Below, in pieces: positions 1-64,000 of a DNA stretch of 64,000 bases; position 1 is the stretch's first letter, and each line of letters starts with the position of its first letter. The stretch is from Coleophoma eucalyptorum (lineage: Eukaryota; Ascomycota; Leotiomycetes; Helotiales; Dermateaceae). The stretch lies in contig JALRME010000004.1 of assembly GCA_026120035.1 (NCBI GenBank), forward strand, positions 1 to 64,000, written 5' to 3'. The notes below the pieces were generated by a model. The model saw only the letters and a program-made list of their open reading frames with translations. It searched no databases and had not been told where the DNA came from. A program made the position numbers and the translations under genes.

Positions 1-97
1 ACCCTAACCCTAACCCTAACCCTAACCCTAACCCTAACCCTAACCCTAACCCTAACCCTAACCCTAACCCTAACCCTAACCCTAACCCTAACCCTAA
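1..97. repeat. Telomere, 16 x CCCTAA
   Basis: Perfect head-to-tail CCCTAA units fill positions 2-97. This is the C-rich strand of the TTAGGG telomere used by most filamentous fungi, and its orientation shows that the left edge of the window is a chromosome end. There is no degenerate telomere-like buffer. At position 98 the sequence passes directly into the C-terminal coding part of a transposase. Confidence 0.98.
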
Positions 98-1200
98 AAG
101 TTTTTTTCGGTTATAGCTTTGAAGAAAGCAGCCTGGAATCCATAGAGGAATTCAAGCTTACTAATATAGTTAACATATGCTTGTATTAAGTCCTCTATCT
201 ATCGACCATATACTTGCTTCAGAGGCTCAAAACAGCCTACGTCTAGTGGCTATAGAAGGTAGGAAGAATACGAAGGTATATAGAGGGTAATAATATTATA
301 CTCCTAGTAGTAAAGCTCAAAATCCGTAGAATAGTGGCTCTTATAGCTATCTAGGACTAGTAGACGATATCTATCTTTCGTACGACCCTATGTATGCTTA
401 TTGAAATACTTAATCCAATCTAGGCCTATAGGATTGATAGTCCAGCTATTATCTATAGTTATAAGAGCCTAGGTAGCTAGTAGGTCGTATTCTTCGTGCT
501 AGTTCTATAGGTAGTACTAGGCTACTAGAATAATAAAAGGTGGAAGAGCCCACCCTATCGTAGAAACTCCCTATATTACTATAGCCCATTCTCTATTCCT
601 AGGCTAGGCTAATTTAGCCCTACTACGACCTTCTATAGTTATAACTACTATTCTAGGGAATATTATACCTATCATAAACCCCGTTTCGTTAAAGTTATAT
701 ATATCCTTATCTACGATCCCATACTTAGCTTTTGTATTCCGTACGAGCGTAAACCATACTTTAATAACCTTCGGATCTTCGTATAAGGCTCTCTAATAGT
801 CGTATTTTCGAGTAACGCGTGTACGAAGCTCTAGCTAGCGCTATACAAAGTTATAGGCCTAGCGCTTACCAACTAGAGGTACGTCGCGTATACGTAAGAG
901 TTAATTTACTATATCTTCAACACTACTTAATCGAGGAGGAAATGATTGTATCGTTAGTTTAATTATATAACGTAGAATAGCTTCTTCTTCGAGTATTATA
1001 AGTTTCTTCGAGTTTAGTAGAGAATTACGTCGTAGAAGAATTCCGATGTATCGCCGTAGGATAGTAACATACGAGATATTATAGGTCTTTGCTATAGCCC
1101 TAAGGCTTATTTTCGGGGTCGTACGAAGTATTTCGAGTATAAGGTTAACTCTACTTTCATATGAAAGCTCTATTATGTTTCGTTATAGAATTATAGTCTA
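98..1200 (-). pseudogene. pogo/Fot1-type DDE transposase, RIP-mutated and cut by the telomere
   Basis: The minus strand reads in one frame from about 1195 to 98, interrupted only by TAG/TAA codons where TGG, CAG or CAA is expected. The order is as in Fot1/pogo transposases. First comes an N-terminal helix-turn-helix region (RAIAKTYNIS, then a CENP-B-like block with LRIRDVPLVGKR). Then comes the DDE core, with FNETGFMIG, then LVLDSYKSH, and PLDVGCFEPLK near the C-terminus. The frame is still open at ITEKN when the telomere begins, so the last part of the protein and the distal inverted repeat are missing. TG and CA dinucleotides are almost absent and TA is in excess, which is the signature of RIP. 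Two copies of TACACTCGCTT near 1238 and 1254 probably belong to the surviving transposon end. The element is certainly dead. Confidence 0.88.
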
Positions 1201-1289
1201 TTAAAGTAAAAGTAGTGTATTATACTAGAAAGTAGTACACTCGCTTGTATGATACACTCGCTTATCATATACGTTACCTACTATAATTA

Positions 1290-3574
1290 TAGGTGCTAAA
1301 TCCTTTCTAGGATTCTATAGATTCTATCGATAATTTATTAGGGACTTTGAGAAGATTATAAAGCCTATAAGTAATATCATAAGGCCTTTAGAACCTTTTA
1401 TATGGTCCAAAGAATATGATAATACTTTTAAAGAACTCTAGCATTAGTTGCTTACGGTATAAGGAACCTACTACTTCGATCCCGAACTCCCTACGAAGCT
1501 AGAAACAAATACCTTAGATGGTATGATTGTAGGAGTACTTTCTTAAGAATATATAGATAAGAACTAGTACCCTATAGGATTTACCTCCTATATACTAGTT
1601 GGATCCGAAGTTAATTAGGAAATCTATAATAAAGAACTATTTGCTATCGTAGAATCCTTTAAGAAGTAGCGACCCAAGCTTATATCAGTTTAGAGCTAAG
1701 TCGGAGTATATTCGGATTATCGATCTTTAGAATACTTTATAACTACTAAAGTCCTAACTACCAAATAGGTTAGGTGGATGGAATTCTTGTCTAACTTTAA
1801 TTTTATGATTATATATACCTCAGCCAAGAACAACTAAAAGGCTGATATTCTAAGTCGAAGAGAGTAAGATGTTTAGGCTTACGATATCATTAAGCATAAT
1901 AGTCGTTCGAGGGTTCTTCTAAGAACAAACCGACTAGATGAAAGGATTGTTATCGAGCTAACTAATACTTTTATTACTACTATAGCTAGTATCGAAGCCG
2001 ATTCGGATTAGAATCGGGATATACTACTTAATTCTAAGGAACTTGTCTAGGAATTACGGGAAACGAATCGTAAATCCTTCTACGACCTACGAGATAGGTT
2101 ACTAAGTGGATATACTATCTAGGATAACTTGTTATTATACTAAGGGAGGCTATATATAATTCGGAACACCTAGTTGTACACTAGGCTTATACAAGAAGCT
2201 TATGGACAAATTTCTAGTGTATATCTAGGTGGTATAAAAACCTACTAATTACTAGTACCGAAGTATTACTAGGTCGGAATAAGTTCGGACTATAAACGAT
2301 ATATAAGTAATTATAAGGAATATAAGACTACGTATGTTAATACTAGCAAACAGTAAGGTATACTATACCTATTACCTATACCTAATTACCCTATATAATA
2401 CCTATATATGGATTTCAAAGAATTCCTACCTGACAAGTATGGATTCGACTCTATTCTAGTGTTTATAGATCGACTCAGAAAGGATTCAGTAACTATACCT
2501 TACTATAAAACTATTGACGTATAGGGTATAGTAGAGCTATTCATAAAATGGATCTATAGATTCGGATACACCCTAGAAAGTATTATATCCGATAGAGGAC
2601 CTTAATTTGTATCCTCCTTTTGGAGAGAGTTCTATAGGATCATTAGAACTAAGATCAAGCTCTCTATAGCCTACTATAAGCAAACTAATAGGCAAACTAA
2701 GATCATAAATCGATATATCGATTAGAGACTTAGGCCTTTCGTAAATTACTATTAGGATAACTAGAGTGAATTAATACCTATAATAGATAGAGCCCAAATA
2801 ACTCTATCTTATTCATCTATAGGTATAACTTCGTATTAGCTTAAGTTCGGACTAGATCTAAGAACAAGTTAGGATTAAGATACGCCTAAACCAACCAATA
2901 CCCTAGAAAAGCTTAATTACGAAAGAGTAGTTCAGATAGCCTCTCGAATGTATGATGGATGGAAACAAGCATAAGAGAATATATAGGTAGCTTAGAACCG
3001 AATGATAGACTCCGTAAATCGATATAGACGAGTAGTTGATCTTTAGGTGAACGATTTGGTATATCTTTCAGTCAAAAATCTAAAGAACCCGAAACCTAGC
3101 CGAAAGCTATCCGACTAATAGAAGGGACCTTATCGAATATTAGAAAAAGTTAGCTATACCTATAGATTGGAATTACTAGCTAGATCTAGGATCTACGATA
3201 TATTCTCCTTAGACGTACTTTCTAAGTACCTAAATAACCCTCTATTAGGTTAAGAAAAGCCTACCCTAGATCTAGAGGTTATTTTAGGCTAAGAAGAATA
3301 GAAAGTCCAAGAGATATTAGCTATCAAATTGATTAGGAACTCCTTAAAATATTAAGTTAGTTAGGTCGACTACGATTCGGATCCAACCTAGTACCTAGTA
3401 TCTAACTTTATAGAAGCCCCTAGGAAATTATAGGAATTCTATTAGCTATATCCTACGAAGCCGAGACCCCCTTAAAACCTATCCGACTAGTTGAATGCCT
3501 AGGAAAAGGGAATTAAGAATTATAATTACTTAGTAGATAATCACCTAGTTAAGAATCACTTAGTCAAGTAGTAA
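1290..3574 (+). pseudogene. Gypsy pol relic: RT end, RNase H, integrase, chromodomain
   Basis: A single plus-strand frame with many TAG/TAA codons encodes, in order, the end of RT/RNase H (FDPELPTKLET, then IYNKELFAIVE) and the integrase (an altered zinc-binding region around 2170-2330). The integrase core shows MDFKEF and SDRGP. The end of pol has a chromodomain-like block (VQEILAIKLIRNSL). The third catalytic residue of the integrase appears as Lys (QTKIIN) where Glu is normal, a G-to-A change as RIP makes on the opposite strand. Stops sit where Trp or Gln is expected. No insertion or deletion is needed to read the frame, so decay has been by point mutation. It is not functional. Confidence 0.88.
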
Positions 3575-3782
3575 TAACGATAGCTTAAAATCAAAAGAAA
3601 AGAGGGTTGTATTTCATTCTAAACTACCCTTTAATTTAAGGCGTATCTACCTATTCTCTTATAATATCAACCCTTTTGGAACACCTAGTTAGATTTACCA
3701 ACAGAGGGCTACTACCGTACTAGGGCCCAATCGAAGTCAATACCACAAAGAGAACAAAGAAGATTCCCTTTCGAAACAGGGC

Positions 3783-4484
3783 CTACTCCCTAGTTTCCTC
3801 CTCTTCCTCCCCGCCCTCGGGACCAAAGCCAGTGGTGGTGGTAGTACCCCCTAAAGCCGAATCCCCCTCGACCTCCTCTCGCTTCCTCTTTCCACCCTTT
3901 TTGGTGGGCGCCTTCTTAGCAGCCGCACCCCTCTCCACTATTACCCCCTATGGATGTCAGAACTAATTCGGAGGGCTTTCGGATCTGAATCAGAACTTAC
4001 CTCCATCTAGGCGCGAGCCTCTACTATAAAGGCACGAGTCTCCCCCCGGAACTCCTCCTCTTGCTCCCAAAGGCATCGAGTTTCGGCCCGTAGGAACCGA
4101 GTCTCCTCCAGAAGAGCTATCTAGTAGGAGGCAAGGTCCTTTAGAGCCTTCGTATCGGCTACCAATAGGACTTCATCTAGCGCTACCGCGGTAGCCCGGA
4201 CCTCTCCTTCCTCCTTATACACCCGAAGAGCCACGAACTCCTCCTCTACGAACTAAGGCAGCTATAGAGTATAAGCTAAGTCGGAGGGGTTTCGGAGTAG
4301 GAAACTATAAGGAACTTACCGGAACATACGCCGCGTTCTACTGTATACAATAGGTATACTTCTTAGATGATTTCTTTAAGAAATCACAATCATAGTCCCT
4401 ATGGACCTTTATACGGCGTAGGCACCGTACGCAACAGACTCGGTGAGCACCCGGGAGGGCACCGACGGGAACAGGGACAGGCAT
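3783..4484 (-). pseudogene. Antisense gene inside the Gypsy element (brtn-like position)
   Basis: On the minus strand three exons join in frame: 4484-4320, 4261-4001 and 3947-3783, with introns of 58 and 53 bp that begin GTAAGT and end TAG. Together they make 197 codons. Exon 1 starts with ATG and has a Cys cluster (CCVRCLRR, YDCDF, YTYC), like the small zinc-binding modules of fungal proteins. Exon 2 is Glu-rich and helical, probably a coiled coil. Exon 3 carries a basic stretch (KKAPTKKGGKRKREE) like a nuclear localisation signal and an acidic tail. Four in-frame TAG codons (codon 49 and three in exon 2) are each one C-to-T/G-to-A change from CAG or TGG. I know of an antisense gene of unknown function in Botrytis Boty elements (brtn); whether this is its homologue needs a search. 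Confidence 0.6.
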
Positions 4485-4853
4485 AGTGCTATACTTATGG
4501 TTAGCGAGACCGAAACCCCTACGAAACCCCCCCGACCATAAACCTACGTTGATTGATTGATTGATTGTCTATATAAGTTAGTATCCAAACAATAAGTCTA
4601 GAGGCATACGTACGATTTATGATTTTTCAGGAAGCTAAAGAAAGAAAGAAAGAGAGAAAGCCAAGAGGAAATTTCTTGGCTTATATCTACCTACTGCTAT
4701 TATTCAAAATCGATAATACTAAGATCCTTAGTATTGTCCTTTGTATCAATAGAAATCAACAATACTAGGCAGGATTTTCTTTGTTCCACCCCGAAAACCC
4801 ACCGTATCGCCTCCGACACTGTTTGAGGACAAATAGTCACAAAAGGAGGGGGG

Positions 4854-5152
4854 TAATATAAGAACCTAATATACTTAGAATAGACAATTGGGAATCCAGA
4901 TATATATTATATAATCAAACATATGTTATATGACTTAAGATAGTATGCGTAAGCGAGTATAAGTAGAGTCGGAGGGGTTTCGGACCTAGTAAGTATATAA
5001 GAGGGATATATCATAGAATTTGGTTTCTTTCTCTTCTTCTTTTCTTATCTTTTTTGTGTCCTTCGTACGAGACCTATAGGATATAGTCAATATAAGGTTA
5101 TTATGCTCCCAAACACCTCTATCCTGCCATTGATCAAACCTATGTCTTTACA
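4854..5152 (+). repeat. Gypsy LTR, copy A (299 bp)
   Basis: It follows the polypurine tract at 4841-4853 directly and ends in TTACA. The expected first TG reads TA, consistent with RIP. A TATATAAG box lies near 4993-5000, a likely LTR promoter element. It is nearly identical to copy B at 5900-6198, and its 3' two thirds match 57547-57748. Confidence 0.8.
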
Positions 5153-5899
5153 GCTATCTAGTAAGAGGTAAGGTCCTTTAGAGCCTCTATATCGGCTACC
5201 AATAGGACTTCATCTAGCGCTATCGCGGTAGCTCGGACCTCTCCTTCCTCCCTATACACCTAAAGAGCTACAAACTCCTCCTTTACGAACTAGGGCAGCT
5301 ATAGAGTATAAGCTAAGTCGGAGGGGTTTCGGAGTAGGAAACTATAAGGAACTTACCGGAACATACGTTGCGTTCTACTATATATAATAAGTATACTTCT
5401 TAAATGATTTCTTTAAGAAATCATAATTATAGTCCCTATAGACCTTCATACGGCGTAGGTACCGTACACAATAGACTCGGTAGGCACCCGAGAGGGTACC
5501 GGTAGGAATAGGGATAGGTATAGTGCTATACTTATAGTTAGCGAGACCGAAACCCCTACGAAACCCCCTCGATTATAAACCTACGTTGATTGATTGATTG
5601 ATTGATTGATTGTTTATATAAGTTAGTATCCAAACAATAAGTCTAGAGGCATACGTACGATTTATGATTTTTTTAGGAAGCTAAAGAAAGAAAGAAAGAG
5701 AGAAAGCTAGGAGGAAATTTCTTGGCTTATATCTACCTACTGCTATTATTCAAAATCGATAATACTAAGATCCTTAGTATTATCCTTTGTATTAATAGAA
5801 ATTAATAATACTAGATAGGATTTTCTTTGTTCTATCCCGAAAACCTATTGTATCGCCTCCGATACTGTTTGAGGACAAATAGTTACAAAAGGAGGGGGG
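5153..5899 (+). mobile_element. Tandem duplicate of the Gypsy 3' internal region
   Basis: Positions 5152-6198 repeat 4115-5152 in direct orientation: the part of the antisense gene upstream of mid-exon 2, the TTGA microsatellite, the polypurine tract and the LTR. The copy starts exactly at the CA end of LTR A and begins in the middle of antisense exon 2. Copy B has more TA-for-TG/CA changes than copy A; for instance the antisense start ATG reads ATA here. The TTGATTGA run is also longer. Unequal crossing-over or nested insertion by recombination could create this; neither copy codes. Confidence 0.8.
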
Positions 5900-6198
5900 T
5901 AATATAAAAACCTAATATACTTAGAATAGACAATTTAGAATCTAGATATATATCATATAATCAAATATATATTATATGACCCAAGACAGTATACGTAAGC
6001 GAGTATAAGTAGAGTCGGAGGGGTTTCGGACCTAGTAAGTATATAAGAGGGATATATTATAGAATTTGGTTTCTTTCTCTTCTTCTTTTCTTATCTTTTT
6101 TGTGTCCTTCGTACGAGACCTATAGGATATAGTCAATATAAGGTTATTATGCTCCCAAACACCTCTATCCTGCCATTGATCAAACCTATGTCCTTACA
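5900..6198 (+). repeat. Gypsy LTR, copy B (299 bp)
   Basis: It is the same length as copy A and again follows a GGAGGGGGG tract. It ends CCTTACA at 6198. The next base starts sequence matching a glycosyltransferase-like gene C-terminus, so its right end marks the boundary between transposon and host sequence. Confidence 0.8.
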
Positions 6199-6201
6199 GA
6201 T

Positions 6202-6366
6202 GGAGAATCAGAGATGGATACCATTGGTCGCGTCTTGACTATGAGTCGGGAAGAGAAAGATAAGAAGTACACAGCTCAAAAATGGTGTCAGAAATTGGTA
6301 TTGTAGAACCAGAAGAACATTAGACAGTAGGTAGCAGAAGCGATAGAAAAGTATCCTCCGATATAG
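6202..6366 (+). pseudogene. C-terminal relic of the type II membrane glycosyltransferase-like family
   Basis: The frame from 6202 reads GESEMDTIGRVLTMSREEKD and continues to a stop at 6364-6366, with TAG stops at 6304 and 6328. It matches the C-terminus of the intact gene at 29878-31167 (GESEIETVGRVLALSREERD) and more weakly that at 25561-26997 (GESSMDVMARIVAMPSEER). Only about 55 codons survive. The match starts three bases after the LTR ends, so a third paralogue was cut by the retrotransposon or by recombination at it. Confidence 0.7.
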
Positions 6367-6763
6367 TACTTAATATAAGACAGTAGTCGTGGAATAATAG
6401 TTCGAAAATGACATACTAGCTAGCCTACTCATCCTTAAGGATTCATTTATAATCAAAAACTCTATTGTGTCCCTTATGTCCCTTACATCAAGTAGATATA
6501 GCAAGTAAAAGTTTAACCACAACTTAAATATAGACTAATCACGCCTAGAGTCTTAGGCAAAGATTTGCGCATCTCTTCGATTAGGACAGTCCACTCCTCG
6601 TCGGCGCCAAATATTTGATGATCCAGCATTACGAACTGCCCCCTCCCTCGACCAAACACACCAAGAGTGGTCTCCTATAACCCACCAAGGGCAAACCAGC
6701 AATTCTAAATCAGTACCGTGAGGATTGAGATCGCCGTAAAGGACTGTTTTATCACCACAGACC
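6367..6763. other. Intergenic, no gene seen
   Basis: Unique sequence with normal composition in contrast to the RIP-mutated DNA to its left. It should hold the 5' flank of the PL8 gene. I see no upstream exon with a signal peptide. Confidence 0.4.
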
Positions 6764-9321
6764 ATGAATCGTAACCAGTCCACTTCGGGCATTCCTTGGC
6801 GTCTTGACCGAGGGGCATCACGGAAGAGTTCCTTCGGTAATCCCAATCCTGAATCTTTTCAGTTCAAGAAACCCCCAAGAACCAAACATTTCAATGCCTT
6901 CCTTCAGCTATGGGAAACCGTTATCAAAGGTGAGAAGCAAGGGTTAAGCCAGCCAGAGCTTTCTGATAGTATCAAGAAGCTATCTGAAACGGCAGACCAG
7001 TACCTGAATAATATCCAAACAACTTCCTCTCAGATATGGCCAGACCTCAGCCCTATTCACTTATCTGATAATTTTCGAAATTGCTATGCTAGACTAAGGA
7101 CCATCGCCTTAGCATACTCTATTGAAGGCACGCCGATATATCGTGACCGCACAACATTTCAGAAAATTCTTCAATTATTGGACTTTATCAACACCGAAGC
7201 ATATAATTCGTCAACAGTAGCGAACCCGGACGAAAATGTAAGCTTTCAACGTAACCCAAACCTCTATACTTAGGCTCATTGTTAAAAAGTGGTGGAATTA
7301 CAAGATCGGAGCTTCAAAGCCCTTGGTGGATATTGGCATCATACTCTATGCTGAATTAGGACCAGAGAGGAGGCTTGAATACGGAAGGACTATTTGTAGA
7401 ATGGTTGGTGATCTTGATGCACGATCTCTCATTGGATCCAACCGAGCGAATATGTGTCAGGTACTCATTGGTAAAATATCTTCATGGCTGCTCCAGGGAG
7501 AGTTTTAACAGAGAATAGGGGCTAGTATCTTGATGCAGGATGGCCAACAATTTGAAAGAGCCTGGAATGCTCTATTTGACCTCAATGGTAGTGGGAATAA
7601 CTCTATATTCAAGGAAGTGAGCAACGGTGAGGGCTTTTATAGAGATGGGAGTTATATATCTCACCACGTCTACCCATATGCTGGCGGTTATGGACTTACG
7701 CACATCCTCGCTGTATCTCAATTAGCATATGTTCTCCAGGGATCGCCCTTCGCCTTACCTGAATCGAGTATGTCAGTCATTTTCGACTCCATCAAGAAAA
7801 CTTTTGAGCCTTTCATGTTTCGTGGAATGATTATGGGAAATATACGAGGTGAGTCTTTTCCATTGCGCTATTCACTCACTGTTGACTTTCGTGCGTTTCC
7901 CAGGAAGAGATATATCCCGCAAGACGGAAAACGATTCTCACGCGGGACACTTGCTCATCGAGGCAGTCTTGAGCCTCATTGCAACTGCTTCAGAACCATA
8001 TAAGTCTGAATTTAAGTCATTAGTACTTTCATGGCATGAGCAAGCACCTGTAGTTGATATGGGCGACTCAAATCTTGTTATAGCAAGTGGTGTTCACAAG
8101 ATTAGAAGTGAAAGAAACAACTTCGTCGATTACCAGGACCTTGGTTACAAGATATTTCCAATGTCAGATCGAGTAGTGTTTCATCAGCAGAATTGGAGTG
8201 CTACGATAGCTATGTCTTCGACCCGCGTCGGGCGCTACGAGAGTTTGAATTCGGAAAATTTGCACTCCTTCTACCAGGGAGACGGTTTTCTACAGCTATA
8301 TCTTGACAACGACCGGGAATACTTCCTGAACAGCTATTACTCAACTATGGATCCCTACCACACTCCTGGAGTCACTGCTGGCCAGAACACCCAAACCTTA
8401 GCGAAATATGGCGTTCCAGCCTATAACAACTGGGCAGGAGGGGTTCAATGGCGAACTCTGGGCGCAGCTAGTCTTGAATACCTATCTAACGATAAAACCG
8501 TCTCAGCCAAGAAATCGTGGTTCTTTCTTGCTAATGTTATTATTGCTCTAGGAACCAGCTGTAACAGCACAAATAGCACAGCTGTGCATACCACGGTTGA
8601 TGCTCGAATGTCATCGATAAGCAGGTCATGCTTGATGATCGATGGTGAACTTACAGACTGTTCTTTATTTTCTTCGTGGAAAAAAACACATCATCAGCCA
8701 TTATGGGCCAACCTCGAAGGTGTGGGTGGTTATCATTTCTTGGATTCAGGTAGCATAACCTTTGAACGTTCGCCACGCGTAGGAAGATGGACGGATATAA
8801 ATAAATATCCAGACTATGCAATGTTCACACAACCAGAGATCTCGGACTATACAACCATCTATCGCAATCACGGTATTAATGCCACCCGTGGAAGCTATGC
8901 ATATGCCATTCTCCCAAACATTACGGCCTCAGCAACAGAGAGGCTGGCGAGATCTCCCGATTTCCTTGTGGTCTCGAACACTGCCGATGTGCAGGCTGTA
9001 GTATTTCACGGGAATCAAACGAAAATGGCCACTTTCTGGGTGCCGGGCAAGGTTCAAGATATGACAGCAATGACTTCATGCCAGGTAGCATGGGGATATT
9101 CCGGCAGGGAGGACGCAGAATTTACTGTCGCTCTGTCTGATCCATCACAAAAGTTAGTTGAGATTAAAATCAGGATCTTGATCGATAGTCTTGGTGCTAT
9201 CTTGTATAGGGACTCCGAAATTCAGTCTACTCAAGCTGAGAATGGGAGTATAGGCATTGTGGTGAATACCAGAAAGAGTCATGGGAGAACCTTCAAGATT
9301 TCTTTCCAGCGTAAGAGGTGA
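6764..9321 (+). CDS. Polysaccharide lyase family 8 (hyaluronate/chondroitin/xanthan lyase type)
   Basis: Four exons join in frame: 6764-7237, 7290-7460, 7512-7848 and 7904-9321 (introns 52, 51 and 55 bp), giving 799 residues, a normal length for PL8. PL8 enzymes cleave uronic-acid-containing polysaccharides by beta-elimination. The catalytic set is visible: Asn209 in GSNRAN, His266 in DGSYISHH, Tyr275 in YAGGYG, and the Arg pair in GRDISRK just after intron 3. The WWNYKIG block typical of the alpha-toroid starts exon 2. The beta-sandwich half fills exon 4. No signal peptide precedes the first Met, though PL8 enzymes are normally secreted. Either an upstream exon was missed or the 5' end was lost near the transposon boundary. 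Intron 1 uses an AAG acceptor. The substrate cannot be told; it stands next to the glycosyltransferase island. Confidence 0.85.
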
Positions 9322-9420
9322 AAGCAGACTTTCAAAGGCGGCTAAACTAGTCTAATCCTAACTGACTTCCACCAGAATATCGCAATTTAATTCATCTTCT
9401 AGCAATCCAGCTTTCACTGT

Positions 9421-9790
9421 ATCATGCACACCAGTTCATTGGAATTACATGCTCTTATTGATACGTGTGCTCAAGGATGCAATTACATTCATTTCGAAAC
9501 AGCCCAAGCCCTATATAACCTAGAATTAAAATAACCTAGGTTATTAGAGGAACCACTGACAATCCAAGATTTCAGAGACGAATCTGCACTTGAGATTACA
9601 CACTGCATTACTGTTCATATGCACTTTGGGCACCACCTATTATCTTTGTAAAATAAACCTGGTGGACGAAATGCGACTATATGTGGACTACAGGAAACTT
9701 AACGCTGTGTCTAGAAGAGACAGATACCCATTACCTCTTGTTTATGATATCGTGGCTGTTCTTTCAGAATTCAAGAATCCACTGGACTAG
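9421..9790 (+). mobile_element. Gypsy-like relic: protease fragment joined to RT fragment
   Basis: One frame (9439-9651) reads ALIDTCAQGCNYIH, the D-S/T-G/C-A motif of a retroviral-type protease, followed by about 50 matching codons with one TAA. From about 9656 a different frame reads MRLYVDYRKLNAVSRRDRYP, the first conserved block of Ty3/Gypsy reverse transcriptase, and stops at 9788. The linker and everything after the first RT block are deleted. Composition is not strongly RIP-like, so it is a different and perhaps older element from that at 1.3-6.2 kb. Confidence 0.75.
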
Positions 9791-10156
9791 GCTGGAATAT
9801 GGTAGTAAGAACGATAGGGAGAGCTTTTGAACATAAAGCTTGAGGTAGGAATGATATGAAGCAAAGCAGATGCAGAAGAGAGTGAAAAAGGGAACGTGCC
9901 CCTCTTTATATCTCTGTATGCTCAGATCTCATACTTGTACGCAGAGATTCGCTATAGCCGAATTCTTCATAGCCAGAGTTATCTGTGTGAGTTGCAAAGC
10001 TTCTTACAAATAATACTCTGAGATCGATCATTTATGATATATGCTCACAGAGCTCCCAAAGCGCCGCGTACTTGGCGATCTACAACTTAGTAAAATCCTA
10101 TGATAATGGCAATTGTGTACTTTGATTCATAGAACATCCTTCTTAATCTTTGACCC
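9791..10156. other. Intergenic, no gene seen
   Basis: AT-rich spacer between the retroelement relic and the convergent end of the transporter gene. No reading frame or repeat was recognised. Confidence 0.4.
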
Positions 10157-11283
10157 CTATTTCGGGAGCTTAATTGGCTTGGCTTTTTCACTTGATTCTA
10201 CCCAGCTGTACCAACAAACCCCACCCAATGTCATAATCATGCCAATTCCGTTCCAAAACCCGATCCTTAGATTGAACATGTATATGCCAAGTAGAATAAC
10301 CAAGCACTGCTTCAAGTTGGCGCACACAGCCATCGTCAAAGCTCCTACCAATTCATTTGCTTTGAAAGATGAAATATTCTGTGCAAACGCGAGAAGACTA
10401 TTCACCAGTAGGGCTATCATTGTGGTCGACGGTATGGCGCCCATCCCCACCGATACAAACTTGTCAACCAGCTCTCGAATTTCTCCAGAAAGACCTGCAT
10501 AGATGAGACACTGTACTGCAGCAATGGGGCACATGCGTAGCAGAATCTCTATAGGCTGTAGTTTCAATGATCCCGTCATTAATTGATTAGTCGCTATAGC
10601 CTTGTGCATAGGCAATATTAGCCATAGCCAATTTTTATATATAGGCTAAGCCCATGGGAAAGTTCAGAGCTGACCTTAATAGATGCCAAAATGACTCCAA
10701 ATGTGCTAACTGAAACCCCAACAACTGTGAAATAGTAATCGCCGTACGTTGCCATGCCGATGCCTAGGACAACGGGCAAGAGAGACAAGTAAATTACAGT
10801 GGGATACTTCTGTCGATAGAGTACCCGGTATATCAAAACGGTACAGATAGGACATGTAGATCGTATGATCTGATGGAAAGGAAGTGAAACCAGGGATCTG
10901 ATTTACTTTAGCACATGTCATTCCTACATCAACGGGTAGGCATACAAAGAAATGTTTGACATAGCGATATTCACAGAGAAAAGTGTAGAAAACAGGAGCA
11001 GGATGATATTGTCTCTCGTTTCCATTCGAGTCATTCTGAAGTAGCCCGCATTCTTGAGCAATAGACACCCGAGCGTCGTGAAGGTCGCGTGAGAAGTTGT
11101 GAGTAACCACGGGTATGCAAACTGGAGAAGATTGAGTACACGCTCTCTGTCGAGACCAGTACAGGATCTGAGATGGGAACAGGGAAAACATACCTTCCCA
11201 AGAACCAATTTATTAAATACACTAAGAGAGAGATTGATAGTAAAATACCAGGACAAATGCGTGATCTTTCTTTTGGTAGACAT
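10157..11283 (-). CDS. Triose-phosphate transporter (TPT/DMT) family, nucleotide-sugar type
   Basis: Exons 11283-11194, 11121-10946, 10897-10675 and 10600-10157 join in frame (introns 72, 48 and 74 bp) into 310 residues. The protein is a multi-pass membrane protein of the drug/metabolite transporter superfamily. Diagnostic blocks are the first helix ending FNKLVLGK, then VSLPFHQIIRSTCP, ATYGDYYF, and ATNQLMTGSLKLQPIEILLR. Fungal members of this group move nucleotide sugars or phosphorylated C3-C6 compounds across Golgi or ER membranes; the substrate cannot be read here. The start Met lies just before the first membrane helix, so the cytosolic tail is short. The next gene (GT25-like) is divergent, with about 670 bp between. 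It is a plausible donor supplier for the glycosyltransferases that follow. Confidence 0.85.
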
Positions 11284-11957
11284 AATTTATCCAGGCCTCC
11301 AAAGGGATAAAAACAGAAATCAAAATGCAGTCTTCGAGAAGAAACTGAGTATATCTTGATTGAAGAAAATCAAAGTTGCAGTGATAACAGTTAGAAGATC
11401 AGCGATATTTTCGCATCGTTTAAGGACGATGTCAGACTTTGATTATCCCCAGTCCTCCAAAACTTACGTCGTAACTATAGCTTCAGCGCTAGGCCCTATC
11501 AAATCCAGGGTGCTACCAAAATTCCGCCAGAATACCACTTTTCTTTTAGAAACGACCTATTGTGGCGTTTTGGACTTCTGTGCATGTCTTGAGACTACCG
11601 GGTTTAATTTACGTTTATTCGTCACGAACGGCGCGTCTTGATCATTCCATAAAGGAGAACACTGTTGTATTCAGGGGTTATATTCAGGGGTTGGAATTAC
11701 AGTTGAGGTTTTCCTGTGTCCTTGCATCAGACGGAGAATAATGATCACCTGTGTAGAACGGCAAGACATGAAGGGCCGAAAGCTTAAGGGGTTATATCTA
11801 CTCCTCACATATTGAACCTCTCCACTCCTGTTCATAGTCAGTTTTTAAGTATAGCGTATATACTCTGCTATGCACTATCATGTTCATATTCTAGTGGGAA
11901 ATATGGAGTTGTTTTATAACTGGAATTTTGAGCTACTTCATTTTAAAGAATTACAAA
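11284..11957. other. Divergent intergenic region
   Basis: It separates the transporter (minus) from the GT25-like gene (plus) and must hold both promoters. An open frame at 11360-11641 has no recognisable domain and I do not call it a gene. Confidence 0.4.
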
Positions 11958-13146
11958 ATGGATCTCAAACCAGGATTTTCAGTGTTGAGTTTTCGTTTTC
12001 CACGACGCTTTTATGTCACATTAGCCACATCTTTGCTGTTTGTTATTTATTTCCTATCTTGTCAAAAATTGTCTCCCATTTCGGACACCGCAACTCTCCT
12101 TACCACCCAAAACTCTACTCTCGGTTTTGGAGCAACTATCCTTATATCTCTCCCGGAAAGAACTGATCGACGCGATGCAATCTCTCTACTCACTTCTATC
12201 TCCAACATTACAATTACGCACAATATAAATGGAGTACATGGTGAGAGTATTGTTGAGAAAGCCAAGCCGTATGGGAAAGCTGTGGATGACGTTGACGATG
12301 CGCACTGGGGTAGCTGGAGGAGCCATCTAGATGCCTTCAAATATATTGTGGACAATAAGATTGCCACAGCCCTAATATTAGAAGATGACGTTGACTGGTG
12401 GGTCCTATAGTCTTTAACTGCTCTCCAAATCTAACTGAAAAAAAGAGGTAGTATACTGACCTAACCTCAGGGATCCTGAAATCAAAAGTCAAATGATGTC
12501 CTTTGCCCGAGGCCTTCGCTCATCAAATTTTCGCCCCCCATGGGATAATTCTGAGTTGATACATTTTCCATACGGAAATGACTGGGATATAATTCATCTT
12601 GGAATATCCCGTATCTCTCCGGCACCACCGCCATTCACAAAACTATCGACGACTTATCAAGATATGTCTCTTCCTCCAGGTCCTGTGACTGATAAGGACT
12701 GCAAAGATGGTCAACCTTGGTACTGCTTTGTACCCCTCTTGCAGGCACTGGCAACACCACCTCGATCTCGAGCTATCGTTCCAACGAGCAATTCAATTGG
12801 TCTGGTTGGGATAGCCGTAACATTTCGTGGAGCTCAGCGACTCCTCTACTCTCTTAGCTGGCATGGATTGGACACAGGACTGGATTGGAGTATTCATGAT
12901 TTATTGGAAAGTGGAACATTGACGGGTTGGACTGTGGTTCCCCCGCTATTTGGACTCTGGGCCACCGGAACGGCTGCTGACAGTGACATCCGCCCCTCCA
13001 AGAAGGACGCGAAGATTATGGGTTCAAATAACCTACTTGGTATTAGTAAAGGATTATTCCATAGCACAAGGAAGATGTTGGGTAAGTTGATAGAGGATGA
13101 GACTTCATGGGAAAGGTTGAACAAGTTGATGAAAACCATGCCTTGA
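11958..13146 (+). CDS. GT25-like glycosyltransferase, type II membrane
   Basis: Exons 11958-12397 and 12471-13146 (73-bp intron) give 371 residues. The start at 11958 has AAAATGG context and leads into a short cytosolic tail and a membrane anchor (about residues 16-32). The luminal domain shows the family 25 pattern: ILISLPERTDRRD, then HWGSWRSHLDAFKY, and ALILEDDVDW (acidic residues 142-146), the metal-binding region. Animal GT25 enzymes add galactose to collagen hydroxylysine and bacterial ones build lipopolysaccharide; fungal members are uncharacterised. Probably Golgi. It stands with the transporter, PLOD-like and GT34-like genes. Confidence 0.82.
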
Positions 13147-14670
13147 CTTTTCTGAACTATTTAGTTTGATGAGCCTCTGACGTTGACATAACCGACGAAT
13201 AGTAGGTTACAGTACTACGCTTCATTTGGGCATGTGTGGTCGATTCTACATTCATGACGGGTGAATGAGTTAATCTTCTCAGATATTATTAGCTCACTTT
13301 ATGGGGCGGACAGTTTGAGAGAAGCACAAAATAGTATAATAGAGCCACGGCATGGTCAAAGTAAACGGTTAGACCAAATATGGCGCCCACATTCCACGAG
13401 TGACATTCCCTCCTTTATTCACCAGATTGGTTATTCAGTCTTATGAAAGCACCAGAGGAGATCTCCTTGTGCGCCTCTATTCCTGAAACACTAGCAAGAG
13501 GTGTTGCGAGCTCTCCAAAGTTTATATCATGTGGCGGCTAGTCATGTGGTGTATGAGATAGATTGTACCAACGTTTATGGAGCAGTAAGATTTACAGAAT
13601 TATTACTTTTCGCAAAATAGAAATACTTAGCAGGATATGAGCCCTCTGAGAAACAGGAGTGAATTGATAAATCACGACAACCATTCAATTACCCTATAGT
13701 CAGTACTCGTCGGTGTTATACAGTTTTGAGTCGGTATCATGGTAAAAATTTCAAAAAGATGAAATACGTTAATAACCCATTTGGTTTAGGTTCTAAACCA
13801 CCATCAATGAATGAAAACTTAAACCAACAAGCCACATTCCTCAGAGCATGCCTGAAATCACTGTCAGTAAGCTTTGATTACTCATTACTCAATCTAGGGG
13901 AAGAGAGCCCAAAAGAATAAGAGACTAGGCGACGTAAAAGCTAACTCAAATTCACAGCTGGATGATAGTGGTACTGATTCAAAAGCCCTCGGCAATCAGA
14001 AGAAACGATTAAACTGTCTGTTGCTACAGATACTACTGGTTAATATCAACAACATCAAGATATATCTCGTGTTTTAAGAGTCCTAGTATCTCTCAGTTGT
14101 GCTGGTTGTATTTTCTACACATCGATACCTTCTCAGCTACTTACAAGTTTTCCTTCCAATGTAGACCAATGTTCGTTTTAAGCAAGTCAAAGAAAACTTT
14201 CTGTTGCCGTATTCAATACACAACTGTGACAAGTTGACGAGCTATACCGAGGGCCTCGATGGTTTGTGTTATATCTGGCTTTGTGGAATATCAGTCATAT
14301 AATTTCAAGCCTTGATTTAGTCCCCAGGGGGAAGATCAGTTTATGAGATGCATACATATTAGAGAGGTACCTTCCCTCTGCACTAATGGACAGACATGAA
14401 TGCATAAAAACTTGTTTTTTTAGGTTGACCTTTCTGCTGGAGTAACTAGTGTTTGGCAAGAAAAGAAGTTGGAGGAAATTAATAGAAGCAGCCCTCTGGT
14501 TTTGGGAAGAGCCTGTTTTTTAAACTTCTTAGCCGGTTAAATATCTCTGCTTCTAAAGGTATGGGCCAGATTAGATATTCAACAACAAACCCTATATTAG
14601 CTGGTTAATTAAATATTTCGAAAATAATACACCTTAGCGCTTAGCTAAAAGCTATTCGATGTTCTTTCTT
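13147..14670. other. Gene-free stretch of 1.5 kb
   Basis: Short AT-rich frames only, none with a recognisable domain or codon pattern. Two genes converge here (GT25-like plus, PLOD-like A minus), so both 3' ends lie in it. Confidence 0.4.
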
Positions 14671-16392
14671 TTATCGAAACAGTTCCTGTTCATCATTTCC
14701 ACATAAATCTTTCCACTCAATCCAACTCCCACTATCTGTTTGTATACCCCCCTTCTTCTCTACTGGACTCCACCACTTTGTTCCAGCTTGATCAATCAAT
14801 ACAGGGCTACTCGGAGCATGGATATGCGCATGAAGCAAACTTTGTGCATACGGCTGCCACCACATTTGTGTCCACATCTCAACTCGAAACCTCTTCATAT
14901 CATTCATCCACGCGTTATGATGCACTGCCACAGGTACATTCCCTATCCATAAGTGTGTATACAAAGGAATATCTTCCCAGGTTAAGCTGATCGTCAAGTT
15001 TTGGTCTTGTTGTGAGAAATCCCCACCTTTATCTTTAATACCTCTTGCTGGAGGTTCAGAGAGGGCTAAATCTCTCGGCAGCTGGCGTACGTATGGACTT
15101 TTGACATGCCACCACTTGGATGCTTCCTTCCGTGCTCTAAACACTACCCAATCTGCATCCCTCTCAGCAAACACTGTTGCGTGTGATAGATCGCTGGAAT
15201 AATCAAGTCCTAGTCCGAACTCCGTCTGGGTAGAGTCAGGTTGCTGCTCCATTGTTTCCCGTCGTGGATGCGGCAGTAGCATGTTATCACGGTTTCGTTC
15301 ATGTTCGGTACGCAGCCTGAGAAATTTCCGTACCCGGTAGAGCCAATACTGAATGCATGAGAGACGTTGACTTCGTATCAACTCGCGCTGGTATTCCTGT
15401 GCGCCAAAAATTTCGTTGAGCACACCTTGATCACTGCCCCCATGCGCATCTTCTAGCATTCGGGAATTGGCGCGAGTGAGTAAGCGTCTCAGGTCTTGAA
15501 CGGGACCAAGCATGAATCCGGCATTCATGGCGTTTTGACGAGTGTTCAGATAAGGATTATCCACGTCAGGAAAAGGTTGGTCTGTTTTAGGGCCATATAT
15601 ATCTGAAGGAAGGGGTGACGGTGGGATGGCGAAGCAGGCAATTTCGTCCGCATTATGGGGCCAGCAGAGCTTCTGTGCGCTGAATATTATCCGCTGCATC
15701 ATTTGAGGAGGGGCTTTGGATACTCCTAGACGCTGTGCAACGCGCTTGTTGGCTTGTGCGTTGATAGCATGATAACGTGTTATGAGGATGTCAGGCCTCA
15801 GCTGAAACCACGTATCATAGGCGTCAACAACAAGAACGAGGTCATTGTCACGTTCTGAGCCCAGTAAATTAAGATAATCCAAGACGCCAGTTATTTTGGC
15901 TAAATGGCTTCCGCCACTGGCTAGAGACCCATTGTCGTAATTCTTACCCCAATTAATGATGATAGGAGTGGAGTAATTCAGAATAGCAGCGCTGAGGACT
16001 GTTTTGCAAAGATTGGTATCTGGTTTCGAGGCTGGAATAAGAAAGTGTAGATACGATTGGGACGGTATTTGGCTCGCATTATTTCCAGGTTCAAGCGGTC
16101 GAAGAATCTGTCTCGTTAAGCAGATTGTATTAGTCCAGAACGAAAGTTTTAGATTTTCAAAGGTCAGGTCTCGGCCGAAGTGAAAAAATGACAAAGGACT
16201 ATAGTCCGCTGAAATTTACGACAAAATCTCAGAACCCCAGAATCAATGGAATTTTGAAGATGGAACCCAGTAACATACCAATTCTTCATCATGGCGAATC
16301 CGTGATACAGGCATAACATAGAGAACGCAAAGTAGGAGTGAGCAGAGTACGGTGAATACTCGCCTTTGCCCACGGCTCGTAGAACGAAGCAT
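14671..16392 (-). CDS. PLOD-like glycosyltransferase A (first intron problematic)
   Basis: The large exon (16208-14671) encodes about 511 residues resembling the glycosyltransferase domain of procollagen lysyl hydroxylase/glucosyltransferases: HFLIPASKPDTNLCKTVLSA, then VVDAYDTWFQLRP (the D-x-x-D metal site), CWPH, and NAGFMLGP followed by GGSDQGVLNE. It has no in-frame Met near its start. An upstream exon from ATG 16392 encodes MLRSTSRGQRRVF and a membrane anchor (CSLLLCVLYV). The consensus GTATGT donor at 16278 with the TTTCAG acceptor at 16209 leaves the frame off by one. A weaker GTTACT donor at 16274 restores it (551 residues). So either an unusual donor is used or exon 1 carries a 1-base defect. 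Paralogue of 27505-29302. Confidence 0.7.
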
Positions 16393-17357
16393 TGCTACTA
16401 TCACTCTCCAACACTTAAAGTACCAAATTCTTTGGGTGTCATAAGAAGATAGCTCAAAATGAGCATAGTAGGGGGCGGCCGGCGCTACACCTTCAATAAT
16501 CTTACTATAAAAGGGCGATTTAGTACAGTGTATCAGTATTTTCTGGAAAGAATTGAAATCAAAAAAAGCTCAAATGTGAAATACTGGAAGAAATTAAGGG
16601 ATTGTACTTGTGTTATGGTTAACCCTTCAGCAAGTCTGCAAGGAAAAGTGGTGTACCGTGTAAGGAGAAGCGATTAGGTTACCCGTCGTCACTTTCTTGA
16701 ACCTTTACCACACTCGAATAATCGTAACATCTTAGTCAGTTCCTACTGCGTGCTCAATAAAGGCTATAAAGTCACAAAGTAGTATACACAAATAGATACT
16801 TATCACTAGAACCTGTACAAGGAAACATTCAATTGATACTGGGGCAGAACTCAACAAACTAGAAACTTTCTTGCGAGGATGATGATTTCATTCACTTGCC
16901 TGACTCGGCATAGGTAGATAGGGTTATTCTAATGAATAATTCGAGTTACCGAGTAGTAGGATTAAGAATTTGACACATTTGTTTAGTCGGAAGACTGGTA
17001 GGATCAAAAAGATGCAGTACATAATCAGACATCACTCGTACATTATTTGGGCCTTGAATATTAAACATTTATTATATGAAGATTCAGTGAAGCCCGAAGA
17101 AGAGAAGAAAATGAACTCTTATGTTTATCTTCCTTGAATTGAAGCAGTTGCTGCCAATTGTCTAGTAATATATTGCTTATCAACCCATGTGTTGTTAAAT
17201 AGCTATGCTATGTTAGTGCCGCTCACTACATTTAATTCAATTGATATGCTCCATCTCAGCGATAGTCTTGTCGACAACTTTAGTACCAGCACTGTTATGA
17301 CTACTAGAATTTGCTGCTTTCAGCCAGGTACTACTCTATATCAAGTAGTTTGCCATG
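16393..17357. other. Intergenic, no gene seen
   Basis: AT-rich, with only short frames lacking recognisable features. It holds the promoter side of PLOD-like A and the 3' side of the GT34-like gene. Confidence 0.4.
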
Positions 17358-18680
17358 CTAATCTACACTCAAACCTAGGCTGACGTTTCTGGCCTTCATA
17401 TTTTCTTTGTGACGCTTCCTCTCCTTCTGTGTCTCTTCATCATCAATCACATCATCTTCCGGAGGCTGTATTTTGGCTAGAATTTCCTCCCGTTCTTCCA
17501 TAAGCATCTGCATTTCCTTTAATTCTTTCTGGGCTCTCTCTTTCTCCTCTATTGTCTTCTTTTTGCGTGTCAGTTTCATTTTGATCGCATGCACTTGCCA
17601 GTATCTCATAGATTCATCTTTCAATGCTTGAGCGATCCCTGGATCACTCCATTCTGGGAGGCCTTCATCTACTCTCTGGATCCATGGGAGCATCCAGCTA
17701 GAAAGAGTCATCTTGCTGACACCAGCAAAACTCACTATCATATCACCTTTCAGCACCTTTGCAGAATAATGGTTATCAGCTAACTCTCCGTCATCGAAAT
17801 CGGATGTGGACAGGGAGCCACGATAGATTCGTTTTCCACGTGCACTGAAGCGATCGCTGATTGGGAACGAATTGAACCATCGATGCGGAGTAACCGTCCA
17901 GTTTAATCGGAAGTTGATGTCCTCATGCAATAGGTGTTGGGCGGCGCTTTGGTCGTGAAACTTTGCGAGATTTTCTGGATTGTATAGAGGGTACGCCACA
18001 ACTGCTGCTAGGAGTGTGACTGACCATGAATGAACGCGGATTATGAATGCACCAAGATCGATGTTTCCACGATCTTCTGTGACAATCATATGAATATTGT
18101 GATAGAACGGCTCGTCTGATGGGGGAATAAAAGTCTCCAAAGGCGTGTGAGGATTCAAGACGACTGTTTCTATATCAAACCAGCTGTTCATAGTCAGAAT
18201 TCAAATGCCTGAAACTAATTTGCTTAATACTTACAAAAGCCACTCTAGTCGCTCAGTCTCTGGCTTTGCCAATTCTGCAATCAAGATGGAGAGAAGGTAT
18301 GCTGCGCGGTTGAACGTGCCAGTAGTCATGGCAGGTTCATCATCACAACCGATCCCCAGTTGCTGCTCCGAGACAAAATGACGATACCCATGTATCTTAT
18401 TCTGGACATGATGAGTTTGCAAGGCGCGATTTTGCACCGATTTAATTTCGCGCTCAAGACTAGTGGCGAGAGATACCTTTGCAATTTTTGAATGGTGTAT
18501 TTGACTCGCTGCGTACTCGATGTCATTATCCCATTGGGTATTCCTAAAATTGCTCCAATGTGAGCCCAAATCTGTACACCTGGCAAGGTAAATGAGTGCC
18601 AGGAGAGCAGTAATTACAAGGGACGTAATAATTGTTAGCTGTTTGAGCCCGTAGCTCTTGTGAATAATCGCTATCGCCAT
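17358..18680 (-). CDS. GT34-like glycosyltransferase lacking the DxD motif
   Basis: Exons 18680-18235 and 18183-17358 (51-bp intron) give 423 residues. A membrane anchor lies near residues 15-33. The GT34 (Gma12/Mnn10) order is recognisable: EWLFWFDIETVVLNP across the splice, a later NIDLGAFIIRVHSWS block, HDQSAAQ, and GDMIVSFAG. Where GT34 enzymes have D-x-D, this has D152-I-E154. The His usual before the last AG is Ser. The C-terminal 80 residues form a charged helix rich in Lys/Glu, likely a coiled coil. It may be a catalytically weak or regulatory partner of the canonical GT34-like protein next to it (19783-21069), since GT34 proteins often work in complexes; that is inference. Confidence 0.72.
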
Positions 18681-19782
18681 TCAAGAACTTATATGTGCTA
18701 AGTGAGTATAATAGAGCTCTTTGCAGGGCAAGTTTACACCTCAAACATAATGATCTCTCTTCCTTGGTTAGAAGGCGACGTGCTAGAAACTATGATGTAG
18801 TAGCGATATCTAAAAAGGGGGAGGGGGATTTAAGGGGCTAAAAGAATTTCCTCATTTCTGAAGTTCGTTCCATTGGTTTAAATCAAGCTTTATTGCATCT
18901 ACATTCCAGTTGAAATGCCTATCGTGGCTCCCTTGATACACCAATTGGCACACGCCCCAGGTAATAAATATTTCTCAAACCTCATCACTATAAAAAAATT
19001 AGTTGCAGATTCAATCCATTTCCAAGTAAATTCCCAATATATTCTTCACACGGCCTAATGTAGTTGACAGATTCTATCTTTAATAAACAATTTCAAGTTA
19101 GATCCTGTCGTTTGGGAATGATATATATAGCCTATTACGTTACAATCCGAGCGTTCGGTTGTAATGTTAGCCTTTTGCTAGGCGGTATGGCCGTGTTGGG
19201 ACACGCCATACCATGTATTTACAGAGATAATACGCCTGTAAACAACAATCCATTATATCATAAAACACGTGATTCGATTCGTCCTGTATCCTTTTCAAGA
19301 ATTTGGACCTTTTTGATACTTTGGGAGAGCGAAAGCACACGTCAATTGGGATGCAGATCCTGGGTACGTAACCAATCACGATTCTGAGGTTACCCTAGCC
19401 CTCTAGCATTCGAAGATCAGCCCGCACGTGGCTCGTTATTGAAAGGCATTATCAATGCTTTAGGCAGAGCTCTAACCGCCATTAGAGACCATGTTATAGA
19501 CCATCTAATAGCTAATGATAATTAGAAAGTTCTATATAAGTCTGTAGTCACTACTAGGAGGTGGGATGGGTAGTGAATGAAAGTCAAGCTAGTAACTCGA
19601 TGGCATATGCCGTCAAAGAAGACAAGTAATTGCCGTTGCTCTCCTAATAGGTATATTGACAGCTATTTATGCCGATTGAGCTCCGTCACAAGTTTTAGTG
19701 TTTTGCCGTTACTATTTTTCGTAACATTTATCTGAAGCAGCAGAAATAGACACTTTCTCAGCAGCTGAAATACGGTCCTGGC
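18681..19782. other. Gene-free stretch of 1.1 kb
   Basis: AT-rich spacer between two co-directional GT34-like genes. A frame at 19064-19387 has no recognisable domain. I see no TATA box or repeat worth naming. Confidence 0.4.
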
Positions 19783-21069
19783 TTAGAGCCCCTCGACGTC
19801 TTCCTTTCTGTTCCAGTAGGCGTGCCACCTCTCTGAGCATTCATCCTTAACCCAGCAACCAGCCAGATGAACTACAAGATCACCTTCTCTCCATCCGTTC
19901 TTTGCTCCGCCAATCGCATATGCGTTAATGCTACGCTGCTTTAGTAGGCCAATATGCGAGCGAATACTGGGATGGTGTCTTATCAAATGCAACTTTAGAA
20001 TATGAGGATTAGTGCAGTTCTTTTCAGGCTCATTGAGGGCTCGCGACATACAAGGGCGTCCTGCTCCTGACCGGGCCAATCTCTTTTGACGAAGAATGGA
20101 TCTCGCCACATATCTACGAGCATCTTCGTGAACAAACTCCTACGAATGAAGAGGCTGCCTGCATTTATCCCGTTATGGTCCTGCGTAATTAAGAGATCAA
20201 TATTCGAAAAGTCGGTCTCTTCTTCTGATGCTGCAAAGACTCCTATAGGTTTGGATTCATCGATCAGGAACTCGGTGTCAAACTCTATCGCACGCTGCAT
20301 AGCAGCATGGGATAGTATATGGTCATTTAGAGACACAGTAGGCGTCATGATAATTGCATCAAGATCAAGCCACCATACCCATTGAGCCTCAGGGTGGACT
20401 TGGAATGCTTCAATTATGGACGGAATTTTGGCCCAGACCTTCACTTCTCAAGTTAGCTGATATTATCGCAGATTCTTTAGTGAGATAGATTTCTCTATCT
20501 CAAGAGGGAAAACACTAACTCACCGGGTGTGCGTCTTTTAAATCATACTTCGAAATATTAACAAAATAATTCATGTAGCCATGGTTATCACAATATCTTT
20601 GTCTGTTCTCTGCTGTTGCGGTCAAGATATCCTCGATGCCGCCATTATGCCCCTTGCCATCGCTTGCTGTCAGAAGAATTACTTGATCTGGTCGTGGTCC
20701 ATTTGGATCATAAATCATATCAGCCGACACGTCGAACACTTGCTTCATTGAATTGAAGTCCCCAAGCGGCTTTGCCTGCGGTTGCACACGCCGAGAATCA
20801 TCTTTTCCAAGTAGCGAGGATTTCCCGTGTGCATCAGCAATTAAGGCACTTGGCCGTTCGACTAAGCTCTCTTTAATTATAGAAGATTTATCTTTAGTGG
20901 TCTGGAAGCCCATCCGGTCATTTTCGTCATGCGAAGTCTTCAGTGCCTTGTTTTCCTCGCGTTGCATGTAGTTCAAGGAAATACCCAACACCAAGCGAGT
21001 AGAGCTTTCGAGGGACAGCAATATATGAAAGGACCCAAAAATTAGTAACCCAGTGGAGATTACCACCAT
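19783..21069 (-). CDS. GT34 Gma12/Mnn10-type glycosyltransferase
   Basis: Exons 21069-20524, 20438-20052 and 19992-19783 (introns 85 and 59 bp, both with AAG acceptors) give 380 residues. A membrane anchor occupies about residues 3-20. The catalytic domain has WVWWLDLDAIIM (DLD at 207-209), the GINAGSLFIRRS block, GQEQDAL continuing after the splice as HLIRHHPSI, and GDLVVHLAGCW. Family members are Golgi alpha-galactosyl- or alpha-1,6-mannosyltransferases using UDP-Gal or GDP-Man. All key motifs are present, so it should be active. The anchor begins almost at Met1, so a further short upstream exon cannot be excluded. Confidence 0.87.
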
Positions 21070-22046
21070 GTATCTAAGTTATGATTAGTTTATGCAATAT
21101 AGGCTGATAAAAGCTAGTGTCAATGAAGGATTTTGGAAGGGCTTACTGTCTTGGTGGCCTGGGAAACATGACACTCGGCATTTGCTTGAGAAAGAACTAA
21201 TAGGGAGACGGTACTTCAAAATCAAAATAAGGAGCAAAACAGCCTCAACGAAAATATGGCGCTATAATATCACCAACAACATAGCATGCAGTTAAGCTCG
21301 AGCTTGGGCGTTCAGCCGGATTTTGACATGTAACCCTTCGCTGCTGCTTCAGGCTATCGATAACGCGCCGTAGAGATATTTTACGCCTTTCAACCTTAAA
21401 CCACAATGAAGCACCATTAAAATTGCAGTTGTACCCTCAATAGTGCTGAAATCTGAGTTAGCAAAGTTCCTGTCTTAGTTCATCTACAGAATAGAAATAG
21501 TGATGACATACATACCCCTTTGATATCGTAATCAACAGATTTTTGGTTATTTGATAACCGCTAGAATATTGCGCTGAATTTATTATGCTTAATAAAAGGC
21601 ATCTGTTGTGAATTATCAAACAGGGTTTCAAAAGTTCCCTAGGGATAACAAGGAAAAATGCAATATAAGATTGTAGAAGCCAAGGGAAGCATGGGATGCA
21701 TGGGATGCAAAGTTAGATACTCAAAAGCATTAATTGGATAAGTCTAAGCACAGCCACCAATACCTAGTAGACTAGCGGAAGTTTAAATAGTTTCCAAGTG
21801 GAATGAAGGGTCGTCAACAAAAAAGTAGTATAGCAGGAATTCAAGTTGAAACTACGGTATTTTGGCAATTAAATTTGAACCTGTATTATGTGACCAACTA
21901 AATCTAAAAGTTTATATTGCGGCTCTCGGCAATTTGCTGTCGAAAGTATTCCTGCACCTTTTTGTCTTTGGTTTCCGACATCTCGTTTCCGACATCTCGT
22001 TTCCGACATCTTCTTACTTTTCTTGCTTAACGGCCACTCATCAGTC
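21070..22046. other. Intergenic with a short tandem repeat
   Basis: No gene was recognised. At 21972-22011 the 14-mer TTTCCGACATCTCG occurs nearly three times in tandem, 35 bp before the start codon of the Thr-rich protein, so it lies in that gene's promoter or 5' leader. Confidence 0.5.
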
Positions 22047-24700
22047 ATGTTACCTTATGTATTTATTCTCCTCATTATCAGTTTCTTTGGTCATGATGGA
22101 ACGTTTGCCAATGCGGGCCCTATTGTCGAGCTAGGGACGCCTGATAGTGCCTGTCCAGCTAACTCACCAATTGTATTCATAACGCCTCAAGTCGTTCAAT
22201 ACAGGGTTCTAATAAACCAGTTCTTTATATCAAATACTATTATTAATATTAGTGGTATCATTCTCAATATAGATAATGCCCCCACTCAAGTGAGCACTAT
22301 CTTAACTGCAACGTCAACAACGACAATATTCTCTACAATTACAACCACTACCACCACTTCTACAACGTAAGTGCATCAGCATACAATGGGATAGCCTTAA
22401 CGGATTCAGAGAGATTCAATCTCCAACATCAACCTCTAGCAGGTTTGTGGTAGCTCTTGTTCCACCACGAAACATCAGAAAGCGACAACAGGACCAGGAC
22501 TCCCCAATAGGATTTATTGGCACCGGTGGACTCACCTCTCAGCAATGCACTACAAGTATTACCTTCGATATTTCGAATAGTACTTTATTCAGCGGTGGCC
22601 TGCAATATTCAACCAGCTTTGGTGTACAATTCCAACAGTTCCTGCCGTCATCAGTTGTTGGAAATATCACGTCGGCATTTACAAGAGAAAGGGGGTTTCT
22701 CTTATGGAACAACCCCTTATTTGCAAATGGAACTGCAATATTCTGCTTTCTTGGGGGAACTATACAGGTTTATTTTAATGGTGTTCCTCCACCAATCTGC
22801 TACCCAGTAGGTCTCAGAGTTGTCACCGATTGCAATGCATATACTTCAACAACTGTTTCTACTCCAACAACCATTCCCACTACAACAACCACACCGACTT
22901 CAGCAACTGCACCTACGTCTACTACAAAATCTATTCCTACTACTCTAACAACCACTCCTACTCAAGCATTCACACCCACTTCAACAACTATACCTACTAT
23001 AATAACTATTCTTACAAGCCCAACAACCACCCCTACCTCAATAACTACACCCACTGCAACAACGACTCCTACGTCAACAACTACACCCACTTCCACAACA
23101 ACACCTACCTTAACAACCACCCCTACGTCAACAACTNNNNNNNNNNNNNNNNNNNNNNNNNNNNNNNNNNNNNNNNNNNNNNNNNNNNNNNNNNNNNNNN
23201 NNNNNNNNNNNNNNNNNNNNNNNNNNNNNNNNNNNTACACTCACTTCCACAACAACACCTAACTTAACAACCACCCCTACGTCAACAACTACACCCACTT
23301 CAACAACAACACCTACCTTAACAACCACCCCTACGTCAACAACTACACTCACTTCCACAACAACACCTAACTTAACAACCACCCCTACGTCAACAACTAC
23401 ACCCACTTCAACAACAACACCTACCTTAACAACCACCCCTACTTCAGCTACTACCCCTACGTCAACAACTACACCCATAATAACACCAACAACTACACCA
23501 ACTTCAACAACTACCCCTACATCAACAACTACGCCCACTTCAACAACCACTTCTACTCCAACAACTACACCTCTTTCAACAACCCCTACGTCAGCAGCCA
23601 CACCTACTTCCACAACCACACCCACTTCAACAACTACACCTGCTTCGACAACTACACCCACTTCAACAACCACATCTACTCTAACTACACCCACTTCAAT
23701 AACCACTGCTGCTCCAACAACTACATCTACTTCAACAACCAGTTCTACTTCAGCAACTACACCCACCTCTACTTCAACTACGCCCTCTTCAATAATCAGT
23801 TCTACTTCGACAACTACACCCACCTCTACTTCAACTACGTCCTCTTCAACAACCAGTTCTACTTCGACAACTACACCAACTTCAACAACCACCACTACTT
23901 CAACATCCGCACCTACTTCGACATCCACATCTACTCCAACTACACTCACTTCGACAACCACTTCTGCTCCAACAACTACACCTACAACTACACCCACCTC
24001 TATTTCAACTATACCCTCTTCAACAACCAGTGATACTTCAACAACTACACCAACTTCAACAACCACAACTACTTCAACATCCGCACCTACTTCAACAACT
24101 ACACCCACTTCAACAACTACACCCACATCAACAACTACACCGACTTCAACAACTCCACCAACTTCAACAACTACACCCACTTCAATAACTACACCGACTT
24201 CAACAACTACACCAACTTCAACAACTACACCCACTTCAACAACTACACCAACTTCAACAACTACACCCACTTCAACAACTACACCTATTTCAACAACTAC
24301 CCCTATTTCAACAACTACACCCGCTTCAACAATCACTCCTACTTCAACAACCACTCCTACTTCAACAACTACACCCACTTCAACAACAACACCTACTTCA
24401 ACAACAACTACTTCTACTCCAACAACCACACCTATTTCAACAACAACTACTTCTATTCCAACAACCACACCTACTTCAACTACGCCCACTTTAATAACCA
24501 CCCCTACTTCAACCACTACTTCTACCCCAATAACTACAACTACTTCGACAAGTAGTCCTGTACCAATAACAACTTTAACAACCACGCCAGCCTTTAACTC
24601 TACTAATACAACCTCTAGCTTTAATTCGACACAAATAAACCGTAATACTACTTTGATTACGACCTTTATACCGCGACCTAGAGGGCTTCTCTTTTATTAA
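22047..24700 (+). CDS. Secreted Thr/Ser/Pro-rich mucin-like protein
   Basis: Exon 1 (22047-22366) starts with a signal peptide (MLPYVFILLIISFFG, cleavage probably after FANA). Intron 22367-22442; exon 2 runs to the stop at 24698-24700. After a short Thr run comes a Cys-containing globular part (GGLTSQQC, LLWNNPLFANGTAIFC, PICYPVGLRVVTDC) that resembles the fungal DUF7908 domain (from memory). About 570 residues of TTTPTS-type repeats follow, then an Asn-rich tail with several N-glycosylation sequons (NST, NTT). No GPI signal or terminal membrane helix is visible. Such a stretch would be densely O-glycosylated. A run of 99 N interrupts it at 23137-23235. The Thr/Ser frame before and after the gap agrees only if the true gap length is 2 modulo 3, so 99 is only an estimate. 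Total length is near 860 residues. Confidence 0.8.
22856..24580 (+). repeat. Coding minisatellite (18-bp units, 54/108-bp higher order)
   Basis: The basic unit is about 18 bp encoding T-T-T-P-T-S variants. Around 23040-23450 units group into alternating 54-bp blocks (TLTSTTTPNLTTTPTS then TPTSTTTPTLTTTPTS), a 108-bp higher-order repeat that flanks the assembly gap. Towards the 3' end the units diverge (APTSTS, SSTTSD) and are interspersed with STSTTPSS blocks. Confidence 0.85.
23137..23235. other. Assembly gap (99 N)
   Basis: Unknown bases inside the minisatellite. The flanking higher-order repeat explains why assembly failed. The real length may be quite different. Confidence 0.99.
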
Positions 24701-25560
24701 AGTGTTTTAAATGTAATCTCTAGTCTGTAAGTAATACAATAATTTTCACCATACACAACTTTATACCCCAAATCTATTTCAACCCAGGCTAAGTCTTGAC
24801 ATAATTATTAGTGACTTAAAATGCTTATGTCTTTAAGCTTCCTCAATCTACTAGGCCTAATAAATTTCTCCAGCTGGAGTACTGTTGTAGATAGCTTCTT
24901 TATATTCTACTTGTGAGATAGTACAATGTTCTTCAATTTATATCCGCACAAATAGCACAAATTTCTATTAGCTATAAAATATGAAATCTTACACAAGTTC
25001 TCAAGCTCCATCAGATCAATACTTTTCTCATTCTATTTGGTATCATTTTCTCAAAGAGCAAAGCCTCTCCTTTGGTACCTGGGCGGAATACTTCCGCCAA
25101 GACGTCGAGCACTTTCGCTCTCGACAAGCGTCTATAGCCAATGCAATTCTCTGATTTTTCGGGATGGTCCCTTATTCAGTAAAGTAGATCTGCTGTGGAT
25201 TTCGAAGTATTTGGTCTGCTACGAAGGAAATGGGCTAGATCTCTCGTATACCCTCTCACTTCTCTCACTCATAAATATTACATGCTTTGCTTCCTTCTCG
25301 TGCCCAGTTCCAAGTCTCCAGCATCTGTGGCTTGAAAATGAGGCAGCTAAGATAAACTAACAGTGTCACCAGTGTCACTGTTCCTCCTTCATTCCAGGTA
25401 TCATGCTGGGAAAGGGGGAGTGACACCAATCTGAAGAGAGTTTGTTTTCGGAAATGTTTGTACTACCCCTTGCTTTCGTTCGATATAAGAGAAAATAAAT
25501 TTTCTATCTTGTTTGATTCATCTTAATACGAGGAAATGTTTCGCAGAACGACTGTAGGAA
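24701..25560. other. Intergenic, no gene seen
   Basis: AT-rich. A frame at 25037-25360 has no domain, and its composition looks non-coding. It should contain the promoter of the next gene. Confidence 0.4.
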
Positions 25561-26997
25561 ATGCTGGTGGTTTCTAGATCATTGCATCGAGTCCGCCGGA
25601 GGTCCTTTTCTAAATGTTACCCTAGGACAGTTTTAATAATTTGGGTTCTCCTCGCTTTATGTGTTTCTTGCATTCTCCATATGATATTCTTCCTATGTAA
25701 CGACTTCATTCGACAACCCAGCTCAACCCTCAACTTTCCTCAGCTAGACTCAGATTCTTTCTCAGACAGTAAGCACATACATAGCGAAGCACGACCTTTG
25801 TCCGCATCTGATCACGATGATTTCTTGCCAGGCTCTCTCAAAAGTGAAATATCACAGTCAAGGACAACAAATAGACCACTTCAAATAGCGGTTCTAGAAA
25901 CGGGGGGATCACACGATGAAGTCGTGGCGGCCATCTTGCAATCCTTTTCACAATGGGAAAGCGTACATATTCAACCCTATTTGCTCTTGCAGAGGTATAA
26001 TATTCAAGCTATCGTGAATGATTTCCGCCCAAAAGGTTTTATTTTGGCAGCAAGAGCACCCCAAGAGTTTCCAAATGATTTGGAGAGGACGATGCCTCAA
26101 ATACTTGTTATGGCAACTTGCGAATTGGACGCCACCAAATTCAAACTGGAGCTGGAGATATTGTTGGAGTCAGGGAGAACTTATTTGTTTTGTGTCATCC
26201 ACCACGCAGAAAGGTGGTCAACTGCAGAATACGCTACGATATTTACGCCTTGGGTACAGCAAAATATGGTGCGATTCCTGGCCCTGAGTCCTCATACGGC
26301 ACGATTTTTTGCCAGTAGCACCAATCTCTGGAACGTTACACCGGCACCAGACGTGGAGACCTTTATTCCAGTGTTTCCTGTTTCAAATATTAAATCAAGC
26401 TCCTCGGAGCCGAACATGACTTTGGAATTTGCCCTTCAAGGCGATTATTTTCCAAACCACCGTGACTACCACTCTATCTTTGATGGACTGGCGGAGCTAC
26501 TAAGCAATGAAACCAAGCAACCAAACAACTACAAGCTCATTCTTCGTATGCTTGGCCACGGCAAGCACCCCAATGTTCCGTCCGCCATAGAGCAGCAAAT
26601 TGTCTTTGACGACTCACTGCCGTACCCAGAATTCTACTCAACTCTTTCCTCTGTCTTTGCCCTGCTTCCCGCCTTCGCCTCAAACGACTATCTTGACCGC
26701 AAGGCCTCCTCCTCTATTCCAGCATCTTTAATTGCAGGAATCCCTCTTTTGGGAACGAGAGACATCCTCAATTCATACACATACCTAGACCCGGACATGG
26801 TCTGGGTGCAGGAGGAGGGCGAGTCAAGTATGGATGTCATGGCACGCATTGTGGCAATGCCGTCAGAAGAACGCTGGGCAAGGGTACTCCTGGTCAGGAA
26901 GATCCGGGATGAAATAATATCGAATAACACTGAGATAGTTAAGGGATGGATTCAAGAAGCCTTAGGAAAGATGGGCTATCTACAGGTGGTTCACTGA
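25561..26997 (+). CDS. Type II membrane GT-B-like glycosyltransferase (unassigned family), copy 1
   Basis: Single exon of 478 residues starting ATG 25561. A basic cytosolic tail precedes a membrane helix at about residues 22-46, then a Ser/Asp-rich stem to about residue 105. The luminal part has a Rossmann-like first strand (LQIAVLETGGSHDEVVAA) and, near the end, SSSIPASLIAGIPLLG followed by WVQEEGESSMD. Both blocks are shared with 29878-31167 and the second reappears in the relic at 6202. The layout (two halves, an SxP-ASL-AG loop near the nucleotide-binding half) suggests a GT-B glycosyltransferase. I cannot place it in a known family, and the catalytic claim is inference from fold-like pattern and neighbours. 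Confidence 0.68.
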   Translation: MLVVSRSLHRVRRRSFSKCYPRTVLIIWVLLALCVSCILHMIFFLCNDFIRQPSSTLNFPQLDSDSFSDSKHIHSEARPLSASDHDDFLPGSLKSEISQSRTTNRPLQIAVLETGGSHDEVVAAILQSFSQWESVHIQPYLLLQRYNIQAIVNDFRPKGFILAARAPQEFPNDLERTMPQILVMATCELDATKFKLELEILLESGRTYLFCVIHHAERWSTAEYATIFTPWVQQNMVRFLALSPHTARFFASSTNLWNVTPAPDVETFIPVFPVSNIKSSSSEPNMTLEFALQGDYFPNHRDYHSIFDGLAELLSNETKQPNNYKLILRMLGHGKHPNVPSAIEQQIVFDDSLPYPEFYSTLSSVFALLPAFASNDYLDRKASSSIPASLIAGIPLLGTRDILNSYTYLDPDMVWVQEEGESSMDVMARIVAMPSEERWARVLLVRKIRDEIISNNTEIVKGWIQEALGKMGYLQVVH

Positions 26998-27504
26998 AGA
27001 TCAAGATTTGCTGGTTCAATATATATGGCTTTGATACAATAAGTTAACTACAATAATATACTAAAAGTTATGCAGTAATCCAATAGATTGGACTTGCTAA
27101 AAGAGCCTTATCAAGAAGAATCTGTGGTACAATCATCGCATTAAATCTCTCTTCATTTCCTACCGTTAAAGTTAAAATACGGCTATTGTAGTGTGAAATT
27201 ATTTTGATGAATTGGTAAAGTTCAAGAAGCACCTTTATTATACCTAAGCTACTATCATACCGTATATGGAAAGGTGCAATTATGTCTTCCTTAAACTACA
27301 CAGACAGGTTCTAAGTCTCAAAAAGTTCTATTTGACGAGCCTTATGAAGACATATATGATGCGGTGAAAATTTCAGGGACTTCCTGACTTCTTGTTTTAC
27401 TTCTCCATATTTCCAATCTAATACCAAAGAAAGCTTCACTGTTTAAAATTCATCCTCGATCTCGTATCTCTCTTTTTTAACCAAAGCTCTTCGGAGAAGA
27501 ATTT
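26998..27504. other. Convergent 3' spacer
   Basis: AT-rich region between the ends of copy 1 (plus) and PLOD-like B (minus). No gene or repeat seen. Confidence 0.4.
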
Positions 27505-29302
27505 TCATATCTCTCCTTTTTGTTTTTCTTTTTCTAACCTTTCCTCATATACGCGGAATTTGGGTATTTTTGGAGTGCCGGCTAATATGCCGTTGAATAA
27601 TATATCTTGGTAGCGACCACAGATTGTGTTCCAATCTTGCCATTCACCCTTCGCTGTCCACATCCCACCGTTATCCTGACGTCGACTGTTATAAGAACCT
27701 TTCCACCAAGTTCGGTTTCTTCCTGTCTTGGGGTCAATCGTAGTCGCCAACGGACCCTTAGGAGCTAGACTACTTCTATAAAGCAAGTGTTTCCCCCATG
27801 GTTTTCTGACCCACCAGTGTTGTTTCCACCAAAGGTCAAGGTAGTTTTTTTCTCTGATGCCATTTAAATGAATCAACACTGGCACAGTATTTGATATCTT
27901 GTTTACTGCCAGAGGGACATCTTCCCAGGTTGTATTGAAAGGAAGTTTGTCCGCCATATCGGATGGTTTGTGCGTTTCATTAAGGAGGCGTGAAGCAATT
28001 GGTGATAGAGACATAGCTATATCTGGTGGAAGGACAAAATTCACCTGGCTATTTGAGTTAGTAACAGCTTTCTGAGAATTGATAATCTGGTCTGACGATT
28101 CCAATGAATTGAAAGTGACCCATTCAATGTCTGCAGCTGCATAAGCGTTTATATGGAATAGGTGAGATTCATAATCTAAGCCTATGTGGAATTCTCTTTG
28201 CTGATTTTGTTGAAACTTTGTGAACTTGTTCGTCGCTCCTTCGTCTTCTTGTGACTTTGAATCTTGTTTCTGGTCTTGAGAATCCAACTGTGAATTGAGG
28301 TCTTCAAGGTGTGATTTGTCGTTATTTTTGAGCGTATGCCGATGGGATTCCTGCTCGCCAAACAACTCGCCGAAATACCACTGGTCACTATCGCCATGAA
28401 ACTGCTCTTCAACTCTTCGATATGCGGCTTCGTAAATAGTACGCATTTCTGAGACCGGACCCAATGCAACACCAGAATTAAGCCATCGTGGCCGCGTGCT
28501 ATTTTTACTACCGTTGTCCGTATCTTTTCCAAAAATATTGTCTGGGAGAGTGGAATTGGGAACTGCATAGCATGCTACGCATTGCGGACTTTGCGGCCAG
28601 CACGATTTATCCGCACCATAGACCACTGTCTGCTTGATATCATACTCAGCAAGCATGACTGTATGAAATTCCTCTGCTAGGATGGCAGCACGTTTGTTAT
28701 TTAAAGCAAAATATCGTTGGATGAGAATCTCTGGACGTAACTGAAATCGTACATCGTGTCCATCCACAATTAAAACCAAATCCCCATCATTTCTCGGTGG
28801 CATCTCTCGAAGGTATTCTAGTGTTCCCTTGATCTTTGCTAGGTGCATTTTGTATTCATCCTCCGGATCTTCCTTCATTGCCCAATTTATAGCGACTGGA
28901 ACTGGATAATCAAGGAGCGTCGCGGAAAGCAGAGTGCGACATAGATTTGGGTTCGTACTAGTAACAGGTATGAACAAATGGAGCATAGATGTATCGATAG
29001 ATTCATCAAATGTGTTTGTATCGTACACTGTGGAAGTGCCTGGAGAAAATAATAGAGATCGATATATATTTGAGATCTGTAACATGATTAGAATCAACTG
29101 GTTTTAGGAGGAGATTCAATCCAGGGGGTCAAGTTCTTACTCCGACTAGAAAATGAATTAATAGAGTAAGGATTAATAGTATTCCTGTTCCTATCCGTCT
29201 CTTTAGAATCTTCCCCTTTAAAAATTGATAGGCGTACCGTAGGAACCGATGCTCCTCTGGTATACCAAATAGCCCATAATATTTTCCTTGCCCCAACATC
29301 AT
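27505..29302 (-). CDS. PLOD-like glycosyltransferase B
   Basis: Exon 1 (29302-29141, 54 codons) encodes a basic tail and membrane anchor (ILLILTLLIHFLVG). A 64-bp GTAAGA-CAG intron leads in phase 0 to exon 2 (29076-27505). Total 577 residues. The luminal domain shows LHLFIPVTSTNPNLCRTLLS, LVLIVDGHDVRFQLRP (D159-x-x-D162 metal site), SCWPQ, LNSGVALGP and GDSDQWYFGELFG, as in PLOD glycosyltransferase domains. No 2-oxoglutarate dioxygenase domain is present, so it is the transferase alone. It is the better-preserved paralogue of 14671-16392 and is divergently paired with copy 2 of the GT-B-like family. Confidence 0.8.
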
Positions 29303-29877
29303 TGAGATGATTATATGATATCGCAAAGGAAACCATATAAACGCGAACTCAACTCGACATATCAGGACATCTAGTATGGTGTATTTGATATAATGGCATT
29401 CAAGCTACAAGGTCACCTTCGTTCATTTTTATAACCTTCCTTGCAGGCCAAAACTCAAAACTCTGATACCAATTGAGAAAAGAAGGGTCCATGAGCGTAA
29501 TACGGCCCTATCGCAAATACATTTAGATTGATTACGCTACAGAAAATTCTTCGTTGAACTAGGGTACTTGGGCCCCTGCAGCACGATCTTGACTCGCATC
29601 GATAAAACATGGAAATTTGGAAAAACTTTGGCAATCTTTGGAACAGGATGCACCTGTGTCCTGGCGAAATTGATGTAGGGGGGATCAGGAATGAGAATCA
29701 GCCACCGCCCTTGCTCTAGCTGTCGCCATCCATTGACGGATACTCAACAAAGATAGTTGTGATTTCATGTAAGGTGCATAAGTGAGGAATCGAGAATGGA
29801 ATTCGCCCGTCCCAGCGATAATCGTCACAATAGAATAAACAGTAGCCACACATAAGCCATGGTTATATCGTCATATT
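29303..29877. promoter_or_regulatory. Bidirectional promoter region
   Basis: The 575 bp between the start codons of PLOD-like B (minus) and GT-B-like copy 2 (plus) must serve both genes. No convincing TATA box or factor site was identified by eye. The divergent arrangement favours co-expression. Confidence 0.5.
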
Positions 29878-31167
29878 ATGATGAACCATACGAAATTTTT
29901 GCTCAACATGCTTCACTCTTCAACTTCTACGAAGGTGAATCTGCCTAAACGGTACATATATCTTTGTATAATTCTCATTATATTGGTTATTCTCTCTGTA
30001 CATGCATGTCATTTCTTTCAACGCGCGAAACTCTCCTCTGACACCTACCATCGAAAAGTTCGAGTTGCTATCATTAACTCAAGGACATCGCATGACGAAG
30101 TTCTTGTGCCGCTACTAGAGTCCTGGCTCCAAGTCCCTGAGGTTACGATTAAAACCTATCAAGCAGGGTATCGATTCAGCATGGATACTCTTATCACAGA
30201 ACAGCACCTTCCAGAAGCAATGAAACAAAGTGCTTATGTTGAAGATTTCTCTAATTTGAGGAAGGGTGATGAGAATCTTCCAGATATTATCGTCTCTACA
30301 ACCTGTATGAAAGACATCGAGCTGTTAAGAGAATCGTACAGCATGCTTCTCAAACATCACCACACTCGTTTATTTTGCATGGTTCATCTTGCAGATGAAC
30401 TTACAGGGAAAAAGCTGGCGCTGATAAAGGACTGGATTGAGGCTGAACGTATCGACCTTTTCACCTTAAGTCCTCATGTGACGGAGTTCATAGAAAGAAA
30501 TATAGTAAAGAGAGGAACTCACCAAACACCAGTTTATACTTTCATTCCGGTATTCAGCTTTGAATTACAGCCAAGCCAGGAAGCAAACATAGGCCGGGAA
30601 GCAGGATTTTCTATCCAAGGCGAATATGAAAAAGGGAGGGACTATACTCTGGTCTTTGATCACCTGCATAAATATATTAAAGATGCGGAAGGCCAAAACA
30701 AATCAGCCGATATGATCAATCTACACTTGGTTGGGTGGGGTCGACGTCCAGACGTGCCAGAGCATCTCCAGGATCATGTTATCTTTGATGAAAGACTCGA
30801 TTACATTCCATTCTATACAACATTGGCACAGTCTGATGCTGTGTTGACTGTCTTCAGTAGCGAGGAATATTATAAATCGAGAGCGTCAAGCTCTATCCCA
30901 GCATCTTTGATTGCAGGAACAGCAATCGTAGGCGATAAAAAGCTGCTTGGGACATATAAATATCTAAATGAGAATATTACTTGGATGCAGCGAGAAGGCG
31001 AATCTGAAATAGAGACAGTAGGCCGGGTCTTAGCTTTAAGTCGTGAAGAGAGGGATGCCAAAAAGGCTGCAGTGCGACGATTTACTAGGGATAGAATTGC
31101 TCAGAATCGGATTTTAATACGAGAATATGTTTTACAGGTAGTCGAAGACTTTCCTATTGTATGGTAG
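29878..31167 (+). CDS. Type II membrane GT-B-like glycosyltransferase (unassigned family), copy 2
   Basis: Single exon of 429 residues. Two Met codons start it (29878 and 29881). Membrane helix at about residues 26-44. The N-terminal strand reads VRVAIINSRTSHDEVLVPLL; the middle has LFCMVHLAD, ALQGDYF-like IQGEYEKGRDY, and LHLVGWGRRPDVP. The C-terminal half has SSSIPASLIAGTAIVG and MQREGESEIETVGRV. It aligns along its length with 25561-26997 but lacks the long stem, accounting for the size difference. The donor half of a GT-B fold is plausible; family and substrate are unknown. Confidence 0.68.
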   Translation: MMNHTKFLLNMLHSSTSTKVNLPKRYIYLCIILIILVILSVHACHFFQRAKLSSDTYHRKVRVAIINSRTSHDEVLVPLLESWLQVPEVTIKTYQAGYRFSMDTLITEQHLPEAMKQSAYVEDFSNLRKGDENLPDIIVSTTCMKDIELLRESYSMLLKHHHTRLFCMVHLADELTGKKLALIKDWIEAERIDLFTLSPHVTEFIERNIVKRGTHQTPVYTFIPVFSFELQPSQEANIGREAGFSIQGEYEKGRDYTLVFDHLHKYIKDAEGQNKSADMINLHLVGWGRRPDVPEHLQDHVIFDERLDYIPFYTTLAQSDAVLTVFSSEEYYKSRASSSIPASLIAGTAIVGDKKLLGTYKYLNENITWMQREGESEIETVGRVLALSREERDAKKAAVRRFTRDRIAQNRILIREYVLQVVEDFPIVW

Positions 31168-31252
31168 TCTAGGAAACCACGATCGTCTTAATATCGAGAC
31201 GATAGTAATTATCCTGACCTGGTGAGCTTGCTTCATCTAAATACAAAGATCC

Positions 31253-31722
31253 ATGTTGAAGATCTATCTCAGTGACTCTATGACGATGGCAGAAGACGCA
31301 GTCAATAGTCTATCAACGACGATTCAGCACGTTCTCGAGAGCAACATGCTAATTGCACAACGTCTAACTTCTATAGAAGTAGGACTTGGGGTTACCACCC
31401 AACTCCCTGCAACCATGCCGACATTCACTGGACTTAAGAATATACAGCCAGTACCGGATAACTTTCAGCTCAATGAACAAGGATTTGCCTTTGGGGAGGA
31501 ATTAAGTCATTCCTGGGTCTACAAACGGTTAGCGGTGAGGTCCGACGATGGCGCATTCTCTATCATTTCTTCCGCGGGCAAAACCGCGTCATAGTCAATG
31601 TTGTAAGGTCTGAGTCTCGCAGACAATATTTCAATTATTGCAGAGCAAGCTCTTCCAATCTATGAACAGGATCTGAATAACAGTAACCTCTACAGTTTCG
31701 GAGACTTTACTGATACTCGAGC
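31253..31722 (+). pseudogene. Relic of a STAND/ankyrin-type protein N-terminal region
   Basis: The frame encodes an N-terminal helical segment followed by a block common in fungal STAND and ankyrin proteins: FAFGEELSHSWVYKRL, then a degraded GLSLAD block and ALPIYEQDLNNSNLYSFG. Two stops (TAG and TAA, around 31592-31605) interrupt it where Trp-containing sequence is expected. It is not functional by itself and is followed without a break by RhoGAP-like sequence. Confidence 0.5.
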
Positions 31723-32814
31723 TGACTTGGGAAATGCTAATAAGAAATTTCCTGGGAAACAGACTAGGTCCATAAAGTTTATGTCTCCATCGAGGAAGGC
31801 TTTTTCATGGGTGTCTCGACGTATATTACCTCAAGTCGACGTAGGAAGTGTGGACATCCAAGCAGTGATTTTTGGGGTACCACTCCGACAGAGCATTTTG
31901 TACGCCAATGCTGCTATCAGCCTGCTCGACTCCGAGGGCAAGTCCTATATATATGGCTATTTGCCTTTTGTGGTCGCGAAGATTGGTGTATATGTTAAAG
32001 AAAGGGGTATGTCGACTTCTATTCTCCTCTAAGATACCACTGACTCACTAAACAGGAATAACATATGAAGATATTTTTATTCGCAGTGGCTTCGCAGTTT
32101 ATGTGCATCAACTTGAGATGCTTTTTGACTCTTCAGGCCCAGCCCAAAGATACGGCAAAGATTTTGATTGGATAGGATATTCAGTTTATGAGGCTGCAGC
32201 ATGTCTTTTGAGGTATCTCAAACGCCCTCCGGGGCCTGTAATACCATATTCCAATTTCGACAGATTTACTTCTATACTCGGTCCTACTTCTTTTGAAAAG
32301 GATGGAACCGCGACGGGTGTTCAATGGATGTTGCAATTCAACCCTTCAACAATGCATCAAAGAAATGCCTCCTATAAATCGACCACTTCTTCTTTACCTC
32401 CTCGACTTGTTTGCAGTGTTTGAATCCAAGTCCGACGAGAACAAGATGACGCCTGAGCGAATTGTGGCAGAATTCGAACCCAGCTTGCTTACGAGAGAGG
32501 CAAGTGTGGGGATGTCGGTTCTTGACCATGCTCGAGCAGCCGCGATGCTAAATGTTATGATCGAGAATCAGGATTGGTTCCTTATTAGCATGATTAACCC
32601 TGCTACAGATGGTAATTTGAGTATGGTATCACACGAAGCAGCGGATTTTCGGACACTAGAAATGAAGGGACGAACAGTCTTCACTCTTCCGTTACGTCAA
32701 GCATTGAGGATGCAACGACCAACTCAAACTCTTAAAAAAATCAGCTTGGAGAAAATCAAGGACTACACAGAAAGCGATTTCACGGGAAAATTCATTTCTC
32801 GAATCTATTTCTGA
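31723..32814 (+). pseudogene. Sac7/Bag7-like RhoGAP, broken by a frameshift
   Basis: After a short linker the sequence matches fungal RhoGAPs: IFGVPLRQSILYANAAISLL, then YIYGYLPFVVAKIGVYVKERG. A 49-bp intron (32007-32055) follows, then ITYEDIFIRSG (the arginine finger region), DFDWIGYSVYEAAACLLRYL, and in another frame LQQCIKEMPPINRPLLLYLL and FEPSLLTR. The shift falls between about 32300 and 32345 with no possible intron. The normal N-terminus of such RhoGAPs is replaced by the STAND-like relic. Confidence 0.72.
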
Positions 32815-33809
32815 CGAGTCAATCTAAGAACACTTTCTGTTATTTTGGAATCCGAGGGTTAGAAGTCCAGATACACTTCGCTTTACTATTGAATACAGAA
32901 TCTAGGTCTACTATATGCGCTATTCCTTATACTTGAGGGCGACGAGTAAAGTTAAAGATAAGGTGACCTCCTTAGCAAGTATCATGTCTTTGGTCTTAGA
33001 TCTTATTCTTTGATCTAAAGGAGCTTTAACTGGAATATAAAATGTTCGGTTTTCTTTCACGAGGCTCTCGATAGGTCTACTATTTGTAAGCTATGGGAAT
33101 ATCATTCACTTCTGAAATTAAACTACTTGATTAAAAATTACTGTTTTATTAGCGCTGCAATATTCAACTTCGAACAAAACCATCTTCTAAGGTATCTCAT
33201 CTACTCTCTGGGTACAGGCTTGACCGAGAAAGTGCGGTGCCTCGTTGTCTCGACAGAGAAGGGTTGATGGATCTAGCTAAAAAGGGCCCCCACTCAACGT
33301 CTCGATTGCTAAGCGGCAACATCGCCCGAAAAGGAATAATTAGGAGACCCAGGTCATCTTCAGCCGTTGTGGCATTTAACTAATGATGGCTGGATGGAAA
33401 AGTATGAGAACTTGACTACTTTCAGCAGATATGCAACTCATTCTATTGCTTGTTGCCCGCCCATGTTGCCCATCGAGGAAATTCTCTACGCATCCCTGTG
33501 TTCGAGTGTCATCGAAATGGCCGCGTTGTTCTAGGAGCACTGTTCGTTGTTGCAATGTAGATATCGATGTATAGAAATTCTCATGTATATATACCGAAAA
33601 TATGTTTCATGTATTTCACTTTTGTAGGTAGAATATCTCCCTTCCACCCTTTTCAGCTGTTCTGTACGGAGCACTCGTGTGAATAGTAGTTAGTCAATCT
33701 AGACCACCTGCTGTCGAATGGGCTTATCAGTTAGCGATTGATATGAATTACTCAATAGACTGGCATCTAAGGGAAAAGTTAAAGGATACAGGAGCAGAAG
33801 AAGCCAGCA
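32815..33809. other. Gene-free stretch of 1 kb
   Basis: No recognisable coding sequence or repeat. It separates two relics in the decaying zone. Confidence 0.4.
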
Positions 33810-34180
33810 CTTTCTTTTCATCTGTTGCTTTAATCTGCTCGAAATCGCTAAAACTCAAGCAAATTTACGACAGGATGTACCACACAGCTCCGGCCGAACA
33901 CCTTTGCAGGTTGCTGCGGCATATGGTAGTTGTGGTGTTGTATCTATTCTGATTGCGATAGATCCTACAGCAATTACAGAAGAAGTGATAAAAGCAGCCT
34001 CAGGGAATCGGAGGAATGGGAACGAGGTGATGAAGCTCTTACTCGAACAGTGAGGTGCGGATGTAGTGATTACAGAAGAGGTGGTAAAGGCAGCTGCGGA
34101 GAATAAATCGAGTGGAGAAGGCGTCATGAAGCTCTTGCTCGCCCAACGGGGGCAAGATATAGTTACTACAGAAGGTTAGT
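33810..34180 (+). pseudogene. Ankyrin-type repeat relic
   Basis: The frame shows LLEIAKTQANLRQ, then SGRTPLQVAAAYGSCG (an ankyrin unit). Two longer degenerate units follow, each beginning ITEEVxKAA and ending VMKLLLxQ, at about 96 bp spacing. A TGA at 34050-34052 stands where the neighbouring unit has Arg (EQ-stop-GADVV against AQRGQDIV), a C-to-T change of CGA. It ends at a TAG near 34180. Such repeats form the C-terminus of fungal NACHT proteins; no NTPase remains here. Confidence 0.6.
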
Positions 34181-35582
34181 GAATGCAGCTGCAACAAGTA
34201 GACAAGAAACGCCCGCACCCATGGCATTGTCTTCGTAAGCTGTGATAATGTCTTAGCTATAATATGAACTGTCATAATAATACAATAATAACCCCGCTCT
34301 ATTTCCTGGAACTGCTGACCATGTTTCGCGATCTTCAGTTGGTTGCTGCTGGCTCTTTCCACGGCTGAACTTCTGACAATGACTAATGAGCTTTCAAACC
34401 TTAGGATTTAAGAGGCTAGCGCTTCCGGCACTACAGTGACAGCAATAGTTCGAAAGGATCTTGAAATCAAAGCATGTTATCATTCCAAAGCCACTCTTCT
34501 GCAGTGTGCTTTCTTCTACCGAAACAGCATTGAATTATCCCTTTGCATTTCGAACCTTCGGTGGCAGTAAAATGTCAAGTAGGTCAGGTCAAGTAACTTG
34601 TCAATGAGTCAGACTGAGGAACATATTGTGGGTAATATGAAGATGCAGAACCTGGACGCTTACAGATTGCTAACGATCATGGTTACCAATGAATTCCAGG
34701 CCAATGATAGTAGAATCAGCATAAGCCACCCCTAGAATGTAGGTCGGTCGACTTGATCTTAGGAGTAAACTAGCTAGGTAGATGAAAATTACGATCGTTT
34801 CAGATTTCTTCATACAGATGATGTTTGCTTAGCCTTAAACGCGACCAATTGGTGCTAGTTATGCACAAAGTGAGGGCTGCATCCTACTCTTAATTTAGCT
34901 TACATGACTAGCCGTTACGTGATAGAAAAACAGCAGAGCAGAATAAGGGAGGAAATCAACTCCTGTGCTCGTCTGTCTAGATATACTCAGGGGAAGAAGC
35001 TCCTGGCAAGACATCAACCTGGTGCTTAGCGTTCTTTGTTTAGCTTACCTTAACTACCTAACGTTGTTCAATTTGGCCTTACTTAAAAGCTTAATACAAC
35101 AACCTGACAGTAGAAGTGTTGCGCGAAAGGCTAACCCTTTTAGGGTGTAGCTCCCGCACACCTCTCCTTACCTTCTTCGCTCTCTCTCCTTGTACTTTAC
35201 TTTATCGAGACACCTTACCTTTCATAGAGCAAGGCATATGCAACCCATAACCTGGTATTTCACATATGCGAGTCCATCGTTTGTGAAAGTACCACTACAG
35301 GAATTATGTCATAGATATGTATAGGCTCAGTTGTATCGCTCGTGACCGAGGGTGTTGAGAACTTGCGATGTTGAAATTATCTTCGAAGCTTGAAGCAGTC
35401 ATTCGCGGTATCCGTTTGAAGAACCATTTAGAGCGTATATACCGACAATGAGTCAAGACAATTGGAATGCATTCTGTGAACACTCTAAATGCAGCTTTTC
35501 AGTTACTATAGTAGGAAAGATTTGATATATTGATTGAAGTAAAAATCTTCGTATAATTTCTCTATCATACCCGTAGTACCAC
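34181..35582. other. Gene-free stretch of 1.4 kb
   Basis: Nothing recognisable in six frames beyond short open runs, and no repeats noticed. Confidence 0.4.
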
Positions 35583-37141
35583 TTAGATAAGTACGAAGTC
35601 CTTAGTTACCAATCGACCTTTCTGGACCCAATCTATGGCCTCCCCTTGTGCGACACCATGGCAATAACACGTGCCAACTAGGGTGAAATGATCAGTCTCC
35701 TGCTGGCGCCGTAGAACTACAGGAAGCGAGCATCCAAAAAGTACACAAAGGAAGTCGCCCGGCAAACTCGTGTTCGGTACCATGCAGAGATAGCCTTGCG
35801 CTGTAACCGCTAGTCGCCGCGTGCGTGCACACCTGTAGACACGTTCGAGGGCTGGATCTAGCTCTGTCTTATGACGGCTAGGGTTGATTTCTTCTGTGTT
35901 GGAAGACGATAGCTAGAGATGTTCTCGGACGGATATCCCTGCCACTAGTAAATCTCCGTTTCTTTCATTCAGTTGGAGGAAAAAGTTCAATCGTTTTAGA
36001 GCAAATTGATGGGTGCTGTCAGTACCCTCAGAAATATGCTCGTCTTCAAGCAAATCTAGAATATGTCTAAAGGATTCCGGTGCTGGATCTCCATTGGTAT
36101 TGATATTTGCCGTGTATGTTCTCCACAAAGCATCACGCACACCGCCTTGGCCTTTTGTGCCATCGTATGCTGTATTCGAATATTGCGCTTGGAACATGCG
36201 GCTGGCGCTCTTCCCAATGTCAGAGTTGGTTGAAGTACGACCCAACCCGTCGTGCAATTGGCCCCAGGCAATCGCATCTGGGCCACAGAGCAATACTGTC
36301 TCTGAGCTTCCCATTGCTAATTCTTGCTTAATCCAAACACGACTCCAGAAAGGTCGACTCATAAGTTCAAATAGGGCTAGCCAGTCTTGTGGTAGAAGTA
36401 GGTCTGGTCGTTTATGAAGAGAAAACTGCCATCGGTCACCATCGCTCGCGGCCCATTCGTCAGCGACTTCTGCGACGAGTTGAACTGCCCGACGGCTATT
36501 ATAGCTTTCCATTCCCAGCCAGCACACCACCTGTTTGGCCTTCTGATACACGCTTCCCATTCGCAAGACATGCTCGTTCCGCTCTATAGGATCTGTCTGA
36601 TTTATACATATGGCATCTGACCAAACTCGCCAACCTCTCCGAATAGGTTCTTTAGCTCGTAATGATCGCAGTGCAGATGCAAGCGTCTTTTGCACCTTTA
36701 CCAATACCCCATCCACTATAATGAGTTCTTGTGCCGTTGGATCGCCCCACGTGTAAGACAGTGCAACGAAGTCGCCCCATTCAAATCGGCCTGGTTGCAC
36801 AGGAGGTCAGCGCATGCTAGCAATGGAGTGAAAGCGCATCGCAAACGATGAAGATCAATTCAGACCGAGATCTCTGCTAAGGACTGTGCGAGCCATACCG
36901 TCAAAGATTTGCAACTGATCATGATTCACATATACGTTATGACCCCACACAGCCTGGACTAGTGCACAGCTGGCCGATGTGGCAAGGTCTGAGTCTGGCA
37001 CAAATCCGGCTTTGAAGATTGGATAGACACAACCTCGGTGGTGCACTGAATCACATCTGCATGGTTGGAAGTTGGTGTGAGGACTAAAACTCTGATTTCG
37101 TGCTTGTCGGGATCTAGCCTCGAATCGCCCCGGAGTGACAT
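35583..37141 (-). pseudogene. HET-domain (heterokaryon incompatibility) protein, broken
   Basis: From ATG 37141 the minus strand encodes the usual HET N-terminus (LDPDKHEIRVLVLTPTS, TEVVSIQ). About 200 bp later (36800) it resumes with ALSYTWGDP, WSDAICINQTDPIERNEHV and QKAKQVVCWLG, the three HET core blocks. It reads to a TAG at 35913-35915. The same frame continues without another stop through RRLAVTAQGYLCMVP and HGVAQGEA, the family's C-terminal region, to 35583. So one nonsense codon interrupts it. I found no donor/acceptor pair that joins the N-terminal exon to the core in frame, which suggests a second lesion near 36800-37000. HET proteins trigger cell death on contact with incompatible partners. 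Confidence 0.72.
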
Positions 37142-37184
37142 CTTTCAAGCGATTGTACTTAGGCTCTCACGACACTTTCTCTCC

Positions 37185-38189
37185 TTGGTTAAAACTAACC
37201 CTGGCGTACTTCTTCACATCCTGACATGTTTAGAAGATCCAAAAATTGGCGGTGTCGGAGTTCTTCAACAAACCTCTCTCTCATCTTCTGAATTCATGCG
37301 AGCCGGAGAAAGTATTTGGCACTTTCTAGAGGCTTACAGGCTCGAACAACGCATGATTCGGGTTGTGGCGAACAATTATATCGACGGTGGAACGACCTGT
37401 CTATCTGGCCGGACTGCAGCGTATCGTGCTGAGATCCTGAACGCGGAGGCTTTCATCGATGCTTTTACGCACGATTATTGGCGGGGTCGATATCTGCTCA
37501 ATTCGGGCGATGATGTGTTTATCACGCATTGGCTCTTTTCTAAAGGATGGAGGGTTCAAGTCCAGACGGACAAGAGGGCTACAATAACAACATCGGTCAA
37601 AGGTAATTCAAAATACGTTCTGCAGCTCTTGCGATGGTCGAGAAATTCAAAAAGGGTTCAGATTCGGTGTCTTCTGTCGAGACTTTGGATGTGGAGGTAA
37701 GCTATCTAACATGCTTAGCTAGAGAGTGACTTCTCATGGCTCGGCAGGGAATATCCTTTTACAATGTTGAACATGATGGATGGCTTAATACGCCCATTTC
37801 TCAAGCTTTCAGAACCTTTGTTGCTCATACAGAGTTTGAAAACTTCCTCCCTGATGATGCGGTAAGCACAATACCGTCCCATTATCAGTATAGTCATTTG
37901 ACATCCTAAATAATGATGAAATCCAAATAGGTCTATCATGCTTTTTGTGTACTTTTTATTGACGACAAACTGGATGCCATCAGCACCTCCAAACACGATC
38001 TTCTACTGGCGATATATACTTTACTTACTGATTCGAAGCGTTCTTGCTACCGGTGTGGATACCTATGCGATATGTTCCTTGCATGTGGTATGATTAGAAA
38101 CGTGCTCTATACTCGTGCTAGACACTAACGCGAAATCTTGGTAGTACGCTTGGGGATCTCGAGAGGTAGTGTTTACAGATAGCAGATAA
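37185..38189 (+). pseudogene. C-terminal half of a GT2 polysaccharide synthase (Cps1-like)
   Basis: Four exons read in frame: up to 37696, 37748-37861, 37931-38087 and 38145-38189 (introns 51, 69 and 57 bp). They encode CLEDPKIGGVGVLQQ, NNYIDGGTTCLSGRTAAYRA, LNSGDDVFITHWL and QLLRW (the QxxRW motif of processive synthases). Membrane helices follow, with YAICSLHVYAWGSRE near the C-terminus. This is the pattern of fungal Cps1/type 3 GT2 synthases; Cryptococcus Cps1 makes hyaluronan-like polymer. The N-terminal half, with the first membrane helices and the first catalytic Asp, is missing. The match fades at about 37185, 45 bp from the divergent HET start codon, so a rearrangement joined the two. 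Confidence 0.72.
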
Positions 38190-38953
38190 CGTAGATCTAT
38201 CTGATAATCTAGGGACTCTTTCAGACTATTATGTGTTGAGATATGATATTGGAGCCAAAGTCAAGAAAGTTTTAGCTTGCGCAAATAGATAGGCATTTAA
38301 TTGACTGGCTCCCACAACTACACATAGAAACTCTGTACTGACACCAATTCTTTGGCTTTGAGGATAGCTATTGGTGGTGACAGTACATACGTTTTACGAA
38401 TCCGCGATCAAACTTCAGTGAAAAGTTTCGAGATACTTATTAGAGTCATAAAAACATAGACTATAGGCCAAAAGAGTAGATTTTAAGTCAGGTCGACCAA
38501 ACGCTTACCAAAATACAAATTTAGGAAGTCGCTTCTGGATTGTGGCGATATTAGGAGACTATCAGCAACAAGTGATGATTCGGATGGGCTCAATTAACGC
38601 TATTTCTCCCAGATTGCACGGTAATCCGATCTGACTTGTGTTGGGAACATAAGGTGTAGTCTTTGCATTTCCGGAGCCGTGAAAATTGATTGTGTTTCGG
38701 ATGGCGACTTCTTCACAGGACGCCATTTCCTTTCTCCTCTTCTTCCCCTCTTCTCTACCCCTGACTTGTCTACCTGTCAATCTGAAGTTTGTGTTACGTT
38801 GAGGTTGCGGCTTCATTTCCATATACCAAATGGCAGCCTAGTTCCATAAGAAGAACACACCGCCCTTTAAATTAGGCTGACGTACCTACACGACGCTGAC
38901 ATAATATAAAGACTCGCAGATAAGCAACCTCGAAATGAAATTGCGTTTGATTC
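38190..38953. other. Intergenic, no gene seen
   Basis: No recognisable coding sequence. It should hold the promoter of the following membrane-protein gene. Confidence 0.4.
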
Positions 38954-39427
38954 ATGATGCTCTCACTCTTTATTCTAACTGTTTCCCAACTCATCATGAC
39001 GCCTGCTATCAAACCCTTGTATTCCTTCTGGTTCACTATCGTTGACCCTATCCTTGCCGTAATCGCAATTGTATCCAACTTCCTCGATCCCTCTTCCATG
39101 CTCCTGTCCCTTACGCCCCGCGCCACCCCACCACGCCCCGAGACCACTATCCTCCTTGCAGCCATAGCAGGCGCATACGCGTGCTTGCTGATTCTGCACT
39201 GGTTCGTACTCCGCCCACGACCCAAGGATATCTCCCTTTGGAAGAGTGTTCAGGCTGGCCAGATAGTGTTTGAGGCTTCGAAGCTAGCAGGAGTATACTG
39301 GGCAATCGGTATAGGAGGAGGTACTTCAACGCAAGTATGGGCAAACATTGGCATCACGACAAGCTTGATCATGTTCAGAACCGGATTCCTATTAGGTCTA
39401 GGAGATGAGAAGGAGAAGTCTACCTGA
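38954..39427 (+). CDS. Small four-helix membrane protein, DUF7704-like
   Basis: Single exon of 157 residues from ATG 38954. Hydrophobic segments lie near residues 3-20, 28-45, 66-86 and 113-148. The pattern (PLYSFWFTIVDPILAV, SLTPRATPP, then a helix and KDISLWKSV) resembles a fungal family of unknown function that I recall as DUF7704. No catalytic motif is visible. It is intact, unlike most neighbours. Confidence 0.65.
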   Translation: MMLSLFILTVSQLIMTPAIKPLYSFWFTIVDPILAVIAIVSNFLDPSSMLLSLTPRATPPRPETTILLAAIAGAYACLLILHWFVLRPRPKDISLWKSVQAGQIVFEASKLAGVYWAIGIGGGTSTQVWANIGITTSLIMFRTGFLLGLGDEKEKST

Positions 39428-39967
39428 TAGGGCCCACGACAGAGGAGTTTCCAACCTTGCTTGCAAGATAATGTTATACTGGAGCAATTATTGTAAACAG
39501 TCGAAGCTTAATCATTTATCAATGTCACGGTTTTGATACAATATCATCAAAGACTAACCCCTACTGACCGACCGCATAACGCTTCTTCGACCAATGAATA
39601 TTCATCTTACTTCCAAACAAGACGGCAGAGTATTGCTGGCCCATAAAGTTTCTCATCGTTTAATGAAGCGCTTCCGACAATAGATAGATAGTAATCTTCT
39701 TCAATCAAGAATTGATGGTTGTTGAGTCCAGTGCTATGCCCACTTCCGAACCCTCAAAGAACGCCACTTCCTCAAATGCTGAGTCATGAAGCGGTGGGGT
39801 TTGCGCACACATCGCATCCGCAACATCCATAGCGAATCACCAACAAGATTAAGATTGCCTCCTAGCTTGTTCGTGTATTTATCATTGTTGTTTACGACTT
39901 CATCAATGTACCCTTAGATCCTTACTAAATATAACGAGACTTGGCATCTTTCCAGACATCTCTCGCT
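39428..39967. other. Intergenic, promoter of the CorA-type gene
   Basis: No coding sequence recognised. The gene to the right starts at 39968. Confidence 0.4.
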
Positions 39968-41722
39968 ATGATACCCTCACTGGCTAGTACAGCAAAACGA
40001 CTATCGAGTGGCCAAAACACCTATTCCAGCCTTGTTAAACTTGCAGCTCGTAAAACACCGGTAGCCCGCACCGCTTTCTTTGCTACTGGTCACGGGTCCT
40101 CAGGGCGTTCTTCTGCAGCACAGCGACGTGCTGTGGATGCATACCCAAGAAATCCAACATGGAGGCCCGGACTCGAGCCTGGACTTGATCCTTCGTGGTC
40201 AATTGATGGCAGCCCGGACACTATCTTGGATGCAGAATGCCACATTACCGTGGTAGACTATAGTGAGGATCGCATTGAGACACAACATCTGGATAACGGG
40301 AACCTCCCCGGATGGATCGAATCGCAAGGTAAACGAGCTGAATGGGCAAAGTGTAGATGGATCAATGTTGATGGGTTGAGCTGGGATGTCATTCAAGCTT
40401 TGGGCAGATATAAGAATCTACACAAGTTGGCAATTGAGGACTTGGTCAACACTGAAAACCGGACAAAGGCTGACTGGTAAGTTTGATCCCTTATGTATGG
40501 CGGAGCTGAATACAATCTGGGGACAGGTACTCGGACCACACATACATTGTCCTCACGCTACAAAAGCTTGTGCACGCATCTGAAGGCCGCGATGATAAGG
40601 GTCCTCTTGAAAGTGGAAACGCGGGACGGATGAAAAAGTTGATACACAAGCTCTTCACACGAAACGACCCGCTACACCATGACCACACTCTTCCACACTC
40701 TCAGAGCACGGAAACATTGTATACTGCGAGCAATGATGGATACATATTTGCTCGTACTGGTAGTCACGTGCAGAGGCTAAGGAAACTCCAAAGATATCGA
40801 AGCGGTTCTAATCTGGAGCGATTAACCTTTCTGGAACAGAACTCAGTTCTGGCAAAGAAGAACTTGGTGGTTTGTGCGGAGCAAGTGTCAATATTTCTCC
40901 TCTCAGGTGAGAATAGTACCCATCGAGTAGACCTTCGAAGCTAAGTCGAGACAAGATAATACTGTCATCTCATTCTTTGAAGCCTCGGCTGAGGACATTG
41001 AACAACCAGTGTGCGCACGCCTTAGAAATTCCGATACTATCTTACGGCAGTCTTGTGACGCATCAATGCTTACTCAGTCAATAATCGATACCATTATCGA
41101 TCTTGCAATCCCAGTTGCTACAGCTTACCAAGATGCAATCCAAGCTCTAGAGGTTGCAGTGCTGACGGAACCAAACATAACATATGCCAAGGATCTGTAT
41201 ATGATTACGAGTGAGATCACTGCCATGCGGAATTTCGTTGCACCTATTTCCAGCCTAATTGTCAATCTGGAGGACCACAGCTTTGGACCAACCTCGACTT
41301 CGCTCGACAATCCTCGAACCACTCCCAACACTGTCAAAATAAGCCCTTTAACGCAAGCCTATCTTCGAGATGTGGAAGACCACTGTGTTCTCATCATACA
41401 GGCGCTCGATCAGGCGCATTATTCCGCCAAGGGCATGATTGATCTGATATTCCAGACTATTAGCGCTAATCAGAACGAAAGCATGAAGCAATTAACGGCT
41501 GCAACAATCTTCTTCTTGCCACTTACATTCATCACGGGGTATTTTGGTATGAATCTAACTGAATTTCCGAGCTTGGAGCATAGTGAAAGCTTTTTTTGGT
41601 ATATTGCGAGCCCTGTGTTATTGAGTACTGCTCTGTTGCTCTCACGGCGTAAGATACGAGGCTTGATATTCCGTGCCATACGTACTAGGAGAACCAAGAA
41701 AGAAAGGAGGAGGAATGAATGA
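39968..41722 (+). CDS. CorA-family Mg2+ transporter-like protein
   Basis: Exons 39968-40476, 40527-40906 and 40956-41722 (introns 50 and 49 bp, the second with an AAG acceptor) join in frame into 551 residues. The long central part is the CorA cytosolic alpha/beta and stalk region. The C-terminal part has FLPLTFITGYFGMNL with the signature GMN at 494-496, then a second membrane helix (WYIASPVLLSTALLL) and a basic tail. The start at 39968 gives a Ser/Arg/Lys-rich N-terminus with almost no acid residues in the first 40, which could be a mitochondrial targeting sequence, though no cleavage motif is certain. CorA proteins form pentameric Mg2+ channels. Confidence 0.85.
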
Positions 41723-42219
41723 AAGTTCTACTAGTTGTGAAACATATAGTTATCCGAAGGAAAACACTTTCACGTTTTAGATATCGTGTAGGACTGGGCA
41801 ATTGTATTAATTGATGGAGAGTGTATTATTACTCTCAAGCACCATCCACTATTTCCATTAACCAATCTATAATTGGAGCACTAGAAGCGTCCTTTGACTA
41901 GTGCCTCCGAGCAATTCGATTTCAATGAAGGCGTTTCACAGTTCAAGTTGACAGAGAGTGGCCATATTTTTCAACAAACATAATTTTTTAAAGGTAGCAC
42001 TATCCATTACCAATCAAGGCCAGCACCTTAACAATCCTTAACATCGGAAGACGCTTTTACATGATCAAATATTAACTAACTTATTCTCGATAGCTATCAT
42101 TTCACGCAATAGCCTATATATAGTTTATCTAGAGCTTCTTGGACAAAGACCGAAAGTTCTACGAAAACCCTCAAATGGCCAAAGTTATTACTGGGAGAAG
42201 CAACCTGCGCCTAATACGT
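41723..42219. other. Convergent 3' spacer
   Basis: No gene or repeat recognised between the CorA-type gene (plus) and the F-box-like gene (minus). Confidence 0.4.
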
Positions 42220-43209
42220 TTATGACCAGTTACTAGGAGCTTCCCCTCTTAGAAACCTTCTCTTCACCCAATCCTGACACAACTCAATCACATTCTCATC
42301 CCCATAGTAGCTTACTGGCACATTCACCTTCTTGACAACCACCACCTTATCATCCTTCCACCCATCCCACCCAGCTGGAACTCTATGGTCGCTATCTATA
42401 TTCACGAGTATAACAGTAAGACTTCTCGTATAACCACCACCATGCTCTGCCCATGCTCTCTTTATGTCTACATTGTCTAGTCCATCGCAGCGCGTCAGTA
42501 CCAGCGTATGCAAATGTTCCAGGCGGCCTAGATGCGGCCAAAAGCTTTCTGTATCGATGTCAACGTTGTAGAGCGCTAAGATCTTGAGACTGGGCCATAG
42601 CAACCACACCGGCGGCTCGTCCGCGTTCGAGGGCGGCTCGACAGTGTCCAAGTAGAGCTCATCGCGCACGCTACAGAATGTCTCCAATTTGGTGAGCTGG
42701 CTGAAGGCGTGGCGTATTATTACTCGCACACCCTGAGTGTCTTCAGATGGATATAGGCTGCGTAGGGGCAGATCAATCACAAGTGTACATAAGGTCGGGG
42801 CGAGAAGGTGGAAGAGGCGGGATACTGAGTTTGCGACCGGCAGGTTGTCCAGAGAGTCGTGTGGGAATGGGGAGAGGTACAGTGAAGTCATGTCGCCCGG
42901 GGATGGTGTATAAGCCAGTAGATTTGCTCCAGGTTTTCCAGGCTGGATCATTGCGTTGGACAAATCGAAGGTGTCTCCTAGGCAGTGGAGACGGTGAGGC
43001 GAGTCAAGGTACAGGCAGTGCATGTACAGTAGGTGAAGAGCGGCAAGCCGGGTTGCTTGAGATGTGAGGCAAAGCGAAAGACATGTTTTGGTGATTATGT
43101 GAGAGGGGTTCAGGGCAACTGGGGAGAGGGATGTTGGTAGAATAAGACAGTTGATGATATAGCGAATAATTTCGGGGGGCAGGGATGGCAGAGAACTTGA
43201 GCTGGACAT
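42220..43209 (-). CDS. F-box-like protein
   Basis: Single exon of 329 residues; the first in-frame ATG is 43209 (MSSSSSLPSLPPEIIRYI). LPPEIIRYIINCL at the N-terminus followed by TCLSLCLTSQATRLAAL looks like a divergent F-box. The rest has leucine-rich segments (WPSLKILALYNVDID, LEHLHTLVLTRCDGLD) as in fungal F-box/LRR proteins that recruit substrates to SCF ubiquitin ligases. No second domain is visible. Assignment rests on the short N-terminal pattern. Confidence 0.6.
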   Translation of the reverse strand: MSSSSSLPSLPPEIIRYIINCLILPTSLSPVALNPSHIITKTCLSLCLTSQATRLAALHLLYMHCLYLDSPHRLHCLGDTFDLSNAMIQPGKPGANLLAYTPSPGDMTSLYLSPFPHDSLDNLPVANSVSRLFHLLAPTLCTLVIDLPLRSLYPSEDTQGVRVIIRHAFSQLTKLETFCSVRDELYLDTVEPPSNADEPPVWLLWPSLKILALYNVDIDTESFWPHLGRLEHLHTLVLTRCDGLDNVDIKRAWAEHGGGYTRSLTVILVNIDSDHRVPAGWDGWKDDKVVVVKKVNVPVSYYGDENVIELCQDWVKRRFLRGEAPSNWS

Positions 43210-43739
43210 CTTCCACCCATCAATATTCTTTTCCGTGACGGCTAACGGTAGAGAAATCGTGCTGTAAAACCGCCTCTGCAAAGGGGTTCAGTTCCAATTA
43301 ATTTAGAAAGTGAACAGTATTATGAGAAGAGGTTTGGCGATGAGCCTTTGCTTAAATGGTGTGGGTTTAAGTGGCTTGTAGAACCCAACCACTCAACCAA
43401 TAGGGTAATAGTGTCCAAGGCGAGGCAATTGGAAGGTGGTAGCGGTACAGGTAAATTGCGTCCATTAACAACTGTAAAAAATTAAGGGGAGGTATATTTC
43501 TACTTATATAGTGGCAACAGATGCGGATGTGACCAGAGAAAGTATCTGAAGGTTCTTCGGCTTGGGGATCAACTTGGAAGTCACTGGTATGCCACGTGAC
43601 TTGTTAATTTCCTCGATGTGCTAGTGGAATAGGGTCTCAACTAGCCACGGAACCTTAACCCTAAAATGTATCAATGTAAGAACTACTTGTTAAAATAAGC
43701 CTTGTTGGATAGATCAATTGAACATTATTAGATTCACAA
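43210..43739. other. Intergenic, no gene seen
   Basis: 5' flank of the F-box-like gene. No repeat or coding sequence noticed. Confidence 0.4.
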
Positions 43740-44460
43740 AGTGATAATGTCCAGAAGCGGTATTCGCTACGCTAATCGTCGGACCCACTTCTGGACACAC
43801 CCTACGGCGCTTCGCTTCTAGTCGGGGAAGGCAAATGACACACGAAAGCAAAATAACACATTTTTACTAGCGAAAATAATACCTTTTCCTCTTACTCGTC
43901 CTTTCCACCCCCCCCCCCCTTTTGCCCTAACTAAGAGTAAACTATCTAATCTATAGTATCTTCATTAGATGTATTCGATATTAAGTTATCCTCTATTCCC
44001 TCTATAAGAGGAATATAGCACTAACTTAGGCTAGTATCACTACTTACATCAATAATAATTATAACCTCTTTATCTACCTCTTGATCTATATCTCCTTAGC
44101 TATTACTCTGGCTCTTACTGTATCTCTATAATAGCTTTGCTCTCTCCCTACTAAGCTAGGTATAATCTATAGCCTTCTATTTAGCCTCCAGATTAGGTAT
44201 AGGTACTATAAGATTAGTAGGAATAAATGTATTATTTGCTTGAAGTATCTTAACCTCTTTAAGTCGACGCCTTTCTAAGAGATAAGTACCCCCCCCCCTT
44301 TGGAGACTTGTATATACTAGACGAAACCCCTATATTAAGCAAAAAACCAGTGGTTGGTTTTTCAGATTTTCAAAAAACCAGCCCATATGGATAGAAACCA
44401 GTGGGTGGTTTACAAATTGAAAAACCAGCCCATGGGTACCCAGTGCGCAGCCTAGTTTAT
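43740..44460. mobile_element. Degenerate transposon relic with inverted repeats
   Basis: An inverted repeat TGTCCAGAAG/CTTCTGGACA (43748-43757 and 43788-43797) opens the region. From about 43920 to 44320 the DNA is TA-rich and TG/CA-poor as in RIP. The minus strand reads LLERRRLKEVKILQANN and further blocks with several TAG codons, like the C-terminus of a fungal DDE transposase. Poly-C runs lie at about 43909 and 44288. From 44340 to 44440 the sequence has repeated AAACCAGTGG/AACCAGCCCAT blocks in inverted arrangements, as at hAT transposon ends in other fungi (from memory). Whether one or two elements are present is unclear. Confidence 0.45.
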
Positions 44461-44578
44461 AGGACTCGACTCTGCCGCTCATCTAGCTCTTTGATATTCT
44501 CTCTACTATCACTGTTTTATCTAGAATTCTCGCCACAATGCTCTTTTTTGACATAAGGTATCTATTTGATTCAATCGG

Positions 44579-46262
44579 TCATTGTACAGCAGACTTAGCC
44601 GATACTATAATCTGCTTTACTTCAACATCTAAAGCGTTACTGGCCTGATGCAATTTGGCTGCATATTCTCTTCTGCTGAATGTTAATTGCCGTGATTTCT
44701 CGAAACTGCAATCAAAAAGACAAAAACGTACTCTTGCTTGTCGTGTAACCATTTTACCAGCCACATAAAGGCAATGAAACAGACTGAGCATGCCACACAG
44801 AATGAATAACCTTTCAAGAAGCGCGGACCCTCAATGGTCTTGAAGACAAGCAGTGGGGTCCACGCTGTACTAGATTGTGAGAAAGAGTTTATAACGATTA
44901 GAACAAATGCTCTCTGTTCGATATTGTGTTTTAGGATGTTACTTACCCAGCCGTGGATGACGGCCGAGTAGGCCAGTCCAGCATATATCGAGTTATATAC
45001 AAACCATAAACCAGCTTCCAGGACATCCTAGATGACGAGAATAGTTATGCCAATGATATTTAGCGAACAAGATAATGTAACTACCGTTAGTCTACTTAGG
45101 ATCTTTATGTCCGCAATATAACAAACCAATAGGATATAAAATATACCGATTGCTGCCGAAGTTGAGCCCAACTCATTGATCGAATCGGAGCTATAACGTT
45201 CCAGGCTCGTGATCCAGAGAAGATAGCCGCCGGTGAAAGTGTCCATAGTAACATTCCACCATAGAATATCCCAAAATGTGAGGACGTAGACGTGCCATAA
45301 CGTGAAAACTTTCTTAAAAGTTGCGAGGGAGAATCCTTGAGTGATAGGCTGATGACCAACTGCCGCGAGACGCTTTCTCGCCAATGCTAGCTCTTCTTCG
45401 GATAAGAAAAGGCTTTGTGGTCTATTTGGTGTGCCAGGCCAAAGAAAGAATCCGACAATTGCTGCGGGAAAGTTTAATGCGGCTGTGATAATGAAGATCC
45501 AGCGCCACCCTGCTTAACTTATTAGCGCTGCAACATTGATTAGAGCCCAAGAAATTGGGAAAAGCAAAACTCTGATCTCTTCTCCTATGTCACTGGACAC
45601 AGCCAGGGCTCTTAACGGTTGAAATTATTAAAAGGCGAAAAAAAAAGTCTAACCTACTAAACCATGAACGCCATTCAGGGTATTAGATGCTGCAGCAGTA
45701 AGCAACCCGGCCGTGACAGTACCCAGAGGTAGCCCAATGTAAAATACGGACCCCCGACGAGCATATTCATCGGCTCGATACCATGAACCAAGCGCAAAAT
45801 ACACAGCCGGATAATAAGACCGCTAAACTAGGTTAACATAGACTTGGCTTTATTCTCAAAGAGGGCATTTGCAATTCGAACCTCTAATAAGCCAATTAGA
45901 AACCGATATGCCATCATTTCAGCATATGATTGCACTCTATACTCAAGCAATATAAATATCGCCAATCCCAGCAAGCTTCCTGGTATTAGCCAATTCATCC
46001 GGATTTTCGTGAAGAGGTAGGCTCAGGGGAGTTGTACAAGCACGGAACTGAGGGTGTAGATGGTCTGGAAATGAACGAGTTCGTTACCCTGGAAGTCCAG
46101 GTCTGTCTCCAAACCAGCAACATAAGCGGAGTCTACGAGAAAGAGGAAATGTAAGTCTTCGTTACACGTCATATGTTGTAAAAGAAAAAAAAGGAAGAAT
46201 ATTACTGGGCTTCGCTGAATCAGTAAACCTTGTCCAATAGCCAACCAATGCATATGGGACAA
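44579..46262 (-). pseudogene. MFS permease (Dal5/allantoate family), broken
   Basis: Blocks of a major facilitator follow in order on the minus strand but in shifting frames. These are DSAYVAGLETDLDFQGNEL, a TGA at 46023-46025, then LIGLLE, SVFYIGLPLGTVTAGLL, GWRWIFIITAALNFPAAIVG, LARKRLAAVGHQP with KVFTLWHVYVLTFWD, and finally WTPLLVFKTIEGPRFLKGY. This matches anion:cation symporters of the allantoate/vitamin permease group. Multiple stops and shifts remain after allowing for introns. Confidence 0.75.
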
Positions 46263-46935
46263 TCAGGAGATCAAGCTTTGTGATGAGTCTTCGCTCTTCA
46301 TGACTGTCGGTTGGTGAATATCAACGATACCATTTGCGTTCCTCAACCGGATCACCTTGACTTATTTCTGACATCCTTGATGCGGTCAGGGATTTTATAG
46401 ACGTAGAAATCTTGCAAACTTGGGATCTGGAGGCTGAAAATATCGAAGATATCTTTGCAAATGCAACGGTTACTCAAAATTGATGAACAAAACAAGCATT
46501 TTTCTAAAATCTGGAGGCCACTCGCTGTAGAAAGTACGAAGGTATTACAATTTTGAAAGCACGTCAATAACACCAGAGTTACATCATATCAAAGCATGGA
46601 ACTACATAACAGTGGGCATTCAGGGGTCAAAAAACCCCCCATTCTCGAGCTTGAATGTAGGGCAAATAGAACTTGCGTGCTTACCACCTAATTATCGCTA
46701 TTAACTCACTTGAATATACGCGTCTTGACCCCATGTTATCAACTGGAAAAGAGTGGGGGATTTTCGACTACCAAACGCTAGCGGAATACTGTTAGGGTAG
46801 AGTATCGTTGGGGGTTCAAATCATGTATCTTTGCTTGCGATATAGATTTTATGGGTTTATATCTGAGACAAGTCCCATCGAGAATCCAGATGTTGATGAG
46901 TAGGAGAACCTCAGGGTTGAACCGGACAGCCAAAG
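46263..46935. other. No gene recognised
   Basis: Short frames only. The part next to the ankyrin relic may be further decayed sequence of the same gene. Confidence 0.35.
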
Positions 46936-47209
46936 GAGTACCCGCACGCCGCTGAGCTATACCGCTTGAGGTAGACACGGCGCTGCAGTGCAGCTTCTAC
47001 TCTCGCTTGAGACTGTGATTGATGTCTTGATGTCAATTCAACGTATAAAAGTGACCGTACGCCATTGAGTTATGCTATCGAGAGTGGCGATAAAGATGTT
47101 GTTGAGCTGCTGCTCAGTACGGACAGACATGGTTCATGTCGATCTAATACACCAACGTGACCGCTCGCCGCTAAGTTATGCGACCGAGGACGAAAATAAG
47201 ATTGTGTAA
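46936..47209 (+). pseudogene. Ankyrin-repeat relic (three units)
   Basis: Three ankyrin starts occur in succession: RTPLSYTA, RTPLSYAIESGDKDVVELLL and RSPLSYATED. Stops and frame changes lie between them. The middle unit is nearly intact. It is probably the remnant of a NACHT-ankyrin protein; no NTPase part is visible nearby. Confidence 0.6.
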
Positions 47210-47933
47210 GTTATATGATCTTAAAGCAATAGCTTTATCGCCACCTAAATCTGTTTTTCGTTTACTAAAAACGATTAATTATAGTGGTTATCACTAGGTG
47301 ATGGCCGGGAAAATAGTGCTAGGCTATGCGATGTCATATTTTTGTAATACTTGTAGCCAAGTGGAAGTCCAGGAATAAAGAGCTCTTCAAAAAATTGAAG
47401 AAGAAAGGAACTTATTATCACAATAGATCGTTTATAGAGAGTGAATCGGGGTGGCATTGCAAGAGGGAAGAGCCATTCACTCAAGTTTGTCCAGCTTATA
47501 AGTAGGCAGAGTTATTGGGCTGAGCCGCAAATAGTAAGATACCTGCAAGGAAAGTTCTCGCATAAGTTCAATTCTCTAAAGTTTTCCAAAACGCGAAGAA
47601 ACACTAGGCACAGAAATGTGTTAGCACCCTCTTTCTATTAGATATGGTAGAACACGTTGTAAGGATTTACCCGAGCTTGTTGCATTCTTAGTCAGAATAG
47701 CATCTCATTTCGACGTCGTTAAGAAGCAGCACACAGTCCCAGGCATGAGCAAGCTGGAAGATACGACCATGGGCGATTCCACCTCATTTGGAGTTAGGCC
47801 AAGATGTCCACATGTGATCGCAGATAAGAGCTGGCCGTTGGCCTGCGCGAACGCTTCTGTTTACATACAGCTATTAGTATTGATAATTAGAGCCCTAAGG
47901 CGCAGAAAAGGGAAGAAAGTACACCTCCGCTAT
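47210..47933. other. No gene recognised
   Basis: Short frames without domains or repeats. Confidence 0.35.
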
Positions 47934-48420
47934 TTACACATAGCCATTAGCATCAAGAACCAAATGACCTAGCAGAATATAGAGTTGCAAGAAAACACAA
48001 ACGCACCTGTCGCCGTCTAACCAACTCTGGGTACACCACGGTAAATGAATAACAGACAGGCCATCACTTTTCTCCTCCGATTTGTCTAGAAAATGGGCCT
48101 CGACAAGTTCCTGGACCATGGCTTTGTTGTGAGGATTTACTTTTATATTATCCAAAGCCATAGAGGACTCCTTGACGGACCCGCGTTCTTGAGGCGCACA
48201 AGTAAAGACGTGAACAGGAAAGAGTGCTAAATCGCTGTGACGGAGGTACTTAGATTCAGTAGGTCTATTGCTCCAATATGTTTTTCGAACGCTGTTGGGA
48301 AAATCGGCTTCCTGAATTACTTTATTCCACTCATAGGAGATAATTCCGGTTCTGATCACGTCTATACCGAGGTTTGCAAGTAATATGGTCCCATCGGCAT
48401 CGGACCACCAGTCAACATAG
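47934..48420 (-). pseudogene. Possible AAA-ATPase-type relic
   Basis: The minus strand is open for about 140 codons. NPHNKAMVQELVEAHF with a preceding ALDNIKV resembles the region just before the Walker A motif of fungal AAA ATPases of unknown function. The P-loop itself is not found: the frame continues through a divergent sequence and stops. The resemblance is weak and the piece may be unrelated. Confidence 0.3.
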
Positions 48421-50076
48421 AGCTTATCGGCATCAGTTTCTCAGATCTCATTGATCTTCTGCAGCCCGGGCTATTCTTTGGTGATTTCCGCCAACGTTTA
48501 CTTTGTTTTCACGTTAACATATCAGTTGACTCAACAGCAACTTGCCAAGGCCAGAATCTCTTTCACAATGATGGTCATAAAAAATTTGCTGGATGTGGTT
48601 TGAGACACTGCCGTCACGGAATGTGCTGAAGACCTTCAAAATGCTGTCATAATTAAAATCCATCCAATACAGAAGCAATAGCAGCTTGTTTAGCACGTAA
48701 TGCTATTAGAGCAAGATTTTGGCTACAGAGTCATCATTGTGCACGATTGCAAGCGTCCAGAGTTTTTGCAGAAGCGAACTTCGCGCGTTGCTCACTTCAT
48801 AGCAGCTTTCACCCGGTCTACTAACCGTCACTTTATCATACTCACTTCGGGTAGGGTTAACCTTCTTGGTCGCAAGAATCAGGAGCATACCGCCTCGCCT
48901 GCCGTATTATCACGCAGTGGTAATTCACAATGAAGTAAAACGAGTTTGGCGTGGATCGGTTTCGGGCTTGGCATAACCGGTGCACCGAGAAGTTTTTGTT
49001 TAGACGTAGAATTAAGCTTTATATACGTAATTAGAGACACCTAGCTCTGGCCTGACTCGGGTCGGTTTTTAGAAGCGATTTTATCTGGACAAATTTAGGC
49101 TTAGGCCGTGCGATCGCGAATCCTCGCACTCATCAAATCTCAGACTGCATAGAGCGTCTTCGATCAGCAAAAAAATCCCCTTAAAGTGATTCGTGGTACT
49201 GCAAGCGTGTATGATGGAATGATTGAATGCGGAGGTTTTATTATCCTTCAATCAACCTACCGAATACCTCCATCCCTCCTGCCTCTACCAAACAAGCCTG
49301 CTTACAGCAGTGCTGTCTGTACATTTGGAACTTGGTCTCTTTTTAGTAGGTAATGTAGAGTTGGTACATCGCAATGGTTAATTAAGCGCGCAGGGGTTAA
49401 TTCCAGTGATGACTTATATACTTAAGTACTACTGGTGCTAGAATTCAATTCTTTAAGCTCTACAATGATCCGCAGCTCAATCAGTTCTGTCTATATTATT
49501 TCCGCCATGAAGGGCCTGTTTCGGGTTGAAGAACAATTTTGAATTTAGCCCTATAATACTCTGCGGACTATATACTGTATTAAGACACTTCGCTGTGTGA
49601 TGGTGGCCGCAGAAGCTCTATAACCGACTCCTTAGCCCGCTTTTACACGGAGGTACAGGGATGGACTGGCCACCGTAATCTTCCAGATGAAACAGGTGCA
49701 GCGGATAAGTACAAAGTAGTTTGGGTGTAGTCACCAGGCCCTCTCGACTAGCATCCATATCTGGCTTATTCATCGTATATTGTAGGGGCAAGAGACTACT
49801 GCTTATTGGTATGTTCACGGATGCTGGTAGGGGACCCTGAATCTTCATCTAGTTTACTTACCCGCCAAATCATTGTAGCGATGGAAAAACTGTGTACGGA
49901 GTCCGTTTTTCATCATTATCGGGGCATATCACTATGTTGATGGAGATGAGATGCGGTCCTTTGAATACCGAGAAGCCGTATTGGCGGGGTCTGTGTTATC
50001 GCTTGTAGGTATGATATCTTGGTCTTCTTGCACGCACTTTTGTATCCGCAACCGCATTCATACGTTTCGTTTTTAT
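48421..50076. other. Gene-free stretch of 1.7 kb
   Basis: No recognisable coding sequence, RNA gene or repeat. The last 200 bp should contain the promoter and 5' leader of the rhamnogalacturonan hydrolase gene; an in-frame upstream ATG at 49951 precedes the signal peptide start but is an unlikely start. Confidence 0.4.
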
Positions 50077-51921
50077 ATGATGATGTTGTCTTTTCTCCCA
50101 GGGCTTCTTGCCGTCACGCCTTTTGTTTCTTATGTCTCTGCTCAGCTGGCATCGGGCTATAGTATTGGACCTCTGACGACCTCTGATGCCAAATGGGCGG
50201 TCAAGGTGTGCGATGTAACCGACTATGGTGCAGTTGCCGACAAGTCGACCGATCTTGGTCCTCCGCTCTTGGCGGCGTTCGATGCCTGTATAGATGGCGG
50301 AGTTGGTATGTACTGGTTAATTGTTAGCTGCAAGCTGAAATTAACTTTCTACCAGTAAACATTCCTCTGGGAGATTTTGCCATGTCAACTTGGGTCACCT
50401 TGAACGGTGGTAATGCCTGGGCAATCAACCTCGAAGGTGTAATCTACAGAACAGGGTGAATTAATATTCGATTGCCTACTGATGCTCTTGTTGATGTCGT
50501 CTTATAGCACTGCAGGAGGAAACATGATTTATAGTGAGTACTAGCGCTCTCCATCGCAACACTTCTTGGCGGCTAACGTATCACAGTCGAACACTCGACA
50601 GATTTTGAACTTTACAGCAGCCGGTCAAGCGGCGCTATCCAAGGCTTAGGTTATGAATTCCATTCGCAAGGCGAGTATGGGTCAGTGCCCTTACTCAAAA
50701 TAAACAACGAACAGGCTAACATGCATTCAGACCTCGCTTGCTCCGACTTTACGATGTTATCAACTTCGCTGTTCACGACATTGCTCTTGTAGACTGCAAG
50801 TTCTCCCGTGCTTGAAAGCCGATAAGTACTGACACAAACTGAAGCTCCGCAATTTCACCTGACACTAGATACGTGCCAAAGCGGCGAGGTATATAACATG
50901 ATCATCCGTGGTGCGAATGAAGGAGGCCTCGACGGTATTGATGTCTCCGGCTTCAACATACATATTCATGATGTTGAGGTTACAAACAAAGATGAATGCG
51001 TCACTGTCAAGGTAAGTGTCTTACGAGACTTTCTTAATTAACCCTAGCACTTTCTCACGGAGAGAATTTGTAAACGTTTCATTATTCTACATGACAAACT
51101 CGCAAGTGTCGATATACACTACAGATAAACTAATATCACTATTAGAATCCTAGTAACCACTTCTTAATTGAAAACATCTATTGCAATTGGAGCGGGGGAT
51201 CCTGCTTCGGATCACTGGGTTCTGACACGGATATTTTCAAGATTACATACAGCAATATCTATACATGGTCATCAAACAACATGATGATGTTGAAATCCAA
51301 CGGCGGAAATGGGAGCGTGTCTGATTGTCTCTTTGAGAACTTCATCGGCCATGGCAACGCTTATTCCTTGTATATCGATGCCTACTGGACGGATTTAACC
51401 CTCCAACCTGGCGACGGAGTCCTTTACACCGGCCTTACATTCTCCAACTGGAAGGGCACTTGTGCTGCTGGAAACACGCGACCTCCGATTTACCTCGACT
51501 GTCCTTCGACTGAACCCTGCACGGGTATTGTGATCGAAGACTTTGCCATGTGGACCGAATCCGGCTCTGCGGAGTACTACAAATGCGTAGATGCTTGGGG
51601 TGAGGGAGAATGTTTGAAAGGCGGAAGCGCACATACAGCCTACGGAACCAGTACAATCACTGTTACAGCTGCACCGTGAGTGAAAGCCTAATCCTTTATA
51701 TCTTCAAGTTGAGAATCTACTTGAAATGTTCTCCATGGGCGATATTTCTGCAAGCTTTAGCTAACGTGCATGTTCAAACCTCTAGGACTGGCTACTCTGC
51801 AGCCACAATGCCCAACGATCTCGCCACTCCCTTCGACATCTCGTCTAGCATTCCTGTTCCAACGATCCCAACGACTTTCTTCCCTGGTGCTACGCCAGCC
51901 ACCAAGAGGGCTTACCCTTAA
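50077..51921 (+). CDS. rhgA: Rhamnogalacturonan hydrolase (GH28)
   Basis: Eight exons join in frame: 50077-50305, 50356-50455, 50508-50533, 50587-50680, 50731-50795, 50845-51011, 51146-51675 and 51786-51921. They make 448 residues. A signal peptide ([16 protein letters not shown]) precedes [12 protein letters not shown]. The body follows Aspergillus RhgA closely: [25 protein letters not shown] then [34 protein letters not shown] (acidic catalytic region), [17 protein letters not shown] and [11 protein letters not shown]. The tail is [10 protein letters not shown] and [10 protein letters not shown]. It hydrolyses GalA-Rha bonds in the pectin backbone and is secreted. The fifth intron is GC-AG (GCAAGT donor at 50796). 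ATG at 50077, 50080 or 50083 are equivalent starts. No stop or shift is present, so it is probably active. Confidence 0.93.
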
Positions 51922-52671
51922 CAAAAAAAGAGCTGTATATAAGAAAAACCAAATTTTCTTCATCCTTCTCTTTCCCCTTTTGCTCGTTGGGGCTTCTTAT
52001 CATAAGCTAGGCAGATATATAGTCGAATTTTACAATCACAGCGTTATCATGAGTTTATAAAGGTTAACAGTGTTATACTGATCTAGTGCCAATTCTTCGA
52101 GGATTCTATAATCAATGACTAGCCTTAAAAGAAACGAGACGGTGACCTATTATTGATCCCTATTGACCTGTTGAACTTGACTCGGAGGCACTATACAACC
52201 GAAGAAACCGAAACTTAAGACTCACACTGCAACAGAGCTTGTTCTCGATGAGAATAGCAGTAGAATAGGCGAAAATAGCTCGGCGAGGATAAATACGTGC
52301 CATTGTAAGCTAATTCAGCACCAATTAACTTGCGATATTAGTCTAAGGAAATTACAGCCTTTAGAGCAGGAAATTTGATTTAAATGCGAAGGCGATAATT
52401 ATGTTTCTAATCTACTGTAGAAGATATCAGCCATCCCTTAGTATAATATTGCTAATATTGCCATCCTTGAAAGCCTTTATGGATAGTATATTCGACATTT
52501 CTTTTGCCTTGCGGAACACTTCTGGAAAAAATTCACTTTTTCGTACTGACACGAGTTTAAGAACCAGCACTCGGGTTACTAAGTGTTCTACACAAACTTA
52601 TATCATGTATTACACACCCATTGACTAGCCGCATCTAGTCAGCAGTCGCTAGTTCTCATGCTTCAAGTGGA
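51922..52671. other. Convergent 3' spacer
   Basis: No gene recognised between rhgA and the FAD oxidase relic, which face each other. Confidence 0.4.
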
Positions 52672-54539
52672 CTAAATTGGGGCATAGAAGCTAAACTGCG
52701 CTTTAGTATCCTATTTCCTTTTCAACGTCTGCAATCGGGACTGTCTCCAAGCATCATAGCCGTACATTTCCTGCAAGGTCTCGTCTCCATGCGCATAGTT
52801 TACATATGTGTGCAGCTCAGCGCTGCCATCAGCCCTATGCAGTGCCTGACGGAAGCTATCACCCGAGGCGATAGCCTTGCTGTCCAACGTGCTATTCACC
52901 GTATAACTGACGACTGAACTTAGATTCTTAGGTGCATGCGACGTGGCGAAAGATAGGAGGATTAACGTACATGAAGTAATTATCTGCACGATGAGGGAAC
53001 GCCGTACTGTTACTCGGCACGGCATTGACAGCCTGCGTCGAGTATCCTTCAAACAGAACAGCTGAGTTAATAAATGTCGTATCGGCCGTGAATGCGTTGA
53101 AGGCATCGAAGGCATCAATATTGTAGGATTTAATGCTGATTGGAAACTTCATATTAACGGCATCGTGTTGCGTGCAAACAGCGTTGTCGATGTCGGTGCC
53201 ATCGATAAGGGTCAGTCCTAATAGTCTGTCACGTTCGCAGCCATCACCGCAGGGCCAATGGCTAAAAGTGGCGCGGTATACTCGATTGGAACAGTATTGG
53301 CGCCCTGTTAGAAGATATCGAAGATTATTACTGCCTATTGGTCGTTAGTATCCGGCGCCATTCACACTTTCAACATTACAACCTACATGATTAGCGTCGA
53401 TGGCTGGAATGCGTGCGAAAACATTCTTGTTGATAAATTCGACAGGCATACTTTTTGTTCCATTGGAAGTCCAGGCATTAAGCTGAGCGAAGAGAGCCTC
53501 AACTTTGTCATATGCAAATATAAACTGTATATAAGCCCATTTGGTTGATGGGACATCGTATATTCGACTTGTAACTTCAGTAATTATTCTGAAATTATGA
53601 CCTGCTCCCTGAAGCGCCCAGAAGAGATCTGTTGGATAAAGTTAGTACAGAAATAAAAGCAAAGGAATGTCTCAAGCGGCGTGCGACAATGGAAAGCCAG
53701 AGTTCCCATTCGAAGTCGCAAACTTTAGACACACCTGAATTCTGTGTAGCTGAGACAGAAGTCGCCTCTCCATTTGCAAGTACCACACGAGCCGAAATAA
53801 GGTTGTCAGAGATAAGACCATAGAAGCCTTGAAGATATCCATGACCGCCGCCAAGGAGAGGCCCCACCAAGCCGACACATTCGCATGCTCCAGTGACTAG
53901 ATAATGTCAATCTTTGAAAAGGCAGACAGAGGAGACCTTCTCCGTTAGATCTTGAGAGGGCTATGTGGTAAAGAGACCTCAAGATAAATTCTCTTCCACC
54001 TTATGCACAGTCCTTGAAACTGAGACCACTCACCTGTTTGCTTTCCTACTGCCCATAGAGTGTCTCTAACTTCAAGTCCAAGAATACCACCGCCAAACGT
54101 AGCACTGCTGCCGTCTGCAGCAATTGTAGTCGAATTAATCTTCCTCATCCTGATATTGATCCCCTGATTTATGTTTCCTAATGTCGAAGTTCCTCCATGC
54201 AAGCCAGTCGTAGCCAGGAAGGATATGTTGTGGCGGTTGGCGTATCGTACCTGTGTTGCTGTGAATTCACGCTCGAATCCATCAGAAGCAAAGACTCACT
54301 GTTTCTTGTACGTCGCTCTCAGTAGCCACCCTCACCACTACTGCATATGTCGGTGGGTCTTGTTCATTGTCTCTATCTTTAGCGACCAGAAACTCGGCTG
54401 AGCCTGGAAATACAATTGCCGCCCCTGGAGACAAGGAGCGGCCAAGCTTTTCTATGATATTAGGATATGCGTGAGAAAGGGTTATAAGAGAAAAGACGAT
54501 CGCCACTGATTGAACAAATGTGCTAGCAAGTCGAGACAT
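52672..54539 (-). pseudogene. Berberine-bridge-type FAD-linked oxidase (AA7-like), broken
   Basis: ATG 54539 begins a signal peptide (VAIVFSLITLSHA). Exons 54539-54300, 54250-54034, 53896-53735 and 53628 to about 53386 read in frame with good introns. They encode the FAD-binding domain ([56 protein letters not shown]) and part of the substrate domain. Then three lesions appear. A TAA stands in FDIF-stop-QGANTVPIEY. A frameshift plus stop follows NVTDY. After the last intron (52919-52970), LQTLKRK is followed by TAG although the same frame continues DTKAQFSFYAPI, the typical C-terminus of the family. Both nonsense codons are where Tyr is expected. Intact members oxidise oligosaccharides or secondary metabolites. 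Confidence 0.78.
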
Positions 54540-56058
54540 TCTGTTCGATAGTAATACTAAAACAAACAAACGAGTCAAGCCCAATTTTAGGGGAATATTT
54601 AAACGAAGAAGTCGCCAGTTTCTTATCTGCTGGCGAGTCTTCCTAAAACGGATTTCAAATATTGCTTGAATATATGTAGGTTTAGTATCCTTGGTGATAT
54701 TACCCCTCTTTGGAAATATTATCCAGGGTGCAATAAGGCATTGTAGAAAAAGTACCAAGGGCTATTATCCGAGACTGAAATTTATTAAGATTAGAAGCGA
54801 GTATTGTGTGTGAAGATGCAGAGCGAAGATACAACAGCAGGTGGCTGAATGGTTGGCTGAATAGTTGGTTGAGCTATATTATTATCGCCTAGACTGTCAC
54901 ATTCTACCATAGCAAATCAAGTCCATTAGCACGTGGGTTGAGGTAATATATTGCATTTATCTTTTAAACTCTATCGTACGACCCTTTGCTTTCTGGCCTT
55001 TCTGACCTTGATCATGTGCCCGCCGCTTCGACTAGCACCTACCTATAGAGGTCGCGGTAAGAAGTTATATGTAAAGGCAGAGATCAACATGGCTAGCGTG
55101 GCCATGAATTTTTTTAAAGAGACAAAGCAGCGCAGTGGAAGACAACCCTTGCTGCCATGATGAGAATGTCTTCGGCGATTTCCCTGCGCAGCTCCAAACA
55201 TGCGAAAATGGATTCGCAAGCCAATGAGCGAGTATTTTCTAAGCAATAAGTCTCATATGCTGAGGAGTGGCTAGTCAAGCACTACCAAACGATTGACACC
55301 AGTTTGGCTAGCGATGGTTACACTTCGAGACCCTTGCTCATCAGGTTCATAGTACTGCAAATCTTAATGCTAATCTCTATGGCCAGCCCATTCTCCATGG
55401 CGAGGATCCTATCGAATATCATTCCCAAAGCCATTCAACTTCTCTACAGGGAGTTTGTTATCGGAGTTAGGCAATAGACCAGCATCACGAAAAGCATCAA
55501 GATATTTCCGCTTATTTATACCTCTCTATCGACTCCTTGATACATTCTCATCTTTTCTTACTCCCATGTACTTTCGCATTTACCGCTTTACCCCGTGAAT
55601 TGTGAGATTACTGATTTTAGTCGTTCAAAACAGGGCAGGACTACGTTACAGTGAAAACTTGTCCATGCCGAGGTGTTAACCATATACCCAGTAGTTGATA
55701 CAAGGCTCGTTCAAATGAGTCGCAAACACGTGCAATAACGTTGTCGTAGAATCCAAGGAAAGCCAAATCCTGTGTACAATAACTAGATCAGAACGAACTC
55801 TCATGCATCTAGTTTCAAAACAACTAGATAAGTTGTTCTCAAGTACAAAGATTGTGTAGGATGATCACTGGGGGCTGTGGTGCGGGTCACAGTAAACCGA
55901 CCGTGTTTTCGTTAGGTTGATAACCGCACTCCCCTACATCGGCCCCGAGTTACGCCATCGTACAACACACTTTAGCTTCCATGCTCAGAACTTCCGCAAT
56001 ATTTACGTTTTACGAACAACAAACCATTCCGAACTGCCCCGGCCATTTGTCCAGCAAA
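54540..56058. other. Gene-free stretch of 1.5 kb
   Basis: No recognisable gene. The left part is the promoter side of the oxidase relic. Confidence 0.4.
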
Positions 56059-57157
56059 ATGGCAACGGCTCAAGGCAATGTTGCTCCCGGTTTCGAAGCA
56101 ATTCGAGAACTTATAGCAGCTAATATAGAATCTGGTGAAGAGATTGGGCTATCTTTGTACAACAACATCGATGGAGACCTAGTCGTAGACCTTTGGGGTG
56201 GATATATCGATAAGATCCATTCTCAGCTATGGACCAAGACACTATCACAGTTGTTTGGTCAACTTCGAAAAATATTACTAATTTAGCTGCTCTGGTTCTG
56301 GTTGAGCGGGACTTACTCAACGTCAATGAAAAGGTGTCAAAGTACTGGCCTAAATTTGCAGTCAACGGCAAAGAGGAAATTCTCGTCCGCCATGTTCTTA
56401 GCCACGCATCTAGCTTTTCAGGCTGGGAGTTGCCCATTACGATAGAAGATATTCTCAATATACCCGAAGCCACCGCCAGATTAGAGAAGCAAGCCCCATG
56501 GTGCAAGCCTGGATCTGCGTCAGGTTACCATGCAATGACTCGAGGATTTCTTGTTTCTTGTCGGGGAATTGGTCCGAAGAATTACTAGAATATAACTCAA
56601 ACAGTTCATTTCAGGAGATATGGCTGGCCTCGTTCAAGCAAATTATCAGCTCGGGGATGTTAAAAAGGACTGGCGACGTACTTTGGATATATTCCCAACT
56701 GCTGATTCACTGGCTAGTTTCTACGAAAATCATACCACTGTACAAGCGAAGACCTTCAATTCAGCGCCTCTAAAGGCATCGATGGCCAATCATCCGCCTG
56801 TTCGGCTCAGTGAGTTGGGAGCTTCGAACGGTTACAGCAATGCGCGTGGCGTTGGTCGCATTCTATCCATGATATCTCAGGGAGAGATATTCGAAAGAAA
56901 ACGTTTCCTCTCGCCCTAAACTATTGATATGTTCTTTCAAGAGCAGTACCAGGGAATGGATCTTGTGATCCAGTCTCAGCAACGGTACGGGGTAGGTTTC
57001 GGTCTACACGCTCCATTCTCAGATGAAAATGATGTTCGAGAAGGCCGCTCGTGCCACTGGTCTGGCTGGGGTGGCTCTTTTGCTACCATGGACCTAGACA
57101 AGCGAATTACTATCTGTTATGTGGTGAACAAAATGGCGGATGGTATTACTGGCTAAC
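56059..57157 (+). pseudogene. Beta-lactamase-like serine hydrolase, broken
   Basis: From MATAQGNVAPGFEAIREL the sequence follows fungal class C beta-lactamase-like esterases: DLVVDLWGGYIDK, then a frameshift near 56220, DTITVVWSTSKNITNLAAL (the S-x-x-K catalytic motif), VRHVLSHASSFSGWE and KPGSASGYHAM. A second shift occurs near 56570. ARGVGRILSMISQGE and a TAA within LSP-stop-TIDMFF follow, and finally RYGVGFGL and HWSGWGGSFATMD near the C-terminus. Two shifts and one nonsense codon make it non-functional. Intact relatives hydrolyse esters or lactones, often in secondary metabolism. Confidence 0.78.
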
Positions 57158-57546
57158 AATGCCTATGTGGACGCCGTTTATTCTGCATTGAAGTCTTGAA
57201 GCGTCGGTAGGTATACGTGCCTTCCATTCGCGCTGCTTGGACACGTAGCTCCGCGCCGTGTTCGCCGGCTGCTCGGCCTTCTTGGCCTGTAGACCTGTCC
57301 CCCGAGCCTTGCGCACTCTGTCGTCGGCAACAGTGTAGGAATCGTCGTCGATCGTCACGTCGGCGGCGGCAGCAGCAGGCGGGTGGTGAATAGGGGGACA
57401 AGCCGCCGCCCTCTTACCCAGCGCACTTATCGCGGGGCGTACGCGATTTCACGCGCGTAATGCGCGGGCGATAAGCCGCCTAGGAGGGGGCAGGCGGCGC
57501 CCAAGCGAGGCTAGCGCATTACGGCGCCATTGTGCCGGCCCTCGAT
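57158..57546 (-). mobile_element. GC-rich fragment with a tyrosine-recombinase-like N-terminus
   Basis: GC content rises sharply over its neighbours. The minus strand encodes KKAEQPANTARSYVSKQREW, a pattern like the core-binding (SAM-like) N-terminal domain of tyrosine recombinases in fungal Crypton-type elements. The rest of the protein is absent. GCGATAAGCCGCC and CGCGTAATGCGCGGGCGATA palindromic blocks lie at 57420-57480. Assignment is tentative. Confidence 0.4.
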
Positions 57547-57748
57547 AAGCGAGTATGAGTAGAGTCGGAGGGGTTTCGGACCTAGGAAGCATATAAAGGA
57601 GGTATGGCATAGAATTTGGTTTCTTTTCTTCTATTTCTTCTTATATTTTTTGTGTCCTTCGTATGAGACCTATAGGATTCAGTCAATATAAGGTTATTGT
57701 GCTCCCAAACACCTCTATCCTACCAGTGTTCAAACCTATATCCTTACA
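57547..57748 (+). repeat. Partial Gypsy LTR (3' two thirds)
   Basis: From AAGCGAGTATGAGTAGAGTC to TATATCCTTACA this matches the end of the LTRs at 4854-5152 and 5900-6198. TG dinucleotides are kept at several sites that read TA in those copies, so this fragment escaped most RIP or arrived later. A TATA-like CATATAAAGG lies near its start. Confidence 0.8.
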
Positions 57749-58280
57749 AGTATGTATTAAATCAATAGGTATCAATACGATATTCTTACTTTCCTATATC
57801 AATTCAATATGTTTGAAACAGCTGGGTTCTCCTCTATAAAAGAGAGTTACTCGTGTTGGAATGTTATTCATAGGTTAATCACGAGACCTAGTTATATGTA
57901 TATAGTATCATTAGCGAGGGAGGTACTTATACCTCCCTGCCTCACTCTCTTCAATCAACATCTATCTTTGAACTATTTATGAATACCACTTGAACCTGAT
58001 TTGACTTAAGAGTTGCCTATTACGTTACTTCAAACCAACACTATATTTAAGTAGACTAAATAACTTTAGACTTAGGAAATTAACTAAGCTAGATATTCTA
58101 GTTAATTTAGTAAGACTATGATGCTAAATAACCTGACAACGGCGCCTCTAGATCGCGAGCACTCGACGGCGATCGATTACACAGCGTTTAGTTACCTCGA
58201 TTCCCGAGTCCTTGAGTCGTTGCGACTGCGTTAGGTTGTCGTGAGATCGCGCTGCCGGCGAACCTATTCATGCGCTTCGT
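57749..58280. other. Spacer with a possible 107-bp solo LTR
   Basis: Positions 57854-57960 begin TGTTGG and end ATCAACA, with an internal GGGAGGTACTTATACCTCCC hairpin. They could be a small LTR or MITE-like unit, but no target-site duplication is seen. GC-rich sequence at 58138-58270 is unexplained. Confidence 0.3.
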
Positions 58281-61200
58281 CTATTCGAAGCTCACTCGAC
58301 TATCACCATATGTATTACCAATATGAACTCTTGCACTTCCCGAAACTGTAACGTTCGTGTATGTATGTTCGCGGGAGCCCAACCGGTCATCACGAGTCTC
58401 ATACTTTTTGAGGTTTTCGATCTTGACAGCAACAAGGCGGGTTCCAGGATCACTGGGGCCCAACATGGTTGTTCTGCTCTCTAGTACTTCAAAATAGAAC
58501 CGCTCCGCTGAAGAGTACTTTCCTTGAGTCACGTATAAATCTGCAAATCTTTCCATTGTCGCGAGGGTGGTGGGATGTCTATTTCCAAGCACGGACCTTC
58601 TCCCCTCGAGAGACCGAGCGTAGAAAGCTTCCGCCTCACGATATCGTTTTTGATTTTGGTATACACTCGCAAGATTATCAATGGTGCTGAGAGTTTCGGG
58701 GTGCATAGAGCCAAGCGTTTTCTCTCTCCCCTGGAGTGATCTCCTATAAAGCTCTTCGGCTCTCCCGTACCGCTCTTGATTTTGATATACACTTGCAAGA
58801 TTATCCACAGCGCTGAGTGTAGTCGGATGGAGAATACCAAGCACCCTTTCTGCTCTCTCAAGACATTGCAAATAGAGGTCTCCGGATTTCTTATCTAAGC
58901 CCTGGTTGAGATATACAGCCGCAAGATTGTTCATAGCTACGAGCGTGTCAGGATGATCAATCCCCAGTAGGGCTTCATTTCTGCTCAGTGTGGATTCCAA
59001 AAGCTCAGCAGCCTCACTATATCGTCCCTGGGCACTGTAGACATTTGCAAGATTGCTTTGGACGACAAGAGCGTCGGGATGATCCGGCCCTAAAACGCGT
59101 CGAATCCCTTCGAGTGCACGCTCGTCCAGCTCAACCGCCGAATCATATCGTCCTTGGGCTGCGTGGAGGTTTGCTAGACTCCAGATAGTTGTAAGGGTAT
59201 CTGGGTGATCCTTACCAAGAACTTTCTCTCTGCCTATGAGCGCATGCATATATGACCTCTCGGCTTCTTTATACTGGCCATTGGACTCATATGCCGTCGC
59301 CAGGTTCTGAAATGTAGTCAGAGTATCGAGGTCTTGGGATCCGCTTTCCACTTTACTTTTCAAAACACGGCTGTATAGCTCAATTGCTGTAGTAAACCGA
59401 CCTTGGATTCGGTATACGTTGGCAAGATCATCGGTAGCGCTGAGCGTGTGGGGATCGTCAGGACCAAGTTGCCTCTCCATTGTTTCCAAAGATTGCTCAT
59501 ATAATTGCTCTGCTTTTCTATACTCGCCTACGGATTGAAATGCATTTGCTAAAGAGCGAAGACTAGAGAGGGTAAGAGAGTGTTCTGGACCGAAATACTT
59601 CTTCCGCAAATAGTATGCTCGTTCACTATTCTCGTGTGCCTGCCAATACTCTCCTCGACCTATTAAGTAGCGACCCGTATTATGAAATAGAAGTGATAAT
59701 TGCTCGGGGTTTGTGTCTTCTATTTGGCGAAATTCAAAGAGAGCCTTTGCATGGGGATAGAGCAGCGCGCAGACATCCCATTCCGCAAAGTCTCCAGTGG
59801 GGAATTTGGCCGAGAGTAACCTCAGCGCCTCATTTGCAGAGCGCATAGTGGTTTCTTCGTCCATGGTCTCTCTTATCACCGCTTGCACGAGTCTGTGGAT
59901 CGATACACCGGAATTCACATCGGTGTTTATCAAAGAGAAGCTTGTTAACGGCGCAAGATAATCGTACAGTTGCAACAAATCGGTGTCTTGCTCATCTAGT
60001 AACGAAAACGGAATTCTATCTATATCGAAGAAGCTCATCGTATGAAGAAGATGAGTGGATTCTGGGTGCCGGGACTCCAACTCGCTCAAGGATATCTGGA
60101 AGGTGCCTAAGATCGATGTTGGTGCATCATAGTCTCGTCCCATATCAGAAAACTGAGAGCTCAAAATTCGGCCTTGATTGGATTTCTTCTGATACAGATT
60201 GTAGAATTTGTCCACAGACAACTTTCGTGATTTCATAAAGTTGGCAGCAAGAGATATTGCCAGTGGTAGATATCCAAGAAGCTCAAGCAGCTTTATTGCT
60301 AGCAGCTGATCCAAGTCCTGTCCCATTGTTTTCTGAAGCATCTCAAGAGCTTCGCTTTGTCTCATCGGAGATATCGCAATAACCTTATCTGCCAAGTGTC
60401 TCGCAACCTCCCGGTTTCGCGTGGTGATTATGATTGATCCGTTGGGGTTCCACGGAAGATACGCCGAAAGGGCTACATGCTCTCCTAGGCTTCTAGCTGG
60501 TGGGTTAATGTAGATGTCAAAGTCATCCGCACAATCTAAAACCATGATCCATCGACCGCTTTCGTTGCTTTGAAGCCACCTATGAGTCAGTCCGAGTATA
60601 TCAGCTTTCGGATCATTGATGCCAGGAATATTGGCAGCAATAGCTATCTGCATATAATCTTGATGAAAGCGAATATAGCTAGTCCCATTAACCCAGAACA
60701 CCGACTTGTCCGGTTGGTTCTGTCGCGTCATGTAGGCATATTCAAGGGCAATTTGAGTTTTCCTATTAAGGTATTGGTGAGTTAGCTTCTACAAGAAAGA
60801 CGACCTGTGACTACTCACCCAACTCCTCCCAGTCCAACTAAGGCAGTCCGGACATGTTGTTCTCCAGGATTAGCGGTGCTCTTCTGAAGTTCCCCAATAA
60901 TATCTTCTCGTCCGCAAAGGTTCTGATTCTGCCTAAACGGCACAATGAAAAACGATGCTGGAACTTTTATTGGCGATCCTGGATTGGCACTAGCTTTCTT
61001 CAACTCTAGTATTACATCTTCGTGACCTCTGGCTATGGCATGTGATAGAGCTGACATACCACTGTTGTCCCCAAGATTCAACTCCGCATCAGCTTCGAGT
61101 AGGCGTTTGACAACACCTCTATATCCATTGGCAGCCGCAATCATCAATGGTGTCCGCCCGTCTGAGTCTTTAGACTCACAATCAGCCCCGGCATGGAGAA

Positions 61201-64000
61201 GTATGTCGACAACCTCGGTAGCACCACAGGAGGAGGCTACACAGACTGCTGAGGTACCAGACTCATCGTAAATATCTGGCTCTGCACCTTGGCTTAGAAG
61301 GAGCGAAACAATTGAAGCGTTTCCTTGACGAGCTGCGATGAAGAGAGCTAAATTCTTCAATGATTCTTCGGCTTTTCCGTCGGTCAACTTTGAAGCCGGC
61401 GTATCCCGCAGTTTCATCGATCTTTTCGAGTGCCCGATGTCATAAACGGAATAGAGATGGTTGACCTCTACATCGTGCTGAATGAGTTGCATCACCATCT
61501 CCGAAGAACCACCCTCCACAGCTGCTTCTAACGCGGATGACCTATTCAAGTCTTCAACCGGTGCCGCTCCTAGAACTAGAAGCGTCTTCGCAGCCCATTT
61601 CTGAGAGTCTTTAGCAGCAGCCACCAGAGCAGTTGTGACAAATTTGGTTGCCAGCTTCCCCTTTTCTTGCTGGTCCACGGCAGATGTGTTGGAAGCGTGT
61701 TTATTCCGGAACTGGAGCAGTTTCTGTCTGTTGAATTCGACTGCTTTTCCTATCCCTGAAACTTTAATTTGATCCAGTGTCTCCATGGTCGAGTTGAACC
61801 AAGCAAGCAACATCCACCCTCCAACAGGAGACGAGCTGGTCTGAATTTCTGTTACTATTTCAGATAATGATTCCAAAGCTGCGTCAAGCTCGGAGCCAAG
61901 TCGCTCAAGATGCATCGGTAGGAACTTCAGAATATATTCTAACAGTGGCCAGTTGTTTAGCTTCTTGACAAAGCACTTGTAATCACTGGCATTCCATTCC
62001 TGGACAGTTTTCGGCTGCATTTCTGAGCTTATACCCAAGAGTGACAGGGACAGTTTAAGATATTCTATCCCAATTGTCGTGAACAGTTGGTTGCCCTCTA
62101 GCGCATTTGACTGGTATGGAGCAGATTTGTCGTTTGTAAGGAAATCTTTCACTGTTCGATGGAGGAGATGAAGGCCTCCAGTCTCAGTAGTTGTCTCGAG
62201 ATCCGAGTCAAGGACGATAGTGCCGACAGCAGTTGAGATTCTAGTCCATGCCTTTACCTCGATAAACCCGCCACAGTGGCTCATCATATACTGCTCGATG
62301 ACTTTCAGATTGGAAATCGGTCTCCGATTTTTATTTAAATCCGTCTCGTTTGTCTCCATCTTACCCCTCAAGCTCAGAACCAGATCTGCATCTTGGAATT
62401 CGCGAGTGTTCAGCGCTCGCTCTGTAAACGAAACCAGCTTCAGCCAATGCTTCCCGAGCTCAACATCCGCCTCGCTAGCAGCTGTAAGTCGTTGGATGAT
62501 AATAGCGTAGAGGTCCTCAATGTTGGCCTGCGGTTTGTCCAGTTCTTGCATCATTGCATTTGGCGTCAGTCCTCGGAGAAGCAGACTCTGAACCTGTTTC
62601 AACACCAAGGACACCCAGATGATTACACCCTCTGCATGTTCGATCAGGATATCCCGAAGCCGTTCGATATCAAAATTGGCCCTCTCCATTCTGTCCAGTC
62701 TGCCGACTTGTTGGCGAATCTGGATCAGACCTGCTGCAATGATCTTGTCAATATCTGTTGCATTTTCATCTTGCAGTATAATCTTATGACGTTCTTCGAC
62801 ATTGCCTACGATTTCCCCATTTGGCCGACTTGCAATGATGACTTTGACAACGATGCCCTCTATTTTCGCGTGGCATGCATCATTGATTAGTGACAGAATT
62901 TTGGTCCGGGCAGGATCATTCTCGGACTCATCCATTGCATCTATAAAGAGATATAGCTGTCGCGGGAAGGATTTCAGGCTAATGAGCTTCTCAAATATTG
63001 GCAAGAGATGCTTAAATGACCACGAATCTTCCTCCTCATCAGCAGGATCACGAGCCTTTCGACTCTTTTTTGCCGGCTTGTTTCGTTGTGTACGATACGT
63101 CTGCCGAAACAGTTTAAACAGTCTGACATCTTGCTTGACGATCTGAAAGAGAAGTGAGCGTAGCATTTTCGTATGACTGGCCTCCTTCTCCTCACCCGGG
63201 AATGTTTGAAAGCGATAGAAGAAGCTCCCAACAATCGGCCGGTTCTCATCAGAATGATCAGTCTCAGCGAAAACCTTAGCCCCAATCCCAACAGAGAATG
63301 ACGATACTCGTCCAAGCATGTCAGCGAGATCCTGAAGTTGATACTTTTGGAGAAGTTGCTTCAAAGTGGCGAGGAGTAATGTAGATTTACCACTCCCAGC
63401 TTTTCCTACCAGCCATATGATGCTGCTGTGTGGACTTTTGTCCCATTCAACATACTTCGGGTGTTTCAGCATCCAGTCCCCAGTATACTGCTCCGCAGGA
63501 TCAATTGTCTCCTGTCTAGAATTATACGCTTCGACACTAAGAGACTGCAAGCATTCATTATATTCCGTCATAGGATCGAGAAATGGGAGTCCGCTGAAAG
63601 CTGCTCGAATCGGTGCATAAGGGAGACTTGTTACGAAAACCCTCATGTTTTTGATATTGGAATCGCACAATAGGCGCAGATTCTCCACGAACAAATTCCG
63701 GTCTTCTTCTGGATGGATTTGTTCCAGACTTTCTATCACGAGGCGCACATTCGTATCCGGCTCAGAAGAGATCATACTCCCGAGAGTCTTCCTCGCATCT
63801 TCCCTGCTTAGCACTTGCGTGGTGTCAAGTAGATTCAGAAACTTGTCATGTTGAGCCGTTGGCAAATTTTGAAGCCGAGTTATCATGATATCTGCCAAAA
63901 TATAACGCAAGATGTGATCTGTCGTGTTGAAGCAGACTTGTTTTGCGTCAGGTGTGGGGGCAAAATCGCTGCAAAACACGCGAATGTTCTGCGTCTTACC
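58281..64000 (-). CDS. Giant STAND/NLR protein: NACHT, ankyrin, NB-ARC, TPR (5' end outside window)
   Basis: Exons 64000-60819 (still open at the edge) and 60762-58281 (56-bp intron) give 1887 visible residues. An N-terminal part ends in a STAND-like sensor block (NVRLVIESLEQIHPEEDR, MRVFVTSLP). A NACHT follows: WLVGKAGSGKSTLL (P-loop about 199-206), LYLFIDAMDE (Walker B about 349-358), VIIASRP. Ankyrin units (about 900-1015) include DGRTPLMIAAANGY. Next is NB-ARC: LCGRED, ALVGLGGVGKTQIALEYAY with its P-loop split by the intron, WIMVLDCADD, SIIITTRNR. About ten 42-residue TPRs follow with LGPDHPDTL-type ends. The tail reads TVSGSARVHIGNTYGD. STAND proteins are fungal non-self sensors. No stop or shift was found in the visible part. 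Confidence 0.88.

Follow-up and report, generated by a model that had tools for sequence, protein, structure and literature searches.

Do the glycosyltransferase genes crowded at one telomere-capped contig end of the 45 Mb genome of Coleophoma eucalyptorum work together, and if so on what? To our knowledge, few clusters of genes for the surface or matrix glycans of fungi have been described. The window, by which we mean the whole 64,000-nucleotide stretch analysed, begins at the end of contig C46 (1,746,494 bases), and a preliminary description of it had proposed that the 21 kb between 10157 and 31167 hold a dedicated pathway that decorates the block's own mucin-like protein or makes a secreted glycan. 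Here, we describe the composition of this block and its linkage in other genomes before weighing the readings that it allows, and conclude that it is probably a conserved cluster of fungal genes that builds, sugar by sugar, a glycan destined for secretion or the cell surface and not for one dedicated substrate.

Composition of the block

The block contains one TPT-family transporter, seven N-terminally anchored glycosyltransferases (one GT25-like, two PLOD-type, two GT34-like and two of a family for which Pfam has no model), together with a single Thr/Ser/Pro-repeat protein (Table 1), a gene set that had been proposed from the letters and that Pfam profiles, hydrophobicity and predicted folds bear out. 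An N-terminal hydrophobic peak (Kyte-Doolittle at least 1.6) is present in seven of seven transferases, GT34a having a second, weaker peak further inward. Single open frames in the block reach 532 aa, against a longest chance frame of 262 aa in 100 Markov simulations of 21 kb; no exon piece of the transporter, GT25 or GT34b reaches 262 aa, and these calls rest on similarity instead. The signature of RIP marks bases 1-6000 (composite index +0.74 to +1.27), whereas across the block, the repeat gene excepted, the index is negative and open frames are preserved. The left edge is not clean, being flanked by a polysaccharide lyase family 8 (PL8) gene and a decayed third GT-B-like copy.

Table 1. Features at the telomeric end of the window, with positions counted from its first letter
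Feature	Position	Strand	Remarks
Telomere repeats (CCCTAA)n	1..97	+	end of contig C46; from sequence
Decayed third GT-B-like copy	6178..6360 (approximate)	+	2 internal stops; edge of RIP-marked stretch
Polysaccharide lyase family 8 gene	6764..9321	+	outside the block as first described; Pfam and solved relatives
TPT-family (nucleotide-sugar-type) transporter	10157..11283	-	310 aa in 4 exons (model used)
GT25-like type II glycosyltransferase	11958..13146	+	2 exons, intron 12398-12470, 371 aa
PLODa, PLOD-type glycosyltransferase	14671..16392	-	516 aa, model with intron 16108-16278
GT34a, diverged GT34-like protein	17358..18680	-	423 aa, D-x-E replacing D-x-D
GT34b, GT34 family (GMA12/MNN10) glycosyltransferase	19783..21069	-	3 exons, 380 aa
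DUF7908 protein with Thr/Ser/Pro repeat tail	22047..24703	+	assembly gap 23137-23235
GTBa, GT-B-like type II membrane protein	25561..26997	+	478 aa, no Pfam family
PLODb, PLOD-type glycosyltransferase	27505..29302	-	anchor exon 29141-29302 plus main exon; fold like that of LH3
GTBb, GT-B-fold type II glycosyltransferase	29878..31167	+	429 aa in a single exon; no Pfam family above cut-off

The transporter matches Pfam TPT (PF03151) in two pieces, the C-terminal one at 41.7 bits (cut-off 30) and the other, under it, at 17.1; its sequence carries no indication of which sugar is carried, and we infer nucleotide-sugar transport from the family. The GT25-like protein lies just over the Pfam GT25 (PF01755) cut-off (24.6 bits against 24), with its relative in Phlyctema vagabunda at 30.6. 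Within the GT34 pair, GT34b scores 228 bits to PF05637 and combines the whole domain with a D-x-D motif (WWLDLD), the combination by which we recognize family 34, while GT34a reaches 33 bits (cut-off 23) over profile positions 131-230 of 238 only, carries WFDIE (D-x-E), falls short of that combination and may be a degenerate lookalike.

For the PLOD-type pair, PLODb is over the GT_PLOD (PF25342) cut-off of 27 at 36.6 bits; PLODa, at 26.7, is just under it and is joined to its membrane anchor only via a 171-base intron with canonical ends. The predicted structure of PLODb (alignment A2: 42 of 114 matches plus two window copies) adopts the same fold as the collagen glucosyltransferase domain of human LH3, and the model of GTBb is a GT-B fold, so that both family guesses made from the letters gain support from predicted structure. 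The GT-B family gave no Pfam or NCBIfam match over cut-off. Alignment A1 and the GTB tree drew on all 39 relatives, three of which carry a species name, each fungal. Pattern scans, which see pattern-keeping relatives only, gave no support to a prokaryotic or viral origin, with none confirmed among 121 stretches in genome contigs and 80 viral ones; three distant PLOD-type relatives (22-29% identity) do occur in viral contigs. Recent local duplication was rejected as the source of the pairs: identity is 32-33% between PLODa and PLODb and 31% between GTBa and GTBb, and each pair falls in separate clades. As the genome's four PLOD-type genes in the tree (49 rows: 45 of 114 matches and four own-genome copies, the C4 copy left out) spread over three clades, PLODd grouping in a single clade with PLODa (100/99), and GTBa and GTBb over two, the members do not stem from one local duplication.

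Linkage in other fungi and elsewhere in the genome

Cross-species protein searches covered three of the ten genes (PL8 counted), namely GTBb, PLODb and GT25. In P. vagabunda, the homologs of GTBb (P0001, PVAG01_01922) and PLODb (P0041, PVAG01_01924) both lie on the largest scaffold, of 6,695,449 bases (PMC12613959). Two further GTBb-PLODb pairs, P0002/P0043 (contig 33123) and P0004/P0044 (contig 6008), apparently share a contig, as judged from equal length and the same source and not from the contig sequences. Such equal lengths were found for three of 64 pairs within two orthologous clades, which hold the window's own GTBb and PLODb with 99/99 and 100/100 support, as against none of 4343 pairs outside them (113 of 114 PLOD matches were used, one without a length being left out), and simulation of 8 x 8 draws gave a mean of 0.0025 equal-length pairs against the three observed. 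The window's GT25 clusters with P0160 and P0154 (98/97), apart from six own-genome paralogs (tree of 12 of 14 matches, the window's copy and six of seven own paralogs, the C11 copy left out); P0160 shares a contig size of 50068 and three identical sources with the GTB relative P0005, and P0154 (59%) lies on the scaffold carrying PVAG01_01922 and PVAG01_01924, a placement with a 17% chance from size alone.

Synteny, checked in part, thus held: by locus tags and equal-length contigs, the three genes searched are linked in other fungi and are not scattered in all relatives. On this sequence evidence the GTBb-PLODb-GT25 linkage is real and not peculiar to the C. eucalyptorum genome, and, with a core kept together in other fungi, the block is probably a genuine assembly line for a sugar chain that is secreted or borne on the surface.

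Linkage also extends beyond the block within the genome itself. At a second locus (C39:247.4-254.0 kb), the closest TPT relative, 48% identical to the window's (remaining relatives at most 29%), adjoins two more PLOD-type genes, PLODc and PLODd, with two neighbours, a gene for UDP-glucose 6-dehydrogenase (521 bits against solved enzymes so named) and a DUF5672 gene; GT25, GT34 and GT-B were not found within 40 kb by tblastn. Contig C49 ends in another telomeric block, with a GT8 gene, a polysaccharide pyruvyl transferase and two GT25-like genes whose proteins gave no Pfam match.

The families also occur apart, an observation that speaks against a joint cluster. There are seven other GT25-like loci (protein query) and two other GT34 loci in the genome; the GT25-like gene on C8 has no other window families in the surrounding 20 kb, and around a lone PLOD gene on C4, 20 kb hold nothing else related to the window's proteins. 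Protein queries were used here, as the Pfam models proved too weak as whole-genome probes, PF25342 finding nothing, the window's own genes included, and PF01755 finding one other locus and missing the window's GT25.

A probable shared glycan and the alternatives

In the reading that we favour, the TPT-family carrier would import a nucleotide sugar into the lumen of the Golgi or ER, where the type II glycosyltransferases would add sugars sequentially through linkages suggested by their families. The PLOD-type and GT34 families use a retaining mechanism, and both pairs are probably alpha-transferases of that kind; further steps would fall to GT25 and the new GT-B family, and the product would leave the cell either as free polysaccharide or attached to many secreted proteins. 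Enzymatic activity, donor sugar and product are all predictions from families and two modelled folds.

A sharper version of this reading, which we regard as a tentative possibility, is that the cluster's product is an acidic exopolysaccharide or capsule-like glycan containing uronic acid. Here, UDP-glucose 6-dehydrogenase would provide UDP-glucuronic acid for import by the TPT carrier and use by the PLOD-type and other transferases, and the adjoining PL8 lyase would trim or recycle the product. The dehydrogenase does adjoin the paralogous carrier and PLOD pair at C39, and the PL8 protein (exon model one among 1,428 compatible models; N-terminus, by eye, unlike a signal peptide; no further copy found in the genome) has Lyase_8_N, Lyase_8 and Lyase_8_C all over cut-off and is nearest, among solved structures, to xanthan lyase (277 bits, over the full length) and chondroitin AC lyase (271 bits), enzymes that cleave adjacent to uronic acids. 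Pyruvyl transferase, GT8 and GT25-like genes at the C49 end point the same way, as do relatives of GT25 (47%) in Lipomyces, whose capsule contains uronic acid. Precedents, each from the accessible part of a paper, are a UGD gene with GT1 as its neighbour in Wangiella (Exophiala) dermatitidis (PMC4059230) and a UDP-GlcA transporter required for the Cryptococcus capsule (PMC5790919). Against this, no dehydrogenase was found within the window's block, and a second UGDH-like gene lies on C3; the carrier is silent on its sugar and has a hexose phosphate translocator as its best solved relative; the C49 GT25-like proteins have no Pfam family; and the PL8 enzyme could instead digest plant or bacterial polysaccharide. 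Nor was an intact processive synthase found near the block, the nearby sequence holding only a GT2 remnant at 37.05-37.70 kb. An acidic glycan is a reasonable guess, as yet unproven.

A wider extension, which we consider speculative and on balance doubtful, would have separate, partly telomeric 'surface-glycan cassettes' (C46, C49, C39 and perhaps C10), each with its own mix of transferase and tailoring genes, jointly making variable acidic surface glycans. The tailoring genes concerned are those for UDP-GlcA synthesis, pyruvylation, lyase and carrier. If true, the cassettes would be a eukaryotic counterpart of bacterial capsule loci, built with transferase folds of the collagen type and a GT-B family that these searches turned up in fungi only.

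It is unlikely that there is no joint pathway and that fast-evolving glycosyltransferase genes merely gathered independently in subtelomeric regions. The glycosyltransferases at the telomeric end of C49 fit such gathering, as does the spread of PLOD-type genes and of GTBa and GTBb over several clades, but random gathering would not readily produce the linkage of these three subfamilies (GTBb, PLODb and GT25) in other fungi or the recurrence of the carrier with a PLOD pair at C39.

We hold it improbable, too, that the block is a dedicated O-glycosylation pathway for its Thr-rich protein, as first proposed. Adjacency favours it, as do a secreted-type N-terminus (by eye) and a repeat tail in which, over the 487 residues downstream of the gap, Thr makes up 55%, Ser 18% and Pro 14%. 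The tail is preceded by a DUF7908 domain (PF25485, 89.6 bits, cut-off 27), and the 99 N of the gap interrupt the gene so that the flanking frames do not join as written. However, the family has 24 other loci across the genome (42 matches, grouped by us), and in 19 of these the match covers the DUF7908 part; the enzymes would thus have no need of this particular protein, and Thr-rich tails are widespread in fungi. The protein is thus probably not the block's private target, and the label of an own mucin-like protein is not borne out; of the earlier proposal, gene linkage stands in part, through GTBb, PLODb and GT25 and the C39 locus, while the dedicated substrate finds no support.

Improbable as well is a collagen-type disaccharide, built in the manner of ColGalT1 and LH3, with GT25 adding galactose to a protein side chain and a PLOD-type enzyme adding glucose to the galactose. 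The parallel with animal collagen drawn at the outset is only loosely supported: neither PLODa nor PLODb has a lysyl-hydroxylase domain (a Pfam scan at E <= 1 gave GT_PLOD and one weak unrelated match), the block offers no Gly-X-Y substrate, the repeat protein included, and GT25 resembles procollagen galactosyltransferase 1 weakly, over a single 53-residue stretch (E 0.19).

Relation to known systems

Among the matches listed, in titles and abstract openings, this gene set was not found described, though it could still be in print, and no paper was found for DUF7908 (PF25485) or combining ColGalT1, LH3 and fungi. Lipomyces starkeyi and its near relatives are, in the part of the source available, enriched in families that include GT25 and GT34 (PMC11024372). 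The block joins a Pfam-less glycosyltransferase family and a nucleotide-sugar-type carrier with LH3-type and GT25 enzymes that lack a collagen context, points to genes whose deletion would reveal the glycan made, and offers a tractable handle on how fungal outer sugars are assembled, and perhaps diversified, near telomeres.

Its single components have relatives of their own. GTBb resembles the retaining GT-B glycosyltransferases BshA, PimA and Anabaena HepE in fold, but has no Pfam or NCBIfam match above cut-off and, by pattern scan, no confirmed relative among prokaryote genomes or viral contigs. PLODb aligns by fold with the GT domain of LH3 (PLOD3) and Mimivirus R699 at 17-22% identity, the sequence profile giving 14.5 bits only (E 0.085); unlike these, the window's PLOD-type proteins have a type II anchor and no Pfam match to the lysyl-hydroxylase domain. 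GT25, alike to the family of procollagen galactosyltransferase 1 by a Pfam score just over cut-off, shares with that enzyme only the stretch given above.

As to whole clusters, the genes for galactosaminogalactan (gtb3, agd3, ega3, sph3 and uge3) belong, we take it, to other families than those of the window's block. What the galactosaminogalactan cluster of Aspergillus fumigatus has in common with it, going by the available part of the source, is that fungal polysaccharide genes lie clustered (PMC13202872). The UGD and GT1 cluster of W. dermatitidis and other fungi sets a nucleotide-sugar dehydrogenase beside a glycosyltransferase, as at C39; it differs in comprising two genes only, with an acidic glycolipid as the suggested product, and PLOD, GT25 and a carrier go unmentioned in the accessible part of that paper (PMC4059230).

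Gene content and sequence state of the block

The block is probably a fungal glycan gene cluster with an unusual combination of families, the functions of its members being predicted from sequence. The window that contains it forms the left-hand end of C46, a contig of 1,746,494 bases in a genome of 101 contigs and 45.26 Mb; it opens with CCCTAA telomere repeats and has a strongly positive composite RIP index over bases 1-6000 (+1.27, +1.00 and +0.74); across the island the index is negative (-0.40 to -0.70), the repeat gene being the exception. Its introns, RIP signature and relatives point to a fungal origin, most likely in a filamentous ascomycete. All nine genes named in a preliminary description were found, seven of them encoding glycosyltransferases or close lookalikes, and each of these seven has an N-terminal hydrophobic stretch that fits Golgi type II proteins. 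Models free of internal stops were obtained for the transporter (TPT), the GT25, and both GT34-like, both PLOD-type and both GT-B genes. Two of them are less sure: that of PLODa, which depends on an intron of 171 bases whose ends are canonical, and that of the transporter, whose first intron has several possible acceptors. The ninth gene codes for a DUF7908 protein ending in a Thr/Ser/Pro tail and is interrupted by 99 N at 23137-23235.

To the left of the block lie a polysaccharide lyase family 8 (PL8) gene and a third GT-B copy, which is decayed and sits where the RIP-marked sequence borders on the rest; besides this copy and the block pair, no copy of the GT-B family was found in the genome. 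To the right lie RhoGAP-, ankyrin- and HET-type pieces, a GT2 remnant, whose upstream half was not among the open frames listed, and further fragments. This side had been described as decayed, which holds in part and not wholly, because it also carries two long open NLR-type genes, one of the NB-ARC/TPR type with a weak HET-s-like motif at its C-terminus and the other of the NACHT-type NTPase/ankyrin kind.

Features of the window and of related glycan loci in the same genome
Feature	Location	Strand	Remark
Truncated GT2 remnant	window 37050-37700	+	PF13641; QLLRW stretch
Two NLR-type genes, side by side	window 58281-60731 and 60815-63886	-	long, open
DUF5672 gene, UDP-glucose 6-dehydrogenase, TPT carrier, two PLOD-type genes	C39:242.5-254 kb
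GT8 gene	first 13.5 kb of C49		57.5 bits
Polysaccharide pyruvyl transferase	first 13.5 kb of C49		76.8 bits
Two GT25-like genes	first 13.5 kb of C49		likeness to window GT25
Two GT25-like genes and possible further transferase	C10:191-198 kb		further transferase 12-14 bits, under cut-off

Conserved linkage in other fungi

In protein searches, the top relative of GTBb and the second-best relative of PLODb are PVAG01_01922 and PVAG01_01924 of Phlyctema vagabunda, whose scaffold, at 6,695,449 bases, matches exactly in size the largest of the 13 in the published assembly (PMC12613959; JBFCZG000000000). In two further GTB-PLOD pairs both partners have the same contig size (33,123 bases in one pair, 6,008 in the other) and a common source, and in trees the PVAG01 and paired relatives join the window's genes in clades with good support. 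Within those clades 3 of 64 GTB-PLOD pairs share a contig size, as against none of 4343 outside, the chance expectation being a mean of 0.0025 (simulation, 8 x 8 draws). The best of 14 GT25 relatives (59%) sits on the P. vagabunda scaffold named above, a placement with a 17% chance by scaffold size alone, and another (49%) shares with the GTB relative P0005 a contig size of 50,068 and all three sources. Linkage of GTBb, PLODb and GT25 relatives in other fungi is indicated by locus tags, equal-size contigs and trees, and this conserved linkage supports the idea of an island. The next named GT25 relatives are from Lipomyces and Limtongia (44-47%), a patchy distribution that could reflect transfer or loss.

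In the relative P0144, from Lipomyces kononenkoae, a PLOD-type glycosyltransferase domain is predicted to be fused to the Ost5 domain of an oligosaccharyltransferase subunit, which may be a gene-model error, and distant PLOD-type glycosyltransferases (22-29% identity) are encoded on three viral-collection contigs.

Related loci in the same genome

The sole close own-genome relative of the TPT (48%, the others being at most 29%) lies at C39:247.4-248.3 kb, where it directly precedes two PLOD-type genes and adjoins UDP-glucose 6-dehydrogenase and DUF5672; a Zn2Cys6-like piece, under cut-off, is found nearby. In the PLOD tree, PLODd of C39 groups with PLODa (100/99 support) and PLODc, also of C39, with neither window copy. 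A stretch of 400 bases from the end of C39 resembles the window's telomere-near sequence (76% over 124 bases), which is a hint, short of proof, that this block too is subtelomeric. Contig C49 starts with telomere repeats, its end sharing a 212-base repeat with window 4939-5150 and 5985-6196 (93-94%); neither of its GT25-like proteins had a Pfam match.

The block families are not exclusive to blocks of this kind: the genome has seven other GT25-like, three other PLOD-type and two other GT34 loci. One of the PLOD-type loci, on C4, is solitary within the 20 kb read, and tblastn found no other window family in 20 kb around the GT25-like gene on C8. All six own-genome GT25 paralogs included in the tree sit apart from the window GT25 group, five forming a clade of their own together with an Aureobasidium protein and the sixth (C8) next to one from Pseudovirgaria.

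Predicted product and the collagen parallel

The block most likely encodes a Golgi pathway that builds a glycan for secretion or for the cell surface, in which the carrier would act first, followed by stepwise sugar transfer. That this glycan is acidic is a tentative extension with some backing, towards which point the UDP-glucose 6-dehydrogenase beside the TPT and PLOD paralogs on C39, the pyruvyl transferase near GT25-like paralogs on C49, and the PL8 gene, which among solved enzymes is closest to xanthan lyase (277 bits) and chondroitin AC lyase (271 bits).

The proposal that the island decorates its own mucin-like protein found no support: across the whole genome, 42 matching stretches, by our own grouping, form 24 family loci besides that of the block (the DUF7908 part matched in 19, the first exon alone in five), which makes the repeat protein an unpromising choice as a private substrate. 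DUF7908-type loci lie on C57, C26, C68, C7, C12, C31 and other contigs, some in long open frames, of up to 2311 amino acids among those listed.

The presence of GT25 together with PLOD recalls collagen glycosylation, a parallel that had also been drawn. Neither a hydroxylase domain in the PLOD-type proteins nor a collagen repeat in the repeat protein was found, and the window GT25 resembles procollagen galactosyltransferase 1 only slightly.
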